A DNA stretch of 38,077 nucleotides, from assembly GCA_013297645.1 (NCBI GenBank), contig JAAFHU010000004.1, positions 1 through 38,077 of the forward strand, in the 5' to 3' direction. The notes below the pieces were generated by a model. It saw nothing but the letters and a program-made list of their open reading frames with translations, made no database searches and had not been told where the DNA came from. Below are positions 1 to 38,077 of this stretch, in pieces; position 1 is the first letter of the stretch, and the number at the start of each line of letters is the position of its first letter. The position numbers and the translations under genes were made by a program. This stretch comes from Actinomycetota bacterium. GTDB lineage: Bacteria; Actinomycetota; Actinomycetes; Actinomycetales; Microbacteriaceae.

Positions 1-66
1 CGCGATAGCCACCGCATCGCCGCGGCCCCGCACCCTGCGAGAGGAGCGGGACCGGGCGGCGGGCCG

Positions 67-270
67 CTAGAGCTTCTCGAAGACGAGGGTCGCCTGGATG
101 CGGTCGCCGCCGAGCAGGCCGGTGGTTCCCGACGAGGCGGTCGAGATCGTGTGCAGGCGGTAGCCCTTGGCGGCCTGCTCGTTGAGCACCTTCTCGAGCG
201 AGGTGAGGTTGCCGGAGCCGCTGCCGATGAGCTTCTCCTTGAGGATGACCTGCAGTACTACGTAGTTCAT
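67..270 (-). CDS. DUF4177 domain-containing small protein
   Basis: This encodes a 67-residue soluble protein of unknown function. The start with MNYVVLQVILKEK, the middle stretch LEKVLNEQAAKGYRLH and the closing ATLVFEK match the layout of the DUF4177 family: a short beta strand, a helix ending in 'G(Y/W)xLH', and final strands. The ORF track extends the frame upstream to 618, but that part lies antisense to the next gene. The ATG at 270 has a purine-rich AAAGAAG site about 7 bases upstream and is the sensible start. A TAGCAT hexamer lies roughly 35 bases upstream as a possible -10. The gene diverges from the monooxygenase at 374. Its TAG stop overlaps a TAG on the other strand at 68-70. No enzymatic function can be assigned. 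Confidence 0.8.
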   Translation of the reverse strand: MNYVVLQVILKEKLIGSGSGNLTSLEKVLNEQAAKGYRLHTISTASSGTTGLLGGDRIQATLVFEKL

Positions 271-373
271 TGGTGCTTCTTTCGTGACTAGGGCTGGATT
301 CGTAATGCTACGGACTCTCGCGTTCCGTCGGCAGCCCGGGAATGGGGGCCACGTCGATGCGGTTGCATAGAGC

Positions 374-1387
374 ATGACCCGCGTCGGATTCCTCTCCTTT
401 GGCCACTGGCAGAACGTCGAGGGATCGCTGACCCGCACGGGCGGCGACGCCCTGCTGCAGGCCATCGATCTCGCGGTCGCCGCCGAAGAAGTCGGCGTCG
501 ACGGCGCGTACTTTCGCGTGCACCACTTCGCCCGCCAGCACGCCTCGCCCTGGCCGCTGCTCGCGGCGGCGGCGGCCCGCACGAACACGATCGAACTCGG
601 CACCGCGGTCATCGACATGCGCTACGAGAACCCGCTCGCCATGGCGGAGCTCGCCGCGCAGGCCGACCTGATCGCGAGCGGGCGCCTGCAGCTGGGAATG
701 AGCCGCGGCTCACCCGAGACGGTCGTCGACGGATACCGCGCCTTCGGATTCGAACCACTGGATGCCGAGACCGACGCCGACATGGCCCGCCGTCACACGG
801 AGCGCTTCCGCGCCGCGATCGCGGGCGAGCCCTTCGCCGCGGGCAACCCGCGCATGGTGGGCACCTCTGCCCTGCAGCCGATCCTGCCCCAGTCGCCCGG
901 CCTCAGCGACCGGATCTGGTGGGGCGCTGGCACCCGCGCCACGGCCGTGTGGACGGCGGAGCAGGGAATGAACCTCATGAGCTCCACCCTGCTGACCGAG
1001 GACACCGGGGTGCCCTTCGACGAGTTGCAGGCCGAGCAGATCGCGATGTACCGCGAGGCCTGGACGCAGCAGCGCACGCCGCGGGTGTCGGTCAGCCGCA
1101 GCATCCTGCCGATTTTCGACGACGAGACGCGCTACTACTTCGGCCTCAGCGCCCAGAAGGAACAGACCGACCAGGTCGGGATTCTCGATGGGGCGCAGTC
1201 ACGCTTCGGTCGCAGCTATGTCGGCGAGCCCGACGCCATCGCGGCCGAACTCGCGAAGGACCAGGCCGTGCGGGCCGCCGACACCCTGCTGGTCACCGTG
1301 CCCAACCAGCTCGGCCCGGAGTTCAACGCCCGCATGCTCGAAGTGATCGTGCGCGACATCATGCCGGTGGTTGACGCAGAGTCGTAG
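374..1387 (+). CDS. LLM class flavin-dependent oxidoreductase (luciferase-like)
   Basis: This is a 337-residue protein of the bacterial luciferase-like monooxygenase family, a TIM barrel that uses reduced flavin (FMNH2 or F420) to oxidise small organic substrates. Family features are the N-terminal VGFLSFGHW strand, an early EEVGVDGAYFRVHHF segment (the 'E..G.d..w..EHH' region), LGTAVIDMRYENPLAMAE, and SGRLQLGMSRGS (the usual 'sGRf.lGvg.G' loop). Length is typical. The ATG at 374 has no clear Shine-Dalgarno site and only a poor -10 match (TTGCAT, 5 bases upstream), so the start is moderately certain. Substrate and cofactor cannot be read from the sequence. The gene stands alone, and its last codons contain the -35 element of the next gene. 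Confidence 0.88.
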   Translation: MTRVGFLSFGHWQNVEGSLTRTGGDALLQAIDLAVAAEEVGVDGAYFRVHHFARQHASPWPLLAAAAARTNTIELGTAVIDMRYENPLAMAELAAQADLIASGRLQLGMSRGSPETVVDGYRAFGFEPLDAETDADMARRHTERFRAAIAGEPFAAGNPRMVGTSALQPILPQSPGLSDRIWWGAGTRATAVWTAEQGMNLMSSTLLTEDTGVPFDELQAEQIAMYREAWTQQRTPRVSVSRSILPIFDDETRYYFGLSAQKEQTDQVGILDGAQSRFGRSYVGEPDAIAAELAKDQAVRAADTLLVTVPNQLGPEFNARMLEVIVRDIMPVVDAES

Positions 1388-1401
1388 GCATCTCGTATTT
1401 T
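1371..1401 (+). promoter_or_regulatory. Promoter of the YdeI-family gene (leaderless)
   Basis: TTGACG (1371-1376), a 19-base spacer, then TATTTT (1396-1401). The hexamer ends 6 bases before the ATG at 1408, so transcription should start on the ATG. The -35 lies inside the last codons of the preceding gene. The spacer is slightly longer than the usual 17. Confidence 0.6.
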
Positions 1402-1407
1402 GGGTGC

Positions 1408-2007
1408 ATGGCGATCTCCGACCACCCGCCGACGTGGAAGTTCGACTACCCGATCGTGCACGCCGAGACCCGGGCGCAGTGGCGCGCGTGGCTGAGCGAG
1501 AATGCCGCGTCGACGCGGGGCGTCTGGCTGTGCTCGTGGCGCACCCCCACCGGCCGGCCCCGCTGCCCCTACCCCGAAGCGGTCGAAGAGGCCATCTGCT
1601 TTGGCTGGGTCGACTCGACCGCCACCAACCTCGACGAGGAGCGCGGCCTGCAGCTGTACACGCCGCGCAGGCCGAAGAGCTCGTGGACCCGCCTCAACCG
1701 CCAGCGCGCGGCCGACATGGAGGCGCAGGGCCTCATGACCGACGCGGGTCGCGCGGCGATTGCCGCAGCGAAGGCGAGTGGCTGGTGGACGATCCTCGAC
1801 TCCGTCGAAGACCTCATCGAGCCGCCCGAGCTGGCGGCAGCGCTCGACGAGAACGCGCTCGCCCGACAGAACTGGGACGGCTTCTCGCCCAGCGCCCGCA
1901 AGTTCATGTTGTACCAGATCGTCAGTGCCGCCCGGCCAGAGACCCGGCTGGCCCGAGTAACCCTGATTGTCGAGGCGGCGGCGGAGGGCCGACGCGCCTA
2001 CGGGTGA
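1408..2007 (+). CDS. YdeI/OmpD-associated (OmdA) family protein
   Basis: This encodes a 199-residue soluble protein. The N-terminal half carries the WRAWLSENAAS...GVWL and EEAICFGWVDS segments, followed by PRRPKSSWTRLN. The C-terminal FSPSARKFMLYQIVSAARPETRLAR is the diagnostic OmdA-like block ('lspsrRr.yl.wI..Ak.peTR..Ri'). Some homologues have been linked to bacteriocin or antimicrobial-peptide protection; the biochemical activity is unsettled. The start is fixed by a -10 element exactly 6 bases upstream, which implies leaderless expression. It converges with the flavoprotein at 2033 with a 25-base gap and no clear terminator hairpin between them. Confidence 0.85.
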   Translation: MAISDHPPTWKFDYPIVHAETRAQWRAWLSENAASTRGVWLCSWRTPTGRPRCPYPEAVEEAICFGWVDSTATNLDEERGLQLYTPRRPKSSWTRLNRQRAADMEAQGLMTDAGRAAIAAAKASGWWTILDSVEDLIEPPELAAALDENALARQNWDGFSPSARKFMLYQIVSAARPETRLARVTLIVEAAAEGRRAYG

Positions 2008-2032
2008 GCGCCACCCGCGAGCTCAACCGGCC

Positions 2033-3139
2033 CTAGCGCGCCCTCTTCGCGATCTTCTTGGCGTCGATCGCGACCTGGCGGATGTTGCCGGTGATCGGGT
2101 TCGAGTAGCCGAGGAAGAAGAGCCCCTCGAGGCCGGGCAGCTGCTCGTCGGCGTTGATCAGGGGGCGGCCTCCGGGGGCGACCACGCCGAGGTCGCCGAC
2201 GAGCGGCTCGAGCCCGCGCTGGAAGCCGGTCGCGACGAGCACGACGTCGGCGGTGACGGTGGTTCCGTCGGCGAGCTTCGCGGCATCCTTGGTGAATCCT
2301 TCGACGGCCGCGACGACCGAGATCGTGCCGGCCTTGAGGGCGTCGATGAGCCCCACGTCGATCGTCGGCGTGACGTCGTCCTCGGCCTGCTGCGAGAAGA
2401 CGCCGCGCGGCGCCTTCTGCAGACCGTACTTGCTGAGGTCGCCGACCGTGAGAATCTGCATGCCGCGGGCGACCTTGTCGGCGATCTTCGTCGGCAGGGG
2501 ATAGGTCGAGAGGGTGAGCGACTGCGTCGGGATGCCGAGCACCTCGCGCCGCACGATGTTCGGTGGAGTGCGCACGGCGAGCGTGACGGCGATGCCCTCG
2601 CCCGCGAGGTCGGCCGCGATCTCGGCGCCGCTGTTGCCGGGTCCGACGACGAGCACGTGCTTCGCGTCCAGGGCGGCGGGGTTGCGGTACTCGCTCGAGT
2701 GCACGACCCGGCCCTTGTATGACTTCAGGCCCGGCCAGTCAGGGATCTTCGCCGTGTGGTTGTAGCCGGTGGCGACGACCACCGCGTCCGCCTCGAGGGC
2801 GCCGATGGACGACTCGACGACCCAGCGGCCGTCTTTCTTGGCAATGGACGACGCGGTCACGCCGAGGCGCACATCCAGGTTCTTCGCGTAGTCGGCGAGG
2901 TAGGCACGGAAGTCGTCGCGGGCGACCCAGCGGCCGTACTTCTTCGGGATGACCTGCCCCGGCAGCGAGCTCATGGTGCGCGCCGTGTGCAGGTGCAGGC
3001 GGTCGTAGTGCTTGCTCCAACTCGACCCGACGGAGTCCGCCTTGTCGATGACGATGACGGCATAGCCGACCTTCTGCAGTTCGGCTGCAGCGGCGAGGCC
3101 GGCGGGGCCGGCTCCAACAACAATGGCATCTTTGCTCAT
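2033..3139 (-). CDS. Flavin-containing monooxygenase-like NAD(P)/FAD oxidoreductase
   Basis: This is a 368-residue two-dinucleotide-fold flavoprotein of the FMO/CzcO/YUCCA type, predicted to oxygenate small nucleophilic or keto substrates using FAD, NAD(P)H and O2. Visible motifs are an FAD-binding GAGPAG at residues 9-14, the FMO signature variant YKGRVVHSSEY at 141-151 (consensus FxGxxxHxxx[WY]), the NADPH-binding GPGNSG at 166-171, and two 'ATG[YF]' motifs (ATGYN near 123 and ATGFQ near 300). Length is a little short for a full FMO but normal for the small bacterial YUCCA-like group. A -10 TAGAGT sits 6 bases before the ATG, so the gene appears leaderless. It diverges from ychF within 45 bases. 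Substrate is unknown. Confidence 0.88.
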   Translation of the reverse strand: MSKDAIVVGAGPAGLAAAAELQKVGYAVIVIDKADSVGSSWSKHYDRLHLHTARTMSSLPGQVIPKKYGRWVARDDFRAYLADYAKNLDVRLGVTASSIAKKDGRWVVESSIGALEADAVVVATGYNHTAKIPDWPGLKSYKGRVVHSSEYRNPAALDAKHVLVVGPGNSGAEIAADLAGEGIAVTLAVRTPPNIVRREVLGIPTQSLTLSTYPLPTKIADKVARGMQILTVGDLSKYGLQKAPRGVFSQQAEDDVTPTIDVGLIDALKAGTISVVAAVEGFTKDAAKLADGTTVTADVVLVATGFQRGLEPLVGDLGVVAPGGRPLINADEQLPGLEGLFFLGYSNPITGNIRQVAIDAKKIAKRAR

Positions 3140-3145
3140 GGCAGA

Positions 3146-3151
3146 ACTCTA
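3146..3151 (-). promoter_or_regulatory. -10 element, leaderless promoter of the flavin monooxygenase
   Basis: TAGAGT on the minus strand ends 6 bases before the ATG at 3139. No good -35 is seen. It lies only 20 bases from the oppositely oriented -10 of ychF, so the two polymerase footprints must overlap. Confidence 0.5.
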
Positions 3152-3170
3152 GGGGCAACGGGCGCCCCGG

Positions 3171-3176
3171 TACGAT
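3171..3176 (+). promoter_or_regulatory. -10 element upstream of ychF
   Basis: TACGAT ends 8 bases before the GTG start at 3185. This allows leaderless or near-leaderless transcription. No Shine-Dalgarno sequence is present between hexamer and start. Confidence 0.45.
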
Positions 3177-3184
3177 AGACCCTC

Positions 3185-4258
3185 GTGGCTCTCACTATTG
3201 CAATCGTCGGCCTGCCTAACGTAGGCAAGTCCACCCTTTTCAACGCGCTCACCAAGAGCGCGGTGCTCGCGGCGAACTACCCCTTCGCGACGATCGAGCC
3301 GAACACGGGCATCGTCTCTCTGCCCGACAGCCGGCTGCAGGTGCTCGCCGGCATCTTCGGCTCCGAGCGCATCCTGCCGGCCGCCGTCACCTTCGTCGAC
3401 ATCGCCGGCATCGTCAAGGGCGCCTCGGTCGGTGAGGGCCTCGGCAACAAGTTCCTCGCCAACATCCGCGAGGCGGACGCCATCGCCCAGGTGGTGCGCG
3501 GCTTCGAAGACGCGGATGTCGTGCACGTCGACGGCAAGGTCGACGCGGCCGGCGACATGGAGACCATCAATACCGAGCTCATCCTCGCCGACCTGCAGAC
3601 CCTCGAGAACGCGCTCGGCCGCTATGACCGCGACCTGCGCGCCAAGAAGATCACGCAGGAGACCATCGACACCGCCAAGGCCGCCGTCGAATGGCTGAAC
3701 GCCGGCAAGCCGCTCAGCGCGTCGTCGCTCGACATCGCGCCCCTGCGCGAGCTCGGGCTGCTGACCGCCAAGCCCTTCATCTACGTCTTCAACGTCGACG
3801 AGACGGTGCTCGGCGATCAGGCCGCCCTCGACTCCCTCGCCGCCCTCGTCGCCCCCGCCAAGGCGATCTTCCTCGATGCGAAGCTCGAGTCCGAGCTCAT
3901 CGACCTCTCGCCCGACGAGGCCCTCGAGCTTCTCGAGTCCACCGGCCAGACCGAGAGCGGACTCAACCAGCTCGCCCGCATCGGCTTCGACACCCTCGGC
4001 CTGCAGACCTACCTCACGGCCGGCCCGAAAGAGGCGCGGGCGTGGACGATTCCCAAGGGCGCGAAGGCGCCGCAGGCCGCCGGCGTCATCCACTCCGACT
4101 TCGAGAAGAAGTTCATCAAGGCCGAGGTCATCGGCTTCGACGACCTCGTGGCCACCGGCTCCATCGCCGAGGCCCGTGCGGCCGGCAAGGCCCGCGTCGA
4201 GGGCAAGGACTACGTCATGCAGGATGGCGACGTGGTGGAGTTCCGTACGGGGGCGTAG
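3185..4258 (+). CDS. ychF: Redox-regulated ATPase YchF (Obg family)
   Basis: This is a 357-residue member of the universally conserved YchF/OLA1 subfamily of Obg-type P-loop proteins, which binds ribosomes and, unusually, prefers ATP over GTP. Visible motifs are G1 GLPNVGKST (residues 9-17), G3 DIAG (72-75) and a G4 position reading NVDE (203-206) rather than NKxD. The altered G4 is the hallmark linked to relaxed guanine specificity. A coiled-coil-like region lies at about 130-170. The C-terminal TGS domain (about 275-355) holds the [24 protein letters not shown] and [14 protein letters not shown] segments. The GTG start gives the canonical N-terminus ([16 protein letters not shown]), and a -10 lies 8 bases upstream. 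Length and motifs are standard. Confidence 0.97.
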
Positions 4259-4276
4259 CTCGCCACTCCGGCCGCC

Positions 4277-4305
4277 TAGCCATGGTGCCGTCCATTGCCT
4301 ATCGT
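4277..4305 (+). promoter_or_regulatory. Candidate promoter of the DUF2510 gene
   Basis: TAGCCA (4277-4282; 4 of 6 matches to TTGACA), a 17-base spacer, then TATCGT (4300-4305). This predicts a leader of about 33 bases. Unlike most neighbours, the gene has a purine-rich GGGGGAGG site directly before its ATG. Confidence 0.4.
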
Positions 4306-4344
4306 GTAGCTGAGCATTGATTCAGTTGTCAGACGGGGGAGGCG

Positions 4345-5256
4345 ATGAGCGACGGCCAGTCGATACCGCCTGCGTGGTATCCCGACCCCGGGGGATCAGG
4401 CGGTCAGCGCTGGTGGACCGGGGCAGGGTGGACGGATCACGTGCGGCCACTGCCCGTTGAGCAGCCCGCATTGCCCCCTACGCCCCAGCACGCTCCGATC
4501 GGGCAGTACTCGTCGGGATATCAGCAGCCAGCGAACCCTTTCGCCCAGGCGGCACCCGCCGCGCCGCAGCAGTACGCTCCGATGTCCTTCCAGCCGGGCT
4601 CCCGCGGTGAGAGCAACTACTCCGCAAGCAGACCGGGCCCGATCGACAACACCCAGGGCTGGATATCCCTCGCGGCGGGTGTCATATCGCTGATACTGCT
4701 GGCGGTCGGATCCATGGCGGGATTCATCGTCTTCGGCACCGCCACCGCCGTGCTCGTCGCCATCTCGGCCGGGGCACGATCGCTTGTTGCTCGAGGCGCG
4801 GGCACATCGACCGCGCTGGCGACGCCCATCCTGGGGATCGTGCTCGCCCTGACGACCGTCGTCATCTACATCGGATCTCTTCTCCTGGTGAACGCTGCCG
4901 CGGGTGCCGGACCCGCGGACTACAACCCCGACGACGTGCACTTTCCCAACAACCCCGAGATGTCTGTCATGTTCGACACGGCGTACGCCATCGAGCACGA
5001 GCTGCACCAGATCAGTTCGAGCGGCAATTGGCCGGATGAGCTGGTGGCAGATTCCGAGGGAACCGTCTGGTTCGACTCGGTGGCGCTTGGCACGATCGCC
5101 CCGGGTCAGACTTTCGAATACCTGACCTTCAATCAGGGGCAGAGCTTTCAGTTCACCATCTACGGAACGGTCCCCGGTGAGACGGTGTTCTACACCTCCG
5201 ACACGGACATCATCACCGGCAACTGCTACGAGACAGATACCACCTGCTTCTCGTAG
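4345..5256 (+). CDS. DUF2510 domain-containing membrane protein
   Basis: This 303-residue protein begins with a DUF2510 module at about residues 7-35 (PPAWYPDPGG...RWWTGAGWTDH), a tryptophan-rich element common at the N-termini of actinobacterial membrane proteins. A low-complexity Pro/Gln/Ala linker follows (about 35-95). Two or three hydrophobic segments then lie between about 105 and 190 (GWISLAAGVISLILLAVG; FGTATAVLVAISAG; ILGIVLALTTVVIYIGSLLL). A C-terminal domain of about 110 residues, probably extracytoplasmic, ends with two Cys in the last dozen residues. The module order resembles DUF2510-DUF4190-type proteins. Function is unknown. The start is supported by GGGGGAGG immediately upstream. 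It is not obviously co-transcribed with ychF. Confidence 0.8.
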   Translation: MSDGQSIPPAWYPDPGGSGGQRWWTGAGWTDHVRPLPVEQPALPPTPQHAPIGQYSSGYQQPANPFAQAAPAAPQQYAPMSFQPGSRGESNYSASRPGPIDNTQGWISLAAGVISLILLAVGSMAGFIVFGTATAVLVAISAGARSLVARGAGTSTALATPILGIVLALTTVVIYIGSLLLVNAAAGAGPADYNPDDVHFPNNPEMSVMFDTAYAIEHELHQISSSGNWPDELVADSEGTVWFDSVALGTIAPGQTFEYLTFNQGQSFQFTIYGTVPGETVFYTSDTDIITGNCYETDTTCFS

Positions 5257-5281
5257 CGCCCGGTGACGGCAAGATGGTCGC

Positions 5282-5698
5282 ATGAGAAAGCCCAGCGAGC
5301 GGCGGTCGGACTACGTTCTCGGTGATCCGGGGTTGACTGCCTACGACCACGGCGTGGGCACCCTGCGGGTTGACGGCGAGCTACGGGGCTACCTCGCGAG
5401 CTATCTGGGCGGCGAGCTGCCCAACGATCCCCGCCCCTGGTTTGTCGTCGTGTGGACTGACGGAACGAAGGAGAAGCCCTTCGGCGACCATGCCCCTGCG
5501 TGGTCGACGGTTCGCGAGCTGGATGCCGGCTACTTCGATCACGTCGAACAGGGCTCGACCGTCGAGGGCCGCTTCCTCGGCTTCCGGAGCGTGCGCTCGA
5601 TGCCCGGGCCACCCTGTCGCTACGAGTTCGCCTGGCTGCCGGTCGTCGAGGCGGCGGCGAAGTGGGAGCAGCTGGGTCTCGTCGACGAGGACTTCTAG
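5282..5698 (+). CDS. Hypothetical protein, 138 aa
   Basis: This is a soluble protein of 138 residues that I do not recognise. It has no signal peptide or membrane segment. It is rich in aromatic residues and acidic in its C-terminal half (WFVVVWTDGTKEKPFGD; DAGYFDHVEQGSTVEGRFLGFRSV), which suggests a compact beta-rich fold. A CAAGAT hexamer ends 6 bases before the ATG, a near match to the TANNNT leaderless pattern seen elsewhere. The 25-base gap to the gene before and the 20-base gap to the next contain no terminator. Reality is supported by codon usage and by tight packing between genes of the same strand. Confidence 0.7.
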   Translation: MRKPSERRSDYVLGDPGLTAYDHGVGTLRVDGELRGYLASYLGGELPNDPRPWFVVVWTDGTKEKPFGDHAPAWSTVRELDAGYFDHVEQGSTVEGRFLGFRSVRSMPGPPCRYEFAWLPVVEAAAKWEQLGLVDEDF

Positions 5699-5706
5699 GC
5701 CGGGCG

Positions 5707-5712
5707 TAGACT
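5707..5712 (+). promoter_or_regulatory. -10 element, leaderless promoter of the SOUL gene
   Basis: TAGACT ends 6 bases before the ATG at 5719. This supports 5719 as the original start of the now frameshifted gene. Confidence 0.5.
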
Positions 5713-5718
5713 CCGGCC

Positions 5719-6236
5719 ATGACCGAGCGACAGCCGAGCGAGCTCATCCGCGACTATGGCGACTTCGAGTTGCGGCGGTATCCGTCGCATGTGCTCGTCG
5801 AGGTCGAGTCGGACGGCGATTTCTCAGCGCGGGCAATCGCGCCTTCCGGCCATTGGTGAGCTACATCAGCGGCAGCAACGCTGCGGGCCAGTCGATGGCG
5901 ATGACCGCGCCGGTCGCCCAGAGCACTCTGGCCGGTGGCCGCTACCTCGTCACCTTCGTTCTGCCCGCGGGCACCGACCCGTCGACCGTGCCGGCTCCAC
6001 GCGAGGGTAGCGTGCGGGTTCGCCACGTCGAGCCCTACGAGGCCGGCGTCGTCAGCTTCTCGGGCGGCTGGAGCGAGAAGCGCTTCACCGAGGCCGCCAC
6101 GAAGCTGCAGGCCGCCATCGCCGAGGCCGGGCTCGAGGCTACGGGCGAGGTCATCTTCGCCCGCTTCGACCCGCCCTTCAAGCCCGGCTTTCTCAAGTAC
6201 AACGAGGTGATCCAGCCGGTCGTCAGCACGACGTAG
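5719..6236 (+). pseudogene. SOUL-family haem-binding protein, frameshifted
   Basis: The gene is split between two frames. Frame one (5719-5859) reads MTERQPSELIRDYGDFELRRY...VEVESDGDF and then runs into a TGA at 5857. The rest of the family continues in the frame ending at 6236: SAGNRAFRPLVSYISG, SMAMTAPVAQ, FVLPAG, and a C-terminal FARFDPPFKPGFLKYNEV. Joined near 5822-5826, the two parts give a complete SOUL/HBP-family protein of about 170 residues. The 'GNRAFRPLVSYISG...iaMTAPV' block is the family hallmark. A single missing base near GATTTCTCAGC is the simplest explanation. It could be a true pseudogene or an assembly or sequencing error; the downstream part shows no further decay, which slightly favours a recent event or an error. 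Confidence 0.82.
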
Positions 6237-6239
6237 GCT
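6234..6239 (+). promoter_or_regulatory. -10 element, leaderless promoter of the SDR gene
   Basis: TAGGCT ends 6 bases before the ATG at 6246. Its TAG is also the stop codon of the preceding SOUL reading frame. Confidence 0.5.
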
Positions 6240-6245
6240 CACAGC

Positions 6246-6902
6246 ATGACGAAGCTCGATGGCGCGGTGGTTCTGGTTGCTGGCGAGACGGGCGGGCTCG
6301 GCTCGCGCATCGCGGCGCAGCTGCAGGCGGCAGGGGCGACCGTTGTGGGCGCGTCCCGCTCGACCGGCTTCGACTTGCGCACCCCGGCCGCGAATGACGC
6401 TGCGGTCGCGGGCGCCGTCTCGGCGCACGGCAGGCTCGACGGGCTGGTGATCGCGACCGGCGAGGTCGCCTTCGGCCCGGCATCCGAGCTGCAGCCGGGC
6501 ACCGTCGACGAGCTCTTCTCCCTCAACACCGTTGGCCCGATCCACCTCATTACGGCGGCGCACTCCGCGCTCGCCGCGTCCGCGGCGGCCGGCGGCGAGC
6601 CCTTCATCGTCACCCTCAGCGGCGTGGTCGCTGAGTCGCCGACCGCCGGGCTTGCGGCCTACTCCGCCTCGAAGGCGGGGCTCGCGGCCTTCGTGACGGC
6701 GGCCGCGCGCGAGTACCGGCGTTCCGGCATCCGACTGCTGGATGCCCGCCCCGGCCACACGGCAACCGCGCTTTCCACGCACCCCATCGCAGGCACCGCG
6801 CCGGCCTTCGGCGCCGCACTCGACCCGGACGCCGTGGCAGCCCGCATCGTGCGCGCCATCGTCGACGGCGAGAAGGACCTGCCGAGCGGGGCCTTCGCGT
6901 AG
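6246..6902 (+). CDS. Short-chain dehydrogenase/reductase (SDR)
   Basis: This is a 218-residue classical-type SDR, a cytosolic NAD(P)(H)-dependent oxidoreductase. The cofactor loop reads GETGGLG (residues 13-19; consensus TGxxxGxG). The structural LNTVG motif has its Asn at 94. The catalytic set is Ser125 (VTLSG), Tyr139 and Lys143 (YSASK). The protein is shorter than the usual 245-255 residues, with a compressed region between the first two strands (GASRSTGFDLRTPA) where the adenine-binding acidic or basic residue normally lies. The C-terminus closes soon after the DARPGHTATAL segment. Substrate cannot be inferred. Leaderless start (see promoter). It overlaps no neighbour. Confidence 0.9.
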   Translation: MTKLDGAVVLVAGETGGLGSRIAAQLQAAGATVVGASRSTGFDLRTPAANDAAVAGAVSAHGRLDGLVIATGEVAFGPASELQPGTVDELFSLNTVGPIHLITAAHSALAASAAAGGEPFIVTLSGVVAESPTAGLAAYSASKAGLAAFVTAAAREYRRSGIRLLDARPGHTATALSTHPIAGTAPAFGAALDPDAVAARIVRAIVDGEKDLPSGAFA

Positions 6903-6977
6903 CGCGGGACCCATATCAATGACGGCGGTGTTGCCCAATCGTTAGCGAGAGGCCTGATCGCTTGGGTCCAACCGTCC

Positions 6978-6983
6978 TACGCT
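6978..6983 (+). promoter_or_regulatory. -10 element, leaderless promoter of the lipoprotein gene
   Basis: TACGCT ends 6 bases before the ATG at 6990. No convincing -35 is visible. Confidence 0.5.
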
Positions 6984-6989
6984 CAAGCC

Positions 6990-7415
6990 ATGAGATCTCT
7001 GCGAGCAGCGGCGGTGGGCATGGTGGCATTGGTACTGCTCTCGGGCTGCTCTGTCGTTCAGCGGACCGCGATCCGTCTCAATGATGACGGCACTCTGGAT
7101 TTCGGGTCGTGCGAGACCCTTTCAAGCATCTCGACTGTGACGGCCAACTACGTGGCCGAGTCTGGAGAACAATTCCCGATAACCGTGGATGAAGCACCCG
7201 ATTCTGTGCTGGAGGGAACCGTCATCCATCTCGGAGCGCCGCCAGCGGCAGTTAGATGGGATTCCGTCAGCGTCGATATCAGCGACGACAGCGAGCAGTT
7301 CGTCCTGAGTGGGGACTCGTACCGCGAGGACTTGACCGTCGGGGAGTGGCGCTGGGCGCAGTCCGGCATCTTCATCGGCACCGTCGATGTAACTGGGTGT
7401 GACTTAGACGGCTAG
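6990..7415 (+). CDS. Small lipoprotein, 141 aa
   Basis: This is a secreted lipoprotein. A basic N-terminus (MRSLR), a hydrophobic core and the lipobox LLSGC place the acylated cysteine at residue 20. The mature part of about 120 residues is acidic and beta-rich, with two further Cys (GSCETLSS near 40 and TGCDLDG at the extreme C-terminus) that may form a disulfide. No family is recognised. It is followed at 54 bases by a separately promoted membrane protein gene. Start and export signal are clear; function is unknown. Confidence 0.8.
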   Translation: MRSLRAAAVGMVALVLLSGCSVVQRTAIRLNDDGTLDFGSCETLSSISTVTANYVAESGEQFPITVDEAPDSVLEGTVIHLGAPPAAVRWDSVSVDISDDSEQFVLSGDSYREDLTVGEWRWAQSGIFIGTVDVTGCDLDG

Positions 7416-7457
7416 ACCTCATCCCAACGCCCGACGCGGCACACCGCGAGGCTGACT

Positions 7458-7463
7458 TACCGT
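7458..7463 (+). promoter_or_regulatory. -10 element, leaderless promoter of the membrane-protein pair
   Basis: TACCGT ends 6 bases before the ATG at 7470. It would drive both paralogous genes, which overlap by 4 bases. Confidence 0.5.
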
Positions 7464-7469
7464 CGAGGC

Positions 7470-8009
7470 ATGCGCAAACATCTGCCCTTGGTCCTTTGTG
7501 CGACTGGAGCACTTGCGATCCTTGCGGCATACCTGGGCCTGGCCAATCTCATCCGGTTTCGCACCATCCTCGTGCTGGGACTCAGTTCGGCCGACTGGCT
7601 GATCCTGCTGGCATTCGCCAGCCTGATCTCGGTGCTCACCGGACTCGGCGTTTCCGGTGCGCGACTCGCCACCACGAGGCCGGTGCTCTCGTTTCTGTGC
7701 GGCGTCGTCGTCTTCGCGGGTGCACTTCTGGTGTGCGGTGCGGGCTACCTGGCGTGGGTCTTCTCGGGGGTCCACGATCGCAGTGAGGCCGTGCTGGCCG
7801 ACGGGCGCTCCATTGTCGTCACCCAGGAATGCTGGCACCACTGCAGAATCAGCATCAGTCAGCGCAGCGGCATGTACGTGGACCCAATGGGCGCGTCGAC
7901 GGTCGCTGACTGGCACGTCGACGTCGCCGAAACGGTGACCGTCGAGGGCGACGTACTCACCCTCTGGGTGGGCTCAGGCGATTCACTGACCGTGAGGCTG
8001 CGCCGATGA
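7470..8009 (+). CDS. Hypothetical membrane protein, paralogue A of a tandem pair
   Basis: This is a 179-residue protein with three predicted membrane helices in the first 100 residues (LVLCATGALAILAAYLGLA; SADWLILLAFASLISVLTGLG; VLSFLCGVVVFAGALLVCGAGYLAWV). An approximately 75-residue C-terminal domain follows. The C-terminal domain starts with EAVLADGRSIVV, contains CWHHC, and ends GDSLTVRLRR. The same order (three helices, then 'DGRSIVV', then 'sLTVxLR') occurs in the next gene, so the two arose by tandem duplication. The stop overlaps the next start (ATGA), implying translational coupling. No known family is recognised. Confidence 0.75.
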   Translation: MRKHLPLVLCATGALAILAAYLGLANLIRFRTILVLGLSSADWLILLAFASLISVLTGLGVSGARLATTRPVLSFLCGVVVFAGALLVCGAGYLAWVFSGVHDRSEAVLADGRSIVVTQECWHHCRISISQRSGMYVDPMGASTVADWHVDVAETVTVEGDVLTLWVGSGDSLTVRLRR

Positions 8010-8560
8010 GGCGCTGGAGGCTTCCTATCGGGCTGGTGGCAGCCGGGGCCGTGGTGAGCGTCATGGTCAGCCGACTGCCGCAGTGGTGGGTGCAGGTTCG
8101 CCAGTTCTATGTGCTCGGGTTCACTCCCCGCGATGTCTACTACCTGCTCTTCTTCGTGGGGCCGCTAGCGATTCTCGTTGGGCTTTTCATAGCGACACGG
8201 AGGTTGGCAAGCGACCAGCGCACGCGATCCGGTGCCGTGCCGCTGGGCATCCTCACGTTTGCCGGCGGGGCCGTCTTCTGCTTCTACGGAGTGATCTGCC
8301 TGATATTTGCGCAAATCGACGATCTAACCGAGGTCGCGCTCGACGACGGCCGGTCGATCGTGGTCTCGGAGTCGTCATGGCGCGACTGCGAGGTCTACGT
8401 GCATCAGCGTGACGGAATCTACGTCGACATTCCTCTGGGCTCGGGAGACAACGGGCTGCCGTGCGGCGCCTTCTCGAAAGGTGACTACACCGTCGAGCAG
8501 CACGGCGACGAGGTAACGCTGCGAGCGGGCGATGAGTCGCTGACCGTGACGCTGCGCTAA
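8006..8560 (+). CDS. Hypothetical membrane protein, paralogue B of a tandem pair
   Basis: This 184-residue protein overlaps the previous gene by four bases. It has three membrane segments (LPIGLVAAGAVVSVMVS; DVYYLLFFVGPLAILVGLFIA; AVPLGILTFAGGAVFCFYGVICLIFAQI) and a C-terminal domain that parallels paralogue A: EVALDDGRSIVVSESSWRDCEVYVHQRDGIYVD, ending ESLTVTLR. In the domain core, A reads 'CWHHCRISISQRSGMYVD' and B reads 'SWRDCEVYVHQRDGIYVD', so one of the two Cys is lost in B. A perfect 10-bp hairpin right after the stop ends the unit. Function is unknown; the pair may form a hetero-oligomer. Confidence 0.75.
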   Translation: MRRWRLPIGLVAAGAVVSVMVSRLPQWWVQVRQFYVLGFTPRDVYYLLFFVGPLAILVGLFIATRRLASDQRTRSGAVPLGILTFAGGAVFCFYGVICLIFAQIDDLTEVALDDGRSIVVSESSWRDCEVYVHQRDGIYVDIPLGSGDNGLPCGAFSKGDYTVEQHGDEVTLRAGDESLTVTLR

Positions 8561-8563
8561 CGC

Positions 8564-8595
8564 GAAACGGCGCCCGCCGAAGCGAGCGCCGTTTC
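8564..8595 (+). terminator. Bidirectional terminator hairpin
   Basis: GAAACGGCGC pairs perfectly with GCGCCGTTTC (10 bp) around a 12-base loop. It lies between the convergent genes ending at 8560 and 8610. The T-rich arms (TTTC on either strand) provide short U runs in both directions. Confidence 0.75.
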
Positions 8596-8609
8596 TTCCG
8601 ATTGACTGA

Positions 8610-9392
8610 CTACGGAGCCGGCGTCTCCTCGACGGCGGGTGCGTCGAAGCCGCACTGCTCGGTCTCCTGCTCGACCTGCAGCGTCAGACGCTCCTTGCCC
8701 GCAGCGTGCGCGTCGGCGACGGTGCCCGAGTAGATGGTGTTGTCCTTCGACTCGAGGTTGACGGCCGACGCCTCGTCGCAGAGGTGGAAGACCTTGCCCG
8801 ACTTGGTCCAGTAGACGAGGTTCTCACCGGTGATCTGGGTGACCTGATCGGCCTCGGTCGTGTACTGCTCGACCGACGGCGAGCTGAGCGAGGTGCTGGT
8901 GTATCCGGCAACGAGCAGGAGCACGATGCCGACGGCGCCGGCGATGCCCTTCTGCTTGCCGTCCATGTCCTTGTTGAGGAAGATCAGCACGATCAGCGGA
9001 ACGAAGGCGATGATCGTGATGATGGCGCCGAGCTGGTTCTGCACGAAGAAGGCGAACTTGTTCTCCTTCGATGCGGGGTCGAGGCGGTTGGCCTGCTTCC
9101 ACAGCTGGCCGCCGAAGAAGGTGAGCAGGCCGATGGCCACGAGGATGCCGAGCAGCAGGATCCACGCCCAGGTCGGGAAGGCGCCGTTCTCCATCGGGCG
9201 GCGCAGCACCCAGAAGATCGCGAAAGCCTCGCCGCCGATGGCGACCAGCCACAGGATAATGGCGAGCACGCGCTTGCCGGTGGCCGAACCCTTGGCCTCG
9301 GCGGTCGGCTTCCAGGTGGAGGACTTCTCCTCGGCCTTGGCGGCCTCGGTGTGCTCCACCCGTACGGTCTTCTTCTTGCCTGTCTCTGCCAC
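8610..9392 (-). CDS. Hypothetical polytopic membrane protein, 260 aa
   Basis: Residues 1-45 form a charged cytoplasmic tail (Lys/Glu-rich, KTVRVEHTEAAKAEEKSS). Four predicted helices follow: RVLAIILWLVAIGGEAFAIFW, WAWILLLGILVAIGLLTFFG, QLGAIITIIAFVPLIVLIFL and GIAGAVGIVLLLVAGYT. A roughly 90-residue external C-terminal domain contains two Cys (HLCDEASAV and EQCGFDAP). The ORF track begins at an upstream ATG (9431), but that ATG lies inside a TATGCT -10 element. The GTG at 9392 has AAGGGGAC about 6 bases upstream and is preferred. No named family is recognised. It is transcribed divergently from add. Confidence 0.78.
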   Translation of the reverse strand: MAETGKKKTVRVEHTEAAKAEEKSSTWKPTAEAKGSATGKRVLAIILWLVAIGGEAFAIFWVLRRPMENGAFPTWAWILLLGILVAIGLLTFFGGQLWKQANRLDPASKENKFAFFVQNQLGAIITIIAFVPLIVLIFLNKDMDGKQKGIAGAVGIVLLLVAGYTSTSLSSPSVEQYTTEADQVTQITGENLVYWTKSGKVFHLCDEASAVNLESKDNTIYSGTVADAHAAGKERLTLQVEQETEQCGFDAPAVEETPAP

Positions 9393-9426
9393 GCTGTCGT
9401 CCCCTTGGTAAGTCGATTTACGCATG

Positions 9427-9432
9427 AGCATA
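9427..9432 (-). promoter_or_regulatory. -10 element of the 260-aa membrane protein gene
   Basis: TATGCT on the minus strand predicts a start near 9420 and a leader of about 28 bases carrying AAGGGGAC before the GTG at 9392. It is the leadered partner in a divergent pair whose other member (add) is leaderless. Confidence 0.4.
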
Positions 9433-9463
9433 GCGAAGGCTGAGCGTTCGCCGGGAGCGTGAT

Positions 9464-9469
9464 TATGGT
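9464..9469 (+). promoter_or_regulatory. -10 element, leaderless promoter of add
   Basis: TATGGT ends 6 bases before the ATG at 9476. Confidence 0.5.
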
Positions 9470-9475
9470 TGCACC

Positions 9476-10522
9476 ATGAAGGATCTCGCCAAGGTATCGC
9501 TGCACGACCACCTTGACGGCTCCCTTCGACTGACGACCGTGCTCGAGCTGTCGGCGGCCCCGCCCGCCGATACCGTCGACGGCTTGCGTGCCTGGATCAA
9601 CGAGCGCAGCCTCAGCGGCGACCTCGTCGAGTACCTGCGCTCGTTCTCGCTCACGGGCGCGGTGCTGCAGACCGCAGAGAACCTCGAGCGTGTCGCCCAC
9701 GAGTACGTGCTCGACCTCGCGGCCGACGGCGTCGTCTACGCCGAGGTGCGCTGGGCTCCTGAGCTCTCGCACTCCCTGCCGGTCGCAGCGGCCGTCGAGG
9801 CAGTGTCATCGGGGCTGCGCCGCGGCGAGCGCGAGACCGGCATCACCGTGCGGCAGATCCTCATCGGCATGCGCCAAGGGCACCGGGTCGCCGAGATCGC
9901 CGACCTCGCCCTCGCGCTGCGCGAGACCGACGTCGTCGCCTTCGACCTCGCCGGGCCCGAGGCAGGCTACCCGCCGAGCCTCTTCGCCCCCACCCTCGAC
10001 AAGCTGCAGGGCGAGTGGATGCCGGTCACCATCCACGCGGGCGAGGCCGACGGCCTGGCGAGCATCGCCTCCGCCCTCGCCGACGGACACGCGCTGCGCC
10101 TCGGGCACGGGGTGCGCATCGTCGACGACGTGCGGGTGGTCGACGGCGAGCCGGTGCTCGGGCGGTTGGCGCAGTGGGTGCGGGATCGCGAGATTGTTCT
10201 CGAGGCGAGTCCGACATCCAATTTCCACACGGCGGCCTTCGTGGGGGAGCGGTTCAGCGATCATCCTTTCGCCCTGCTCGACCGGGCGGGCTTCGCCGTC
10301 ACCGTGAACACGGACAACCGGCTGATGAGCGACACGACGCTGAGCGCGGAGCTCGAGAAACTCAGCGCGGCCTTCGGCTTCACCCTCGCCGACCACGAGC
10401 GCTTTCAACTCACCGCGGCCGCGGGAGCTTTTCTCCCCGAGCCGCAGAAGCGGCAGCTGGCGCAGAAAATCCGTGCGAGCTTCGCCGCCGCGGGTCTAGC
10501 ATCGGGGCATGTTCCTCACTGA
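9476..10522 (+). CDS. add: Adenosine deaminase
   Basis: This 348-residue enzyme hydrolyses adenosine or deoxyadenosine to inosine and ammonia in purine salvage. The zinc and catalytic residues are all visible: HDH at residues 10-12 (His10 and His12), HAGE at 187-190 (zinc His187, catalytic Glu190), LGHG with His211, SPTSN at 246-250, and NTDN with Asp280. Length is typical. The N-terminus begins only nine residues before the HxH motif, as in canonical add. The last 14 bases overlap the next gene in another frame. Deaminases acting on adenine or aminodeoxyfutalosine share this fold, but the full motif set and the long insert around 90-150 best fit adenosine deaminase. Confidence 0.93.
   Translation: MKDLAKVSLHDHLDGSLRLTTVLELSAAPPADTVDGLRAWINERSLSGDLVEYLRSFSLTGAVLQTAENLERVAHEYVLDLAADGVVYAEVRWAPELSHSLPVAAAVEAVSSGLRRGERETGITVRQILIGMRQGHRVAEIADLALALRETDVVAFDLAGPEAGYPPSLFAPTLDKLQGEWMPVTIHAGEADGLASIASALADGHALRLGHGVRIVDDVRVVDGEPVLGRLAQWVRDREIVLEASPTSNFHTAAFVGERFSDHPFALLDRAGFAVTVNTDNRLMSDTTLSAELEKLSAAFGFTLADHERFQLTAAAGAFLPEPQKRQLAQKIRASFAAAGLASGHVPH
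10497..10502 (+). promoter_or_regulatory. -10 element inside add, leaderless promoter of the DUF1761 gene
   Basis: TAGCAT ends 6 bases before the ATG at 10509. It lies within the final codons of add, so the downstream genes could be expressed independently. Confidence 0.45.
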
Positions 10523-10940
10523 GCTCAACTGGATCGCCATCCTCATCGGCTTCGTCGTCTTCTTCGCCGTCGGGGCCGTCTGGTTCGGGCCGAAGACCTT
10601 CTACCCTGCCTGGGTCAAGCTCATCGGCGCGGTCGAGACGCCCGGACAGGGCCTCGGCCACCACGGCATGCCCTTCGTCTTCGGGCTCACCGCGCTGGGC
10701 GCCCTCGTGCAGGTGGTCGCGCTCGCGAGCGTCATCCACTTCGTCGCACTCGCCAACGGCCCGGTCGGCCCGCTCGGCGGGCTTCTGGTCGGCTTCCTCG
10801 TGGGCGTCGGTTTCGCGGCAGCCAGCTCGCTCTCGCACCGCCTTTTCAGCGGCCAGGGCATCCGGGTCTGGCTGATCGAGGTGGGCGGCGACATCGTCTC
10901 GATGACGCTCGCCGGGCTAGTGATCGGGCTCTTCGGATAG
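10509..10940 (+). CDS. DUF1761 family membrane protein
   Basis: This 143-residue integral membrane protein has four predicted helices. The N-terminal NWIAILIGFVVFFAVGAVWFGPKTFYPAWVKL is the hallmark of DUF1761 ('n..ail.a.va.f.lG.lWY..LFgk.W'). Residues GLLVGFLVGVGFAAASSLSHRLFSGQ and the closing IEVGGDIVSMTLAGLVIGLF also fit the family. Function is unknown. It overlaps the end of add by 14 bases and has its own -10 there. The next gene follows after 9 bases, again with its own leaderless promoter. Confidence 0.85.
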   Translation: MFLTELNWIAILIGFVVFFAVGAVWFGPKTFYPAWVKLIGAVETPGQGLGHHGMPFVFGLTALGALVQVVALASVIHFVALANGPVGPLGGLLVGFLVGVGFAAASSLSHRLFSGQGIRVWLIEVGGDIVSMTLAGLVIGLFG

Positions 10941-10943
10941 TCT
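10938..10943 (+). promoter_or_regulatory. -10 element, leaderless promoter of the DoxX-like gene
   Basis: TAGTCT ends 6 bases before the GTG at 10950. Its TAG is the stop codon of the DUF1761 gene. Confidence 0.5.
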
Positions 10944-10949
10944 GCCCCC

Positions 10950-11369
10950 GTGGTAGACCGCACTTCGCTTCCTAGAACCCTCGGCCGCATCGCTTTCGGC
11001 GCCGCTCTGCTCTTCGCCGGCACGACGCACCTCACGGTCGCGCGCGAGGAGTTCCAGGCGCAGGTGCCCGAGTGGGTGCCGCTCCATCCGGACCTCGTCG
11101 TGCTCGGATCGGGCGTCGTCGAGATCGCCCTCGGCGCGGCGCTCATCGCCCTGCCGAAGCAGCGCGTGCCCGTCGGGCTCGCCGCAGCCGCCTTCTTCAT
11201 CGCGATCTTCCCCGGCAACATCAGCCAGTTCGTCACCCACACCGACGCATTCGGCCTCAACTCCGATACCGCCCGCGGAGTGCGGCTGCTCTTCCAGCCT
11301 CTGCTCGTTCTCGGCGTGCTGTGGGGCACGGCAGCGTGGCGCGACCGCCGCACTCTGCTGCCGAAATGA
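10950..11369 (+). CDS. DoxX-like small membrane protein
   Basis: This 139-residue protein has four predicted membrane helices, laid out like the DoxX family: an N-terminal RIAFGAALLFAGTTHLT segment, then LGSGVVEIALGAALIAL, VGLAAAAFFIAIFPGNISQF and a last LLFQPLLVLGVLWGTAA. DoxX-type proteins are linked in some actinobacteria to membrane redox or thiol-stress complexes, but many members have no known role. The GTG start is supported by a -10 exactly 6 bases upstream. Its stop codon overlaps the ATG of the acetyltransferase gene (ATGA), so the two are translationally coupled. Confidence 0.78.
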   Translation: MVDRTSLPRTLGRIAFGAALLFAGTTHLTVAREEFQAQVPEWVPLHPDLVVLGSGVVEIALGAALIALPKQRVPVGLAAAAFFIAIFPGNISQFVTHTDAFGLNSDTARGVRLLFQPLLVLGVLWGTAAWRDRRTLLPK

Positions 11370-11782
11370 TCAGCTACCGTCACGCCACCGAACCGGATGT
11401 CGACGCAGTCCTCGAACTCTGGTCGCGCGCCGCGGAAGACTCAGGCCGCCCGGCTGACGACGGCGACCAGCTGCGCCGCGTCATCAATCGCGACCCGCAC
11501 GCCCTCGAACTCGCGCTGGACGGCGAGACCCTCGTCGGCACACTCCTCTCGGGTTTCGACGGCTGGCGCTGTGCGCTCTACCGCCTGGCCGTCGACCCCG
11601 CGCATCGGGGCGCGGGCATTGCGAGCGCGCTGCTCCAGCACGCTGAGCAGCGCTTCATCGCCCTAGGGGCGACCAGGTCGCTGGCGATGGTGCTCGACGC
11701 CAATGAGCTGGGCGCCGGTTTCTGGCGCAGCCACGGCTACGAGCCGCAGGCCGAGTGGTCGCGCTGGGCGAAGAGCCTCTAG
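11366..11782 (+). CDS. GNAT family N-acetyltransferase
   Basis: This 138-residue soluble acyl-CoA-dependent acetyltransferase carries the GNAT motif A, LAVDPAHRGAGIASALLQHAEQ, with the pyrophosphate-binding R/Q-x-x-G-x-G/A loop reading RGAGIA. The preceding strand and following 'GATRSLAMVLDANELGAGFWRSHGYEP' match motif B, including the typical 'a..fy...GF/Y' ending. The ORF track starts much further upstream, inside the DoxX-like gene. The ATG overlapping that gene's stop (ATGA) is the real start and gives a normal GNAT length. Substrate is unknown. Followed by a terminator hairpin. Confidence 0.9.
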   Translation: MISYRHATEPDVDAVLELWSRAAEDSGRPADDGDQLRRVINRDPHALELALDGETLVGTLLSGFDGWRCALYRLAVDPAHRGAGIASALLQHAEQRFIALGATRSLAMVLDANELGAGFWRSHGYEPQAEWSRWAKSL

Positions 11783-11826
11783 AACGAGAGCGGGCTCCGC
11801 AGTGGTGATGATGCTCATGGCCACTC

Positions 11827-11851
11827 CTGCGGGGACTCGCGATCCCCGCAG
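11827..11851 (+). terminator. Bidirectional terminator hairpin
   Basis: CTGCGGGGA pairs perfectly with TCCCCGCAG (9 bp) around a 7-base loop. It lies between the convergent GNAT and glycosyltransferase genes. No U tract follows, which is common in high-GC actinobacteria. Confidence 0.65.
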
Positions 11852-11863
11852 CCGAGTGTTGCG

Positions 11864-13651
11864 CTACGCCGAGCTGCCATGCTCGACGCGACCGCGCGGT
11901 GTCACCACCCATTCGTCTTGGCGTAGCAGCTGCTTGAGGTGCGCAACTCGCACGATGAGGTTCTTCCACTCCTGGTAGAAGAAGACCGAGAAAGCCAGAT
12001 ATGCCCACCACCACGATCGATGCGCCTTGATCTCGGGTGCGGCAAGCCGGGACGCGAAGTACAACTGCAGGGGCCCGGATGTCGCGGTGAAGATGGTCAC
12101 GAGCACCAGCAGGAGCGATACCGGCGGCAATCCGCCGTCCCGCAGAACCGCGAAGGTCAACGTCGGCCACATCAGCGCGGCAACCCAGGGAAAGGCCTCG
12201 CGCCAGCCCAGCAGCAGGAAGAGCCCGAGCCGCTGACGGCCGGTGAGACCGCGGTCGGCCACTACCGAGTGGCCGTGGCGAAGGCTCACCTGAAACCAGC
12301 CCTGCGCCCAGCGCATGCGCTGACGCCAGAGCGACGAGAGGATCGCGGGAGCCAGCTCGCGGCTCAGCAGGCCGGGGTCGTTGACGATATGTGCGCCAAG
12401 ACGAACGGACCGCACCGACGAGTCGATGTCCTCCGTCAGATAAGTGCCCTGAAAGCGCACCCGGCGCAGCAGGTCGGTCTGCCAGAAACCGTTGGCCCCA
12501 CCGAAAATGCCGAAACCCTGCAGGCGGGCGCGACCCGGGTGGTTGACGGCGTAGATCTGCTCGAATTCGATTGCCACCATCTTGGCGACGCCCGACTCGT
12601 CGCCGTTGCGAATCACGCAGTGGCCCTGCACGATGCCAGCCCCGGTGGACAGCCACTGCCAGGCGCGGTCGAATGCCCCATCCATGGGGTGGTGGTCTGC
12701 ATCGAAGATGCCCACGAACTCGCCTTCGATAGCCGTCAGCGCCGCGTTGACATTGGTGGCCTTGGAGGTGCTGTTCGGCACCCTGATCAGCTGCAGTTCG
12801 GGGTTCTCCTCGGCCAGTCGAGCAAGCTCGTCTTCGACCGGCAGGTCGACGGGGGTGTTGTAGGCGAGGATTATCTGCAAGCCCCCGGAGTATCGCTGGC
12901 CGAGGAAGGATCGCAGCGTCGACATGATCGTCGCCGCCTCATTCGGCAGGTAGGCAGCGATGATGGCGGTCGCCCGGGGCGCGGGCCCCAGTGCCGGCGG
13001 CGGCTCCCGGCGTGCGCGCACAGCGGCGACGCCCTCGGCGATCTGCATGATGGCCATGAGGGCCAGGGCGATGATGACCGCGTAGTAGATGGCGTCCGAG
13101 ATATCAGTGCCGCGCTCAAAGGTCTCGTGCATGACGTACAACGGCACGGCGAAAGTCAGCACGAAGGTCAGAACGATGAGCAGCGGAGTGAGGGCGCGCG
13201 GCTTGCGGATTCTCAGGTTGCCTCGGCTGGCGGGCCGCAGCGAGAGGTCGCGGTGCCGGAGCGACTGCCCTGCCTGCTCGTCGACGTCTCGCAGGCGATC
13301 GCGGTCGCGCAGCGGATCACCGGTGAGCGGAATCCACGACGACCCGACATCGAGGTGCGCTCCTGCGGCCTCGATGAAGGGGGTGTGAACGAGCGCCTGG
13401 GTCATGCTGTGCATGCGCGAGCGCGGGCCCAGCGAGGTGAGCCCGAACAGTCGCACGTCGATGTGCCCGTGGTGGTCGAGCTCGATGCGCTCGTGCTTGC
13501 GCAGCCGCGGGCGCAGGCGGTCCACAGCAGCGGTGCCCAGTTCGTAGTCCGGGCGCTTGTGCCTGGCGTCCATCGTTGAGACGCCAATGGCAAAGGTCCC
13601 TGCGTACTGCCTCGCGAGAAGCGGAAGGTGCTGGCGGTCGTCTTCTGGCAT
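11864..13651 (-). CDS. Membrane-bound processive family 2 glycosyltransferase
   Basis: This 595-residue integral membrane GT2 enzyme is of the cellulose/hyaluronan/poly-N-acetylglucosamine synthase type and should build or extend a polysaccharide at the inner face of the membrane. An unusual soluble region of about 150 residues comes first (Arg/Asp/His-rich). Two helices follow (LLIVLTFVLTFAVPLYVM; AIYYAVIIALALMAIMQI). The catalytic domain has TAIIAAYLPNEA, the DxD motif FDADHH (Asp317, Asp319), TEDIDSS (Asp408, catalytic base position) and QRMRW (444-448). C-terminal helices close it (WVAALMWPTLTFAVL; LLVLVTIFTATSGPL; WWWAYLAFSVFFY). The ATG at 13651 has a weak GGGGG site; the longer ORF starts with TTG and is less likely. 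No partner polysaccharide genes are nearby. Confidence 0.9.
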   Translation of the reverse strand: MPEDDRQHLPLLARQYAGTFAIGVSTMDARHKRPDYELGTAAVDRLRPRLRKHERIELDHHGHIDVRLFGLTSLGPRSRMHSMTQALVHTPFIEAAGAHLDVGSSWIPLTGDPLRDRDRLRDVDEQAGQSLRHRDLSLRPASRGNLRIRKPRALTPLLIVLTFVLTFAVPLYVMHETFERGTDISDAIYYAVIIALALMAIMQIAEGVAAVRARREPPPALGPAPRATAIIAAYLPNEAATIMSTLRSFLGQRYSGGLQIILAYNTPVDLPVEDELARLAEENPELQLIRVPNSTSKATNVNAALTAIEGEFVGIFDADHHPMDGAFDRAWQWLSTGAGIVQGHCVIRNGDESGVAKMVAIEFEQIYAVNHPGRARLQGFGIFGGANGFWQTDLLRRVRFQGTYLTEDIDSSVRSVRLGAHIVNDPGLLSRELAPAILSSLWRQRMRWAQGWFQVSLRHGHSVVADRGLTGRQRLGLFLLLGWREAFPWVAALMWPTLTFAVLRDGGLPPVSLLLVLVTIFTATSGPLQLYFASRLAAPEIKAHRSWWWAYLAFSVFFYQEWKNLIVRVAHLKQLLRQDEWVVTPRGRVEHGSSA

Positions 13652-13785
13652 CGGTGGCCCCCGGGGCAGCCAGAGGACTGTCCTCGCGGCTGCTACTTCA
13701 CCTCTAGGTATAGACCCCGTGGGCGACCCGGGCCCGACCCCAATGGAGGGGGACGTTCGCAATACGAATAGGCTCCTGTATCACG

Positions 13786-14340
13786 ATGACAGAGAACCTC
13801 GCCACACCGCGCCGCGATGGACTCGCCCCGTCGATCCTCGCGCCGACGGCGCGGCTGCGCGTGCCGCTCTGGGTGCTAGCCGTCTCAGTACTCGTCGCCT
13901 TCGGGGTCGGCTGGGGCGTGGCCAGCTACGCGCTGCCCGTACCGGGCTCGCCCGCAGCTCTCCCCTCGCCGACGGAGACGGCGACGCCGGAGGCAGTCGA
14001 CACCGAAGACGACTCGGCGTTCGTGCGGGTGGCGACCCGCGATCTCGACGACTTCGACAAGGACCTCGACGACATTGACATCACCCTCGACGAAGACGGG
14101 TTCTGGCGGCTGCTGTCCAACGTGGTCGAGCTGAACTTCAATGTCAGCCAGTTGCACCAGCACACGGCGCCCGCCTCCATTGACGACGACTGGCGCGCCG
14201 GGCTGACGCAGCTGGAGAAGGACATCGACGCTATCGAGTCGGGGATCACCGCCGGATCGGACAGCACGGTGCGCACGGCGGTTGCCGACGCGCGCGACAC
14301 GGTCGAAGGGCTGCGCGGCGTCGTGTCGCGCGTGGACTGA
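13786..14340 (+). CDS. Hypothetical single-pass membrane protein, 184 aa
   Basis: A short cytoplasmic tail is followed by one membrane helix (VPLWVLAVSVLVAFGVGWGVASYAL, about residues 25-50), a Pro/Thr/Glu-rich linker, and an acidic, mostly helical external domain (DLDDFDKDLDDIDITLDEDGF; LTQLEKDIDAIESGI; TVRTAVADARDTVEGL). The many Asp residues could bind cations, but no known motif is seen. A TAGGCT hexamer at 13769-13774 lies 11 bases before the ATG and implies a leader of only a few bases. It is two bases upstream of the Lon-domain gene, so the two are probably co-transcribed. Function is unknown. Confidence 0.75.
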   Translation: MTENLATPRRDGLAPSILAPTARLRVPLWVLAVSVLVAFGVGWGVASYALPVPGSPAALPSPTETATPEAVDTEDDSAFVRVATRDLDDFDKDLDDIDITLDEDGFWRLLSNVVELNFNVSQLHQHTAPASIDDDWRAGLTQLEKDIDAIESGITAGSDSTVRTAVADARDTVEGLRGVVSRVD

Positions 14341-14342
14341 CA

Positions 14343-14963
14343 ATGGAGCTCGCCATGTTCCCGCTGGGCACCGTGCTCTTCCCCTATATGCCGCTGCCGC
14401 TGCGGGTGTTCGAGGAGCGCTACCTGGTGATGCTCTCGCGAATCCTGCAGCAGGAGCCCTCGGAGTTCGGTGTCGCCCTCATCGAGCGCGGTCAGGAGTC
14501 GGGCGGAGGCGGTACGACCTTCGGGGTCGGAACGGTCGCGCAGATCACCGAGCTCGAGGCGGCGTCGGACTTCATCGCGATGATGACGCAGGGCGACCGG
14601 CGCTTCGAGATCGTCGAGTGGCTCGACGACGAGCCGCATCCGCGGGCGGACGTGCGCTACCTCGACGAACTCGAATGGACGGACGACCTGCAGCCGCTCT
14701 TCGACCGCGCCGAGCAGGTCGTGCGCCGCGCGCTCGCCCGGGCGAGCGAGTTCGGCGCGTCGCCGTGGGCGGCCACCGTGGAGCTCTCAGCCGAGCCGCT
14801 CGCCGCCGCGTGGCAGCTCGCCGCCATCGCGCCCGTCGAGCAGCTCGACCAGGTGACGCTGCTGCGGTCCGCCTCGACCAAGCAGCTGCTCGACCTGACG
14901 ATCGAGCTCACCCTGGCCGCCGAGCAACTCTGGGCCTTCGGCGGCGATCTCGACGAGGAGTGA
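14343..14963 (+). CDS. LON peptidase substrate-binding domain protein (no protease domain)
   Basis: This 206-residue soluble protein consists only of a Lon N-terminal (substrate-binding, PUA-like) domain and a helical C-terminal extension. The opening MELAMFPLGTVLFPYMPLPLRVFEERY is the family signature ('lPlFPL..vLfPg..lpLrIFEpRY'). FGVALIERG and GTVAQITELEA.. DGRRFEI-like segments follow (here MMTQGDRRFEIVEW). The AAA+ and serine protease domains of true Lon are absent, as is normal for these stand-alone proteins, whose role (perhaps adaptor or substrate sensor) is unknown. It starts two bases after the preceding stop, so it is translationally coupled to a membrane protein gene. Confidence 0.9.
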   Translation: MELAMFPLGTVLFPYMPLPLRVFEERYLVMLSRILQQEPSEFGVALIERGQESGGGGTTFGVGTVAQITELEAASDFIAMMTQGDRRFEIVEWLDDEPHPRADVRYLDELEWTDDLQPLFDRAEQVVRRALARASEFGASPWAATVELSAEPLAAAWQLAAIAPVEQLDQVTLLRSASTKQLLDLTIELTLAAEQLWAFGGDLDEE

Positions 14964-14994
14964 GCGGCGGCTTCCCGATGTCGCACGACCGTTC

Positions 14995-15000
14995 TAGGCT
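14995..15000 (+). promoter_or_regulatory. -10 element, leaderless promoter of the 177-aa membrane protein gene
   Basis: TAGGCT ends 6 bases before the ATG at 15007. Confidence 0.5.
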
Positions 15001-15006
15001 CTCGGC

Positions 15007-15540
15007 ATGACGGCGGCGACGTGGACCTCGATCCTGCTGGTCGCCGTGGGGGCGGTGATCACACTCGTGTCGACGCTCGTCGTCGATGCGATCCGGTCGC
15101 GCCGCCAGCGCATAGTGCGGGCGGAGGAGCGGGCGGCGTCGCGCCGCCAGGGCGGCATCGGCTACGCGCGCACGGTACTCGACACCCTCGACGACCTGTG
15201 GGCCGACATGAACAACGCCCGCCGGCTGCAGGGCACTGACCACGGCTTCCGGGTCGAGACAGAATACAGTCGGCGCATCTACCGCACCTTCCTGCTGATT
15301 CCGGATGCCGCCATCCGCCAGCTCGTGCAGAACGGCATTTACGCGCTAAACAACTACGAGTTGCTCTACCCGATGCCCGGTCGCAATCCGGTGATGATTG
15401 ACGAGCAGCTCGAGATTGTGCTGGCCATGCGCCAGAACCTGGCCAGCTGGATCCGCGGCGACGAGCCAGACGAGACCGCGCTGGCGCGCCTCCAGGCGCG
15501 GGCCGACTACGTCGACGCGCGGATGGCCGGCGAGGACTAG
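15007..15540 (+). CDS. Hypothetical membrane-anchored protein, 177 aa
   Basis: One N-terminal membrane helix (SILLVAVGAVITLVSTLVVDAI, about residues 7-28) is followed by a strongly basic juxtamembrane stretch (RSRRQRIVRAEERAASRRQ), which places the rest in the cytoplasm by the positive-inside rule. The remainder is a helical, soluble domain of about 125 residues with no family that I recognise (GYARTVLDTLDDLWADMNNARRL; RIYRTFLLIPDAAIRQLVQNGIYALNNYELLYPM). It converges with the mycoredoxin gene, leaving 11 bases between the stops. The leaderless promoter fixes the start. Confidence 0.72.
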   Translation: MTAATWTSILLVAVGAVITLVSTLVVDAIRSRRQRIVRAEERAASRRQGGIGYARTVLDTLDDLWADMNNARRLQGTDHGFRVETEYSRRIYRTFLLIPDAAIRQLVQNGIYALNNYELLYPMPGRNPVMIDEQLEIVLAMRQNLASWIRGDEPDETALARLQARADYVDARMAGED

Positions 15541-15551
15541 ACCGGGTCGCT

Positions 15552-15785
15552 CTAGAGCTTGGCGAGCAGCTCGGCGTCGCTCGGCTCGACCTGGAACGAG
15601 CCGTCGGTGAAGACGATCACGGGAATGTTGGTTCGCCCGCTGATCGCCTTCGCGGCGTCCGCCGCCTCGGCGCTCTGCTCCACGTCGACGTAGTCGTAGT
15701 CGACGCCCTCCCGGTCGAGCAGGGCCTTGGAGCGGCGGCAGTCGGAGCACCAGTCGGCGCCGTACATCGTGATCTTCTCGGGCAT
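15552..15785 (-). CDS. Mycoredoxin / glutaredoxin-like thiol-disulfide protein
   Basis: This 77-residue cytosolic thioredoxin-fold protein carries the redox motif WCSDCRR (Cys13, Cys16), the TNIPVI segment with its cis-proline (Pro55) and a C-terminal DGSF turn in place of the usual GG. Actinobacterial proteins of this class (mycoredoxins and NrdH-like relatives) reduce mixed disulfides with mycothiol or supply electrons to target enzymes. It differs from NrdH, which usually has CVQC and WSGFRP. A CxDC active site, rather than CGYC of Mrx1, makes the partner uncertain. A TAGCCT -10 lies 6 bases before the ATG, so it is leaderless. Confidence 0.85.
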   Translation of the reverse strand: MPEKITMYGADWCSDCRRSKALLDREGVDYDYVDVEQSAEAADAAKAISGRTNIPVIVFTDGSFQVEPSDAELLAKL

Positions 15786-15791
15786 GACTCA

Positions 15792-15797
15792 AGGCTA
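15792..15797 (-). promoter_or_regulatory. -10 element, leaderless promoter of the mycoredoxin gene
   Basis: TAGCCT on the minus strand ends 6 bases before the ATG at 15785. It lies 13 bases from the opposing -10 of the AlaX-like gene, giving a second compact divergent leaderless pair. Confidence 0.5.
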
Positions 15798-15809
15798 CGC
15801 GGATCGATG

Positions 15810-15815
15810 TACCGT
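15810..15815 (+). promoter_or_regulatory. -10 element that fixes the start of the AlaX-like gene
   Basis: TACCGT ends 6 bases before the ATG at 15822. The upstream in-frame ATG at 15807 would lie before the predicted transcription start, so the shorter protein is preferred. Confidence 0.5.
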
Positions 15816-15821
15816 TGCCGG

Positions 15822-16649
15822 ATGCTGCCATCCACCGACACGGTCGTCACCTATCCCGACGGCGACACCCACTCGCTCTCCACCGTGCTGCACACCGAGG
15901 CACTGCCCGACGGCCGCCTGGCCGTACTGCTCGATCGCACCGCCTTCCACCCGGTGGATCACACGTGGCCCGACCAGGGGGCCGACCGCGGCACCCTGGG
16001 CGGACAGCCGATTGTCGACGCGATCGTCGGTGCGACCGACGGCGCGCAGCTCTTCGTCGGCCGCGACATCCCGGTGCGCAAGGGCGAGCCGGGCTGGGCT
16101 TTCGTTGTCGTGCACATCGTCGAGACCCCGGTGTCGGGGACCGTCGAGGTGGTGGTGGACGACGGCTACCGCCGCGCCCTGTCCGCCGGCCACACTGCCT
16201 GCCACCTGGCGTCGCTCGCGCTCAACCACGCCCTCGCCGGGGCGTGGTCGAAAGAGGTGATGGTCGATGCGGCCGGCTCGCCGAACTTTGACGCTCTCGC
16301 CATCGAGACCTCGACGATCCTGCCCGATGGCTCGGTCGACGTCTACCGAATCGGCAAGTCGCTGCGCAAGAAGGGTTTCGTCGCGACTGCGCTCGATGAC
16401 CGGGACGCAGTCGAGAGCGCGGCGAACGCCCGGCTGTCCGAGCTGCTCGCCACCCACGCCGCGGTGAGCATCGAGCGTGACGGGCACGGCCTGGCCGACC
16501 GGCGCTTCTGGGTCTGCGGTGACTACCGCATCCCGTGCGGTGGCACGCACGTCTCGTCTGTCGACGACCTCGGCGCGCTCGCCATCCGGCTCGAACGCAC
16601 CGACCTCGAGGGTGCTGTCGAGCTGGTGATGACCACTAGTCGTCGATGA
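15822..16649 (+). CDS. AlaX-like alanyl-tRNA editing family hydrolase
   Basis: This 275-residue cytosolic metal-dependent hydrolase is related to the editing domain of alanyl-tRNA synthetase. Such trans-acting proteins deacylate mischarged tRNAs, typically Ser-tRNA(Ala). The N-terminal FHPVDHTWPDQGADRGTL corresponds to the family's 'FyPegGGQpaDrGtl'. The metal site is GHTACH (His124, His128) plus CGGTH (Cys239, His243). The N-terminal GGGQ-like loop is degenerate here (HTWPDQGAD), and the first His motif lacks the usual basic residue in front, so substrate specificity may have changed. The longer ORF from 15807 is less likely because of the -10 position. The 3' end overlaps the convergent patatin-like gene by 14 bases. 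Confidence 0.82.
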   Translation: MLPSTDTVVTYPDGDTHSLSTVLHTEALPDGRLAVLLDRTAFHPVDHTWPDQGADRGTLGGQPIVDAIVGATDGAQLFVGRDIPVRKGEPGWAFVVVHIVETPVSGTVEVVVDDGYRRALSAGHTACHLASLALNHALAGAWSKEVMVDAAGSPNFDALAIETSTILPDGSVDVYRIGKSLRKKGFVATALDDRDAVESAANARLSELLATHAAVSIERDGHGLADRRFWVCGDYRIPCGGTHVSSVDDLGALAIRLERTDLEGAVELVMTTSRR

Positions 16650-19600
16650 AGAGGTCGAGCACGTCGCCCAGACGGCCGTAGCCGCCACCGGTGAAGCACT
16701 CGACCGCGCTGCCCGTTTTGCCGCACTCGGCCTGGGTCTCGGCCTCGAGGCGCAGCCGGGTTCGGCTGAACGACGAGATCGTCCAGCCGAGCGGAACCGA
16801 TACCGACGGTGTCGTCGACGGCTGCACCACGGCGACTCCCTGCGGCACCTGCTCGCGCACCTCGTCGAGGGCCGCCGCGCACACGGTGTCGGTGGCCGGG
16901 CAGACGTTGTCCAGCTCCGTGCTCAGCCGGGTGAGCCAGGACGAGGCCGTGAGCAGGCCGCGCGGCGCCTGCAGCAGCGCGGTGAGGGGAATGAGCGCTT
17001 CGGGTCGGGTGCCGTCGGGGGTCGCCGTGACATCCGCCCCCGCGTTGTTGCTGATGTACATGACGATCGGCACGACGTAGGGCAGGTCGGCGCCATTGGC
17101 CCGGGCGTTGGTCGCGGTGATGAGCTGCACCAGCTCGGGCGAGAGATCGGCGATCGTGCCCAGGGCGGTGTTGTCGGTGAGGCCGCCGTCGACGAGCTGC
17201 ATGTCGCTCACCGTCTTGCAGTCCGCAGGCAGGGTCTCATTCGAGATGCGCCCCGCCGGGCTGAGCACCGGGAAGCGCGCCGACAGCTCGGAGGCGGTCG
17301 CCCAGTCGAGCGAGAAGATGCAGTTGCCGATGTAATCCTGCAGGTCGACCGTGTTGGCGACCTCGGCATCCTCGCCGTTGCAGGTGGGAACACTGGGCCC
17401 CTCGACCGTGCCCTGCTCCGCGCTCACCTGGGTGGTGAGGTCGAGCTGGCTGACGACCACTCGGCAGTTCGAGATCGAGTCGGTCGTGTTGAAGACCATG
17501 TAGCCGGTCGGTGCCTGCGGCTCGACGTCATAGGGCTGCGCGAACTGCGGGGCGTCCTGTGCCCAGGTCGCCTCCTGCAGAGCGGTGCGGTCCTGCCACG
17601 CCCACTCGCCGAGCAGGTTGCCGTAGTCGACCGGGCTCGGCACGCGCAGACCCGTGACGCTGCCGACGAGGTCGCCGCCGAGCAGGCCAGCGATGCCGGC
17701 CGCGAGGGCGCCGGAGCCGCCGAGCGGCGTCGTGTCGAGATCAGCGGATGAGGTCGCGGCATTGCCCTCCTGCTGGAAGCTGGCGATGCCGATGCTGCCA
17801 CCGCTCGCCCCGCTCGAGAGCAGGGTCGAGCCCGCCGCGCACGAGCCGTCGCGCGGCAGCTCGCGCAGCACGTCGACGGTCCAGGTCGCGGCCCGGATGC
17901 CCCCGCCCTCGGCGGCGACGAGCAGCAGCGGCACCGCGCTCGCACCGCTCTCGGGAAGGGTGAGCGCGCACTCCTGCGCGTCGTACCAGGCCGTGAAGCC
18001 GGTGCGCAGGGTGTCCCGCTCGGCGAACCCGCCCGGCTCGATGGTGCGAATCGCGTGCAGCGCGGGTGCGCCGTCGACGAGGGAGACGACGATGGGCAGC
18101 AGCACGAGAAGGGTGACGACCGGGGTCGCGCGCAGCCGTAGCAACTGGAAGACCTCGAGCGGCCTGGCCTGCCCGAGCGCGAGGATGAGCGCGCCGATGA
18201 GGGTCGTCCACGCCCCGATGAGAAGCACGAGCAGGGCGACCGGCCCGATGGCGTAGGCGACCACCCGCGGGAAGACGAGCAGCACGACGATCACCAGCAC
18301 CGAGATGGCGACGACCCAGCGGCCTGCCGCGCGCAGCGAGGCGATGACCCGCTCGTCGGTCGGGGCGTCGTCGCTGAACGCGGCGGCGACGACTGCCGTC
18401 GGCGACCCAGTGTCGCGCTCCCGCGGCGCGGAGTTCAGCCAGCGCCGCACCGCGACCACCGCGACGAGTGCGAGAACGCCCAGCGCAACCTCGATGACGA
18501 GCAGAGACCAGAAGCTCGACGCGAAGCGCGAGCCGTCAAAAGCACCGGATGCCGCGAGCAGCAGCGGCGACAGCAACGCCTTGAACGGCCCTAGCGCCCA
18601 GATCGCGACCCACGCCAGCGCCAGCAGGTCGCCTGCGAGGCTGACGGCCGCGGCTCGCCCGTCGAGCTTGCTGGTCAGTAGCGGTGCCGCGAGCCCATAC
18701 CCCCGCCAGCGCACGAAGGCCGACCCCGCGGCGATGGCCACGATGATCCCGATGAAGACGAGGGTGGTCTGCCAGTCGACCGAGCGGCCTCCCGTCACGG
18801 CCCAGAGCACCAGGGCGACGGCGGCGGTGGCGGCGGCGAAGGCGAACCAGGGCCAGGTCGCGGCATCCGCGCGTTCGTCCGTCGCGGTCGTGCGCCGGCG
18901 GTAGTGCCGAGCGCGCTGCCGACCGAGCGCGACGATACTGAGGCCGGTTAGCAGGAAGGCGGCGGTGGAGAAGAGGATCGCGGGAACGTTGAACGACGGC
19001 ATCCAGCTGAGCCCGCTGAGCGGGTACTGCAACCAGCTTCGGTAGACGTCGGGCACCTGCTCGAGCACACCGTCGGCGCTGACGAGGGTGATCACGCCGA
19101 CAGCGATGACGACGAGGGCGCTCAGCCGCTGGGCATAGAGGGCGAGAAGCGTGGTTCCGATGGCCCTGCGCACCGGAACGCCGAGCAGGCTGCCCAGCAG
19201 CGCATAGAGCACGAGCACGAGCGTGGCCGCCCATTTCGCGTAGACGACGACGGCCAGCACGATCGGCAGCCGCTCGTCTCCGGTGAGGGCGAGCGCGGCC
19301 AGGAGGGCGTCCTCGATGAGGTCGAAGGCGATGACGCTGTAGAGCAGCACGAGGGGGCGATCAGCGCTGCGGCCCTCGGAGCGCTCGGCGAAGCGGAACA
19401 GCCGGTAGGCGAGCACGCCGTAGGCCGTGATGAACAGCAGGTCGACGAGCGCGTGGCCGACGATGAGGGCCGTGGGCGAGAATGCGGCACTGCGCCAGTC
19501 GGCCCAGGCGTCGAGTTCGGAGCCGGCCCCGAGTCCGATCACGTCGGCGATGGCGTGTGTGTGGCCGTCGGCGGCGAGTACCTCGCCGACGAGGCGGCTC

Positions 19601-19680
19601 AGCTCGTTGAGGGTGACGAGGGCGGCGATGCCGAGCACGACGAGGGCGGTCGAGCTGCCGATGGTGCGTCGAATGCGCAT
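16636..19680 (-). CDS. Polytopic membrane protein with C-terminal patatin-like hydrolase domain
   Basis: This 1014-residue fusion-type protein has roughly 12-14 predicted membrane helices across residues 1-555, for example ALIVGHALVDLLFITAYGVL and LVLVLYALLGSLLGV. A patatin-like hydrolase domain follows. That domain has the oxyanion glycine run EGGGIRAA (Gly592-594), the nucleophile elbow GASGG (Ser626) and the DGG motif of the Ser/Asp dyad (VDGGLTDN, Asp831). Patatins hydrolyse acyl esters of phospholipids or other lipids. All ten cysteines are in the hydrolase region and none in the membrane part, suggesting disulfides and an exported catalytic domain. The TTG start of the ORF track is replaced by the ATG at 19680 because TAGATT lies 7 bases upstream. 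Natural substrate is unknown. Confidence 0.85.
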   Translation of the reverse strand: MRIRRTIGSSTALVVLGIAALVTLNELSRLVGEVLAADGHTHAIADVIGLGAGSELDAWADWRSAAFSPTALIVGHALVDLLFITAYGVLAYRLFRFAERSEGRSADRPLVLLYSVIAFDLIEDALLAALALTGDERLPIVLAVVVYAKWAATLVLVLYALLGSLLGVPVRRAIGTTLLALYAQRLSALVVIAVGVITLVSADGVLEQVPDVYRSWLQYPLSGLSWMPSFNVPAILFSTAAFLLTGLSIVALGRQRARHYRRRTTATDERADAATWPWFAFAAATAAVALVLWAVTGGRSVDWQTTLVFIGIIVAIAAGSAFVRWRGYGLAAPLLTSKLDGRAAAVSLAGDLLALAWVAIWALGPFKALLSPLLLAASGAFDGSRFASSFWSLLVIEVALGVLALVAVVAVRRWLNSAPRERDTGSPTAVVAAAFSDDAPTDERVIASLRAAGRWVVAISVLVIVVLLVFPRVVAYAIGPVALLVLLIGAWTTLIGALILALGQARPLEVFQLLRLRATPVVTLLVLLPIVVSLVDGAPALHAIRTIEPGGFAERDTLRTGFTAWYDAQECALTLPESGASAVPLLLVAAEGGGIRAATWTVDVLRELPRDGSCAAGSTLLSSGASGGSIGIASFQQEGNAATSSADLDTTPLGGSGALAAGIAGLLGGDLVGSVTGLRVPSPVDYGNLLGEWAWQDRTALQEATWAQDAPQFAQPYDVEPQAPTGYMVFNTTDSISNCRVVVSQLDLTTQVSAEQGTVEGPSVPTCNGEDAEVANTVDLQDYIGNCIFSLDWATASELSARFPVLSPAGRISNETLPADCKTVSDMQLVDGGLTDNTALGTIADLSPELVQLITATNARANGADLPYVVPIVMYISNNAGADVTATPDGTRPEALIPLTALLQAPRGLLTASSWLTRLSTELDNVCPATDTVCAAALDEVREQVPQGVAVVQPSTTPSVSVPLGWTISSFSRTRLRLEAETQAECGKTGSAVECFTGGGYGRLGDVLDLFIDD

Positions 19681-19687
19681 GCGGCGC

Positions 19688-19693
19688 AATCTA
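19688..19693 (-). promoter_or_regulatory. -10 element of the patatin-like membrane protein gene
   Basis: TAGATT on the minus strand ends 7 bases before the ATG at 19680. It overlaps the upstream TTG, which therefore is unlikely to be the start. Confidence 0.4.
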
Positions 19694-19752
19694 CTAGCCG
19701 TGGAATGACACGTCTAGGGCAAGCCGTAGCACGCGCGAAACACGTGGATTGC

Positions 19753-19758
19753 TAGGCT
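19753..19758 (+). promoter_or_regulatory. Candidate -10 of the gcv operon
   Basis: TAGGCT predicts transcription from about 19765, roughly 30 bases before the first glycine aptamer. The -35 is not recognisable. Position relative to the riboswitch is the main support. Confidence 0.4.
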
Positions 19759-19793
19759 GGGCCCACAATCGAATACCGGGCCGTTCAACACGA

Positions 19794-20009
19794 TGCGGGA
19801 GAGTTCGGTGCATTCCTCCCGAGGGGGAGCGCACGGGACACCGAAGGAGCAAGCCTCCCTGCCAATCTCTCAGGTTCATGTACCGCACCGTCTAGGCCGC
19901 TCTGAAAAGTGCTTGCTTCGCAAGCGGGTCGCGCCTGTCGCGACCTGTGAATGCAGGCCGCCCACGGTGAAAGCTGCAACCCAGCGAAGCTCTCAGGCCT
20001 ATGACAGAG
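19794..20009 (+). ncRNA. Tandem glycine riboswitch (two aptamers)
   Basis: This is the gcv leader. Aptamer 1 spans about 19794-19887, closed by TGCGG/CCGCA. It contains GGGAGAG near the 5' end and the conserved core CACCGAAGGAGCAA...CCAATCTCTCAGG. Aptamer 2 spans about 19900-20009, closed by CTCTG (19900-19904) and CAGAG (20005-20009). Its core GGTGAAAGCTGCAACCC...GCTCTCAGGCC matches the second-aptamer consensus. A short linker joins them. Glycine binding classically turns on glycine cleavage genes so that excess glycine is degraded. The ORF-track start for gcvT (20001) falls inside aptamer 2 and is therefore wrong. Confidence 0.95.
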
Positions 20010-20012
20010 GGG

Positions 20013-20047
20013 GAGTTCTGCCCGAAGCAACCATGCTTGGAGAACTC
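20013..20047 (+). promoter_or_regulatory. Riboswitch expression platform: SD-sequestering hairpin
   Basis: GAGTTCT (20013-20019) pairs perfectly with AGAACTC (20041-20047). Inside it, AAGCA (20025-20029) pairs with TGCTT (20034-20038). The GGAG ribosome site (20039-20042) is buried in this helix, six bases before the GTG at 20049. No terminator hairpin with U run is present, so control is most likely at translation initiation, with glycine binding expected to free the site. Confidence 0.6.
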
Positions 20048-20048
20048 T

Positions 20049-21146
20049 GTGCCCGATCGATATAGCCCCCTTCACCAGCTTCACGTCGACGCCGGCGCGA
20101 GCTTCACCGACTTCGCGGGCTGGCAGATGCCGGTCAGCTACGGCAGCGACCTCGCCGAGCACCACGCGGTGCGCACGAGCGCGGGCATCTTCGACATCTC
20201 GCACATGGCAGAAATCCGGGTAGACGGGCCGGATGCCGCCGCCTTCCTCGACTACGCCCTCGCCGGCAAGCTGTCGGCCATCGCCCCCCTCCAGGCCAAG
20301 TACTCGCTGCTGCTCACGGAGCAGGGCGGCATCATCGACGACCTCGTCGTCTACCGCGGGGGCGACCGGCCGTCGGCCTTCCTCGTGGTCGCGAACGCCG
20401 GCAATCGCCATGAGGTGGTCATGGCGCTGCAGGAGCGCTCCGCGGGCTTCAAGGTCGCTGTTGCCGACGAGAGCGACATCGTCTCACTGATCGCCGTGCA
20501 GGGCCCGCTCGCGCGGGGCATCGTCGAGGCAGTGCTGGCCGACGACCTCAGCGAGCTGAAGTACTACTGGGGCCACGAGACCACCTGGCAGGGCGGCCGC
20601 TGCTTCGTCGCCCGCACCGGCTACACCGGCGAGGACGGCTTCGAGCTCTACATCAACGTGAATCAGGCGGCCGAGCTCTGGGGCGCGCTGCGCGCGGCCG
20701 GCGGCGACACGCTCAGCCCCGCAGGCCTGGCGAGCCGCGACACTCTGCGGCTCGAGGCCGGGATGCCGCTCTACGGGCACGAGCTCGGTGTCGACACGTT
20801 CCCGGTTCAGGCCGGCCTCGGCCGAGTCGTGGCGATGGCGAAGGAGGGCGACTTCGTCGGCAGGGCCGCAGTCGAGGCCGGCCCGGCATCCACCGCCCGT
20901 CTGCTCGTGGGCCTCACGACCGAGGGCAAACGCGCGGGGCGCGCGGGCTACCCGGTCTTCGACGGCGACCGCGAGGTCGGGGTCATCACGAGCGGCGCGC
21001 TCTCGCCGACGCTCGGCTACCCCATCGCCATGGCCTACGTCGACCCCGACGCGGCCGAGTCCACCAGTCTGGCGATCGACGTGCGGGGAACCCGCATCGA
21101 CGCATCCGTAGTGAAACTGCCCTTCTACAAGAGAGAGTCCAAGTAA
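20049..21146 (+). CDS. gcvT: Glycine cleavage system T protein (aminomethyltransferase)
   Basis: This 365-residue tetrahydrofolate-dependent enzyme releases ammonia from the aminomethyl-lipoyl arm of protein H and makes 5,10-methylene-THF. Family features include [38 protein letters not shown] near the N-terminus, and [12 protein letters not shown] and [21 protein letters not shown] in the middle. A C-terminal folate-binding GCV_T_C domain includes [21 protein letters not shown]. The GTG at 20049 is chosen because GGAG lies six bases upstream; the ORF-track start at 20001 is within the riboswitch. Its stop overlaps the gcvH start by one base (TAATG). It is the first gene of the operon and directly riboswitch-controlled. 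Confidence 0.96.
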
Positions 21147-21516
21147 TGGCCGACGCAACCACCCTGCAGTACACCGCTGAACACGAATGGGTGCTGGTGG
21201 AGGGCGACACCGCCACCGTCGGCATCACCGCCTACGCGGCAGAGAAACTCGGCGACGTCGTCTTCGTCGAGCTGCCGAAGGTCGGCTCCGACGTCGCCTC
21301 GGGCACCGTCGTCGGCGAGATCGAGTCGACCAAGTCGGTCGGCGAGCTCTTCGCCCCCGTCAACGGCACGGTGGCCGCAGCCAACGACGCCGTCGTCAGC
21401 GACCCATCGCTCGTCAACTCCGACCCGTTCGGCGAGGGCTGGCTGATCAAGGTCGCCTTCACGTCGCTGCCGACCCTCATGACTTACGCCGAGTACAGCG
21501 AGCTGGTGGGCGAGTA

Positions 21517-21517
<1 letters not shown>
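21146..21517 (+). CDS. gcvH: Glycine cleavage system H protein (lipoyl carrier)
   Basis: This 123-residue lipoyl carrier protein shuttles the aminomethyl group between the P and T proteins and electrons to the L protein. The lipoylation site is Lys63 in the [15 protein letters not shown] motif. The preceding [35 protein letters not shown] is canonical. Start and stop overlap both neighbours by one base (TAATG and TAGTG), indicating tight translational coupling and stoichiometric expression. The lipoyl ligase and the L protein (dihydrolipoamide dehydrogenase) are not in this window and must be encoded elsewhere. Confidence 0.97.
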
Positions 21518-24360
<2,843 letters not shown>

Positions 24361-24427
24361 GTCGGCAAGCTCTCAATCGGCGTCCCGCAGTGCTTGTTGG
24401 CGCGCCGCCGGGCAACGCCTCGATCGG

Positions 24428-25201
24428 CTAGGCGCCGAACAGGCTGGGGAAGCTCGCATACGCCCACGCGTAGCCGACGAAGACGGCCGCGTCGAGCAGG
24501 AAGTGCGTGACGACGAGCGGCAGCAGCCGCCCGTATTTCGTGTAGAGCCATCCGAAGAGCACGCCCATGGCGAGGTTCGCCACGAAGGCGCCGAAGCCCT
24601 GGTACAGGTGGTAGCTGCCCCGCAGCACCGCCGACGAGATGATGATGCGCCAGCGGCCCCAGCCGAGTTGGCCGAGCCGCTCGAAGAGGTAGCCGACGAC
24701 GATGAACTCCTCGACGAGCCCGGCCCGCAGGGCCGAGAGCAGCAGCACTGGCACCGTCCACCAGTAGGCGTCGAGCGCGGTCGGCACGACCGACACGCTG
24801 ATGCCGATCGCCCGGCCGAAGAAATAGAAGGCCAGGCCGGGGATGCCGACGGCCAGTGCCAGCAGCACTCCCCATCCAGCGTCCCGCGCCGGCCGCTCGA
24901 CGCTGACCCCGAGGCGTGCCAGGTGCGGCCGCGAGGCGTTCCACAGCAGGTAGCAGACTAGGCCGACGGGCATGAGGTCGAAGAAGATGCCGAGCAGCTG
25001 GTAGACGAGGTCGAAGATCTGACGGTCGCTCAGCGACGAGTTGAGGGTCGCGGTCTGCTGCGAGAGGGCTTCTTCGCGGGTGAGGCGGTTGATGATGGCG
25101 ACGACGGAGTACACGGCGCTCGCCCCCAGCGAGAGACCGAGCACGATGCCGATCTCGGCGCCGATGCGGCGGCGCGACGGCTCGGCGTAGGGGGTGCTCA
25201 C
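24428..25201 (-). CDS. CPBP family intramembrane glutamic endopeptidase
   Basis: This 257-residue membrane protein of the CPBP (CAAX protease / bacteriocin-processing) family has seven to eight predicted helices. The catalytic motif region reads GLVEEFIVVGYLFERL (Glu164-Glu165). The second conserved block is RGSYHLYQG (Arg194, His198) and the third is VTHFLLD (His233, Asp237). This matches the EExxx..., 'FxxxH' and 'HxxxN/D' pattern of the family, which includes eukaryotic Rce1 and bacterial immunity proteins. It is the last gene of the opp operon and overlaps the PH-like gene by four bases (ATGA). Substrate is unknown; possible processing or clearance of exported peptides is inference from context only. 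Confidence 0.88.
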   Translation of the reverse strand: MSTPYAEPSRRRIGAEIGIVLGLSLGASAVYSVVAIINRLTREEALSQQTATLNSSLSDRQIFDLVYQLLGIFFDLMPVGLVCYLLWNASRPHLARLGVSVERPARDAGWGVLLALAVGIPGLAFYFFGRAIGISVSVVPTALDAYWWTVPVLLLSALRAGLVEEFIVVGYLFERLGQLGWGRWRIIISSAVLRGSYHLYQGFGAFVANLAMGVLFGWLYTKYGRLLPLVVTHFLLDAAVFVGYAWAYASFPSLFGA

Positions 25202-25761
25202 AGCACGCCCACGAGCGTCACCACCACGACCGCCACCGCGAGCCCTGCTCCGATAGCCAGTGCCGGGGCATCCCAGCGGGACACCACCGGCGTGGGGGCC
25301 GGCGCGGCCTCGTCGTGCAGCAGCCGCAGCGCGTCGGCGTACCGATGGAAGTCGGCGCTCCCCGCGCCCAGCTTGCCGCGGGTGAGGGTGCCGAGGACGA
25401 GGCCCCGGTCACGGGGCGCAGTGACGCCGCTCGCGGTGATCCGGCGGCCGTCGTCGAGCTCGAGGGTCAGGCTGAGGTTCTGTCGCACCGCGACGACGCG
25501 GCTCCACGGCACCTCGTGCACCCGTCCGATGTTCGTCACCACGACCTTGGTGTCGTCGTAGCGGATGTGCGGGTGGAAGAGCACCATGCCGAGCGCCCAG
25601 AGCACGAGTGCGACGATCGACGCCGTCGCCGCCAGCTTCCAGAGGTCGCCGCGGAATACCGCGTCCACGACGATGAGCAGGCCGACAGCCGCAACGAGCC
25701 AGAATGCGATACCGGTTCCGGTGTCGCGGACCAGGTAGCTGTGACTGCGGGGCTCGGTCAT
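25198..25761 (-). CDS. PH-domain-like membrane protein
   Basis: This 187-residue protein has two N-terminal helices (GIAFWLVAAVGLLIVVDAVF; AATASIVALVLWALGMVLF). A bacterial PH-like beta domain follows (residues about 65-120: HPHIRYDDTKVVVTNIGRVHEVPWSRVVAVR...LTLELDDGRRI). The 'vt.rgl.v.N..r..evPW..v..V' pattern is typical of actinobacterial PH domain proteins (bPH2/bPH6-like). A final C-terminal helix follows (ALAIGAGLAVAVVVVTLVGVL). The ORF track fuses it with upstream out-of-frame sequence; the ATG at 25761 overlapping the oppF stop is the real start. Being coupled on both sides (ATGA) ties it to the transporter and the protease, but its function is unknown. Confidence 0.8.
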   Translation of the reverse strand: MTEPRSHSYLVRDTGTGIAFWLVAAVGLLIVVDAVFRGDLWKLAATASIVALVLWALGMVLFHPHIRYDDTKVVVTNIGRVHEVPWSRVVAVRQNLSLTLELDDGRRITASGVTAPRDRGLVLGTLTRGKLGAGSADFHRYADALRLLHDEAAPAPTPVVSRWDAPALAIGAGLAVAVVVVTLVGVL

Positions 25762-26627
25762 CGCTCTGTCGTTGTGACGACTTCTTCCTTGCCGGTGTAG
25801 CGGATGCGCTCGCGGCGCCCGCCCACGACAGCCTGTCGCATGTCTGGCACGGCGGAGAGCAGCGAACGCGTGTACCCGTGCTGGGGGTTGGTGTAGAGCT
25901 CTTCGCGCGGCGCGTTCTCGACGATCTTGCCCTTGTACATCACCGCGATCTGCGGGCAGAAGTGGCGCACGATCGCGAGGTCGTGGGCGATGAAGAGGAA
26001 CGCGATGTTGAACTCCTTCTGCAGGTCCTTCATCAAGTTGATGATCTGGGCCTGGATGGAGACATCGAGCGCCGACACCGGCTCGTCGGCCACGAGCAGC
26101 CGCGGCTGCATGGTGAGCGCCCGGGCGATGCCGATGCGCTGGCGCTGTCCGCCCGAGAACTCGTGCGGGTAGCGGTTGTAGTGCTCGGGGTTGAGGCCGA
26201 CGATCTCGAGCAGCTCTTGCACGCGGCGCAGACGGCCCTGCTTGGGAACCAGCTTGTGGATCTCGAGTGGCGCGCCGATGATCTCGCCCACCGTGTGGCG
26301 GGGGTTGAGCGAGGTGTAGGGGTCTTGGAAGATCATCTGGATGTCGCGGCGCAGCGGCTTGAGCTGGCGCGGGGTCCACCCGGCGATGTCCTGGCCGTCG
26401 AAGATGATCTGCCCCGAGGTCGGCTCGTGCAGCCGCGTGATGAGGCGGCCGGTCGTGGACTTGCCGGATCCCGACTCACCAACGAGTCCGAGCGCCTCGC
26501 CGGCCCCGATCGAGAAGGACACGCCGTCGACGGCGGGTACGTGGCCGACCGTGCGGGGGATGAGCCCGCGCGACCGGATCGGGAAGTGCATGGTGAGGTC
26601 CTTGACCTCGAGCAGGGGAGTGCTCAT
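25758..26627 (-). CDS. oppF: Oligopeptide ABC transporter ATP-binding protein OppF/DppF-like
   Basis: This 289-residue ABC ATPase is one of two NBDs powering peptide import. It has Walker [10 protein letters not shown] (residues 50-58), a Q-loop in MIFQDPYTSLNPR, ABC signature SGGQRQR (158-164), Walker B LLVADEP (178-183) and the H-loop in FLFIAHDLAIV. The 'FQDPyaSLNPR' stretch and the short C-terminal tail are typical of the DppF/OppF class. The ORF track starts upstream within oppD; the ATG at 26627, overlapping the oppD stop (ATGA), is the start. It is coupled downstream to the PH-like gene. Substrate (di- or oligopeptide versus other solutes) is inferred from family only. Confidence 0.93.
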   Translation of the reverse strand: MSTPLLEVKDLTMHFPIRSRGLIPRTVGHVPAVDGVSFSIGAGEALGLVGESGSGKSTTGRLITRLHEPTSGQIIFDGQDIAGWTPRQLKPLRRDIQMIFQDPYTSLNPRHTVGEIIGAPLEIHKLVPKQGRLRRVQELLEIVGLNPEHYNRYPHEFSGGQRQRIGIARALTMQPRLLVADEPVSALDVSIQAQIINLMKDLQKEFNIAFLFIAHDLAIVRHFCPQIAVMYKGKIVENAPREELYTNPQHGYTRSLLSAVPDMRQAVVGGRRERIRYTGKEEVVTTTER

Positions 26628-27655
26628 ACGACTTCGACCTCCTCGGCCGGCTTGGGGGTGAGTTTGCTCAGGTCGTGCTCGGTGAGGTGGCAGCGGCGCA
26701 GGTGGCCGGGCGCGATCTCCTCCAGCTCGGGCATGACGGTGTCGGGCAGGTTGTCGGCCACGAGGTGCTTGAAGGTGCACCGCGGCGCGAAAGCGCAGCC
26801 GCTCGGCGGGTCGAGAAGGCTGGGCGGGTTGCCGGGAATGGGCCGCAGCGGCTCGTTGACGTCGCTCGAGAGGTCGGGCACCGACTGGATGAGCCCCAGC
26901 GTGTAGGGCATGGCCGGCGCGGTGAGCAGCTGCTTGGTGGTGCCGTACTCCACAGCGCGGCCGGCGTACATCACGAGCACGTCGTCGGCTACCTCGGCGA
27001 TGACCCCGAGGTCGTGGGTGATCATGATGAGCGCCGTGTTGAACTCGCGCTGCAGGTCTTGCAGCAGGTCGAGGATCTGTGCCTGCACGGTGACGTCGAG
27101 CGCCGTCGTCGGCTCGTCGGCGATCAGCAGCTGCGGGTCGTTGATGAGCGCCATCGCGATCATCGCGCGCTGGCGCATGCCGCCCGAGAACTGGTGCGGA
27201 TAGTCATCGACGCGCAGCTGGGGGTTGGGGATGCCGACCCGGTCGAGCATCTCGATGGCCCGGTCGCGGGCGGCCTTCTTGCTCACCTTGTTGTGTACGC
27301 GGTAGGCCTCGGCGACCTGGTCGCCGATCGTGTAGTACGGGTGCAGGGCCGACAGGGGGTCCTGGAAGATCATCGCGACGTCTTTGCCGCGACGCGCCTG
27401 CATCTCCTTGTCGCTCAGCGTCAGCAGGTCGATGTCGTTCAGCCAGATGCGACCGCTCACCTGCGCGCTCGTATTGCGGTGCAGGCCGAGGATCGCCGAC
27501 GACGACACGGACTTGCCAGAGCCCGACTCGCCCACGATTCCGAGGGTCTTGCCGGGTTCGACGGTGTAGCTGAGTCCGTCGGTCGCGCGCACGACGCCAT
27601 CGGGCGTCGGGAAGTGCACGACAAGGTTCTCGACGGAGAGGAACGGGCGGGTCAT
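26624..27655 (-). CDS. oppD: Oligopeptide ABC transporter ATP-binding protein OppD/DppD-like
   Basis: This 343-residue ABC ATPase is the second NBD of the importer. It has Walker A GESGSGKS (residues 42-49), [13 protein letters not shown], signature SGGMRQR, Walker [14 protein letters not shown] and H-loop MITHDLG. The C-terminal oligo-HPY domain includes [25 protein letters not shown]...HLRRC. The cysteine cluster in that domain (CAFAPRC and a later RRC) is the pattern that can hold an iron-sulfur cluster in DppD/OppD proteins. The ORF-track start at 28393 is out of frame with real coding; the ATG at 27655, eight bases after the oppB stop, gives the normal N-terminus ([15 protein letters not shown]). 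Confidence 0.93.
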
Positions 27656-27663
27656 GGCGGGGC

Positions 27664-28698
27664 TCACTTCGTGACCCGCACGCGCGGGTCGATGTAGGCG
27701 TACAGGATGTCGACGATGATGTTCATCACGATCACCGCGGCTGCCCCGACGATGACCAGGCCGATGAGCACCGGGAGGTCGTGGTTGTTGTTCGCCTTGA
27801 CGGCGAGGGCGCCCATGCCCTGGTAGTTGAACACGCTCTCGGTGATGATCGCGCCGGCGAGCAGGCTCGCGAAGTCCAGTCCGGCCAGGGTGACGAGGGG
27901 GGTGAGCGCCGACCGCAGACCGTGCTTGAACAGCACGGTGCGCTCCGGCAGTCCCTTGGAGCGGGCCGTTCGGATGTAGTCCTCCGACATGGACTCGAGC
28001 ACGAATGCGCGGGTGTAGCGCACGTAGGCCGCCATGAAGAAGAGGGCGAGGGTGAGCGCGGGCAGAAGGATTCCGGTGAGCCACGGCAAGATATCCGCGG
28101 GTTCTTTCAGGGGTTCGAACCGCGGATACGGATAGAGCTGCCACTTGATGGCAACGTACTGCAAGAAGAAGGTGCCGATCACGAAGACGGGCAGGGCGTA
28201 GACGACGAGTGTCGACCCGACGACGACGCGGTCGAGCCAGCGGCCCTTGTTGATGGCCGCGATCACGCCGATGAGCACGCCGAAGAAGATCCAGATGAGG
28301 AAGCTGACGATCGCGAGCGAGAGCGTCGGGCCAGCGGCCTTGACGAGAAGCTGGTTGACGGTCTTCTGGTCGCTCTGCGAGTAGCCGAGGCACGGGGCCG
28401 CGCAGTGGATGATGCGGTTCTCGTAGCCGTTCTCAATGAGCGCCGCGCGGTACTCGTCATTGACGGGGAAGTCGCGACCGACGACGAGGCCGGCGCTGAA
28501 GGCCGTGAACTGCTCGGGGATCGACTTGTCATAGCCGAGGAGGCCGGTGATCTCGTCGAGTTTCTCGGGGGTGCAGTACTTGCCGCACTGGTTGATGGCG
28601 GGGTTGCCGTTGGCGAAGAACAGGGCGAAGACCACGAAGATCATCACGACGATCATGGCAAAGCCAACAAGAATGCGGCGAATGATGAACGCGAGCAT
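27664..28698 (-). CDS. oppB: Oligopeptide ABC transporter permease OppB/DppB-like
   Basis: This 344-residue inner-membrane permease starts with the DppB-type first helix (MLAFIIRRILVGFAMIVVMIFVVFALFF). An enlarged external segment of about 80 residues comes before the second helix, with two CxxxC pairs (CGKYC and CAAPC). The transport core has five further helices, and the EAA loop reads EDYIRTARSKGLPERTVLFKHGLRSALTPLVT, which docks on the ATPases. The C-terminal DILYAYIDPRVRV is typical of the family. The external cysteines could form stabilising disulfides, an unusual feature for DppB. It is separated from the upstream oppA by a 79-base gap that holds a strong hairpin. Confidence 0.92.
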   Translation of the reverse strand: MLAFIIRRILVGFAMIVVMIFVVFALFFANGNPAINQCGKYCTPEKLDEITGLLGYDKSIPEQFTAFSAGLVVGRDFPVNDEYRAALIENGYENRIIHCAAPCLGYSQSDQKTVNQLLVKAAGPTLSLAIVSFLIWIFFGVLIGVIAAINKGRWLDRVVVGSTLVVYALPVFVIGTFFLQYVAIKWQLYPYPRFEPLKEPADILPWLTGILLPALTLALFFMAAYVRYTRAFVLESMSEDYIRTARSKGLPERTVLFKHGLRSALTPLVTLAGLDFASLLAGAIITESVFNYQGMGALAVKANNNHDLPVLIGLVIVGAAAVIVMNIIVDILYAYIDPRVRVTK

Positions 28699-28724
28699 GG
28701 GGATTTCCTTCGGGTCTTTCCGTG

Positions 28725-28759
28725 GACCGGGTGGGCGCCGCGGGGACGCCCACCCGGTC
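28725..28759 (-). terminator. Intercistronic hairpin between oppA and oppB
   Basis: GACCGGGTGGGCG (28725-28737) pairs perfectly with CGCCCACCCGGTC (28747-28759), 13 bp with a 9-base loop. There is no U tract. Lying directly after oppA within the operon, it may stabilise oppA mRNA or partly terminate transcription, so that the binding protein is made in excess over the permease. Confidence 0.65.
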
Positions 28760-28777
28760 GGTGGTGGAACTAGCTAC

Positions 28778-30520
28778 TTACTTGGAGGACTTGATGAAGA
28801 TCGATCCGAAGTCCGGGTAGAAGCTCGAGGCGACGTCCGGGAGGAAGCCGTCAATGTTCGAGCCGTACAGGAAGTAGTTGTTCTGCTGAACAACCGGGAT
28901 GTACGCACCGTCTGCACCGGCGACGGCGTCAGCCTGCGCGAACAGCTTGGCTCCCTCGGCCGGGTCAGTAGCCGCAAGGCCCTGCTCGATCAGGTCGTCA
29001 ACCTCGGGGTTGCTGTAGAACCCGTAGTTGAAGCCCACGCCGGACTCGGCGTCAGCCGGGTTCGAGCGGAGGATCGGCACGACGACGGTCGACATGGCCG
29101 GCCAGTCAGCTGCCCAGCCACCGAGGAAGACGTCGACCTTCTGGCCGTTCTTGTCCTTCGCGGCCATCTGGCCGTAGTAGCCGGGAACCGCGTCGGGCGC
29201 GATGCCGAGAGGCGTCACGATGAATCCGGCAGCCTCAAAGCTCTGCTGGATAACCGGGATGAGCTTCTCGTTGGTCGGGCTGATCGCGTAGGCGACGGTG
29301 ATCTCGGGGGTTGCACCGCCGAGCAGCTCCTTGGCCGCCTCCGGGTCACCCGCCGAGTTGTCGTCAGCGAAGGCCGGGTTCTCTTCGAAGCCCGAGACTG
29401 CCTTGGAGACGATCGACGTCGACGGCTCACCGTAGTTGTCGCCACCGTAGGCCTGGATCATGCCGTCCTTGTTCAGCGCGACCGCGAGAGCGCGGCGCAC
29501 GTCGGGGTCGGTGACCGTCAGCGAGTTGATGAAGAGGAATCGCGTGTACGGCGAGGTGCTCTTCAGCGTGCGGTCGGCGATGTCGCCGCTCTCGACCTGC
29601 GAGTAGAACGTGGCCGGGATGTTGGCGTCCGAGAACGCCTCCTTGTCCGTGCCCGCGTCGGCGACGAGGCGCTGGAACAGCACGTCGCTGTCAGCGACGA
29701 GCTCGAAGTTGAACTGGTCGGGCAGAGCCTGGCGCAGGTCGGTCGAGTCGGTCGCCGCGTCGTACTCCGGGTTGCGGACGAAGGTCGCGCCCTGTGCGGC
29801 GTCGAATTCATCCTCCTCCATCATGTACGGACCGTTCGAGTTGATCTCCCAGAGGGTGGATCCGTCGTCGAACGAGGCCTGGTACGGGTCGGTCGTGAAG
29901 AGGCCGGCAGCCGCGGACGGGAAGTCGCCCCACGGGTTGTCGAACTTGTAGGTGACCGTCTGTCCGTCAGCGAAGAAGTGCTCGTCGAAGACAGCCTTGG
30001 CGGCATCCGTCGAGGTGAAGGGGCCGGTGTAGCCAGCCTCGACGACCGAGGGAGCGTAGCTCGAGAGGTAGGTCACGCCGACGCCGGTGCCGTTGACGAG
30101 GGTCTCGTCGAAGGAGCGGGAGAGGCCGTAGACGAAGTCTTCGCCGGTGATCGGCGAGCCGTCCTCCCACTTGACGTCGTCCTTGATGGTGAAGGTCCAG
30201 GTGAGACCGCCGTCGTCGGACGTGCCGGTGTCGGTGGCAAGGTCGGCAACCGGAACGGGGTTCGGGTCGTCGGTGATCGGCAGCGCGGTCAGGCCGCGGT
30301 AGACGAGGCGGCGGAATGCGGCAATCTCGTTGCCGTAGTAGACGGTCGCAGGGTCGGTGCCCTCCCACTGCCCGGCAACGCCGAGGTAGGTGACGGTGCC
30401 GCCGGCGTTGCCGGAGCCCCCGCTGGTGCCGTCGGTGGACGCACCGCACGCCGCGAGTGAGGTGATGACCACACCGGCGAGTGCGATTGCGCCCAGACGG
30501 GCAATCGGTCGCTTCTTCAT
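28778..30520 (-). CDS. oppA: Family 5 extracellular solute-binding lipoprotein OppA/DppA-like
   Basis: This 580-residue surface lipoprotein captures peptides for the ABC importer. The signal peptide MKKRPIARLG...TSLAAC places the lipid-modified Cys at residue 25, followed by a Gly/Ser-rich tether. The SBP_bac_5 fold shows in GGLTWTFTIKDDVKWEDGSPITGEDFVYGLSRS (the 'y.ftLr.dvkWsDGtpvtAeDv' region) and later DPDVRRALAVALNKDGMI. The ORF-track start at 30868 lies inside oppC; the ATG at 30520 has AAGGAG nine bases upstream. It is unusual in sitting between the two permease genes. An efficient SD and the downstream hairpin suggest high expression. Confidence 0.94.
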   Translation of the reverse strand: MKKRPIARLGAIALAGVVITSLAACGASTDGTSGGSGNAGGTVTYLGVAGQWEGTDPATVYYGNEIAAFRRLVYRGLTALPITDDPNPVPVADLATDTGTSDDGGLTWTFTIKDDVKWEDGSPITGEDFVYGLSRSFDETLVNGTGVGVTYLSSYAPSVVEAGYTGPFTSTDAAKAVFDEHFFADGQTVTYKFDNPWGDFPSAAAGLFTTDPYQASFDDGSTLWEINSNGPYMMEEDEFDAAQGATFVRNPEYDAATDSTDLRQALPDQFNFELVADSDVLFQRLVADAGTDKEAFSDANIPATFYSQVESGDIADRTLKSTSPYTRFLFINSLTVTDPDVRRALAVALNKDGMIQAYGGDNYGEPSTSIVSKAVSGFEENPAFADDNSAGDPEAAKELLGGATPEITVAYAISPTNEKLIPVIQQSFEAAGFIVTPLGIAPDAVPGYYGQMAAKDKNGQKVDVFLGGWAADWPAMSTVVVPILRSNPADAESGVGFNYGFYSNPEVDDLIEQGLAATDPAEGAKLFAQADAVAGADGAYIPVVQQNNYFLYGSNIDGFLPDVASSFYPDFGSIFIKSSK

Positions 30521-30609
30521 ATTTGGCTCTCCTTGGTGATGAGATGGGCGGCGCCCGCTGACAGGCACCGTTCTTTTCTTTCGGAGTTGCCTCCGGAAGT
30601 CTTCGTGGT

Positions 30610-31611
30610 CTAGCGGCTTCCCTTCGGGTCCAGCGCGTCGCGAAGCCCGTCGCCCAGAAGGTTGAAGGCGACGACCAGGATCACGAGCACGAGGACCGGG
30701 ATGATGAAGTAGGTGAAGTCGGCGACCGGGTAGCGAACGGCATCCTGCAGCACGTTGCCGAGGGTCGGCGTGGGCTGCTGCACCGACACGTTGAGGTAGG
30801 CGAGGGCTGCCTCGGTCGAGATGTAGGCCGGCAGGATGAGCGTGCCCTGCACGAGGATCGGCGCCCACAGGTTCGGCAGCACCTCGCGGAACCAGCGGCG
30901 CATCGGGCTCGCGCCGATCAGCTTGGCAGCGTCGATGTACTCGCGCTCCCGGATGCTGAGCACCTGGCCGCGGATAACGCGGGCCACGCCCACCCAGCCG
31001 AACACTGCGAGCACGAGGATGACGTAGGCCGCGCGAGCGAGGTCGCCCTCGGGGATGAAGAAGACCGTGGTCAGGATCCCCAGCACCGTGCTCGAGAGCG
31101 CGAGCAGCATGAGGGTCTGCGGGAAAGCGAGGGTGAGGTCGATGAGACGGCCGATGAGGTAGTCGACCCAGCCGCCGGTCAGGCCGGCGATGATGCCGAA
31201 CACGACGCCGAGCAGCATCGCAAAGAAAGAGCCGATGATGGCGATGGCGAAGGAGAAGGTCAGGCCGAACCAGATGCGACTCAGAGTGTCGCGGCCGAGA
31301 CCGGGCTCGACACCGAAGGGGTGGTCCCAGCTGATTCCGCCGAAAGCGCCGATCGGCAGGCTGTCGTTGGCGATGAGGTCTTGGTTGTTGTCATAGGGGT
31401 TGAGCACGCCGAGCGCCACGAGAATGGGCGCGGCGATAGCGAGAAGCACGTAGATACCGACGATGACCGCCGCCACCACGGTCTTCTTGTCACGTGTGAA
31501 CCGCGCCCAGGCGAGCTGGCGGGGCGAGCGGCTCAGCACTACATTCCGCGGTTCCGTGCCCATCGTTGAAGCCGTGGCGCCGGTGGAGGGAAGGGGAGGG
31601 TTGAGCTTCAT
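30610..31611 (-). CDS. oppC: Oligopeptide ABC transporter permease OppC/DppC-like
   Basis: This 333-residue permease has an N-terminal cytoplasmic extension (about 38 residues, ending SPRQLAWARFTRDKKTV) and six helices. The family's early periplasmic segment reads HPFGVEPGLGRDTLSRIWFG, and the EAA loop reads REYIDAAKLIGASPMRRWFREVLPNLWAPI. The 'HplGtD..GRDvlSRliyG' motif is diagnostic of DppC. It is the first full gene of the operon. A 23-codon ORF ends two bases upstream (TAGACATG), so initiation may depend on re-initiation. A later Met (MGTEPRNVVLSRSP, residue 17) is a possible alternative start. Confidence 0.92.
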   Translation of the reverse strand: MKLNPPLPSTGATASTMGTEPRNVVLSRSPRQLAWARFTRDKKTVVAAVIVGIYVLLAIAAPILVALGVLNPYDNNQDLIANDSLPIGAFGGISWDHPFGVEPGLGRDTLSRIWFGLTFSFAIAIIGSFFAMLLGVVFGIIAGLTGGWVDYLIGRLIDLTLAFPQTLMLLALSSTVLGILTTVFFIPEGDLARAAYVILVLAVFGWVGVARVIRGQVLSIREREYIDAAKLIGASPMRRWFREVLPNLWAPILVQGTLILPAYISTEAALAYLNVSVQQPTPTLGNVLQDAVRYPVADFTYFIIPVLVLVILVVAFNLLGDGLRDALDPKGSR

Positions 31612-31613
31612 GT

Positions 31614-31685
31614 CTATGACCGCGCCTTCGCCGGAGCCGCCGGCACGTGAGGGGCGGGAATGTCGATCGTTGTCGTGCTGCTCAT
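31614..31685 (-). CDS. Short upstream ORF (23 codons) before oppC
   Basis: An ATG at 31685 opens a 23-codon frame that begins MSSTTTIDIPAPH, continues Ala/Pro-rich and ends with TAG two bases before the oppC ATG. It is in a different frame from oppC. The sequence GAGAGCGAAG precedes its ATG. It could be a translated leader coupling expression of oppC, or a former N-terminal extension of oppC separated by a frameshift: its Ser/Thr and Pro/Ala-rich composition resembles the flexible tails of DppC proteins. I cannot decide between these. Confidence 0.35.
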   Translation of the reverse strand: MSSTTTIDIPAPHVPAAPAKARS

Positions 31686-31851
31686 ACTTCGCTCTCGGTA
31701 TTGCTCATTCGGGGCCGAGGCTCTCAATTCGGCTCCCTCATTGGAGCCAGTAATCACCACAGCCGTTCCGACCCGTTCCCTTTTCTCGGGGGACGGGCGA
31801 CCAGTTCACGATAGACCCTGTTCACCGGCTATTCGACTTTGAGAGATAACT

Positions 31852-31867
31852 GTTACATGCCGGTAAC
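31852..31867. promoter_or_regulatory. Candidate operator, inverted repeat GTTAC-N6-GTAAC
   Basis: This is a perfect 5-bp inverted repeat with a 6-base spacer and a 16-base total span, in the AT-rich part of the divergent region. Dimension and position suit a dimeric regulator, but no regulator gene is adjacent. Confidence 0.3.
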
Positions 31868-32032
31868 GAATTAATAGCATCGCGGTGCATCTCGGCGCTA
31901 ACGACCCGCCTGACGTGCTCACTCGCGCAATTCGCGCACGATACGCACGATTATTGCGTTTCACAGAAGATTCATGCGAAACCATCGATTTGGGCGCAAC
32001 TTCTTGGGTGTTAGCGAACGTCGGTTGCAACC

Positions 32033-32097
32033 GGGGTACCGTGTGGCGGTCGAACATAACGATCGGGGTACAAATGGCCCTCGAACGGGTGGGGTAC
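32033..32097 (+). repeat. Three direct repeats of GGGGTAC before the orphan SBP gene
   Basis: GGGGTAC occurs at 32033-32039, 32065-32071 and 32091-32097, with start-to-start distances of 32 and 26 bases. Copies two and three are each preceded by TCGAAC (32050 and 32081). All lie within about 110 bases of the start codon at 32142. Spacing close to whole or half helical turns suggests repeated binding of one regulator. Confidence 0.45.
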
Positions 32098-32129
32098 TTC
32101 GCGCACGGCCTACCCCCGACTTCGATCGT

Positions 32130-32135
32130 TAAGCT
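32130..32135 (+). promoter_or_regulatory. -10 element, leaderless promoter of the orphan SBP gene
   Basis: TAAGCT ends 6 bases before the GTG at 32142. The transcription start should coincide with the GTG. Confidence 0.5.
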
Positions 32136-32141
32136 GAACCG

Positions 32142-33890
32142 GTGTCGAGACTCAAGCGTGCCGTGGTCGCACTCGGGCTGCTCGGGCTCGCTGCGGGAAC
32201 GCTCTCGGCGTGCGCACCGACCAGCCTGGTCGTGCAGGGCAGCACGGTCACGGTGGCGAGCGCACAGCCCTTCACGTCCTTCAACGACCAGACCACCTAC
32301 GGCAACACGGCCGCGAATACCGGCGTGGTCGGGGCGGTCACCAGCGGCTTCACTTACTACGACGACGGCCCCACCCTCGTGCGCGACGAGAGCTTCGGCC
32401 ACATCGAGGTCGTGTCGCAGAACCCATTCACGGTTAGTTACACCGTGAATGCCGGAGTCACGTGGTCCGACGGCCAACCCGTCGACGGTGCGGACCTCCT
32501 GCTCGCCTGGGCCGCGAACAGCGGGCACCTCAACAGCGAGGGCTTCAACCCCGCTCGCTACACCGACGCCGAGACGGGTCAGTTCGATCCCTTCCCCACA
32601 GGCACCGTCTACTTCGACGGCGCCTCCCACTCGGGCCTGCAGTATGTCTCGGCCCTACCAGAGCTCGGTGCCGACGGCCGGTCGATCACCCTCGTCTACG
32701 ACGAGTACTTCGTCGACTGGGAGTTGGCCTTCGATGTGGGCCTGCCCGCGCACGTGGTCGCCGAGAAGTCTTTCGCGGTGACAGCGACCGAGGACGAGAC
32801 CGCGGGCGCAGTCGCCAAGCGGCTCGTCATCGATGCCATTGCCGGCGGCGAGGCGGCCAGGCTCTCCACGCTCTCGCAAGTCTGGAACTCCGGCTTCGCG
32901 GCCGAGGGTGCCGGGCCCTTCGTGGGCTCCGGCCCGTATTCGATAGCAGAGATCGTGCCCAACGAGTCGGTCACCCTCGCCGCGAACCCGCTGTACACCG
33001 GCGACCGCCGCCCGCGCTACGAGACCGTGGTGGTGCGCACGGTCACCGATCCCCTCGAGGCCGTCACGGCGCTCGCCGCGGGCGAGGTCGACGTGATCGC
33101 GCCCGCGCCGAGCGCGGAGGTGAGCCGCGCGCTCGATGCGGTTGACGGCATCCACGTGGTTGAGGGCCAGAGCGCGATGTTCGAGCACCTCGACCTGCAG
33201 TTCTCGGCGGGCAAGAACCCCACCTTCGACAACCCGCTGCTGCGCGAGGCCTTCCTCGCGACCGTTCCCGTCGCCGAGATCGTCGAGCTCTCGGGCGGCG
33301 TCGCGCGCGACTCCTTCCTGTTCGCGCCCGACGGTGCCGTACCGCCGCGGCCCGACCTGCCGAAGGCGAAGCGACTTATTGCGCAGGCGGGGGTCGCGGC
33401 GCCCCCGGTGTGCATTCTGTTCGACCCCTCCAACCCGCGCCGGCTGGCCGAGTTCCTGCTGGTGAAGGAGGGGGCAGAGAAGGCGGGCTTCGTCGTCACC
33501 GACTGCTCGGCATCCGACTGGCAGGGATTTCTCGGCGTGCCGAACGCCTATGACGCTGCGCTCTTCGCCTGGAACGAGACCACGACGGCCGTCTCGGCTC
33601 CCGAGGCGCGCCTGCTGTCGACCTCGACGGTGAGCAACTTCTCGAACTACGCGAACCCGACGGTCGACGGGCTGCTCGCCGAGCTCGCGGTGACGGACGG
33701 CGCAGAGCAGCAGCAGGCACTGCTCGAGCAGATTGATGCGCAGCTGAAGGACGACGCCTACGGGATGCCGCTCTACCAGTTCGCCGCGGTCGTCGCCCAC
33801 ACCGACGGGATCGACGGGATCGCCCCCTCCGCCCTCTCCGGGCTGCTGTGGAACGTCTGGCAGTGGCAACCCGCCCAATCCGGCGGATAG
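32142..33890 (+). CDS. Orphan family 5 solute-binding lipoprotein
   Basis: This 582-residue exported lipoprotein has the signal MSRLKRAVVALGLL...GTLSAC, with the lipidated Cys at residue 24. The SBP_bac_5 fold is visible in FTVSYTVNAGVTWSDGQPVDGADLLLAW and later FDNPLLREAFLATVP. No permease or ATPase genes accompany it on this strand; it diverges from the complete opp operon and may feed that transporter with a different substrate, or act as a sensor. Its binding domain is diverged from OppA in the operon: the usual 'aDF.ys' is replaced by ADLLLAW. The GTG start is supported by the -10 six bases upstream. Its stop lies four bases before the typA -10. Confidence 0.9.
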   Translation: MSRLKRAVVALGLLGLAAGTLSACAPTSLVVQGSTVTVASAQPFTSFNDQTTYGNTAANTGVVGAVTSGFTYYDDGPTLVRDESFGHIEVVSQNPFTVSYTVNAGVTWSDGQPVDGADLLLAWAANSGHLNSEGFNPARYTDAETGQFDPFPTGTVYFDGASHSGLQYVSALPELGADGRSITLVYDEYFVDWELAFDVGLPAHVVAEKSFAVTATEDETAGAVAKRLVIDAIAGGEAARLSTLSQVWNSGFAAEGAGPFVGSGPYSIAEIVPNESVTLAANPLYTGDRRPRYETVVVRTVTDPLEAVTALAAGEVDVIAPAPSAEVSRALDAVDGIHVVEGQSAMFEHLDLQFSAGKNPTFDNPLLREAFLATVPVAEIVELSGGVARDSFLFAPDGAVPPRPDLPKAKRLIAQAGVAAPPVCILFDPSNPRRLAEFLLVKEGAEKAGFVVTDCSASDWQGFLGVPNAYDAALFAWNETTTAVSAPEARLLSTSTVSNFSNYANPTVDGLLAELAVTDGAEQQQALLEQIDAQLKDDAYGMPLYQFAAVVAHTDGIDGIAPSALSGLLWNVWQWQPAQSGG

Positions 33891-33894
33891 AAGG

Positions 33895-33900
33895 TAGACT
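33895..33900 (+). promoter_or_regulatory. -10 element of typA
   Basis: TAGACT predicts transcription from about 33906-33907, giving typA a leader of about 116 bases to its ATG at 34023. A GTG at 33906, in frame with typA, lies 5 bases after the hexamer. Confidence 0.4.
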
Positions 33901-34022
33901 TCAGGGTGCAGGGCACCATCGTCGTGATCCTGAGCACCCCACAGACCTTCGCGTTATCGCGCGATCCCGTTTGCACGCGACTTTCTCGCTCGAACGGGCA
34001 CTCTCACCCAAGGAACACACCC

Positions 34023-35942
34023 ATGGCCACTGCCACTCGCTCCGACCTGCGTAACGTCGCAATCGTCGCCCACGTCGACCACGGCAAGACGACCCTCGTC
34101 GACGCCATGCTTCGCCAGACCAACTCGTTCGAGGCGCACGCGCACCTCGAGGACCGCGCCATGGACTCCAACGAGCTCGAGCGCGAGAAGGGCATCACGA
34201 TTCTCGCGAAGAACACCGCGGTGCTCTACAACGGCAAGCACGCCGACGAGAACCACACGGGCGGCAACATCACGATCAACGTGATCGACACCCCGGGACA
34301 CGCGGACTTCGGTGGCGAGGTCGAGCGCGGCCTCAGCATGGTCGACGGCGTTGTGCTGCTGGTCGACGCGAGCGAGGGCCCGCTGCCGCAGACCCGCTTC
34401 GTGCTGCGCAAGGCGCTCGAGGCCAAGCTGCCCGTCATCCTGCTCGTCAACAAGACCGACCGCCCCGACGCGCGCATCGACGAGGTCGTGGCCGAGAGCC
34501 AGGACCTTCTGCTGGGCCTCGCGAGCGACATGGCCGACGAGGTGCCCGACCTCGACCTCGACGCGATCCTCGACGTTCCCGTCGTCTACGCCTCGGGCCG
34601 CAACGGCGCCGCGAGCTGGAACAAGCCGGAGAACGGCACGCTGCCCGACAACGACGACCTCGAGCCGCTGTTCGACGCGATCCTCAAGCACATCCCGGCG
34701 CCGAAGTACGACGACGAGCACCCCCTGCAGGCCTGGGTCACCAACCTCGACTCCTCGCCCTTCCTCGGCCGCCTCGCCCTGCTGCGCGTGTTCCAGGGCA
34801 CGATCAAGAAGGGCCAGACCGTCGCCTGGGTCAAGCACGACGGCTCCGTCGCCAATGTGCGCGTGACCGAGCTGATGATCACCCGCGCCCTCGACCGCTA
34901 CCCGACCGAGAGCGCTGGGCCCGGCGACATCGTCGCCGTCGCCGGCTTCGAGGACATCACCATTGGTGAGACCCTGGCCGACCCGACGGACGTGCGGCCG
35001 CTGCCGACCATCACCGTCGACGACCCCGCGATCTCGATGACGATCGGCACGAACACCTCGCCGCTCATCGGCAAGGTCAAGGGCCACAAGCTGACCGCCC
35101 GCATGGTCAAGGACCGCCTCGACCGCGAGCTCGTCGGCAACGTCTCGATCAAGCTCGTCGACATCGGCCGCCCCGACGCGTGGGAGGTGCAGGGCCGTGG
35201 AGAGCTCGCGCTCGCCATCCTCGTCGAGCAGATGCGCCGCGAGGGCTTCGAGCTCACCGTCGGCAAGCCGCAGGTCGTCACCAAGAAGGTCGACGGCAAG
35301 GTGCACGAGCCCTTCGAGCACCTGACCATCGATGCGCCCGAAGAGCACCTCGGCGCCATCACCCAGCTGCTCGCCGCGCGCAAGGGCCGCATGGAGGGCA
35401 TGAGCAACCACGGCACCGGATGGGTGCGCATGGAGTTCATCGTCCCCTCGCGCGGCCTCATCGGCTTCCGCACCGAGTTCCTCACCATCACCCGCGGATC
35501 GGGCATCGCGAACGCGGTCGCCCACGGCTACGAGGCGTGGGCGGGCTCGATCGAGACCCGCACCAACGGCTCGATCGTCGCCGACCGCGCCGGTGTCGCC
35601 ACCCCCTTCGCCATGACGGCACTGCAGGAGCGCATGTCGTTCTTCGTTGAGCCGACCCAGGAGGTCTACGAGGGCATGGTCGTCGGCGAGAACTCGCGCG
35701 CCGACGACATGGATGTGAACATCACCAAGGAGAAGCAGCTCACCAACATGCGCCAGAGCACCTCTGACGTGTTTGAGCGCATGACCCCCTCGCGCAAGCT
35801 CACCCTCGAGGAGTGCCTCGAGTTCGCCCGCGAGGACGAGTGCGTCGAGGTGACGCCCGAGTTCGTGCGCATCCGCAAGGTCGAGCTCGATGCCAACGCC
35901 CGCGCCCGCCGCGCGTCGCAGCTCAAGAAGCAGAACGCCTAG
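34023..35942 (+). CDS. typA: Translational GTPase TypA/BipA
   Basis: This 639-residue ribosome-associated translation-factor GTPase is involved in ribosome assembly at low temperature and stress adaptation. Motifs are G1 AHVDHGKTT (residues 16-24), the effector region with [16 protein letters not shown]3 [14 protein letters not shown] and G4 NKTDR. Domain II and EF-G-like domains III and V follow, and then the BipA-specific C-terminal domain ([47 protein letters not shown]). The ORF track opens at a GTG 39 codons earlier. The ATG at 34023 has AAGGA eight bases upstream and matches the family N-terminus, so it is preferred. Followed by a 13-bp hairpin. Confidence 0.96.
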
Positions 35943-35968
35943 TTCCGATAGACGCACGGTTCGTGTCA

Positions 35969-35998
35969 ACCCACGGCGGCCTCGCGGCCGTCGTGGGT
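35969..35998 (+). terminator. Terminator-like hairpin after typA
   Basis: ACCCACGGCGGCC (35969-35981) pairs with GGCCGTCGTGGGT (35986-35998): 13 bp including one G-U, with a 4-base TCGC loop. No U tract follows. Confidence 0.7.
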
Positions 35999-36021
35999 GC
36001 ATGACGAACAACTTTCCCCCA

Positions 36022-36051
36022 TTGTCGCCCGTGATTGCGGGGCAGTACGCT
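36022..36051 (+). promoter_or_regulatory. Promoter of the lipoprotein pair
   Basis: TTGTCG (36022-36027), an 18-base spacer, then TACGCT (36046-36051). The predicted leader of about 20 bases carries GGAG (36068-36071) six bases before the ATG at 36078, so this unit uses a conventional ribosome site. Confidence 0.55.
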
Positions 36052-36077
36052 GTGCTTCGAATCGATCGGAGTGAAGC

Positions 36078-36578
36078 ATGACGACCACGGCACTACGGGC
36101 AGCAACAGCGGTTTCCCTCGCCGCACTCCTCACGCTCAGCGGATGCTCGCTGCTGCCCCGGATCCCCGATTTCGGCGGCGGCAGCTCCTCCGGCGACGAG
36201 AGCTCCGGCTCTGGCTCCGACAACGGCTCGGACAACACCGACGACGTCGAAGAGAACCCCTTCCTCGGGCACGACGTGCCCGACGGTTTCCCGTCGGAGG
36301 TTCCGATTCCCGATCTCGAGATCTACTTCTCGCTCACCGTGACCGAGGACTCCTGGTCGATCAACTACAAGTCCGATGACCTCGCGAGTGACTTCGCTGG
36401 CATCGTCGATATGTACGAGGGCGACGGCTGGGAGACGATGATGAACAACGTCTCCGACGACGGGGCCCTGGGGCTCTTCCAGAAGGACGACTACTCCGTG
36501 CAGGTGATCGGTGTCGCCGACTCCGAGACCGACTTCGACGGCGACGGTCTCAGCTTCACCGTCGTGCGCAATTCCTAA
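36078..36578 (+). CDS. Lipoprotein, first of a tandem related pair
   Basis: This 166-residue lipoprotein has the signal MTTTALRAATAVSLAALLTLSGC, with the lipidated Cys at residue 23, then a Ser/Gly/Asp-rich low-complexity tether (about 35-60). The folded part begins HDVPDGFPSEVPIPDLEI and ends with SLQ-free beta strands, including GLFQKDDYSVQVIGV. The next gene shows the same 'xPDGxPxEVPxxx' opening and 'LFxxDxYxVxV' close, so the two are homologous. The ATG is preceded by GGAG. No named domain is recognised. The signal and conserved core suggest a cell-envelope role. Confidence 0.82.
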   Translation: MTTTALRAATAVSLAALLTLSGCSLLPRIPDFGGGSSSGDESSGSGSDNGSDNTDDVEENPFLGHDVPDGFPSEVPIPDLEIYFSLTVTEDSWSINYKSDDLASDFAGIVDMYEGDGWETMMNNVSDDGALGLFQKDDYSVQVIGVADSETDFDGDGLSFTVVRNS

Positions 36579-36599
36579 CCACCCACTCGAGGAGAAACC

Positions 36600-37061
36600 A
36601 TGTCTAGGACCCGACCCCTGACGACCGTCATCGCGCTAGCGACCGCTATCGTTCTCGCCCCCGCGCTCACCGGCTGCGGTGGCCTCGAGGGCATCATCGA
36701 GCAGGCGACCGGCGGCGAGGTCAACGTGTCGATCGGCAGCCTGCCCGACGGCTGGCCCGCCGAGGTGCCGGTCATCGATGGAGAGATCATCGGCGGCGGC
36801 ACCGCGAACACCGACGACGGCACTCCCGGGTGGAACGTCACCATCAAGGTGGATGACGAGGGCGCCTTCGACGACATCGCATCCCAGCTCACCGATGCCG
36901 GCTTCGAGCCCGTCGACGCGGGCGAGCTCGACGGCGGCGACAATCTGACGAGCGGCCTCTTCAAGAACGACACCTACGGCGTCATCGTCGCGGTCACCGG
37001 TGCGGACGGCAACTTCGTCGCCAACTACACGGTGGTCGAGGGAGACCCCACGGCCGGGTAG
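36600..37061 (+). CDS. Lipoprotein, second of a tandem related pair
   Basis: This 153-residue lipoprotein has the lipobox ALTGC, with the lipidated Cys at residue 26. The mature part opens GSLPDGWPAEVPVIDGEIIGGG and later reads SQLTDAGFEPVDAGE and SGLFKNDTYGVIVAVTG. It parallels the preceding protein but lacks the long Ser/Gly/Asp tether. The folded region resembles a small alpha-beta module in which a helix (AFDDIASQLTDAGF) separates strands. GAGGAGAAA lies a few bases before the ATG. It is 21 bases after the first gene, hence co-transcribed. A hairpin just beyond the stop terminates the pair. Confidence 0.82.
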   Translation: MSRTRPLTTVIALATAIVLAPALTGCGGLEGIIEQATGGEVNVSIGSLPDGWPAEVPVIDGEIIGGGTANTDDGTPGWNVTIKVDDEGAFDDIASQLTDAGFEPVDAGELDGGDNLTSGLFKNDTYGVIVAVTGADGNFVANYTVVEGDPTAG

Positions 37062-37067
37062 CGCGGC

Positions 37068-38077
37068 TTAGTCGAAGAGGGTCGCCCCGATGGGGTGGCC
37101 CTCTTTCGCGCCCGGGGGCACCGCGAAGATGGCGGAGCCGACGTGGCGCAGGTACTCGTTGAGTCCGTCGTTGCGGGCGAGGTTGAGCTGGATCGGCACG
37201 AACTGCTCCCGCGGGTCCCGCTGGAAGCAGATGAAGAACAGACCGGCATTGAGGCGTCCGAGCTCGTCATTGCCGTCCACGAAGTTGTAGCCACGGCGCA
37301 GCAGCGCGGCGCCGTCGTTCTGGGTGGGGTGAGCCAGGCGAACGTGGGCGTTGGGATCGATGATCGGGGCATCCCCGCGGCCGAGCAGGGCGAAGTCCGG
37401 CTCGGTGAACTCGGTGCCGCCGCTGAGCGGCGCCCCCTCGCCCTTGGTGCGGCCGACGACCGTCTCCTGCTCGCGCAGGCTTGTACGGTCCCAGGTCTCG
37501 ATGGTCATGCGGATCTTGCGCGCCACGAGGTAGCTTCCACCGGCCATCCACCCGGGCTCGTCGACCCAGACCGATCGCTCGAGGGCCGCCGTGTCCTCCG
37601 ACTTGAGGTTGGCGGTGCCGTCTTTGAAGCCGAAGAGGTTGCGCGGGGTGGCCTGGGCCCGGCTCGTCGACGAGGTACGGCCGAAGCCGAGCTGCGACCA
37701 GCGCAGAGTCGCGCGCCCGAAGGCAATGCGCGACAGGTTGCGGATGGCGTGCACCGCCACCTGCGGATCGTCGCTGCAGGCCTGGATGCAGAGGTCTCCT
37801 CCGACGTAGGCGGGGTCGAGGGTGTCGCCGGGGAAGTGCGGCAGGTCGATGAGGGCGGCGGGCCGCTTGGCGCCCAGCCCGAAGCGGTCGTCGAAGAGCG
37901 AGGGGCCGAAGCCGAAGGTGATGGTCAGCCCCGCGGGCGGCAGGTCGAGGGCCTCGCCCGTGTCGTCCGGTGGTGAGTCGTAGGGTCCGTCGATCGGGCC
38001 GAAGCCACCCGCCCCGGACCCGGCAGCCATGCGGTTGGCGGCGTAGCTCCAGTCCTCGAGCAGTTCGCGCAGGTCGG
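37068..38077 (-). CDS. efeB: EfeB/Dyp-type haem peroxidase (deferrochelatase), 5' partial
   Basis: The visible part covers about 335 C-terminal residues of a Dyp-type peroxidase. The reading frame continues past the ATG given by the ORF track (DLRELLEDWSYAANRMAAGSG), so that ATG is internal and the gene runs off the right edge. Diagnostic features are NLFGFKDGTAN, the Asp-containing GxxDG motif at the distal haem side, and ANVRLAHP-like DPNAHVRLAHP with the candidate proximal haem His, followed by ALLRRGYNF. GLFFICFQRDPREQFVPIQ near the end is typical of EfeB. EfeB proteins are exported by the Tat system and act with EfeU and EfeO in ferrous iron uptake or haem use. Those partners would lie beyond the window. 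Confidence 0.93.
   Translation of the reverse strand, partial: DLRELLEDWSYAANRMAAGSGAGGFGPIDGPYDSPPDDTGEALDLPPAGLTITFGFGPSLFDDRFGLGAKRPAALIDLPHFPGDTLDPAYVGGDLCIQACSDDPQVAVHAIRNLSRIAFGRATLRWSQLGFGRTSSTSRAQATPRNLFGFKDGTANLKSEDTAALERSVWVDEPGWMAGGSYLVARKIRMTIETWDRTSLREQETVVGRTKGEGAPLSGGTEFTEPDFALLGRGDAPIIDPNAHVRLAHPTQNDGAALLRRGYNFVDGNDELGRLNAGLFFICFQRDPREQFVPIQLNLARNDGLNEYLRHVGSAIFAVPPGAKEGHPIGATLFD
37075..37105. terminator. Shared terminator hairpin at the lipoprotein/efeB junction
   Basis: AAGAGGGTCGCCCC (37075-37088) pairs with GGGGTGGCCCTCTT (37092-37105): 14 bp including two G-U, with a 3-base loop and a following T on the plus strand. It overlaps the 3' coding end of efeB and would stop transcription of the lipoprotein pair inside it. 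Confidence 0.65.

What the first reader, a model, noticed from the sequence alone, without database searches (positions are those of the whole stretch)
1396..32144. Window-wide leaderless architecture: TANNNT placed exactly 6 bases before start codons
A TANNNT hexamer ends exactly 6 bases before the start codon in thirteen cases: 1408, 3139(-), 5719, 6246, 6990, 7470, 9476, 10509, 10950, 15007, 15785(-), 15822 and 32142. It is 7 or 8 bases away at 19680(-) and 3185. Three A/T positions at one fixed offset should be rare at this GC content, so chance cannot explain the set. Leaderless mRNAs are known to be common in actinobacteria; the exactness and density here, and the absence of good -35 boxes in most, are the notable parts. 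Genes with regulation or high expression (gcvT, oppA, typA, the lipoprotein pair) fall in the leadered class.
Basis: partly seen in the sequence, partly recalled or inferred. Interest (0 to 1): 0.72.

Follow-up and report, generated by a model that had tools for sequence, protein, structure and literature searches.

The report
Leaderless promoters across an actinobacterial genome
In this actinobacterium about one gene in four seems to be transcribed exactly from the first letter of its start codon, with the promoter's -10 box sitting six bases upstream; this is real and widespread but already well described in actinobacteria.

Summary
All 13 cited start codons have TANNNT at exactly -12..-7. 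Of 2,164 ATG/GTG triplets in the window, exactly 13 carry the motif at -12, matching the listed starts in number and strand; other offsets give 0-4. The window lies in a Microbacteriaceae draft genome (RpoB 89% to Gryllotalpicola and Agromyces). In 1.33 Mb sampled from it, TANNNT peaks at -12 (219 of 1,312 genes), tails through -13 (89), -14 and -15, and stops at -11 (6). About 18-25% of genes fit.

Independent signatures support leaderless transcription: no Shine-Dalgarno (5% against 40%), no TTG starts (0 of 308), no -35 box, and, when the box is one base too far, a pyrimidine at -1 so that initiation can fall on the start codon. The architecture is conserved between orthologues (58% against 6%) and across the order. 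This is the known 'TA-led' leaderless class of Actinobacteria (Zheng 2011; Cortes 2013; Shell 2015). No transcript ends were available. The least ordinary by-product is compact divergent leaderless pairs, with start codons only 11-23 bp apart.

The parts
1396..1401 (+). -10 box TATTTT, spacer 6, leaderless start 1408 (OmdA/YdeI-like protein)
3146..3151 (-). -10 box TAGAGT, spacer 6, leaderless start 3139 (FAD/FMO-like oxidoreductase)
3171..3176 (+). -10 box TACGAT, spacer 8, start 3185 GTG (YchF GTPase); bases -2 and -1 are pyrimidines
5707..5712 (+). -10 box TAGACT, spacer 6, start 5719 of a SOUL haem-binding gene that is frameshifted in this assembly
6234..6239 (+). -10 box TAGGCT, spacer 6, leaderless start 6246 (short-chain dehydrogenase); the box overlaps the stop codon of the SOUL frame (ends 6236)
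6978..6983 (+). -10 box TACGCT, spacer 6, leaderless start 6990 (putative lipoprotein)
7458..7463 (+). -10 box TACCGT, spacer 6, leaderless start 7470 (membrane protein)
9464..9469 (+). -10 box TATGGT, spacer 6, leaderless start 9476 (adenosine deaminase family)
10497..10502 (+). -10 box TAGCAT, spacer 6, inside the 3' end of the 9476-10522 gene; leaderless start 10509 (DUF1761)
10938..10943 (+). -10 box TAGTCT, spacer 6, overlapping the upstream stop codon; leaderless start 10950 GTG (weak DoxX/MauE similarity)
14995..15000 (+). -10 box TAGGCT, spacer 6, leaderless start 15007
15792..15797 (-). -10 box TAGCCT, spacer 6, leaderless start 15785 (glutaredoxin); divergent partner of 15822, 36 bp between the start codons
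15810..15815 (+). -10 box TACCGT, spacer 6, leaderless start 15822; the motif is kept at the G001 orthologue with a start one codon away
19688..19693 (-). -10 box TAGATT, spacer 7, start 19680, C at -1
32130..32135 (+). -10 box TAAGCT, spacer 6, leaderless start 32142 GTG (SBP_bac_5 lipoprotein)
19786..19895 (+). Glycine riboswitch upstream of gcvT (20001 or 20049): a truly leadered gene, a contrast case
   Evidence: (RF00504, 56.9 bits)

Best explanation
The hexamers are -10 boxes of the housekeeping sigma factor. With the hexamer at -12..-7 and the start codon at +1, RNA polymerase initiates on the A or G of the start codon and makes leaderless mRNAs that ribosomes start on without a Shine-Dalgarno. 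About 18-25% of this genome's genes are built this way, including many inside apparent operons. The one-sided spacing (6 much more than 7, then 8-9, almost never 5) follows because a shorter spacer would start the RNA inside the start codon and destroy it. Longer spacers are tolerated if the skipped positions are pyrimidines (spacers 7-8), or give a tiny leader if the canonical +1 is a purine (spacer 9). Shown by sequence: position, composition, conservation, SD absence, codon restriction. Inferred: actual transcript starts, which sigma factor, and translation of leaderless mRNA.
For: Sharp -12 peak, cliff at -11, flat out-of-frame ATG/GTG control. 219/89/21/19 genes at -12/-13/-14/-15 against 6 at -11. 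Spacer 6 against spacer 3 whole-genome counts 335 against 30. SD core 5% against 40% in non-motif genes; operon-like genes 8% against 43%. TTG 0 of 308 against 48 of 974, P=2e-6, as in mycobacteria where TTG fails at the leaderless position (PMC4633059). Purine at -1 in 9/89 of the -13 class against 69/219 of the -12 class, P=5e-5, replicated in other actinobacteria P=0.003. G-rich discriminator and C at -1. No -35 (z=-1.0), as in M. tuberculosis (PMC3898074). Motif kept at 58% of orthologous starts in a congener against 6% for non-motif genes. The 16S anti-SD is intact, so both modes coexist.
Against: No transcript 5' ends exist for this organism here. Gene calls and starts come from a home-made caller. 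The orthologue test rests on 31 genes of the -12 class. The -15 class is small (17).
Confidence: 0.95

Rival explanations
1. TANNNT at -12 is a translation signal (an unusual ribosome-binding element in a 5' leader), not a promoter box.
For: Fixed distance to the start codon, which a translation element would also show.
Against: Anti-SD is canonical. The discriminator, the -1 C, the -13 class pyrimidine rule and absence of TTG fit transcription initiation. TANNNT is the mapped -10 motif in M. tuberculosis.
Confidence: 0.02
2. Chance, or selection of start codons by the reader.
Against: A scan of every ATG/GTG in the window finds 13 hits at -12, the same number and strand split as the listed starts, and at most 4 at other offsets. 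Genome-wide peak with flat out-of-frame control.
Confidence: 0.005
3. The boxes are real, but many of these genes are mainly expressed from upstream promoters (operon read-through or distal), leaderless transcripts being minor.
For: 52 of 429 tightly spaced same-strand genes have the box in the -12 or -13 register.
Against: Those genes lack SD (8% against 43%), so read-through message would be poorly translated.
Confidence: 0.1

Closest known systems
TA-led (leaderless) genes of Zheng et al. 2011 (PMC3160421)
   Same: TANNNT counted from the first T about 12 bp before the start codon; Actinobacteria average 19.2% of genes; middle bases uninformative in high-GC genomes.
   Different: Only the species. 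Here the spacing is resolved to single bases, with the -11 cliff and the pyrimidine rule for off-by-one spacers.
Leaderless transcriptomes of M. tuberculosis and M. smegmatis (PMC3898074, PMC4633059)
   Same: TANNNT -10, no -35, C at -1, purine +1, ATG/GTG but not TTG, about a quarter of genes with a primary TSS.
   Different: There TSSs were mapped; here they are inferred. Here ATG is enriched over GTG in the class (219:89 against 522:404), whereas Cortes et al. found similar frequencies.
The -10 motif adjacent to ORFs in Deinococcus-Thermus (PMC12340547)
   Same: Same TANNNT placed just before ORFs, shown by mutation to drive leaderless expression.
   Different: A different phylum with a higher share (about one third of genes in D. 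radiodurans).
Bidirectional promoters of E. coli (PMC12825309)
   Same: Closely spaced divergent -10 boxes; TSS distances near 23 bp occur in both.
   Different: Here both RNAs would start on start codons. The symmetric 18-bp form is not enriched.

Membership tests
Actinobacterial leaderless (TA-led) genes | TANNNT about 12 bp upstream of the start codon, enriched over other offsets | tested here: met
Actinobacterial leaderless (TA-led) genes | No Shine-Dalgarno in the class while the rest of the genome uses it | tested here: met
   5% against 40%; anti-SD in 16S
Actinobacterial leaderless (TA-led) genes | ATG or GTG only at the 5' end | tested here: met
   0 of 308 TTG in the -12 and -13 classes
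Actinobacterial leaderless (TA-led) genes | Initiator preference (pyrimidine -1, purine +1) | tested here: met
Actinobacterial leaderless (TA-led) genes | No conserved -35 | tested here: met
   TTGACA match z=-1.0, no informative column upstream
Actinobacterial leaderless (TA-led) genes | Transcript 5' end coincides with the start codon | not testable with these tools
   needs 5'-end sequencing
Actinobacterial leaderless (TA-led) genes | Leaderless mRNA is translated | not testable with these tools
   needs ribosome profiling or reporters
Symmetric bidirectional promoter (TANNNTA, TSSs 18 bp apart) | Excess of CAY-N5-TANNNTA-N5-RTG over control | tested here: not met
   own genome 1 against 0; over 60 genomes not above the reversed control

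The most novel reading that the evidence does not exclude
Some divergent gene pairs are packed into minimal dual leaderless promoters. In the 17-bp module CATANNNTNANNNTATG each -10 box overlaps the other gene's start codon, so the two transcripts would be mutually exclusive at each firing and neither gene has any untranslated DNA of its own between the starts. The genome has two (DUF255/thioredoxin with an MBL-fold hydrolase; chorismate-binding enzyme with a class-IV aminotransferase). The first is kept, with different N bases, at the same start in a congener with 68% protein identity (G004). Further pairs have start codons 14-23 bp apart (upp with a tadA-like deaminase, murI with pncB).
Probability: 0.4. 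Interest if true: 0.45.

Novelty: new member of a known kind. Interest (0 to 1): 0.27.

Why it matters
It is a clean sequence-only case of leaderless expression in Microbacteriaceae; no transcript-start map of that family turned up in the literature searched. The rule (RTG with TANNNT at -12, SD absent) is precise enough to fix start codons: all 13 hits in 38 kb match listed starts. The pyrimidine rule for off-by-one spacers and the 11-23 bp divergent pairs make direct predictions for transcript-start mapping.

Tried and rejected
An apparent threefold excess over a congener (14.5% against 4.7% of genes) was an artefact of my gene caller training on antisense frames; with retraining the congener gives 13% at -12 and 21% for -12 to -15. 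The call at 5754-6938(-) was the same artefact: no Pfam hit, while the + strand carries SOUL and SDR genes. The symmetric TANNNTA bidirectional promoter (18 bp TSS distance) is not enriched. Codon adaptation as an expression proxy rests on only four reference genes; medians do not differ (P=0.1), and only the top quintile is depleted. Gene-level counts from small or rpoB-neighbourhood samples of Streptomyces, Mycobacterium and others are too few to rank lineages. Most gap-11 CAC...GTG hits in relatives look like chance coding-sequence matches, so that pattern is not clearly enriched overall; only the CAT...ATG form looks meaningful.

Full report
Observation. Every coordinate in the finding is right: thirteen starts have TANNNT at -12, one at -13 (19680-) and one at -14 (3185). 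Scanning all 2,164 ATG and GTG triplets of the window gives thirteen with TANNNT at -12, 11 on the + strand and 2 on the - strand, which is the number and strand split of the listed starts; all other offsets between -6 and -30 give 0 to 4.

Where it is. The window is contig 174 of a 2.45 Mb, 239-contig draft genome. Its RpoB is 89% identical to Gryllotalpicola and Agromyces, so the host is in or next to Microbacteriaceae. The 16S rRNA ends with a normal anti-Shine-Dalgarno.

Genome-wide test. I took 1.33 Mb of the same genome, called genes by codon statistics without using upstream signals, and plotted TANNNT by offset. With starts chosen by coding potential alone the peak is 135 at -12, 47 at -13, 17 at -14, 12 at -15 and 3 at -11, against about a dozen or fewer elsewhere, while out-of-frame ATG/GTG in the same regions are flat. 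After retraining and allowing any plausible in-frame start, 219, 89, 21 and 19 of 1,312 genes have the box at -12, -13, -14 and -15. Depending on how starts are chosen, 18% (excess over background) to about 25% of genes fit. The fraction is highest where genes diverge (40%) and still 14% in tightly packed same-strand genes.

Why it is transcription from the start codon. First, Shine-Dalgarno cores occur in 5% of the -12 class, below the 13% found 100 bases further upstream, against 40% of other genes. Second, none of 308 genes in the -12 and -13 classes starts with TTG, against 48 of 974 others; in mycobacteria TTG is inert at a leaderless position (Shell 2015, PMC4633059). Third, the discriminator is G-rich and C precedes the start. 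Fourth, when the box is one base too far, the base at the canonical +1 (position -1) is a purine in only 9 of 89 genes against 69 of 219 in the exact class (P=5e-5), replicated in other actinobacteria (12 of 78 against 49 of 144, P=0.003). This is expected if polymerase must skip that base to start on the A or G of the start codon. In the small -15 class the canonical +1 is a purine in 14 of 17, suggesting a three-base leader there; this did not clearly repeat in the congener (4 of 7). Fifth, no -35 signal exists upstream. The cliff at -11 follows: one base less and the transcript would lose the start codon's first base.

Conservation. Between this genome and a congener, orthologues of -12-class genes carry a box in the -12 to -15 register at 58% of starts, against 6% for non-motif genes. 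Identity peaks at T-12, A-11 and T-7 (only 17 pairs). Across 60 relatives, TANNNT-N6-ATG is far commoner than TANNNT-N3-ATG in nearly all (own genome 335 against 30). Against a reversed-pattern control it is not enriched in most of the Firmicutes, Cyanobacteria, Chloroflexi, Bifidobacteriaceae and Coriobacteriia genomes tested.

Leadered contrast. gcvT lies behind a glycine riboswitch (19786-19895), which needs a leader. The top codon-adaptation quintile is poorer in leaderless genes (17% against 25-31%), in line with M. tuberculosis, but the proxy is weak.

Known or new. Zheng et al. 2011 described this signal, position and consensus, and gave Actinobacteria an average of 19.2% leaderless genes. 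Cortes et al. 2013 mapped it in M. tuberculosis, and a 2025 study proved the promoter role in Deinococcus. The window is therefore a clear new instance of a known architecture.

By-product. Divergent pairs with short gaps are mostly leaderless (61% of genes at gaps under 60 bp, 25% above 100 bp), and the same holds in the congener (77% and 21%). The tightest put two start codons 11 bp apart, each -10 box overlapping the opposite start codon. One such module, before a DUF255 gene, is at the matching start in congener G004: that gene begins at 1848649 on the - strand and the pattern spans 1848647-1848663. Other tight pairs include uracil phosphoribosyltransferase with a tadA-like deaminase and murI with pncB. 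A TSS distance of 23 bp fits a known bidirectional promoter spacing; 12 bp is near the reported 10 bp.

Noticed in passing
window 5719-6236 (+): SOUL haem-binding gene with an apparent frameshift within the first 140 bases: assembly error or pseudogene. The antisense ORF 5754-6938(-) is spurious.
   Followed up: partly
L147:15411-15423; L165:12996-13008: Divergent gene pairs with only 11 bp between start codons and a leaderless -10 box in each direction overlapping the other gene's start codon (CATANNNTNANNNTATG).
   Followed up: partly
G001 C1:1839025, G003 C1:1135266, G005 C28:20278: The same 17-bp dual pattern (CATACCCTGAGTNTATG) occurs in three congeners with nearly identical sequence and not at the DUF255 gene: probably a second conserved divergent pair.
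   Followed up: no
window 9464-11369 and 429 operon-like genes of the sample: Tightly packed same-strand genes with their own leaderless box and no SD (52 of 429): apparent operons that may be series of single leaderless genes.
   Followed up: partly
G010 (1.4 Mb genome of the same family): Spacer-6 and spacer-3 counts are nearly equal (269 against 253), so this reduced genome may have lost most of the architecture.
   Followed up: no
window 33895-34023: A TAGACT box lies at -11 of an upstream GTG (33906) of typA, while the better start (34023) is preceded by AAGGA: consistent with a leader of about 115 nt.
   Followed up: no

Follow-up and report, generated by a model that had tools for sequence, protein, structure and literature searches.

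Two overlapping genes (termed here A and B) encode small membrane proteins of the same plan, and they raise the question of whether they form an isolated pair or belong to a wider family, and what such a family might do. A sequence-only reading had proposed that they are duplicated, translationally coupled partners in a hetero-oligomer. The genes lie in the window, i.e., the whole analysed stretch of 38,077 nucleotides at the start of contig JAAFHU010000004.1 (Microbacteriaceae), the source assembly of which is 83% complete. It is highly probable that A and B are a duplicate and members of one family, and anything beyond a real tandem duplicate in this family we infer. As an event in evolution, the tandem pair is ordinary: modestly interesting and not surprising.

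A and B are full-length paralogs

Both open reading frames were present where the earlier reading had placed them (Table 1), and the third-position GC content of A (GC3, 0.78) supports coding. The ATGA overlap permits translational coupling, as had been proposed, and a GAGG sequence read 8 nt 5' of the ATG of B is a possible Shine-Dalgarno element. BLASTP aligned A and B end to end with 65 of 191 positions identical (34%, E 1e-27), in agreement with the same plan and the same order of motifs in the two proteins. With both proteins rich in hydrophobic residues, their likeness could have been an artefact of membrane composition or of a short shared motif. Smith-Waterman scores were compared with those of 2000 shuffles: the full-length score was 231 (shuffles 32.6 ± 5.4), the helical half scored 98 (31.3 ± 5.9), and the C-terminal half scored 133 (25.6 ± 4.8), and none of the 2000 shuffles scored as high in any comparison. 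The similarity thus extends beyond the motif and beyond hydrophobic composition, since each half exceeds its shuffles; together with the full-length alignment this refutes the artefact, which retains a negligible probability, and bears out the duplication.

Table 1. Features of the A/B locus, numbered by position in the window.
Feature	Position	Strand	Description
Lipoprotein gene	6990..7415	+	141 aa; ends 54 bp before A
Gene A	7470..8009	+	179 aa; three predicted membrane helices, then a predicted external beta domain; DGRSIVV aa 111-117, CWHHC aa 121-125, QRSGMYVD
External domain of A	7767..8000	+	A2 profile E 4e-20, with A in the profile
ATGA overlap	8006..8009	+	A stop TGA 8007-8009; B start ATG 8006
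Gene B	8006..8560	+	184 aa; DGRSIVV aa 114-120, SWRDC aa 124-128
External domain of B	8315..8545	+	A2 profile E 1.1e-20, with B in the profile
Inverted repeat	8565..8594	.	9-bp perfect repeat, AAACGGCGC / GCGCCGTTT, 12-nt loop; between the convergent B and 8610-9431
Convergent gene	8610-9431	-	273 aa membrane protein, unrelated to A/B

Predicted architecture

Three hydrophobic segments were predicted in A, B, and nearly all family members read. AlphaFold modeling of B predicted helices at residues 5-28, 41-67, and 74-102 with moderate confidence, followed by seven strands (106-111, 117-123, 129-134, 139-143, 162-166, 169-174, and 177-182), and the model of an Agromyces relative showed the same order of three helices and seven strands. 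The pLDDT values of the two models were moderate to low (64.6 and 56.9, respectively) owing to the small alignments behind them, of six and five sequences. Helix 2 carries a G-x-x-x-P-like motif, seen as VxxGDWVPT in the GCR clade described below (clade 1), VLGFTPRDV in B, and VLGLSSADW in A, which precedes the beta domain and is part of the common plan of the family. In A and B, as in the family, arginines are concentrated at the N-terminus and in the loop between helices 2 and 3. The positive-inside rule relates such charged residues to the cytoplasmic side of membrane proteins, and on the strength of these arginines both of those regions would lie inside and the beta domain outside.

Searches of named families

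The earlier reading had recognised no family, and this held in the libraries searched: neither Pfam nor NCBIfam gave a match to A or B above the curated cut-offs, the PHROGs and PADLOC scans gave no accepted match for the pair, and a plasmid search gave no match. Searches of the PDB by fold gave nothing below E 0.07 with the model of B or 0.4 with that of the Agromyces relative, none of it significant, and the PDB search by sequence gave no accepted match. The histone-methyltransferase KMT5A appeared weakly in the latter at E 0.008 with B alone; this was judged to be a chance match because it weakened to E 0.65 with a profile and was absent with the domain profile. No confident match to a characterised family was thus accepted in any of these libraries, and a literature search for this protein family found nothing.

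A and B belong to a sparse actinobacterial family

A search for single-copy homologues, proposed earlier, revealed a thinly distributed Microbacteriaceae family, its members mostly single copy. B alone matched three weak but genuine relatives (L005, L006, and L007; E 5e-6 to 6e-4) among 400 Microbacteriaceae genomes, plus one false match; the matches were read one by one, because a search of 400 genomes is expected to give a false match at E near 1e-3. Pairwise E values of 3e-8 and 4e-8 also support the match to the relatives. A five-sequence profile reached a further protein (P0009, E 1.9e-7), and a search with the latter gave a well-supported set of about ten members (E to 1e-38) that links back to L007. 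In the genome-contig search, B alone gave no match and the alignment of its relatives gave five loci. The matches L008, L012-L015, L027, and L030 were read and discarded as false. A degraded member with an in-frame stop (L057/L024, genome G202) is a probable pseudogene.

The domain profile A2, built from the external domain only of 14 sequences including A and B, found this domain in 17 of 300 Microbacteriaceae genomes. It also reached one more family in the order and further families in the class (1e-10 to 8e-17), and a smaller sample of the phylum gave no domain match outside the class. The A2 scores of A and B (Table 1) are circular since the profile holds both, and their independent links to the family are the single-sequence and earlier-profile matches. 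The C-terminal domain of A and B starts with G-[RC]-x-x-V-[VA], as in the family, and DGRSIVV is a local version of this wider domain, so that the view of the motif as peculiar to the pair was not supported. These matches show that A and B belong to a sparse actinobacterial family of three helices and a C-terminal beta domain, one which the searched curated libraries do not name and whose external domain is thinly spread through one actinobacterial class.

Two clades were recognised, one starting with GCRxVVRE and having a conserved Cys pair (clade 1), and the other with the pattern GRxxVVxE...YERxG, holding A and B (clade 2). A tree of 23 members placed A and B as sisters (support 99/98), both within a YERxG clade of nine members (94/90); its terminal branches were long, and many forks remained open. 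The sister relationship shows A and B, by sequence and as far as sampled, to be a lineage-specific tandem duplicate. The other YERxG members (L005, L006, L007, L029, the L059 pair, and L061, all from Microbacteriaceae) share the helical plan of A and B, the GRxxVVxE start without the GC cysteine, and a (Y/H/S)xxRxG centre; they are 20-36% identical to A and B, differ in the absence of WxxC, and only L059 is also a tandem. The latter is an overlapping pair (374-1096 and 1078-1902) in another genus of Microbacteriaceae (G121), and the tree does not place it as sister to A/B. The clade 1 members from Agromyces seonyuensis (NZ_WSTA01000035.1, L074), Mycetocola zhadangensis (L075), Rathayibacter spp. 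(L076 and L078), and Agromyces agglutinans (L077) are about 20-25% identical to B and resemble A and B in the three helices, the helix 2 motif, and an external beta domain whose strands follow one another as in the pair. They differ in the GCRxVVRE start, in a Cys pair about 75-80 residues apart, and in being single copy.

Cysteines of the external domain

Each external domain of the pair has two cysteines, at different positions: C121 and C125 in A (C121-W-H-H-C125), and C128 (S124-W-R-D-C128) and C153 in B. The statement that A loses or B gains one cysteine at the centre was reversed, the extra central cysteine being that of A (CWHHC vs. SWRDC), and the weight placed on this difference was not sustained, as neither W-x-x-C nor C-W-x-x-C is conserved among the relatives. 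In clade 1 a cysteine lies in the first strand and a second about 75-80 residues on, a pair that likely forms an external disulphide. A and B have neither the Cys after the first G nor the second near the C-terminus, and clade 2 as a whole is without this pair. One MAFFT alignment placed C128 of B opposite the clade 1 GC cysteine; this register was rejected, since the YERxG intermediates favour another, as do most subsets of the sequences.

DUF2975 and HTH_26 genes adjoin several relatives

In four genomes (G174, G206, G049, and G119; loci L036, L038, L039, and L040, with L076 and L078), genes for DUF2975 and the HTH_26 regulator precede a clade 1 member, either immediately or with a short gap between; a fifth relative (G401; L066, with only DUF2975 seen) adjoins a DUF2975 gene. 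Pfam scans of three DUF2975 genes and one HTH_26 gene were all above cut-off, and the remaining ones, identified by reading the sequence or a shifted-frame trace, are less certain. Like the family, DUF2975 (PF11188) is a small multi-helix membrane protein, and the helices of L059a matched it weakly, below threshold (E 5e-4, 20.3 bits vs. a cut-off of 27). Its Pfam model is without the external beta domain and did not match A or B, either of which would have needed at least 27 bits (no match at E up to 5).

These neighbours hint at envelope sensing in the relatives. They also raise the alternative that the family consists of accessory subunits of a DUF2975 + HTH_26 sensor-regulator module, from which A/B would be a detached, duplicated branch. 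This is unlikely for the family as a whole: DUF2975 is itself a domain of unknown function, named once each in two papers, the members of G247, G197, G151, and G041 have no DUF2975 or HTH_26 neighbours, and A/B are likewise without an adjacent gene of either kind, their neighbours being a lipoprotein gene and a convergent membrane-protein gene. The family has no conserved gene neighbourhood. The family-level DUF2975/HTH_26 link is a more useful lead than the pair itself, and DUF2975 and the external domain are testable together because the two are linked in some genomes.

Possible mode of action of the pair

Through coupled translation, a single mRNA would yield A and B in roughly equal amounts, and the two might enter the same membrane assembly, in which two diverged subunits would have replaced ancestral identical ones. 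The external domain could sense or buffer an envelope condition or a small ligand and pass the signal through the helices to a partner, which in some relatives would likely be the membrane protein DUF2975 together with the HTH_26 regulator. The shared assembly, the sensing, and the signal passage are the most tentative of these steps. As a whole (duplicate family, coupled translation, shared assembly, and envelope sensing), this is the best explanation, with a probability somewhat short of even.

Co-directional genes in actinobacteria very often overlap by ATGA. With most relatives single copy, coupling alone is weak evidence for a hetero-oligomer, and the A/B hetero-oligomer read from the gene overlap is a reasonable proposal but less likely than not. 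Equally tenable is that A and B work separately, as homo-oligomers or monomers differing, for example, in ligand preference, with the overlap reflecting genome packing: relatives mostly function without a partner copy, and the external domains of A and B now differ in the length of their loops and in where their cysteines lie, but the overlap couples their expression, and at least one other genome has gained an overlapping pair. Envelope sensing or modulation by A/B is, if anything, rather unlikely taken by itself. It is improbable that A/B form an obligate two-subunit envelope sensor with two ligand faces, acting via a DUF2975-type partner, in which repeated duplication (here and in G121) turned a homo-oligomer into a hetero-oligomer. 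Still less probable is a role in immunity or self-protection, e.g., against a bacteriocin or phage; the sparse distribution and the small polytopic form would resemble those of accessory immunity proteins, but there was no defence-family match, no PHROGs match of note, and no toxin-like gene recognised beside the pair.

Neighbouring genes and signals

A and B were absent from all five congeners searched, as was the convergent gene, and the three congener adenosine deaminase loci examined were without any neighbour of the A/B pair, so that they offered no empty site for comparison. In Pfam, the convergent gene stayed below cut-off (DUF4131, 25.5 bits vs. 31.6). The lipoprotein gene upstream, possibly on the same transcript as A, likewise had no Pfam match above cut-off; its product carries the motif R-L-N-x-(D/N)-G-x-(L/V)-D-(F/Y)-x-S-C and is rare, with matches in four other Microbacteriaceae genomes, one of them strong. 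It was rejected as a conserved partner of A/B, its relatives being without an A/B-like gene within 1.5 kb. Third-position GC is lower in the lipoprotein gene, A, and B (0.71-0.80) than in most neighbours (mostly 0.81-0.97), which suggests weaker codon selection or a more recent arrival of the segment 6990-8560.

The inverted repeat downstream of B is a probable terminator shared by B and the convergent gene, which the terminator scan missed because its loop limit was 8. Leaderless actinobacterial promoters have TANNNT shortly before the ATG, and at 7458-7469 a TACCGT followed by 6 nt precedes the ATG of A as a candidate leaderless promoter.
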